Positions 1-26,925 of a stretch of DNA of 26,925 nucleotides are shown here, piece by piece. Position 1 is the stretch's first letter. The number at the start of each line of letters is the position of its first letter. Position numbers and translations under genes: made by a program. The stretch lies in NCBI RefSeq assembly GCF_000003605.2, contig NW_003113318.1, forward strand, positions 1-26,925. Direction: 5' to 3'. The DNA is from Saccoglossus kowalevskii. Lineage: Eukaryota > Hemichordata > Enteropneusta > Harrimaniidae. The notes beneath the pieces were generated by a model, which did not search any database, was not told where the DNA came from, and was given only the letters and a program-made list of their open reading frames with translations.

Positions 1-127
1 TCGGCATGGTCTTGAAATGCAATATAATAGCAACAGACTGCAGAATCTTTGCTGACAGCCTATCTGTCATATACTGCATAGCATCGGTTTTGTACAAAGG
101 AGGTTCTTGCAAGTTCATCTTAGCCAT
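1..127 (-). CDS. Possible partial coding region, unrecognised protein
   Basis: I do not recognise this product. On the minus strand an ATG at 127-125 opens a frame that stays open to the window edge (42 codons, no stop); a second in-frame ATG lies at 118-116. The peptide begins MAKMNLQEPPLYKTDAMQYM and continues with a basic stretch, then a hydrophobic segment (ILQSVAIILHF) near the edge. It has no cysteine and looks more protein-like than the plus-strand alternative. The same frame is open upstream to 190, through the last repeat unit, where a TGA (191-193) closes it; this is the array frame that reads VIKGQI. Two readings are possible: the exon continues into the repeat, or the frame is open by chance, since 42-63 codons is short at this base composition. 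The gene would continue beyond position 1. Introns cannot be judged. Confidence 0.25.
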   Translation of the reverse strand, partial: MAKMNLQEPPLYKTDAMQYMTDRLSAKILQSVAIILHFKTMP

Positions 128-140
128 AAGGTGTGTGATC
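1..140. other. Unique (non-repeat) left flank of the array
   Basis: These ~140 bases show no visible similarity to the 99-bp unit. The change is abrupt: repeat homology starts at about 141 with the A-run and TTTGACC of the unit, and the 10 bases before it match the unit only weakly. The flank is the only sequence here that could anchor the array to a chromosomal locus. It is open in one minus frame to the window edge (described separately). It is also open in one plus frame from 3 to a TGA at 147-149, but that product is cysteine-rich and looks like an antisense shadow. I see no promoter, splice signal or RNA gene that I would defend. Confidence 0.85.
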
Positions 141-1874
141 AAAATTTGACCTTTTATTACCAATCCCCCAGCCTCTGTAATAGCCAGATATCAGATTGCT
201 GTTGGATGATATGACATGGTCACTCGTGTTGGCTTGACAAAAATTTGACCTTTTATAACCAATCCTCCAGCCTCTGTAATAGCCAGATATCAGATTGCTG
301 TTGGATGATATGACATGGTCACTCGTGTTGGCTTGACAAAAATTTGACCTTTTATAACCAATCCTCCAGCCTCTGTAATAGCCAGATATCAGATTGCTGT
401 TGGATGATATGACATGGTCACTAGTGTTGGCTTGACAACAATTTGACCTTTTATAACCAATCCTCCAGCCTCTGTAATAGCCAGATATCTGATTGTTGTT
501 GGATGATATGACATGGTCACTAGTGTTGGCTTGACAACAATTTGACCTTTTATAACCAATCCTCCAGCCTCTGTAATAGCCAGATATCTGATTGCTGTTG
601 GATGATATGACATGGTCACTAGTGTTGACTTGACAACAATTTGACCTTTTATTACCAATCCTCCAGCCTCTGTAATAGCCAGATATCTGATTGCTGTTGG
701 ATGATATGACATGGTCACTTGTGTTGACTTGACACAAATTTGACCTTTTATTACCAATCCTCCAGCCTCTGTAATAGCCAGATATCTGATTGCTGTTGGA
801 TGATATGACATGGTCACTAGTGTTGACTTGACAACAATTTGACCTTTTATAACCAACTCTCCAGCCTCTGTAATAGCCAGATATCAGATTGCTGTTGGAT
901 GATATGACGTGGTCATTAGTGTTGGCTTGACAAAAAATTGACCTTTTATTACCAATCCTCCAGCCTCTGTAATTGCCAGATATCTGATTGCTGTTGGATG
1001 ATATGACATGGTCACTCGTGTTGACTTGACAACAATTTGACCTTTTATTACCAATCCTCCAGCCTCTGTAATAGCCAGATATCTGATTGCTGTTGGATGA
1101 TATGACATGGTCACTCGTGTTGACTTGACAAAAATTTGACCTTTTATTACCAATCCTCCAGCCTCTGTGATAGCCAGATATCAGATTGCTGTTGGATGAT
1201 ATGACATGGTCACTAGTGTTGACTTGACAAAAATTTGACCTTTTATTACCAATCCTCCAGCCTCTGTAATAGCCAGATATCTGATTGCTGTTGGATGATA
1301 TGACATGGTCACTCGTGTTGACTTGACAAAAATTTGACCTTTTATTACCAATCCTCCAGCCTCTGTGATAGCCAGATATCAGATTGCTGTTGGATGATAT
1401 GACATGGTCACTAGTGTTGACTTGACAAAAATTTGACCTTTTATAACCAATCCTCCAGCCTCTGTAATAGCCAGATATCAGATTGCTGTTGGATGATATG
1501 ACATGGTCACTAGTGTTGGCTTGACAACAATTTGACCTTTTATAACCAATCCTCCAGCCTCTGTAATAGCCAGATATCTGATTGTTGTTGGATGATATGA
1601 CATGGTCACTAGTGTTGGCTTGACAACAATTTGACCTTTTATAACCAATCCTCCAGCCTCTGTAATAGCCAGATATCTGATTGCTGTTGGATGATATGAC
1701 ATGGTCACTAGTGTTGACTTGACAACAATTTGACCTTTTATTACCAATCCTCCAGCCTCTGTAATAGCCAGATATCTGATTGCTGTTGGATGATATGACA
1801 TGGTCACTTGTGTTGACTTGACAAAAATTTGACCTTTTATTACCAATCCTCCAGCCTCTGTAATAGCCATTATA
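120..1874 (-). other. 584-codon open frame through array edge, probably not a gene
   Basis: This minus frame (frame A, 33-residue period containing NTSDHVISSN and GYYRGWRIGNKRS) is open from just after a TGA at 1875-1877 down to a TAA at 120-122, which lies in the unique flank. It contains no ATG start; the only start-like codon noted is a TTG at 737-735. Per period it has one or two cysteines, an NTS N-glycosylation-type sequon and many Ser, Asn, Gly and Arg residues. It stays open because the ATATCTG/ATATCAG variation is only Gln/Leu in this frame. The competing frame B is broken at the same variants. A real secreted repeat protein is not excluded, but lack of a start, signal peptide or conserved frame elsewhere makes a by-product more likely. 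Confidence 0.3.
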
Positions 1875-3087
1875 TCAGATTGTTGTTGGATGATATGACA
1901 TGGTCACTAGTGTTGACTTGACAACAATTTGACCTTTTATTACCAATCCTCCAGCCAATGTAATAGCCAGATATCAGATTGCTGTTGGATGATATGACAT
2001 GGTCACTAGTGTTGGCTTGACAAAAACTTGACCTTTTATTACCAATCCTCCAGCCTCTGTAATAGCCAGATATCTGATTGTTGTTGGATGATATGACATG
2101 GTCACTAGTGTTGACTTGACAACAACTTGACTTTTTATTACCAATCCTCCAGCCTCTGTAATAGCCAGATATCTGATTGCTGTTGGATGATATGACATGG
2201 TCACTAGTGTTGACTTGACAAAAATTTGACCTTTTATTACCAATCCTCCAGCCTCTGTAATAGCCAGATATCTGATTGTTGTTGGATGATATGACATGGT
2301 CACTAGTGTTGACTTGACAACAACTTGACTTTTTATTACCAATCCTCCAGCCTCTGTAATAGCCAGATATCTGATTGCTGTTGGATGATATGACATGGTC
2401 ACTTGTGTTGACTTGACAAAAATTTGACCTTTTATTACCAATCCTCCAGCCTCTGTAATAGCCAGATATCTGATTGCTGTTGGATGATATGACATGGTCA
2501 CTAGTGTTGACTTTACAAAAACTTGACCTTTTATTACCAATCCTCCAGCCTCTGTAATAGCCAGATATCTGATTGTTGTTGGATGATATGACATGGTCAC
2601 TAGTGTTGACTTGACAACAACTTGACTTTTTATTACCAATCCTCCAGCCTCTGTAATAGCCAGATATCTGATTGCTGTTGGATGATATGACATGGTCACT
2701 TGTGTTGACTTGACAAAAATTTGACCTTTTATTACCAATCCTCCAGCCTCTGTAATAGCCAGATATCTGATTGCTGTTGGATGATATGACATGGTCACTA
2801 GTGTTGACTTGACAAAAATTTGACCTTTTATTACCAATCCTCCAGCCTCTGTAATAGCCAGATATCTGATTGTTGTTGGATGATATGACATGGTCACTCG
2901 TGTTGACTTGACACAAATTTGACCTTTTATTACCAATCCTCCAGCCTCTGTAATAGCCAGATATCTGATTGCTGTTGGATGATATGACATGGTCACGCGT
3001 GTTGGCTTGAGAAAAATTTGACCTTTTATTACCTATCCTCCAGCCACTGTAATAGCCAGATATCAGATTGCTGTTGGATGATATCAC
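1870..3087 (-). other. 405-codon frame-A open stretch, probably not a gene
   Basis: This continues the frame-A type reading one indel away from the edge stretch. It is bounded upstream by TAA in a unit carrying TTGACTTAAC (about 3,104) instead of TTGACTTGAC. It is bounded downstream by a TAA created by the 1-bp insertion near 1,869-1,872. The only start is a GTG at 3087 from a private substitution (ATATCACATGG). Inside it, frame B is also open from 2996 to 1974, ten consecutive units with no ATATCAG variant. Two overlapping frames open over a kilobase reflect the 33-codon unit rather than selection on either. Confidence 0.25.
1880..2450. repeat. Block copy: units with AACAACTTGAC(T)5, first location
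   Basis: Units in which the usual AAATTTGACCTTTT becomes AACTTGACTTTTT recur here (near 2,121, 2,321 and 2,621). They are preceded by a unit carrying GCCAATG and ATATCAG. The same unit order is found near 12,150-12,720 at an offset of 10,272 bp (AACAACTT at 2,121 and 12,393). Shared order of several private variants indicates a multi-unit block duplication rather than independent mutation. Confidence 0.75.
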
Positions 3088-4260
3088 ATGGTCACTAGTG
3101 TTGACTTAACAAAAATTTGACCTTTTATAACCAACCCTCCAGCCTCTGTAATAGCCAGATATCTGATTGCTGTTGGATGATATGACATGGTCACTAGTGT
3201 TGATTTGACAAAAATTTGACCTTTTATAACCAACCCTCCAGCCTCTGTAATAGCCAGATATCTGATTGCTGTTGGATGATATGACATGGTCACTAGTGTT
3301 GACTTGACAAAAATTTGACCTTTTATTACCAATCCTCCAACCTATGTAATAGCCAGATATCAGATTGCTGTTGGATGATACGACATGGTCACTAGTGATG
3401 GCTTGACAAAAATTTGACCTTTTATTACCAATCCTCCAGCCTCTGTAATAGCCAGATATCTGATTGCTGTTGGATGATATGACATGGTCACTAGTGTTGA
3501 CTTGACAAAAATTTGACCTTTTATTACCAATCCTCCAGCCACTGTAATAGCCAGATATCTGATTGCTGTTGGATGATATGACATGGTCACTAGTGATGGC
3601 TTGACAAAAATTTGACCTTTTATAACCAACCCTCCAGCCTCTGTAATAGCCAGATATCTGATTGCTGTTGGATGATATGACATGGTCACTAGTGTTGACT
3701 TGACAAAAATTTGACCTTTTATTACCAATCCTCCAGCCTCTGTAATAGCCAGATATCTGATTGTTGTTGGATGATATGACATGGTCACTCGTGTTGACTT
3801 GACAAAAATTTGACCTTTTATTACCAATCCTCTAGCCTCTGTAATAGCCAGATATCTGATTGTTGTTGGATGATATGACATGGTCACTCGTGTTGACTTG
3901 ACAAAAATTTGACCTTTTATTACCAATCCTCTAGCCTCTGTAATAGCCAGATATCTGATTGCTGTTGGATGATATGACATGGTCACTAGTGTTGACTTGA
4001 CAAAAATTTGACCTTTTATAACCAACTCTCCAGCCTTTGTAATAGCCAGATATCTGATTGCTGTTGGATGATGACATGGTCACTAGTGTTGACTTGACAA
4101 AAATTTGACCTTTTATTACCAATCCTCCAGCCTCTGTTATAGCCAGATATCTGATTGTTGTTGGATGATATGACATGGTCACTAGTGTTGACTTGACAAA
4201 AATTTGACCTTTTATTACTAATCCTCCAGCCAATGTAATAGCCAGATATCAGATTGCTGT
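2940..4260. repeat. ~1.3-kb higher-order block, copy 1 of 3
   Basis: The block is defined by an ordered set of rare variants: CACGCGTG at 2,994, TTGACTTAAC near 3,104, CCAACCTATG near 3,338, GATACGAC at 3,377-3,384, CCTCTAGCC twice near 3,830 and 3,930, GCCTTTG near 4,033, and ACTAATCC with GCCAATG at 4,231. The same series recurs near 7,280-8,600 (offset 4,341, rising to 4,346 after a 5-bp insertion) and near 14,290-15,610. Copy 1 lacks the 5-bp insertion carried by the other two. Confidence 0.85.
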
Positions 4261-4480
4261 TGGATGATATGACATGGTCACTCGTGTTGACTTCACAAAA
4301 ATTTGACCTTTTATTACCAATCCTCCAGCCTCTGTAATAGCCAGATATCTGATTGCTGTTGGATGATATGACATGGTCACTAGAGTTGGCTTGACAAAAA
4401 TTTGACCTTTTATTACAAATTCTCCAGCCTCTGTAATAGCCAGATATCTGATTGCAGTTGGATGATATGACATATTCACT
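4000..4480. repeat. Ten-unit local duplication, left copy
   Basis: The segment with GCCTTTG, the 2-bp deletion near 4,071, GTTATAG, ACTAATCC, GCCAATG (4,231), TTGACTTCAC, CACTAGAG, ACAAATTC and CATATTC (4,471) is repeated 988 bp later. The offset is ten 99-bp units minus the 2 bp of one deleted unit. Two further copies of the right-hand part end at CATATTC 8,817 and 15,829. Confidence 0.85.
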
Positions 4481-4989
4481 AGTGTTGACTTGACAAAAAC
4501 TTGACCTTTTATAACCAACTCTCCAGCCTTTGTAATAGCCAGATATCTGATTGCTGTTGGATGATATGACATGGTCACTAGTGTTGACTTGACAAAAATT
4601 TGACCTTTTATTACCAATCCTCCAGCCTCTGTAATAGCCAGATATCTGATTGCTGTTGGATGATATGACATGGTCACTAGTGTTGATTTGACAAAAATTT
4701 GAACTTTTATAACCAACCCTCCAACCTCTGTAATAGCCAGATATCAGATTGCTGTTGGATGATATGACATGGTCACTCGTGTTGACTTCACAAAAAATGG
4801 ACCTTTTATTACCAATCCTCCAGCCTCTGTAATTGCCAGATATCTGATTGCAGTTGGATGATATGACATGGTCACTAGTGTTGACTTGACAAAAATTTGA
4901 CCTTTTATTACCAATCCTCCAGCCTCTGTAATAGCCAGATATCTGATTGCTGTTGGATGATATGACATGGTCACTAGTGTTGACTTGAC

Positions 4990-5470
4990 AAAAATTTGAC
5001 CTTTTATAACCAACTCTCCAGCCTTTGTAATAGCCAGATATCTGATTGCTGTTGGATGATGACATGGTCACTAGTGTTGACTTGACAAAAATTTGACCTT
5101 TTATTACCAATCCTCCAGCCTCTGTTATAGCCAGATATCTGATTGTTGTTGGATGATATGACATGGTCACTAGTGTTGACTTGACAAAAATTTGACCTTT
5201 TATTACTAATCCTCCAGCCAATGTAATAGCCAGATATCAGATTGCTGTTGGATGATATGACATGGTCACTCGTGTTGACTTCACAAAAATTTGACCTTTT
5301 ATTACCAATCCTCCAGCCTCTGTAATAGCCAGATATCTGATTGCTGTTGGATAATATGACATGGTCACTAGAGTTGGCTTGACAAAAATTTGACCTTTTA
5401 TTACAAATTCTCCAGCCTCTGTAATAGCCAGATATCTGATTGCAGTTGGATGATATGACATATTCACTAG
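4990..5470. repeat. Ten-unit local duplication, right copy
   Basis: This copy matches 4,000-4,480 at 988 bp offset (GCCAATG at 5,219, CATATTC at 5,459). Private differences are a GGATAATATGAC unit near 5,351, shared with 8,710 but not with 4,363 or 15,721, and a single-T contraction in GTGTGACTTG near 5,472. The shared GGATAATATG indicates that the 8.6-kb copy derives from this right copy rather than the left one. Confidence 0.8.
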
Positions 5471-5639
5471 TGTGACTTGACAAAAATTTGACCTTTTATT
5501 ACCAATCCTCCAGCCTCTGTAATAGCCAGATATCTGATTGCTGTTGGATGATATGACATGGTCACTAGTGTTGATTTGACAAAAATTTGAACTTTTATAA
5601 CCAACCCTCCAACCTCTGTAATAGCCAGATATCAGATTG

Positions 5640-6480
5640 CTGTTGGATGATATGACATGGTCACTCGTGTTGACTTCACAAAAATTTGACCTTTAATTAC
5701 CAATCCTCCAGCCTCTGTTATAGCCAGATATCAGATTGCTGTTGGATGATGACATGGTCACTCGTGTTGACTTGACAAAAATTTGACCTTTTATTACCAA
5801 CCCTCCAGCCTCTGTTATAGCCAGATATCAGATTGCTGTTGGATGATGACATGGTCACTAGTGTTGACTTGACAACAATTTGACCTTTTATTACCAATCC
5901 TCCAGCCTCTGTTATAGCCAGATATCTGATTGCTGTTGGATGATATGACATGGTCACTAGTGTTGACTTGACAAAAATTTGACCTTTTATTACCAATCCT
6001 CCAGCCTCTGTAATAGCCAGATATCTGATTGCTGTTGGATGATATGACATGGTCACTAGTGTTGATTTGACAAAAATTTGACCTTTTATAACCAACCCTC
6101 CAGCCTCTGTAATAGCCAGATATCTGATTGCTGTTGGATGATATGACATGGTCACTAGTGATGGCTTGACAAAAATTTGACCTTTTATTACCAATCCTCC
6201 AGCCTCTGTGATAGCCAGATATCTATTTGCTGTTGGATGATGACATGGTCACTCGTGTTGACTTGACAAAAATTTGACCTTTTATTACCAATCCTCCAGC
6301 CTCTGTAATAGCCAGATATCTGATTGCTGTTGGATGATATGACATGGTCACTAGTGATGGCTTGACAAAAATTTGACCTTTTATAACCAACCCTCCAGCC
6401 TCTGTAATAGCCAGATATCTGATTGCTGTTGGATGATATGACATGGTCACTAGTGATGGCTTGACAAAATTTGACCTTTT
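5640..6480. repeat. Block with TCTATTTGC unit, copy 1 of 4
   Basis: This run of units contains two 2-bp deletions about 97 bp apart (5,746 and 5,842), an ACAACAAT unit, a GATGGCTTGAC unit and a unit with the rare TCTATTTGC (TATTTGC at 6,224). The same order is found at 12,930-13,800 (TATTTGC at 13,531), 21,400-22,200 (21,924) and 25,730-26,540 (26,259). Offsets from copy 1 are 7,307, 15,700 and 20,035. The 158-residue open strings at 5,718-6,194, 21,418-21,894 and 25,753-26,229 are nearly identical. Confidence 0.85.
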
Positions 6481-6799
6481 ATTACCAATCCTCCAGCCTC
6501 TGTGATAGCCAGATATCTAATTGCTGTGGGATGATGACATGGTCACTCGTGTTGACTTGACAAAAATTGACCTTTTATTACCAATCCTCCAGCCTCTGTA
6601 ATAGCCAGATATCTGATTGCTGTTGGATGATATGACATGGTCACTAGTGATGGCTTGACAAAAATTTGACCTTTTATAACCAACCCTCCAGCCTCTGTAA
6701 TAGCCAGATATCTGATTGCTGTTGGATGATATGACATGGTCACTAGTGATGGCTTGACAAAAATTTGACCTTTTATTACCAATCCTCCAGCCTCTGTAA

Positions 6800-9000
6800 T
6801 TGCCAGATATCAGATTGCTGTTGGATGATATGACATGGTCACTCGTGTTGACTTGACAAAAATTTGACCTTTTATTACCAATCCTCCAGCCTCTGTAATA
6901 GTCAGATATCTGATTGCTGTTGGATGATATGACATGGTCACTAGTGTTGATTTGACAAAAATTTGACCTTTTATTACCAATCCTCCAGCCTCTGTAATAG
7001 CCAGATATCTAATTGTTGTTGGATGATATGACATGGTCACTCGTGTTGACTTGACACAAATTTGACCTTTTATTACCAATCCTCCAGCCTCTGTAATAGC
7101 CAGATATCTGATTGCTGTTGGATGATATGACATGGTCACTAGTGTTGATTTGACAAAAATTTGACCTTTTATAACCAACCCTCCAGCCTCTGTAATAGCC
7201 AGATATCTGATTGCTGTTGGATGATATGACATGGTCACTCGTGATGGCTTGACAAAAATTTGACCTTTCATTACCAATCCTCCCGCCTCTGTAATAGCCA
7301 GATATCTGATTGCTGTTGGATGATATGACATGGTCACGCGTGTTGGCTTGACAAAAATTTGACCTTTTATTACCAATCCTCCAGCCACTGTAATAGCCAG
7401 ATATCAGATTGCTGTTGGATGATATGACATGGTCACTAGTGTTGACTTAACAAAAATTTGACCTTTTATAACCAACCCTCCAGCCTCTGTAATAGCCAGA
7501 TATCTGATTGCTGTTGGATGATATGACATGGTCACTAGTGTTGATTTGACAAAAATTTGACCTTTTATAACCAACCCTCCAGCCTCTGTAATAGCCAGAT
7601 ATCTGATTGCTGTTGGATGATATGACATGGTCACTAGTGTTGACTTGACAAAAATTTGACCTTTTATTACCAATCCTCCAACCTATGTAATAGCCAGATA
7701 TCAGATTGCTGTTGGATGATACGACATGGTCACTAGTGATGGCTTGACAAAAATTTGACCTTTTATTACCAATCCTCCAGCCTCTGTAATAGCCAGATAT
7801 CTGATTGCTGTTGGATGATATGACATGGTCACTAGTGTTGACTTGACAAAAATTTGACCTTTTATTACCAATCCTCCAGCCACTGTAATAGCCAGATATC
7901 TGATTGCTGTTGGATGATATGACATGGTCACTAGTGATGGCTTGACAAAAATTTGACCTTTTATAACCAACCCTCCAGCCTCTGTAATAGCCAGATATCT
8001 GATTGCTGTTGGATGATATGACATGGTCACTCGTGTTGACTTGACAAAAATTTGACCTTTTATTACCAATCCTCTAGCCTCTGTAATAGCCAGATATCTG
8101 ATTGTTGTTGGATGATATGACATGGTCACTCGTGTTGACTTGACAAAAATTTGACCTTTTATTACCAATCCTCTAGCCTCTGTAATAGCCAGATATCTGA
8201 TTGCTGTTGGATGATATGACATGGTCACTAGTGTTGACTTGACAAAAAATGGACCTTTTATTACCAATCCTCCAGCCACTGTAATAGCCAGATATCTGAT
8301 TGCTGTTGGATGATATGACATGACATGGTCACTAGTGTTGACTTGACAAAAATTTGACCTTTTATAACCAACTCTCCAGCCTTTGTAATAGCCAGATATC
8401 TGATTGCTGTTGGATGATGACATGGTCACTAGTGTTGACTTGACAAAAATTTGACCTTTTATTACCAATCCTCCAGCCTCTGTTATAGCCAGATATCTGA
8501 TTGTTGTTGGATGATATGACATGGTCACTAGTGTTGACTTGACAAAAATTTGACCTTTTATTACTAATCCTCCAGCCAATGTAATAGCCAGATATCAGAT
8601 TGCTGTTGGATGATATGACATGGTCACTCGTGTTGACTTCACAAAAATTTGACCTTTTATTACCAATCCTCCAGCCTCTGTAATAGCCAGATATCTGATT
8701 GCTGTTGGATAATATGACATGGTCACTAGAGTTGGCTTGACAAAAATTTGACCTTTTATTACAAATTCTCCAGCCTCTGTAATAGCCAGATATCTGATTG
8801 CAGTTGGATGATATGACATATTCACTAGTGTTGACTTGACAAAAATTTGACCTTTTATTACCAATCCTCCAGCCTCTGTAATAGCCAGATATCTGATTGC
8901 TGTTGGATGATATGACATGGTCACTAGTTTTGATTTGACAAAAATTTGAACTTTTATAACCAACCCTCCAACCTCTGTAATAGCCAGATATCAGATTGCT
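6800..9000. repeat. ~2.2-kb block, first copy of the 7,012-bp-offset duplication
   Basis: Private variants here recur 7,012 bp to the right: TCCCGCC at 7,281, CACGCGTG at 7,335, the 104-bp unit at 8,312, and CATATTC at 8,817. The encoded frame-B strings of 6,810-7,388 and 13,825-14,400 agree except at the very end, and those of 7,701-8,579 and 14,614-15,591 agree except for one inserted 33-residue unit. The similarity ends near 9,000, where the two copies continue into different units. Confidence 0.85.
7280..8600. repeat. ~1.3-kb higher-order block, copy 2 of 3
   Basis: Markers present here are CACGCGTG at 7,335, CCAACCTATG near 7,679, GATACGAC with CGAC at 7,722, two CCTCTAGCC units, a 104-bp unit with an extra GACAT at ~8,312-8,330, the 2-bp deletion near 8,415, and GCCAATG at 8,577. 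Spacing from the first to the third marker is 387 bp, identical to copy 1. It is embedded in the larger 7.0-kb duplication and is the probable parent, or sister, of copy 3. Confidence 0.85.
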
Positions 9001-11039
9001 GTTGGATGATATGACATGGTCACTCGTGTTGACTTCACAAAAATTTGACCTTTAATTACCAATCCTCCAGCCTCTGTTATAGCCAGATATCAGATTGCTG
9101 TTGGATGATGACATGGTCACTCGTGTTGACTTGACAAAATTTGACCTTTTTATTACCAACCCTCCAGCCTCTGTTATAGCCAGATATCAGATTGCTGTTG
9201 GATGATATGACGTGGTCATTAGTGTGGCTGACAAAAATTGACTTTATTACCAATCCTCCAGCTCTGTAATTGCCAGATATGTGATTGCTGTTGGATGATA
9301 TGACATGGTCACTCGTGTTGACTTGACAACAATTTGACCTTTTATTACCAATCCTCCAGCCTCTGTAATAGCCAGATATCTGATTGCTGTTGGATGATAT
9401 GACATGGTCACTCGTGTTGACTTGACAAAAATTTGACCTTTTATTACCAATCCTCCAGCCTCTGTGATAGCCAGATATCAGATTGCTGTTGGATGATATG
9501 ACATGGTCACTAGTGTTGACTTGACAAAAATTTGACCTTTTATTACCAATCCTCCAGCCTCTGTAATAGCCAGATATCTGATTGCTGTTGGATGATGACA
9601 TGGTCACTAGTGTTGACTTGACAACAATTTGACCTTTTATAACCAACCCTCCAGCCTCTGTTATAGCCAGATATCTGATTGTTGTTGGATGATATGACAT
9701 GATCACTAGTGTTGACTTGACAAAAATTTGACCTTTTATTACCAATCCTCCAGCCTCTGTAATAGCCAGATATCAGATTGCTGTTGGATGATATGACATG
9801 GTCACTAGTGTTGACTTGACAAAAATTTGACCTTTTATTACCAATCCTCCAGCCTCTGTAATAGTCAGATATCTGATTGTTGTTGGATGATATGACATGG
9901 TCACTAGTGATGGCTTGACAAAAATTTGACCTTTTATTACCAATCCTCCAGCCTCTGTAATAGTCAGATATCTGATTGTTGTTGGATGATATGACATGGT
10001 CACTAGTGTTGACTTGACAACAATTTGACCTTTTATTACCAATCCTCCAGCCTCTGTAATAGTCAGATATCTGATTGTTGTTGGATGATATGACATGGTC
10101 ACTAGTGTTGACTTGACAACAATTTGACCTTTTATTACCAATCCTCCAGCCTCTGTAATAGCCAGATATCTGATTGCTGTTGGATGATATGACATGGTCA
10201 CTAGTGTTGACTTGACAAAAATTTGACCTTTTATTACCAATCCTCTAGCCTCTGTAATAGCCAGATATCTGATTGCTGTTGGATGATATGACATGGTCAC
10301 TAGTGTTGACTTGACAAAAATTTGACCTTTTATTACCAATCCTCCAGCCTCTGTAATAGCCAGATATCTAATTGCTGTTGGATGATATGACATGGTCACT
10401 AGTGTTGACTTGACAACAATTTGACCTTTTATTACCAATCCTCCAGCCTCTGTAATAGCCAGATATCTGATTGCTGTTGGATGATGACATGGTCACTAGT
10501 GTTGACTTGACAAAAATTTGACCTTTTATTACCAATCCTCCAGCCTCTGTAATAGCCAGATATCTGATTGCTGTTGGATGATATGACATGGTCACTCGTG
10601 TTGACTTGACAAAAATTTGACCTTTTATTACCAATCCTCCAGCCTCTGTAATAGCCAGATATCAGATTGCGGTTGGATGATATGACATGGTCACTAGTGT
10701 TGACTTGACAAAAATTTGACCTTTTATAACCAACCCTCCAGCCTCTGTAATAGCCAGATATCTGATTGCTGTTGGATGATATGACATGGTCACTAGTGAT
10801 GGCTTGACAAAAACTTGACCTTTTATTACCAATCCTCCAGCCTCTGTAATAGCCAGATATCTGATTGCTGTTGGATGATATGACATGGTCACTAGTGTTG
10901 ACTTGACAAAAATTTTACCTTTTATAACCAACCCTCCAGCCTCTGTAATAGCCAGATATCTGATTGCTGTTGGATGATATGACATGGTCACTAGTGTTGA
11001 CTTGACAAAAATTTGACCTTTTATAACCAACCCTCCAGC

Positions 11040-12020
11040 CTCTGTGATAGCCAGATATCTGATTGTTGTTGGATGATAAGACATGGTCACTAGTGTTGAC
11101 TTGACAAAAATTTGACCTTTTATAACCAACCCTCCAGCCTCTGTGATAGCCAGATATCTGATTGTTGTTGGATGATAAGACATGGTCACTAGTGTTGGCT
11201 TGACAAAAATTTGACCTTTTATAACCAACCCTCCAGCCTCTGTAATAGCCAGATATCAGATTGCTGTTGGATGATATGACATGGTCACTAGTGTTGACTT
11301 GACAAAAATTTGACCTTTTATAACCAACCCTCCAGCCTCTGTAATAGCCAGATATCTGATTGCTGTTGGATGATATGACATGGTCACTCGTGTTGGCTTG
11401 ACAAAAATTTGACCTTTTATTACCAATCCTCCAGCCTCTGTAATAGCCAGATATCAGATTGCTGTTGGATGATATGACATAGTCACTAGTGTTGACTTGA
11501 CAACAATTTGACCTTTTATAACCAATCCTCCAGCCTCTGTAATAGCCAGATATCTGATTGCTGTTGGATGATATGACATGGTCACTAGTGTTGACTTGAC
11601 AAAAATTTGACCTTTTATAACCAACCCTCCAGCCTCTGTAATAGCCAGATATCTGATTGCTGTTGGATGATATGACATGGTCACTAGTGTTGACTTGACA
11701 ACAATTTGACCTTTTATTACCAATCCTCCAGCCTCTGTTATAGCCAGATATCAGATTGCTGTTGGATGATATGACATAGTCACTAGTGTTGACTTGACAA
11801 CAATTTGACCTTTTATTACCAATCCTCCAGCCTCTGTTATAGCCAGATATCAGATTGCTGTTGGATGATATGACATAGTCACTAGTGTTGACTTGACAAC
11901 AATTTGACCTTTTATTACCAATCCTCCAGCCTCTGTAATAGCCAGATATCTGATTGCTGTTGGATGATATGACATAGTCACTAGTGATGACTTGACAACA
12001 ATTTGACCTTTTATTACCAA
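11040..12020. repeat. Run of near-identical adjacent unit duplications
   Basis: Neighbouring units share private variants here, indicating single-unit duplications. GATGATAAGAC occurs at about 11,075 and 11,174. GACATAGTC occurs near 11,478, 11,773, 11,872 and 11,972, with the 11,773 and 11,872 units essentially the same and both carrying GTTATAG and ATATCAG. A similar triplet of GTCAGATATC units with TTGTTG lies near 9,862, 9,961 and 10,060. Confidence 0.75.
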
Positions 12021-12149
12021 TCCTCCAGCCACTGTAATAGTCAGATATCTGATTGCTGTTGGATGATATGACATGGTCACTAGTGTTGACTTGACAACAA
12101 TTTGACCTTTTATTACCAATCCTCCAGCCTCTGTAATAGCCAGATATCA

Positions 12150-12720
12150 GATTGTTGTTGGATGATATGACATGGTCACTAGTGTTGACTTGACAACAAT
12201 TTGACCTTTTATTACCAATCCTCCAGCCAATGTAATAGCCAGATATCAGATTGCTGTTGGATGATATGACATGGTCACTAGTGTTGGCTTGACAAAAACT
12301 TGACCTTTTATTACCAATCCTCCAGCCTCTGTAATAGCCAGATATCTGATTGTTGTTGGATGATATGACATGGTCACTAGTGTTGACTTGACAACAACTT
12401 GACTTTTTATTACCAATCCTCCAGCCTCTGTAATAGCCAGATATCTGATTGCTGTTGGATGATATGACATGGTCACTAGTGTTGACTTGACAAAAATTTG
12501 ACCTTTTATTACCAATCCTCCAGCCTCTGTAATAGCCAGATATCTGATTGTTGTTGGATGATATGACATGGTCACTAGTGTTGACTTGACAACAACTTGA
12601 CTTTTTATTACCAATCCTCCAGCCTCTGTAATAGCCAGATATCTGATTGCTGTTGGATGATATGACATGGTCACTTGTGTTGACTTGACAAAAATTTGAC
12701 CTTTTATTACCAATCCTCCA
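12150..12720. repeat. Block copy: units with AACAACTTGAC(T)5, second location
   Basis: This is the second copy of the block at 1,880-2,450. It repeats the GCCAATG unit, the TTGGCTTGACAAAAACTTGACC unit and the AACTTGACTTTTT units in the same order, with the CACTTGTG unit following. It lacks the 1-bp insertion seen at 1,869-1,872, so that insertion is private to the first copy. It then passes abruptly, near 12,870, into units matching 8,920-9,110. Confidence 0.75.
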
Positions 12721-12929
12721 GCCTCTGTAATAGCCAGATATCTGATTGCTGTTGGATGATATGACATGGTCACTAGTGTTGACTTGACAAAAATTTGACC
12801 TTTTATTACCAATCCTCCAGCCTCTGTAATAGCCAGATATCTGATTGCTGTTGGATGATATGACATGGTCACTAGTTTTGATTTGACAAAAATTTGAACT
12901 TTTATAACCAACCCTCCAACCTCTGTAAT

Positions 12930-13800
12930 AGCCAGATATCAGATTGCTGTTGGATGATATGACATGGTCACTCGTGTTGACTTCACAAAAATTTGACCTT
13001 TAATTACCAATCCTCCAGCCTCTGTTATAGCCAGATATCAGATTGCTGTTGGATGATGACATGGTCACTCGTGTTGACTTGACAAAAATTTGACCTTTAA
13101 TTACCAACCCTCCAGCCTCTGTTATAGCCAGATATCAGATTGCTGTTGGATGATGACATGGTCACTAGTGTTGACTTGACAACAATTTGACCTTTTATTA
13201 CCAATCCTCCAGCCTCTGTTATAGCCAGATATCTGATTGCTGTTGGATGATATGACATGGTCACTAGTGTTGACTTGACAAAAATTTGACCTTTTGTTAC
13301 CAATCCTCCAGCCTCTGTAATAGCCAGATATCTGATTGCTGTTGGATGATATGACATGGTCACTAGTGTTGATTTGACAAAAATTTGACCTTTTATAACC
13401 AACCCTCCAGCCTCTGTAATAGCCAGATATCTGATTGCTGTTGGATGATATGACATGGTCACTAGTGATGGCTTGACAAAAATTTGACCTTTTATTACCA
13501 ATCCTCCAGCCTCTGTGATAGCCAGATATCTATTTGCTGTTGGATGATGACATGGTCACTCGTGTTGACTTGACAAAAATTTGACCTTTTATTACCAATC
13601 CTCCAGCCTCTGTAATAGCCAGATATCTGATTGCTGTTGGATGATATGACATGGTCACTAGTGATGGCTTGACAAAAATTTGACCTTTTATAACCAACCC
13701 TCCAGCCTCTGTAATAGCCAGATATCTGATTGCTGTTGGATGATATGACATGGTCACTAGTGATGGCTTGACAAAAATTTGACCTTTTATTACCAATCCT
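12930..13800. repeat. Block with TCTATTTGC unit, copy 2 of 4
   Basis: The order of variants is as in copy 1. Here the second 2-bp-deleted unit is preceded by CTTTAATTACC, and one unit has CTTTTGTTACC (near 13,294) instead of CTTTTATTACC. Both are useful private markers of this copy. Confidence 0.8.
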
Positions 13801-13809
13801 CCAGCCTCT

Positions 13810-16000
13810 GTGATAGCCAGATATCTAATTGCTGTTGGATGATGACATGGTCACTCGTGTTGACTTGACAAAAATTTGACCTTTTATTACCAATCCTCCA
13901 GCCTCTGTAATAGTCAGATATCTGATTGCTGTTGGATGATATGACATGGTCACTAGTGTTGATTTGACAAAAATTTGACCTTTTATTACCAATCCTCCAG
14001 CCTCTGTAATAGCCAGATATCTGATTGTTGTTGGATGATATGACATGGTCACTCGTGTTGACTTGACACAAATTTGACCTTTTATTACCAATCCTCCAGC
14101 CTCTGTAATAGCCAGATATCTGATTGCTGTTGGATGATATGACATGGTCACTAGTGTTGATTTGACAAAAATTTGACCTTTTATAACCAACCCTCCAGCC
14201 TCTGTAATAGCCAGATATCTGATTGCTGTTGGATGATATGACATGGTCACTCGTGATGGCTTGACAAAAATTTGACCTTTCATTACCAATCCTCCCGCCT
14301 CTGTAATAGCCAGATATCTGATTGCTGTTGGATGATATGACATGGTCACGCGTGTTGGCTTGACAAAAATTTGACCTTTTATTACCAATCCTCCAGCCAC
14401 TGTAATAGCCAGATATCAGATTGCTGTTGGATGATATGACATGGTCACTAGTGTTGACTTAACAAAAATTTGACCTTTTATAACCAACCCTCCAGCCTCT
14501 GTAATAGCCAGATATCTGATTGCTGTTGGATGATATGACATGGTCACTAGTGTTGACTTGACAAAAATTTGACCTTTTATTACCAATCCTCCAACCTATG
14601 TAATAGCCAGATATCAGATTGCTGTTGGATGATACGACATGGTCACTAGTGATGGCTTGACAAAAATTTGACCTTTTATTACCAATCCTCCAGCCTCTGT
14701 AATAGCCAGATATCTGATTGCTGTTGGATGATATGACATGGTCACTAGTGTTGACTTGACAAAAATTTGACCTTTTATTACCAATCCTCCAGCCACTGTA
14801 ATAGCCAGATATCTGATTGCTGTTGGATGATATGACATGGTCACTAGTGATGGCTTGACAAAAATTTGACCTTTTATAACCAACCCTCCAGCCTCTGTAA
14901 TAGCCAGATATCTGATTGCTGTTGGATGATATGACATGGTCACTAGTGTTGACTTGACAAAAATTTGACCTTTTATTACCAATCCTCCAGCCTCTGTAAT
15001 AGCCAGATATCTGATTGTTGTTGGATGATATGACATGGTCACTCGTGTTGACTTGACAAAAATTTGACCTTTTATTACCAATCCTCTAGCCTCTGTAATA
15101 GCCAGATATCTGATTGTTGTTGGATGATATGACATGGTCACTCGTGTTGACTTGACAAAAATTTGACCTTTTATTACCAATCCTCTAGCCTCTGTAATAG
15201 CCAGATATCTGATTGCTGTTGGATGATATGACATGGTCACTAGTGTTGACTTGACAAAAAATGGACCTTTTATTACCAATCCTCCAGCCACTGTAATAGC
15301 CAGATATCTGATTGCTGTTGGATGATATGACATGACATGGTCACTAGTGTTGACTTGACAAAAATTTGACCTTTTATAACCAACTCTCCAGCCTTTGTAA
15401 TAGCCAGATATCTGATTGCTGTTGGATGATGACATGGTCACTAGTGTTGACTTGACAAAAATTTGACCTTTTATTACCAATCCTCCAGCCTCTGTTATAG
15501 CCAGATATCTGATTGTTGTTGGATGATATGACATGGTCACTAGTGTTGACTTGACAAAAATTTGACCTTTTATTACTAATCCTCCAGCCAATGTAATAGC
15601 CAGATATCAGATTGCTGTTGGATGATATGACATGGTCACTCGTGTTGACTTCACAAAAATTTGACCTTTTATTACCAATCCTCCAGCCTCTGTAATAGCC
15701 AGATATCTGATTGCTGTTGGATGATATGACATGGTCACTAGAGTTGGCTTGACAAAAATTTGACCTTTTATTACAAATTCTCCAGCCTCTGTAATAGCCA
15801 GATATCTGATTGCAGTTGGATGATATGACATATTCACTAGTGTTGACTTGACAAAAACTTGACCTTTTATTACCAATCCTCCAGCCTCTGTAATAGCCAG
15901 ATATCTGATTGCTGTTGGATGATATGACATGGTCACTAGTGTTGATTTGACAAAAATTTGAACTTTTATAACCAACCCTCCAACCTCTGTAATAGCCAGA
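13810..16000. repeat. ~2.2-kb block, second copy of the 7,012-bp-offset duplication
   Basis: This is the copy of 6,800-9,000, with matching markers at 14,293 (TCCCGCC), 14,347, 15,324 and 15,829 (CATATTC). Units just to the left (12,930-13,800) also resemble 5,640-6,480, but at an offset of 7,307. The 295-bp difference equals three units with one 2-bp deletion, so a three-unit segment present at 6,480-6,780 is missing here. Confidence 0.85.
14290..15610. repeat. ~1.3-kb higher-order block, copy 3 of 3
   Basis: This copy carries CACGCGTG at 14,347, CCAACCTATG near 14,592, CGAC at 14,635, the 104-bp unit with extra GACAT at 15,324, and the 2-bp deletion near 15,428. Relative to copy 2 the offset is 7,012 at the first marker, 6,913 at GATACGAC and 7,012 again at the 104-bp unit. 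One 99-bp unit was therefore lost (near 14,540) and one gained (near 15,000) since the copies separated. Confidence 0.85.
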
Positions 16001-17140
16001 TATCAGATTGCTGTTGGATGATATGACATGGTCACTCGTGTTGACTTCACAAAAAATGGACCTTTTATTACCAATCCTCCAGCCTCTGTAATTGCCAGAT
16101 ATCTGATTGCAGTTGGATGATATGACATGGTCACTAGTGTTGACTTGACAAAAATTTGACCTTTTATTACCAATCCTCCAGCCTCTGTAATAGCCAGATA
16201 TCTGATTGCTGTTGGATGATATGACATGGTCACTAGTGTTGATTTGACAAAAATTTGACCTTTTATAACCAACCCTCCAGCCTCTGTAATAGCCAGATAT
16301 CAGATTGCTGTTGGATGATATGACATGGTCACTAGTGATGGCTTGACAAAAATTTGACCTTTTATTACTAATCCTCCAGCCTCTGTAATAGCCAGATATC
16401 TGATTGCTGTTGGATGATATGACATGGTCACTAGTGTTGATTTGACAAAAATTTGACCTTTTATAACCAACCCTCCAGCCTCTGTAATAGCCAGATATCA
16501 GATTGCTGTTGGATGATATGACATGGTCACTAGTGTTGACTTGACAAAAATTTGACCTTTTATTACTAATCCTCCAGCCAATGTAATAGCCAGATATCAG
16601 ATTGCTGTTGGATGATATGACATGGTCACTCGTGTTGACTTCACAAAAATTTGACCTTTTATTACCAATCCTCCAGCCTCTGTAATAGCCAGATATCTGA
16701 TTGCTGTTGGATGATATGACATGGTCACTAGAGTTGGCTTGACAAAAATTTGACCTTTTATTACAAATTCTCCAGCCTCTGTAATAGCCAGATATCTGAT
16801 TGCTGTTGGATGATATGACATGGTCACTAGTGTTGATTTGACAAAAATTTGACCTTTTATAACCAACCCTCCAGCCTCTGTAATAGCCAGATATCAGATT
16901 GCTGTTGGATGATATGACATGGTCACTAGTGTTGACTTGACAAAAATTTGACCTTTTATTACTAATCCTCCAGCCAATGTAATAGCCAGATATCAGATTG
17001 CTGTTGGATGATATGACATGGTCACTCGTGTTGACTTCACAAAAATTTGACCTTTTATTACCAATCCTCCAGCCTCTGTAATAGCCAGATATCTGATTGC
17101 TGTTGGATGATATGACATGGTCACTAGAGTTGGCTTGACA
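15730..17140. repeat. Local 10-unit and 4-unit duplications
   Basis: The CACTAGAGTTGGC unit is found at 15,741, 16,731 and 17,127 (spacings 990 and 396, exactly ten and four units). The ACTAATCC/GCCAATG unit is at 16,565 and 16,961, also 396 apart. The three copies diverge little, which suggests recent slippage-like or unequal-exchange events inside an older block. Confidence 0.85.
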
Positions 17141-17879
17141 AAAATTTTACCTTTTATTACAAATTCTCCAGCCTCTGTAATAGCCAGATATCTGATTGCT
17201 GTTGGATGATATGACATGGTCACTCGTGTTGACTTGACAAAAATTTGACCTTTTATTACCAATCCTCCAGCCTCTGTAATAGTCAGATATCTGATTGCTG
17301 TTGGATGATATGACATGGTCACTAGTGTTGACTTGACAAAAATTTGACCTTTTATTACCAATCCTCCAGCCTCTGTAATAGCCAGATATCTGATTGCTGT
17401 TGGATGATATGACATGGTCACTAGTGTTGATTTGACAAAAATTTGAACTTTTATAACCAACCCTCCAACCTCTGTAATAGCCAGATATCTGATTGCTGTT
17501 GGATGATATGACATGGTCACTAGTGTTGATTTGACAACAATTTGACCTTTTATTACCAACCCTCCAGCCTCTGTAATAGCCAGATATCAGATTGCTGTTG
17601 GATGATATGACATGGTCACTCGTGTTGACTTCACAAAAATTTGACCTTTTATTACCAATCCTCCAGCCTCTGTAATAGCCAGATATCTGATTGCTGTTGG
17701 ATGATATGACATGGTCACTAGTGTTGACTTAACAAAAATTTGACCTTTTATAACCAACCCTCCAGCCTCTGTGATAGCCAGATATCTGATTGCTGTTGGA
17801 TGATATGACATGGTCACTCGTGTTGACTTGACAACAATTTGACCTTTTATTACCAATCCTCCAGCCTCTGTAATAGCCA

Positions 17880-19080
17880 GATATCTGATTGCTGTTGGAT
17901 GATGACATGGTCACTCGTGTTGACTTGACAAAAATTTGACCTTTTATTACCAATCCTCCAGCCTCTGTAATAGCCAGATATCTGATTGCTGTTGGATGAT
18001 ATGACATGGTCACTAGTGTTGACTTGACAAAAATTTGACCTTTTATTACCAACCCTCCAGCCTCTGTAATAGCCAGATATCTGATTGTTGTTGGATGATA
18101 TGACATGGTCACTAGTCTTGATTTTACAACAATTTGACCTTTTATTACCAACCCTCCAGCCTCTGTTATAGCCAGATATCTGATTGCTGTTGGATGATAT
18201 GACATGGTCACTAGTGTTGGCTTGACAAAAATTTGACCTTTTATAACCAACCCTCCAGCCTCTGTTATAGCCAGATATCTGATTGCTGTTGGATGATATG
18301 ACATGGTCACTAGTGTTGACTTGACAAAAATTTGACCTTTTATAACCAACCCTCCAACCTCTGTAATAGCCAGATATCTGATTGCTGTTGGATGATATGA
18401 CATGGTCACTAGTGTTGACTTGACAAAAATTTGACCTTTTATTACCAATCCTCCAGCCTCTGTAATAGCCAGATATCTGATTGCTGTTGGATGATGACAT
18501 GGTCACTCGTGTTGACTTGACAAAAATTTGACCTTTTATTACCAATCCTCCAGCCTCTGTAATAGCCAGATATCTGATTGCTGTTGGATGATATGACATG
18601 GTCACTAGTGTTGACTTGACAAAAATTTGACCTTTTATTACCAACCCTCCAGCCTCTGTAATAGCCAGATATCTGATTGTTGTTGGATGATATGACATGG
18701 TCACTAGTCTTGATTTTACAACAATTTGACCTTTTATTACCAACCCTCCAGCCTCTGTTATAGCCAGATATCTGATTGCTGTTGGATGATATGACATGGT
18801 CACTAGTCTTGATTTTACAACAATTTGACCTTTTATTACCAACCCTCCAGCCTCTGTTATAGCCAGATATCTGATTGCTGTTGGATGATGACATGGTCAC
18901 TCGTGTTGACTTGACAAAAATTTGACCTTTTATTACCAATCCTCCAGCCTCTGTAATAGCCAGATATCTGATTGCTGTTGGATGATATGACATGGTCACT
19001 AGTGTTGACTTGACAAAAATTTGACCTTTTATTACCAACCCTTCAGCCTCTGTAACTGCCAGATATCTGATTGCTGTTGG
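17880..19080. repeat. Six-unit local duplication (592-bp offset)
   Basis: A run starting with a 2-bp-deleted unit and including the rare CTTGATTTTACAAC unit is repeated 592 bp later (six units minus 2 bp): CTTGATTTT at 18,117 and 18,709. The latter unit is duplicated again 99 bp further on (18,808). Two-bp deletions mark the start of each round near 17,900, 18,491 and 18,886. Confidence 0.8.
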
Positions 19081-19900
19081 ATGATGACATGGTCACTAGT
19101 CTTGATTTGACAAAAATTTGACCTTTTATTACCAATCCTCCAGCTCTGTAATAGCCAGATATCTGATTGCTGTTGGATGATATGACATGGTCACTAGTGT
19201 TGGCTTGACAAAAATTTGACCTTTTATAACCAACCCTCCAGCCTCTGTAACTGCCAGATATCTGATTGCTGTTGGATGATGACATGGTCACTAGTCTTGA
19301 TTTGACAAAAATTTGACCTTTTATTACCAATCCTCCAGCCTCTGTAATAGCCAGATATCTGATTGCTGTTGGATGATATGACATGGTCACTAGTGTTGAC
19401 TTGACAAAAACTTGACCTTTTATAACCAACCCTCCAACCTCTGTAATAGCCAGATATCTGATTGCTGTTGGATGATATGACGTGGTCATTAGTGTTGACT
19501 TGACAACAATTTGACCTTTTATTACCAATCCTCCAGCCTCTGTAATAGCCAGATATCTGATTGCTGTTGGATGATATGACATGGTCACTAGTGTTGGCTT
19601 GACAACAATTTGACCTTTTATTACCAATCCTCCAGCCTCTGTAATAGCCAGATATCTGATTGTTGTTGGATGATATGACATGGTCACTAGTGTTGGCTTG
19701 ACAACAATTTGACCTTTTATTACCAATCCTCCAGCCTCTGTAATAGCCAGATATCTGATTGTTGTTGGATGATATGACATGGTCACTAGTGTTGGCTTGA
19801 CAACAATTTGACCTTTTATAACCAACCCTCCAGCCTCTGTAATAGCCAGATATCTGATTGCTGTTGGATGATATGACATGGTCACGAGTGTTGAATTGAC
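19040..19900. repeat. Block with GACGTGGTCATT unit, paired with 23.9-24.3 kb
   Basis: Units with GTAACTGCC, CTTGATTTGAC, AACTTGACC and GACGTGGTCATT appear in the same order near 23,880-24,330. The CGTGG motif is at 19,481 and 24,112 (offset 4,631). The copy here is longer, with three consecutive TTGGCTTGACAACAAT units. Confidence 0.7.
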
Positions 19901-20639
19901 AAAAATTTGACCTTTTATTACCAACCCTCCAGCCTCTGTTATAGCCAGATATCAGATTGCTGTTGGATGATATGACATGGTCATTAGTGTTGACTTGACA
20001 AAAACTTGACCTTTTATAACCAACCCTCCAACCTCTGTAATAGCCAGATATCTGATTGCTGTTGGATGATATGACATAGTCACGAGTGTTGAATTGACAA
20101 AAATTTGACCTTTTATTACCAACCCTCCAGCCTCTGTTATAGCCAGATATCAGATTGCTGTTGGATGATGACATGGTCACTAGTGTTGACTTGACAACAA
20201 TTTGACCTTTTATTACCAATCCTCCAGCCTCTGTTATAGCCAGATATCTGATTTCTGTTGGATGATATGACATGGTCACTAGTGTTGACTTGACAAAAAT
20301 TTGACCTTTTATAACCAACCCTCCAGCCTCTGTAATAGCCAGATATCAGATTGCTGTTGGATGATATGACATAGTCACTAGTGTTGACTTGACAACAATT
20401 TGACCTTTTATTACCAACCCTCCAGCCTCTGTAACTGCCAGATATCTGATTGCTGTTGGATGATGACATGGTCACTAGTCTTGATTTGACAAAAATTTGA
20501 CCTTTTATTACCAATCCTCCAGCCTCTGTAATAGCCAGATATCTGATTGCTGTTGGATGATATGACATGGTCACTAGTGTTGACTTGACAAAAATTTGAC
20601 CTTTTATTACCAATCCTCCAGCCTCTGTAATAGCCAGAT

Positions 20640-21110
20640 ATCTGATTGCTGTTGGATGATATGACATGGTCACTAGTGTTGGCTTGACAACAATTTGACC
20701 TTTTATTACCAATCCTCCAGCCTCTGTAATAGCCAGATATCTGATTGTTGTTGGATGATATGACATGGTCACTAGTGTTGGCTTGACAACAATTTGACCT
20801 TTTATTACCAATCCTCCAGCCTCTGTAATAGCCAGATATCTGATTGTTGTTGGATGATATGACATGGTCACTAGTGTTGGCTTGACAACAATTTGACCTT
20901 TTATAACCAACCCTCCAGCCTCTGTAATAGCCAGATATCTGATTGCTGTTGGATGATATGACATGGTCATTAGTGTTGACTTGACAAAAACTTGACCTTT
21001 TATAACCAACCCTCCAACCTCTGTAATAGCCAGATATCTGATTGCTGTTGGATGATATGACATGGTCACGAGTGTTGAATTGACAAAAATTTGACATTTT
21101 ATTACCAACC
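20640..21110. repeat. TTGGCTT/ACAACAAT block, copy 1 of 3
   Basis: Three successive TTGGCTTGACAACAAT units are followed by a GGTCATTAG unit (GGTC at 20,965) and a CACGAGTGTTGAATTGAC unit. The series recurs at offsets 2,461 (GGTC at 23,426) and a further 2,071 (25,497). The TTGACATTTTATT substitution (21,091 and 23,552) is shared by copies 1 and 2 only. Confidence 0.85.
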
Positions 21111-21399
21111 CTCCAGCCTCTGTTATAGCCAGATATCAGATTGCTGTTGGATGATGACATGGTCACTAGTGTTGACTTGACAACAATTTGACCTTTTATT
21201 ACCAATCCTCCAGCCTCTGTTATAGCCAGATATCTGATTGCTGTTGGATGATATGACATGGTCACTAGTGTTGACTTGACACAAATTTGACCTTTTATAA
21301 CCAACCCTCCAGCCTCTGTAATAGCCAGATATCTGATTGCTGTTGGATGATATGACATGGTCACGAGTGTTGACTTGACAAAAATTTGACCTTTTATTA

Positions 21400-22200
21400 C
21401 CAACCCTCCAGCCTCTGTTATAGCCAGATATCAGATTGCTGTTGGATGATGACATGGTCACTCGTGTTGACTTGACAAAAATTTGACCTTTTATTACCAA
21501 CCCTCCAGCCTCTGTTATAGCCAGATATCAGATTGCTGTTGGATGATGACATGGTCACTAGTGTTGACTTGACAACAATTTGACCTTTTATTACCAATCC
21601 TCCAGCCTCTGTTATAGCCAGATATCTGATTGCTGTTGGATGATATGACATGGTCACTAGTGTTGACTTGACAAAAATTTGACCTTTTATTACCAATCCC
21701 CCAGCCTCTGTAATAGCCAGATATCTGATTGCTGTTGGATGATATGACATGGTCACTAGTGTTGATTTGACAAAAAATTGACCTTTTATAACCAACCCTC
21801 CAGACTCTGTAATAGCCAGATATCTGATTGCTGTTGGATGATATGACATGGTCACTAGTGATGGCTTGACAAAAATTTGACCTTTTATTACCAATCCTCC
21901 AGCCTCTGTGATAGCCAGATATCTATTTGCTGTTGGATGATGACATGGTCACTCGTGTTGACTTGACAAAAATTTGACCTTTTATTACCAATCCTCCAGC
22001 CTCTGTAATAGCCAGATATCTGATTGCTGTTGGATGATATGACATGGTCACTAGTGATGGCTTGACAAAAATTTGACCTTTTATAACCAACCCTCCAGCC
22101 TCTGTAATAGCCAGATATCTGATTGCTGTTGGATGATATGACATGGTCACTAGTGATGGCTTGACAAAAATTTGACCTTTTATTACCAATCCTCCAGCCT
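21400..22200. repeat. Block with TCTATTTGC unit, copy 3 of 4
   Basis: The variant series of copy 1 recurs, with private changes CAATCCCCCAG near 21,694 and CCAGACTCTG near 21,801. The offset to copy 4 is 4,335 bp. Confidence 0.8.
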
Positions 22201-22429
22201 CTGTGATAGCCAGATATCTAATTGCTGTTGGATGATGACATGGTCACTCGTGTTGACTTGACAAAAATTTGACCTTTTATTACCAATCCTCCAGCCTCTG
22301 TAATAGTCAGATATCTGATTGCTGTTGGATGATATGACATGGTCACTAGTGTTGATTTGACAAAAATTTGACCTTTTATTACCAATCCTCCAGCCTCTGT
22401 AATAGCCAGATATCTGATTGCTGTTGGAT

Positions 22430-22890
22430 GATATGACTTGGTCACGAGTGTTGACTTGACAAAAATTTGACCTTTTATAACCAACCCTCCAGCCTCTGTA
22501 ATAGCCAGATATCTGATTGCTGTTGGATGATATGACATGGTCACTAGTGTTGATTTGACAAAAATTTGACCTTTTATTACCAATCCCCCAGCCTCTGTAA
22601 TAGTCAGATATCTGATTGCTGTTGGATGATATGACATGGTCACTAGTGATGGCTTGACAAAAATTTGACCTTTTATTACCAATCCTCCAGCCTCTGTAAT
22701 AGTCAGATATCTGATTGCTGTTGGATGATATGACATGGTCACTAGTTTTGACTTGACAAAAATTTGACCTTTTATAACCAACTCTCCAGCCTCTGTAATA
22801 GCCAGATATCTGATTGCTGTTGGATGATGACATGGTCACTAGTGTTGACTTGACAAAAATTTGACCTTTTATTACCAATCCTCCAGCCAA
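22430..22890. repeat. GTCAGATATC/CAATCCCCCAG block, paired with 24.6-25.06 kb
   Basis: CAATCCCCCAG at 22,581 and 24,749 (offset 2,168) sits in the same unit context in both places: GTCAGATATC units, a GATGGCTTGAC unit, a CACTAGTTTTGA unit and an AACTCTCCAGCC unit with the 2-bp deletion that follows. The second copy carries a private GATGACATGAC near 24,895. Confidence 0.75.
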
Positions 22891-23099
22891 TGTAATAGCC
22901 AGATATCTGATTGCTGTTGGATGATGACATGGTCACTAGTGTTGACTTGACAAAAATTTGACCTTTTATTACCAATCCTCCAGCCTCTGTAATAGCCAGA
23001 TATCTGATTGCTGTTGGATGATATGACATGGTCACTAGTGTTGACTTGACAAAAATTTGACCTTTTATTACCAATCCTCCAGCCTCTGTAATAGCCAGA

Positions 23100-23570
23100 T
23101 ATCTGATTGCTGTTGGATGATATGACATGGTCACTAGTGTTGGCTTGACAACAATTTGACCTTTTATTACCAATCCTCCAGCCTCTGTAATAGCCAGATA
23201 TCTGATTGTTGTTGGATGATATGACATGGTCACTAGTGTTGGCTTGACAACAATTTGACCTTTTATTACCAATCCTCCAGCCTCTGTAATAGCCAGATAT
23301 CTGATTGTTGTTGGATGATATGACATGGTCACTAGTGTTGGCTTGACAACAATTTGACCTTTTATAACCAACCCTCCAGCCTCTGTAATAGCCAGATATC
23401 TGATTGCTGTTGGATGATATGACATGGTCATTAGTGTTGACTTGACAAAAACTTGACCTTTTATAACCAACCCTCCAACCTCTGTAATAGCCAGATATCT
23501 GATTGCTGTTGGATGATATGACATGGTCACGAGTGTTGAATTGACAAAAATTTGACATTTTATTACCAAC
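23100..23570. repeat. TTGGCTT/ACAACAAT block, copy 2 of 3
   Basis: This copy matches copy 1 at 2,461 bp offset, including the rare TTGACATTTTATT variant at 23,552. The segment that follows (23,590-23,880, with GATTTCTGTTGG) also resembles 20,140-20,400, so units have been reshuffled between the copies. Confidence 0.85.
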
Positions 23571-24371
23571 CCTCCAGCCTCTGTTATAGCCAGATATCAG
23601 ATTGCTGTTGGATGATGACATGGTCACTAGTGTTGACTTGACAACAATTTGACCTTTTATTACCAATCCTCCAGCCTCTGTTATAGCCAGATATCTGATT
23701 TCTGTTGGATGATATGACATGGTCACTAGTGTTGACTTGACAAAAATTTGACCTTTTATAACCAACCCTCCAGCCTCTGTAATAGCCAGATATCAGATTG
23801 CTGTTGGATGATATGACATAGTCACTAGTGTTGACTTGACAACAATTTGACCTTTTATTACCAACCCTCCAGCCTCTGTAACTGCCAGATATCTGATTGC
23901 TGTTGGATGATGACATGGTCACTAGTCTTGATTTGACAAAAATTTGACCTTTTATTACCAATCCTCCAGCCTCTGTTATAGCCAGATATCTGATTGCTGT
24001 TGGATGATATGACATGGTCACTAGTGTTGACTTGACAAAAACTTGACCTTTTATAACCAACCCTCCAACCTCTGTAATAGCCAGATATCTGATTGCTGTT
24101 GGATGATATGACGTGGTCATTAGTGTTGACTTGACAACAATTTGACCTTTTATTACCAATCCTCCAGCCTCTGTAATAGCCAGATATCTGATTGCTGTTG
24201 GATGATATGACATGGTCACTAGTGTTGGCTTGACAACAATTTGACCTTTTATTACCAATCCTCCAGCCTCTGTAATAGCCAGATATCTGATTGTTGTTGG
24301 ATGATATGACATGGTCACTAGTGTTGGCTTGACAAAAATTTGACCTTTTATTACCAACCCTCCAGCCTCTG

Positions 24372-25835
24372 TTATAGCCAGATATCAGATTGCTGTTGGA
24401 TGATGACATGGTCACTAGTGTTGACTTGACAACAATTTGACCTTTTATTACCAATCCTCCAGCCTCTGTTATAGCCAGATATCTGATTTCTGTTGGATGA
24501 TATGACATGGTCACTAGTGTTGACTTGACAAAAATTTGACCTTTTATAACCAACCCTCCAGCCTCTGTAATAGCCAGATATCTGATTGCTGTTGGATGAT
24601 ATGACATGGTCACGAGTGTTGACTTGACAAAAATTTGACCTTTTATAACCAACCCTCCAGCCTCTGTAATAGCCAGATATCTGATTGCTGTTGGATGATA
24701 TGACATGGTCACTAGTGTTGATTTGACAAAAATTTGACCTTTTATTACCAATCCCCCAGCCTCTGTAATAGTCAGATATCTGATTGCTGTTGGATGATAT
24801 GACATGGTCACTAGTGATGGCTTGACAAAAATTTGACCTTTTATTACCAATCCTCCAGCCTCTGTAATAGTCAGATATCTGATTGCTGTTGGATGACATG
24901 ACATGGTCACTAGTTTTGATTTGACAAAAATTTGACCTTTTATAACCAACTCTCCAGCCTCTGTAATAGCCAGATATCTGATTGCTGTTGGATGATGACA
25001 TGGTCACTAGTGTTGACTTGACAAAAATTTGACCTTTTATTACCAATCCTCCAGCCAATGTAATAGCCAGATATCTGATTGCTGTTGGATGATATGACAT
25101 GGTCACTAGTGTTGACTTGACAAAAATTTGACCTTTTATTACCAATCCTCCAGCCTCTGTAATAGCCAGATATCTGATTGCTGTTGGATGATATGACATG
25201 GTCACTAGTGTTGGCTTGACAACAATTTGACCTTTTATTACCAATCCTCCAGCCTCTGTAATAGCCAGATATCTGATTGTTGTTGGATGATATGACATGG
25301 TCACTAGTGTTGGCTTGACAACAATTTGACCTTTTATTACCAATCCTCCAGCCTCTGTAATAGCCAGATATCTGATTGTTGTTGGATGATATGACATGGT
25401 CACTAGTGTTGGCTTGACAACAATTTGACCTTTTATAACCAACCCTCCAGCCTCTGTAATAGCCAGATATCTGATTGCTGTTGGATGATATGACATGGTC
25501 ATTAGTGTTGACTTGACAAAAACTTGACCTTTTATAACCAACCCTCCAACCTCTGTAATAGCCAGATATCTGATTGCTGTTGGATGATATGACATGGTCA
25601 CGAGTGTTGAATTGACAAAATTTGACCTTTTATTACCAACCCTCCAGCCTCTGTAATAGCCAGATATCTGATTGCTGTTGGATGATATGACATGGTCACG
25701 AGTGTTGACTTGACAAAAATTTGACCTTTTATTACCAACCCTCCAGCCTCTGTTATAGCCAGATATCAGATTGCTGTTGGATGATGACATGGTCACTCGT
25801 GTTGACTTGACAAAAATTTGACCTTTTATTACCAA
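24372..25835 (-). other. 487-codon mosaic open frame built by frame switching
   Basis: This is the longest start-to-stop frame in the window, and it shows why array ORFs are unreliable. Reading leftward it starts in frame B (VIKGQIFVKS), moves to frame A at the 2-bp deletion near 25,776, and returns to frame B at a 1-bp A-run contraction near 25,616. It passes to frame A again at the 2-bp deletion near 24,985. It ends when the 2-bp deletion near 24,398 throws frame A into the stop-rich third frame (HVIIQQQSDIWL then stop). Each 33-residue segment is thus one of two unrelated peptides in alternating order, which is hard to reconcile with one folded product. Confidence 0.25.
25180..25630. repeat. 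TTGGCTT/ACAACAAT block, copy 3 of 3
   Basis: The unit order matches copies 1 and 2, with GGTCATTAG at 25,497. The terminal TTGAATTGAC unit has a normal TTGACCTTTT and a 1-bp shorter A-run (near 25,616). That contraction is what joins the two frames of the 487-codon mosaic open stretch. Confidence 0.85.
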
Positions 25836-26540
25836 CCCTCCAGCCTCTGTTATAGCCAGATATCAGATTGCTGTTGGATGATGACATGGTCACTAGTGTT
25901 GACTTGACAACAATTTGACCTTTTATTACCAATCCTCCAGCCTCTGTTATAGCCAGATATCTGATTGCTGTTTGATGATATGACATGGTCACTAGTGTTG
26001 ACTTGACAAAAATTTGACCTTTTATTACCAATCCTCCAGCCTCTGTAATAGCCAGATATCTGATTGCTGTTGGATGATATGACATGGTCACTAGTGTTGA
26101 TTTGACAAAAATTTGACCTTTTATAACCAACCCTCCAGCCTCTGTAATAGCCAGATATCTGATTGCTGTTGGATGATATGACATGGTCACTAGTGATGGC
26201 TTGACAAAAATTTGACCTTTTATTACCAATCCTCCAGCCTCTGTGATAGCCAGATATCTATTTGCTGTTGGATGATGACATGGTCACTCGTGTTGACTTG
26301 ACAAAAATTTGACCTTTTATTACCAATCCTCCAGCCTCTGTAATAGCCAGATATCTGATTGCTGTTGGATGATATGACATGGTCACTAGTGATGGCTTGA
26401 CAAAAATTTGACCTTTTATAACCAACCCTCCAGCCTCTGTAATAGCCAGATATCTGATTGCTGTTGGATGATATGACATGGTCACTAGTGATGGCTTGAC
26501 AAAAATTTGACCTTTTATTACCAATCCTCCAGCCTCTGTG
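25730..26540. repeat. Block with TCTATTTGC unit, copy 4 of 4
   Basis: The variant series of copy 1 recurs, with a private GCTGTTTGATG near 25,972. It runs directly into a second round of the three-unit sub-block (26,540-26,830), so this copy has been extended at its right end. Confidence 0.8.
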
Positions 26541-26830
26541 ATAGCCAGATATCTAATTGCTGTTGGATGATGACATGGTCACTCGTGTTGACTTGACAAA
26601 AATTTGACCTTTTATTACCAATCCTCCAGCCTCTGTAATAGCCAGATATCTGATTGCTGTTGGATGATATGACATGGTCACTAGTGATGGCTTGACAAAA
26701 ATTTGACCTTTTATAACCAACCCTCCAGCCTCTGTAATAGCCAGATATCTGATTGCTGTTGGATGATATGACATGGTCACTAGTGATGGCTTGACAAAAA
26801 TTTGACCTTTTATTACCAATCCTCCAGCCT
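26240..26830. repeat. Three-unit (295-bp) higher-order repeat, two tandem rounds
   Basis: A trio of units (99 + 99 + 97 bp) is repeated in tandem here. Each trio ends with GTGATAG plus TCTATTTGC or TCTAATTGC and a 2-bp deletion, and its other units carry the CACTAGTGATGGC variant. The corresponding 88-residue strings at 26,258-26,524 and 26,553-26,819 are identical apart from the last residue. The same trio is seen near 6,200-6,800, 13,520-13,840 and 21,920-22,230, in one or two rounds, so its copy number varies between blocks. Confidence 0.8.
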
Positions 26831-26925
26831 CTGTAATTGCCAGATATCAGATTGCTGTTGGATGATATGACATGGTCACTCGTGTTGACTTGACAAAATT
26901 TGACCTTTTTATTACCAATCCTCCA

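Follow-up and report, generated by a model that had tools for sequence, protein, structure and literature searches.

A single head-to-tail array of a 99-bp unit fills the stretch of DNA analysed here (the window, 26,925 nucleotides) from position 141 to its right edge. In kind this array is real, ordinary satellite DNA, for which long pure arrays are normal, and we consider it very probable that it is non-coding satellite DNA, most likely of a eukaryote's chromosome. If the array acts at all, it would do so as heterochromatin DNA with a packaging or spacing role rather than through a product.

The extent of the array was established in two ways. Tandem Repeats Finder, a run that the original prediction had proposed, returned one array at 141..26925 on the plus strand, with a period of 99, 271.3 copies, and 94% matches; wrap-around alignment of the window to the consensus resolved the same interval into 271 complete units followed, at the window's right edge, by an incomplete one of 31 bp (26895..26925, plus strand). 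The array therefore begins at 141 and runs past the right edge of the window, and the original description of a single-family satellite of about 270 head-to-tail units filling the window from that position was borne out. As a satellite should be, 141..26925 is thus a long head-to-tail array of one unit.

Most of the 271 complete units are 99 bp long (223 units), with the remainder at 97 bp (36), 98 bp (7), 104 bp (2), and 100, 96, and 95 bp (1 each). Positions 69-70 of the unit are absent in 37 of the 271, comprising all 36 of the 97-base units and the 96-base unit. Small insertions (of 1 or of 2+3 bases) occur in 4 of the 271 complete units and also in the partial unit. No foreign insert was found within the array, and we detected no inverted stretch, the top opposite-strand matches (among the best ten) being 11-bp words with an E value of 2.1; likewise, no inverted repeats were found within the first 3000 bases. 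The further claim that the units follow one another free of insertion, inversion, or foreign sequence accordingly holds for inversions and foreign DNA, but must give way to the small insertions. As a separate observation, the sole two 104-bp units (8245..8348 and 15257..15360) share identical small insertions; they lie 7012 bases apart, and both fall within an exact 704-bp repeat that has the same spacing.

To the left of the array lies a non-satellite flank (1..140) with no recognisable gene, whose longest match to the unit is 8 bp. Two of its six reading frames, one on each strand, are open throughout, the minus frame reaching the window edge. Peptides of 42, 48, and 63 residues from this flank gave no Pfam match at the cut-off; the 42- and 63-residue peptides gave no NCBIfam match, the 42-residue peptide had no match among PDB sequences, and the 63-residue peptide had none among phages. 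Pattern searches with the 63-residue peptide gave 101 prokaryotic and 4 viral contig matches, none of which was confirmed as a relative. Given that no family was recognised for its peptides, we rejected the left flank as a gene.

The units are closely similar to one another throughout. Identity to the consensus averages 0.965 (range 0.919 to 1.000), pairwise identity among units averages 0.941, and similarity is even along the array, at 0.960 to 0.971 per 30-unit bin (a single unit being left for the last bin). Superimposed on this uniformity is a pattern of long-distance block duplication. We observed 23 identical runs of at least three units recurring at constant distance, whereas 200 shuffles of the unit order gave 0.045 such runs on average and never more than 1. 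Permitting up to two differences per unit, there are 20 near-identical runs of six or more units, the longest spanning 12 units, and 43 exact repeats of at least 250 bases are present. Of the window's exact direct repeats, the longest (799 bp) occupies 3208..4006, with its second copy at 14462..15260. The 12-unit block, identified by near-run comparison at unit indices 56-67 (5681..6858), recurs at indices 259-270 (25716..26894) with at most two differences per unit, and shorter related blocks start at index 130 (position 12988) and index 215 (position 21381); all of these features lie on the plus strand. Units lacking positions 69-70 follow one another at spacings of 1, 4, and 3 in the same pattern at indices 56, 130, 215, and 259.

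Unit-by-unit slippage, on the other hand, seems not to have been the dominant process, since adjacent units resemble each other barely more than randomly paired ones do: neighbour identity is 0.94396, the shuffle mean is 0.94092, and the largest value among 2000 shuffles (0.94400) lies above that observed. Multi-unit blocks duplicated by unequal exchange would produce just such a long-distance pattern. We infer that the array grew by unequal exchange, or by related recombination, copying blocks of several units, and the same exchange or recombination would keep the units similar. Copies that are kept alike and that show block duplication, as found here, are a further mark of the satellite class.

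Satellites of similar length have been described in several organisms, and one of them bears on a more specific reading, namely that the array belongs to its species' functional centromere and carries CENP-A/CenH3 nucleosomes. This reading is a special case of the non-coding satellite explanation, and both can be true; we regard it as possible but rather doubtful. Two papers (PMC6117089 and PMC6795482) describe a 99-bp satellite of Drosophila miranda as centromere-associated by assembly and FISH, which by analogy may favour a centromeric role here; the two share unit length and tandem arrangement. Two units, moreover, amount to 198 bp, which is near a common nucleosome spacing. The D. miranda satellite is described there as heavily AT-rich with a 10-bp A/T periodicity (no number being given), wording that does not suit the present unit well, at about 61% A+T; the comparison concerns these properties rather than the letters of the two units. 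Against a centromeric role, the A/T dinucleotide periodicity of our unit near 10 bp does not exceed that of shuffled sequence (three dinucleotide sets, with p 0.32, 0.56, and 0.41), the consensus agrees with the CENP-B box core at 6 of 9 bases at best, and the okra paper (PMC10809672) considers a length of 99 bp likely to be unsuitable for centromeres.

The remaining satellites of this length offer further parallels. AeSat-E of okra, described in PMC10809672, is likewise 99 bp, but its GC content of 48 to 52% sets it apart from the 38 to 40% observed here. ISR-2 of Ixodes scapularis is presented in PMC4748124 as a tandem repeat of 95-99 bp; its length range is similar to that of our array (units mostly 99 and 97 bp, with extremes of 95 and 104), and it is likened to the array by length alone. 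Fam2b of the Drosophila ananassae subgroup, with 99-bp monomers according to PMC11917152, has unit length and tandem arrays in common with the array here, a likeness by description alone.

With regard to composition, the G+C content stays between 38 and 40% along the window. In the array, CpG occurs at 0.08 of expectation and TpG at 1.9, a strong CpG depletion and TpG excess. This combination would fit a methylated genome, but the signal is weak because all units share one consensus and in effect constitute a single observation. Folding of one unit was unremarkable on either strand: the z scores were -1.28 and -1.81, and shuffled sequences folded equally well in 21 and 8 of 200 cases.

That the array was made or lengthened by an assembly or sequencing artefact appears very unlikely. 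The long exact repeats, at up to 799 bp, could hide a mis-join, and the copy number is that of the assembled sequence; yet the 271 complete units comprise 137 distinct aligned rows, with shared variants arranged in blocks. This speaks against the mere copying of a single unit, from which identical units would result.

We find it scarcely credible that the minus strand encodes a protein of 33-residue repeats, given the frame shifts, the stops, and the outcome of a column-shuffle control. The consensus has two stop-free minus frames, and the period had originally been described as exactly 33 codons; in fact, 99 bp is the length of 223 of the 271 units, and 47 of the 271 have a length that is indivisible by three and shifts the frame. 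Among the 226 gap-free units (the 45 units with gaps being omitted), every unit contains a stop in each plus frame and in minus frame 2, as do 15 units in minus frame 0 and 43 in minus frame 1. Substitution counts by frame, which are not independent and include shared variants many times over, point in conflicting directions: minus frame 0 shows fewer stop changes than expected (15 versus 36.5), but also fewer synonymous changes (76 versus 128.7) and more non-synonymous ones (592 versus 517.8), while minus frame 1 shows more synonymous (257 versus 191.3) and fewer non-synonymous changes (369 versus 456.2) than expected, but more stops (57 versus 35.5). The synonymous excess is no sign of coding, as a like excess (201 versus 147.5 expected) appears in minus frame 2, where none of the 226 gap-free units is open.

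Further, the longest stop-free run in the six frames (694 codons) is equalled when columns are shuffled among units, with small insertions and the partial unit omitted: such arrays average 712 codons, and 48 of 100 reach 694. Mean diversity in the three codon-position classes (0.065, 0.032, and 0.063) varies no more than it does when columns are shuffled (p 0.60). The repeated consensus peptides match 7 and 8 Pfam families, in every case with a score below the family's cut-off; one of these candidates, PF09264 (E value 0.0019, 18.4 bits against a cut-off of 25.8), was taken as a chance match. We therefore rejected a coding repeat, and by the evidence of its sequence the array would count as non-coding, as expected for a satellite. 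The significance at first attached to the codon-multiple period does not survive these comparisons, and the period is best taken as a coincidence, since a third of all lengths are divisible by three and the rule is broken by 47 of the 271 units. With respect to RNA products, neither an Rfam match at the gathering score nor a tRNA match by ARAGORN was found.

Searches for relatives of the unit covered several collections. A blastn search with the first 1200 bases found no match among phages or plasmids, and exact patterns of the array found none in viral contigs (two patterns) or prokaryote contigs (one pattern), such scans requiring exact matches and being liable to miss diverged relatives. 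It is on these negative results in prokaryote, phage, plasmid, and virus collections, and on the type of array, that the probable assignment to a eukaryote is based. The consensus peptide gave 6 pattern matches in viral contigs, none of them confirmed. A search of the literature for six 12-letter words of the unit did not find it in print: no paper contained two of six such words, and the 36 papers that contained a single one looked unrelated by title. The unit may nevertheless already be a named satellite, the other satellites of about 99 bp having been compared by description only. The joint proposition that it represents an unnamed satellite family, amplified through duplication of multi-unit blocks and functioning as the species' centromere repeat, strikes us as improbable.

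In many species, a large share of centromeric and heterochromatic DNA consists of satellite arrays, and lineages often have satellites of their own. The unit described here could serve as a chromosome marker for its species, and the array provides one more example of growth by the duplication of blocks of several units.
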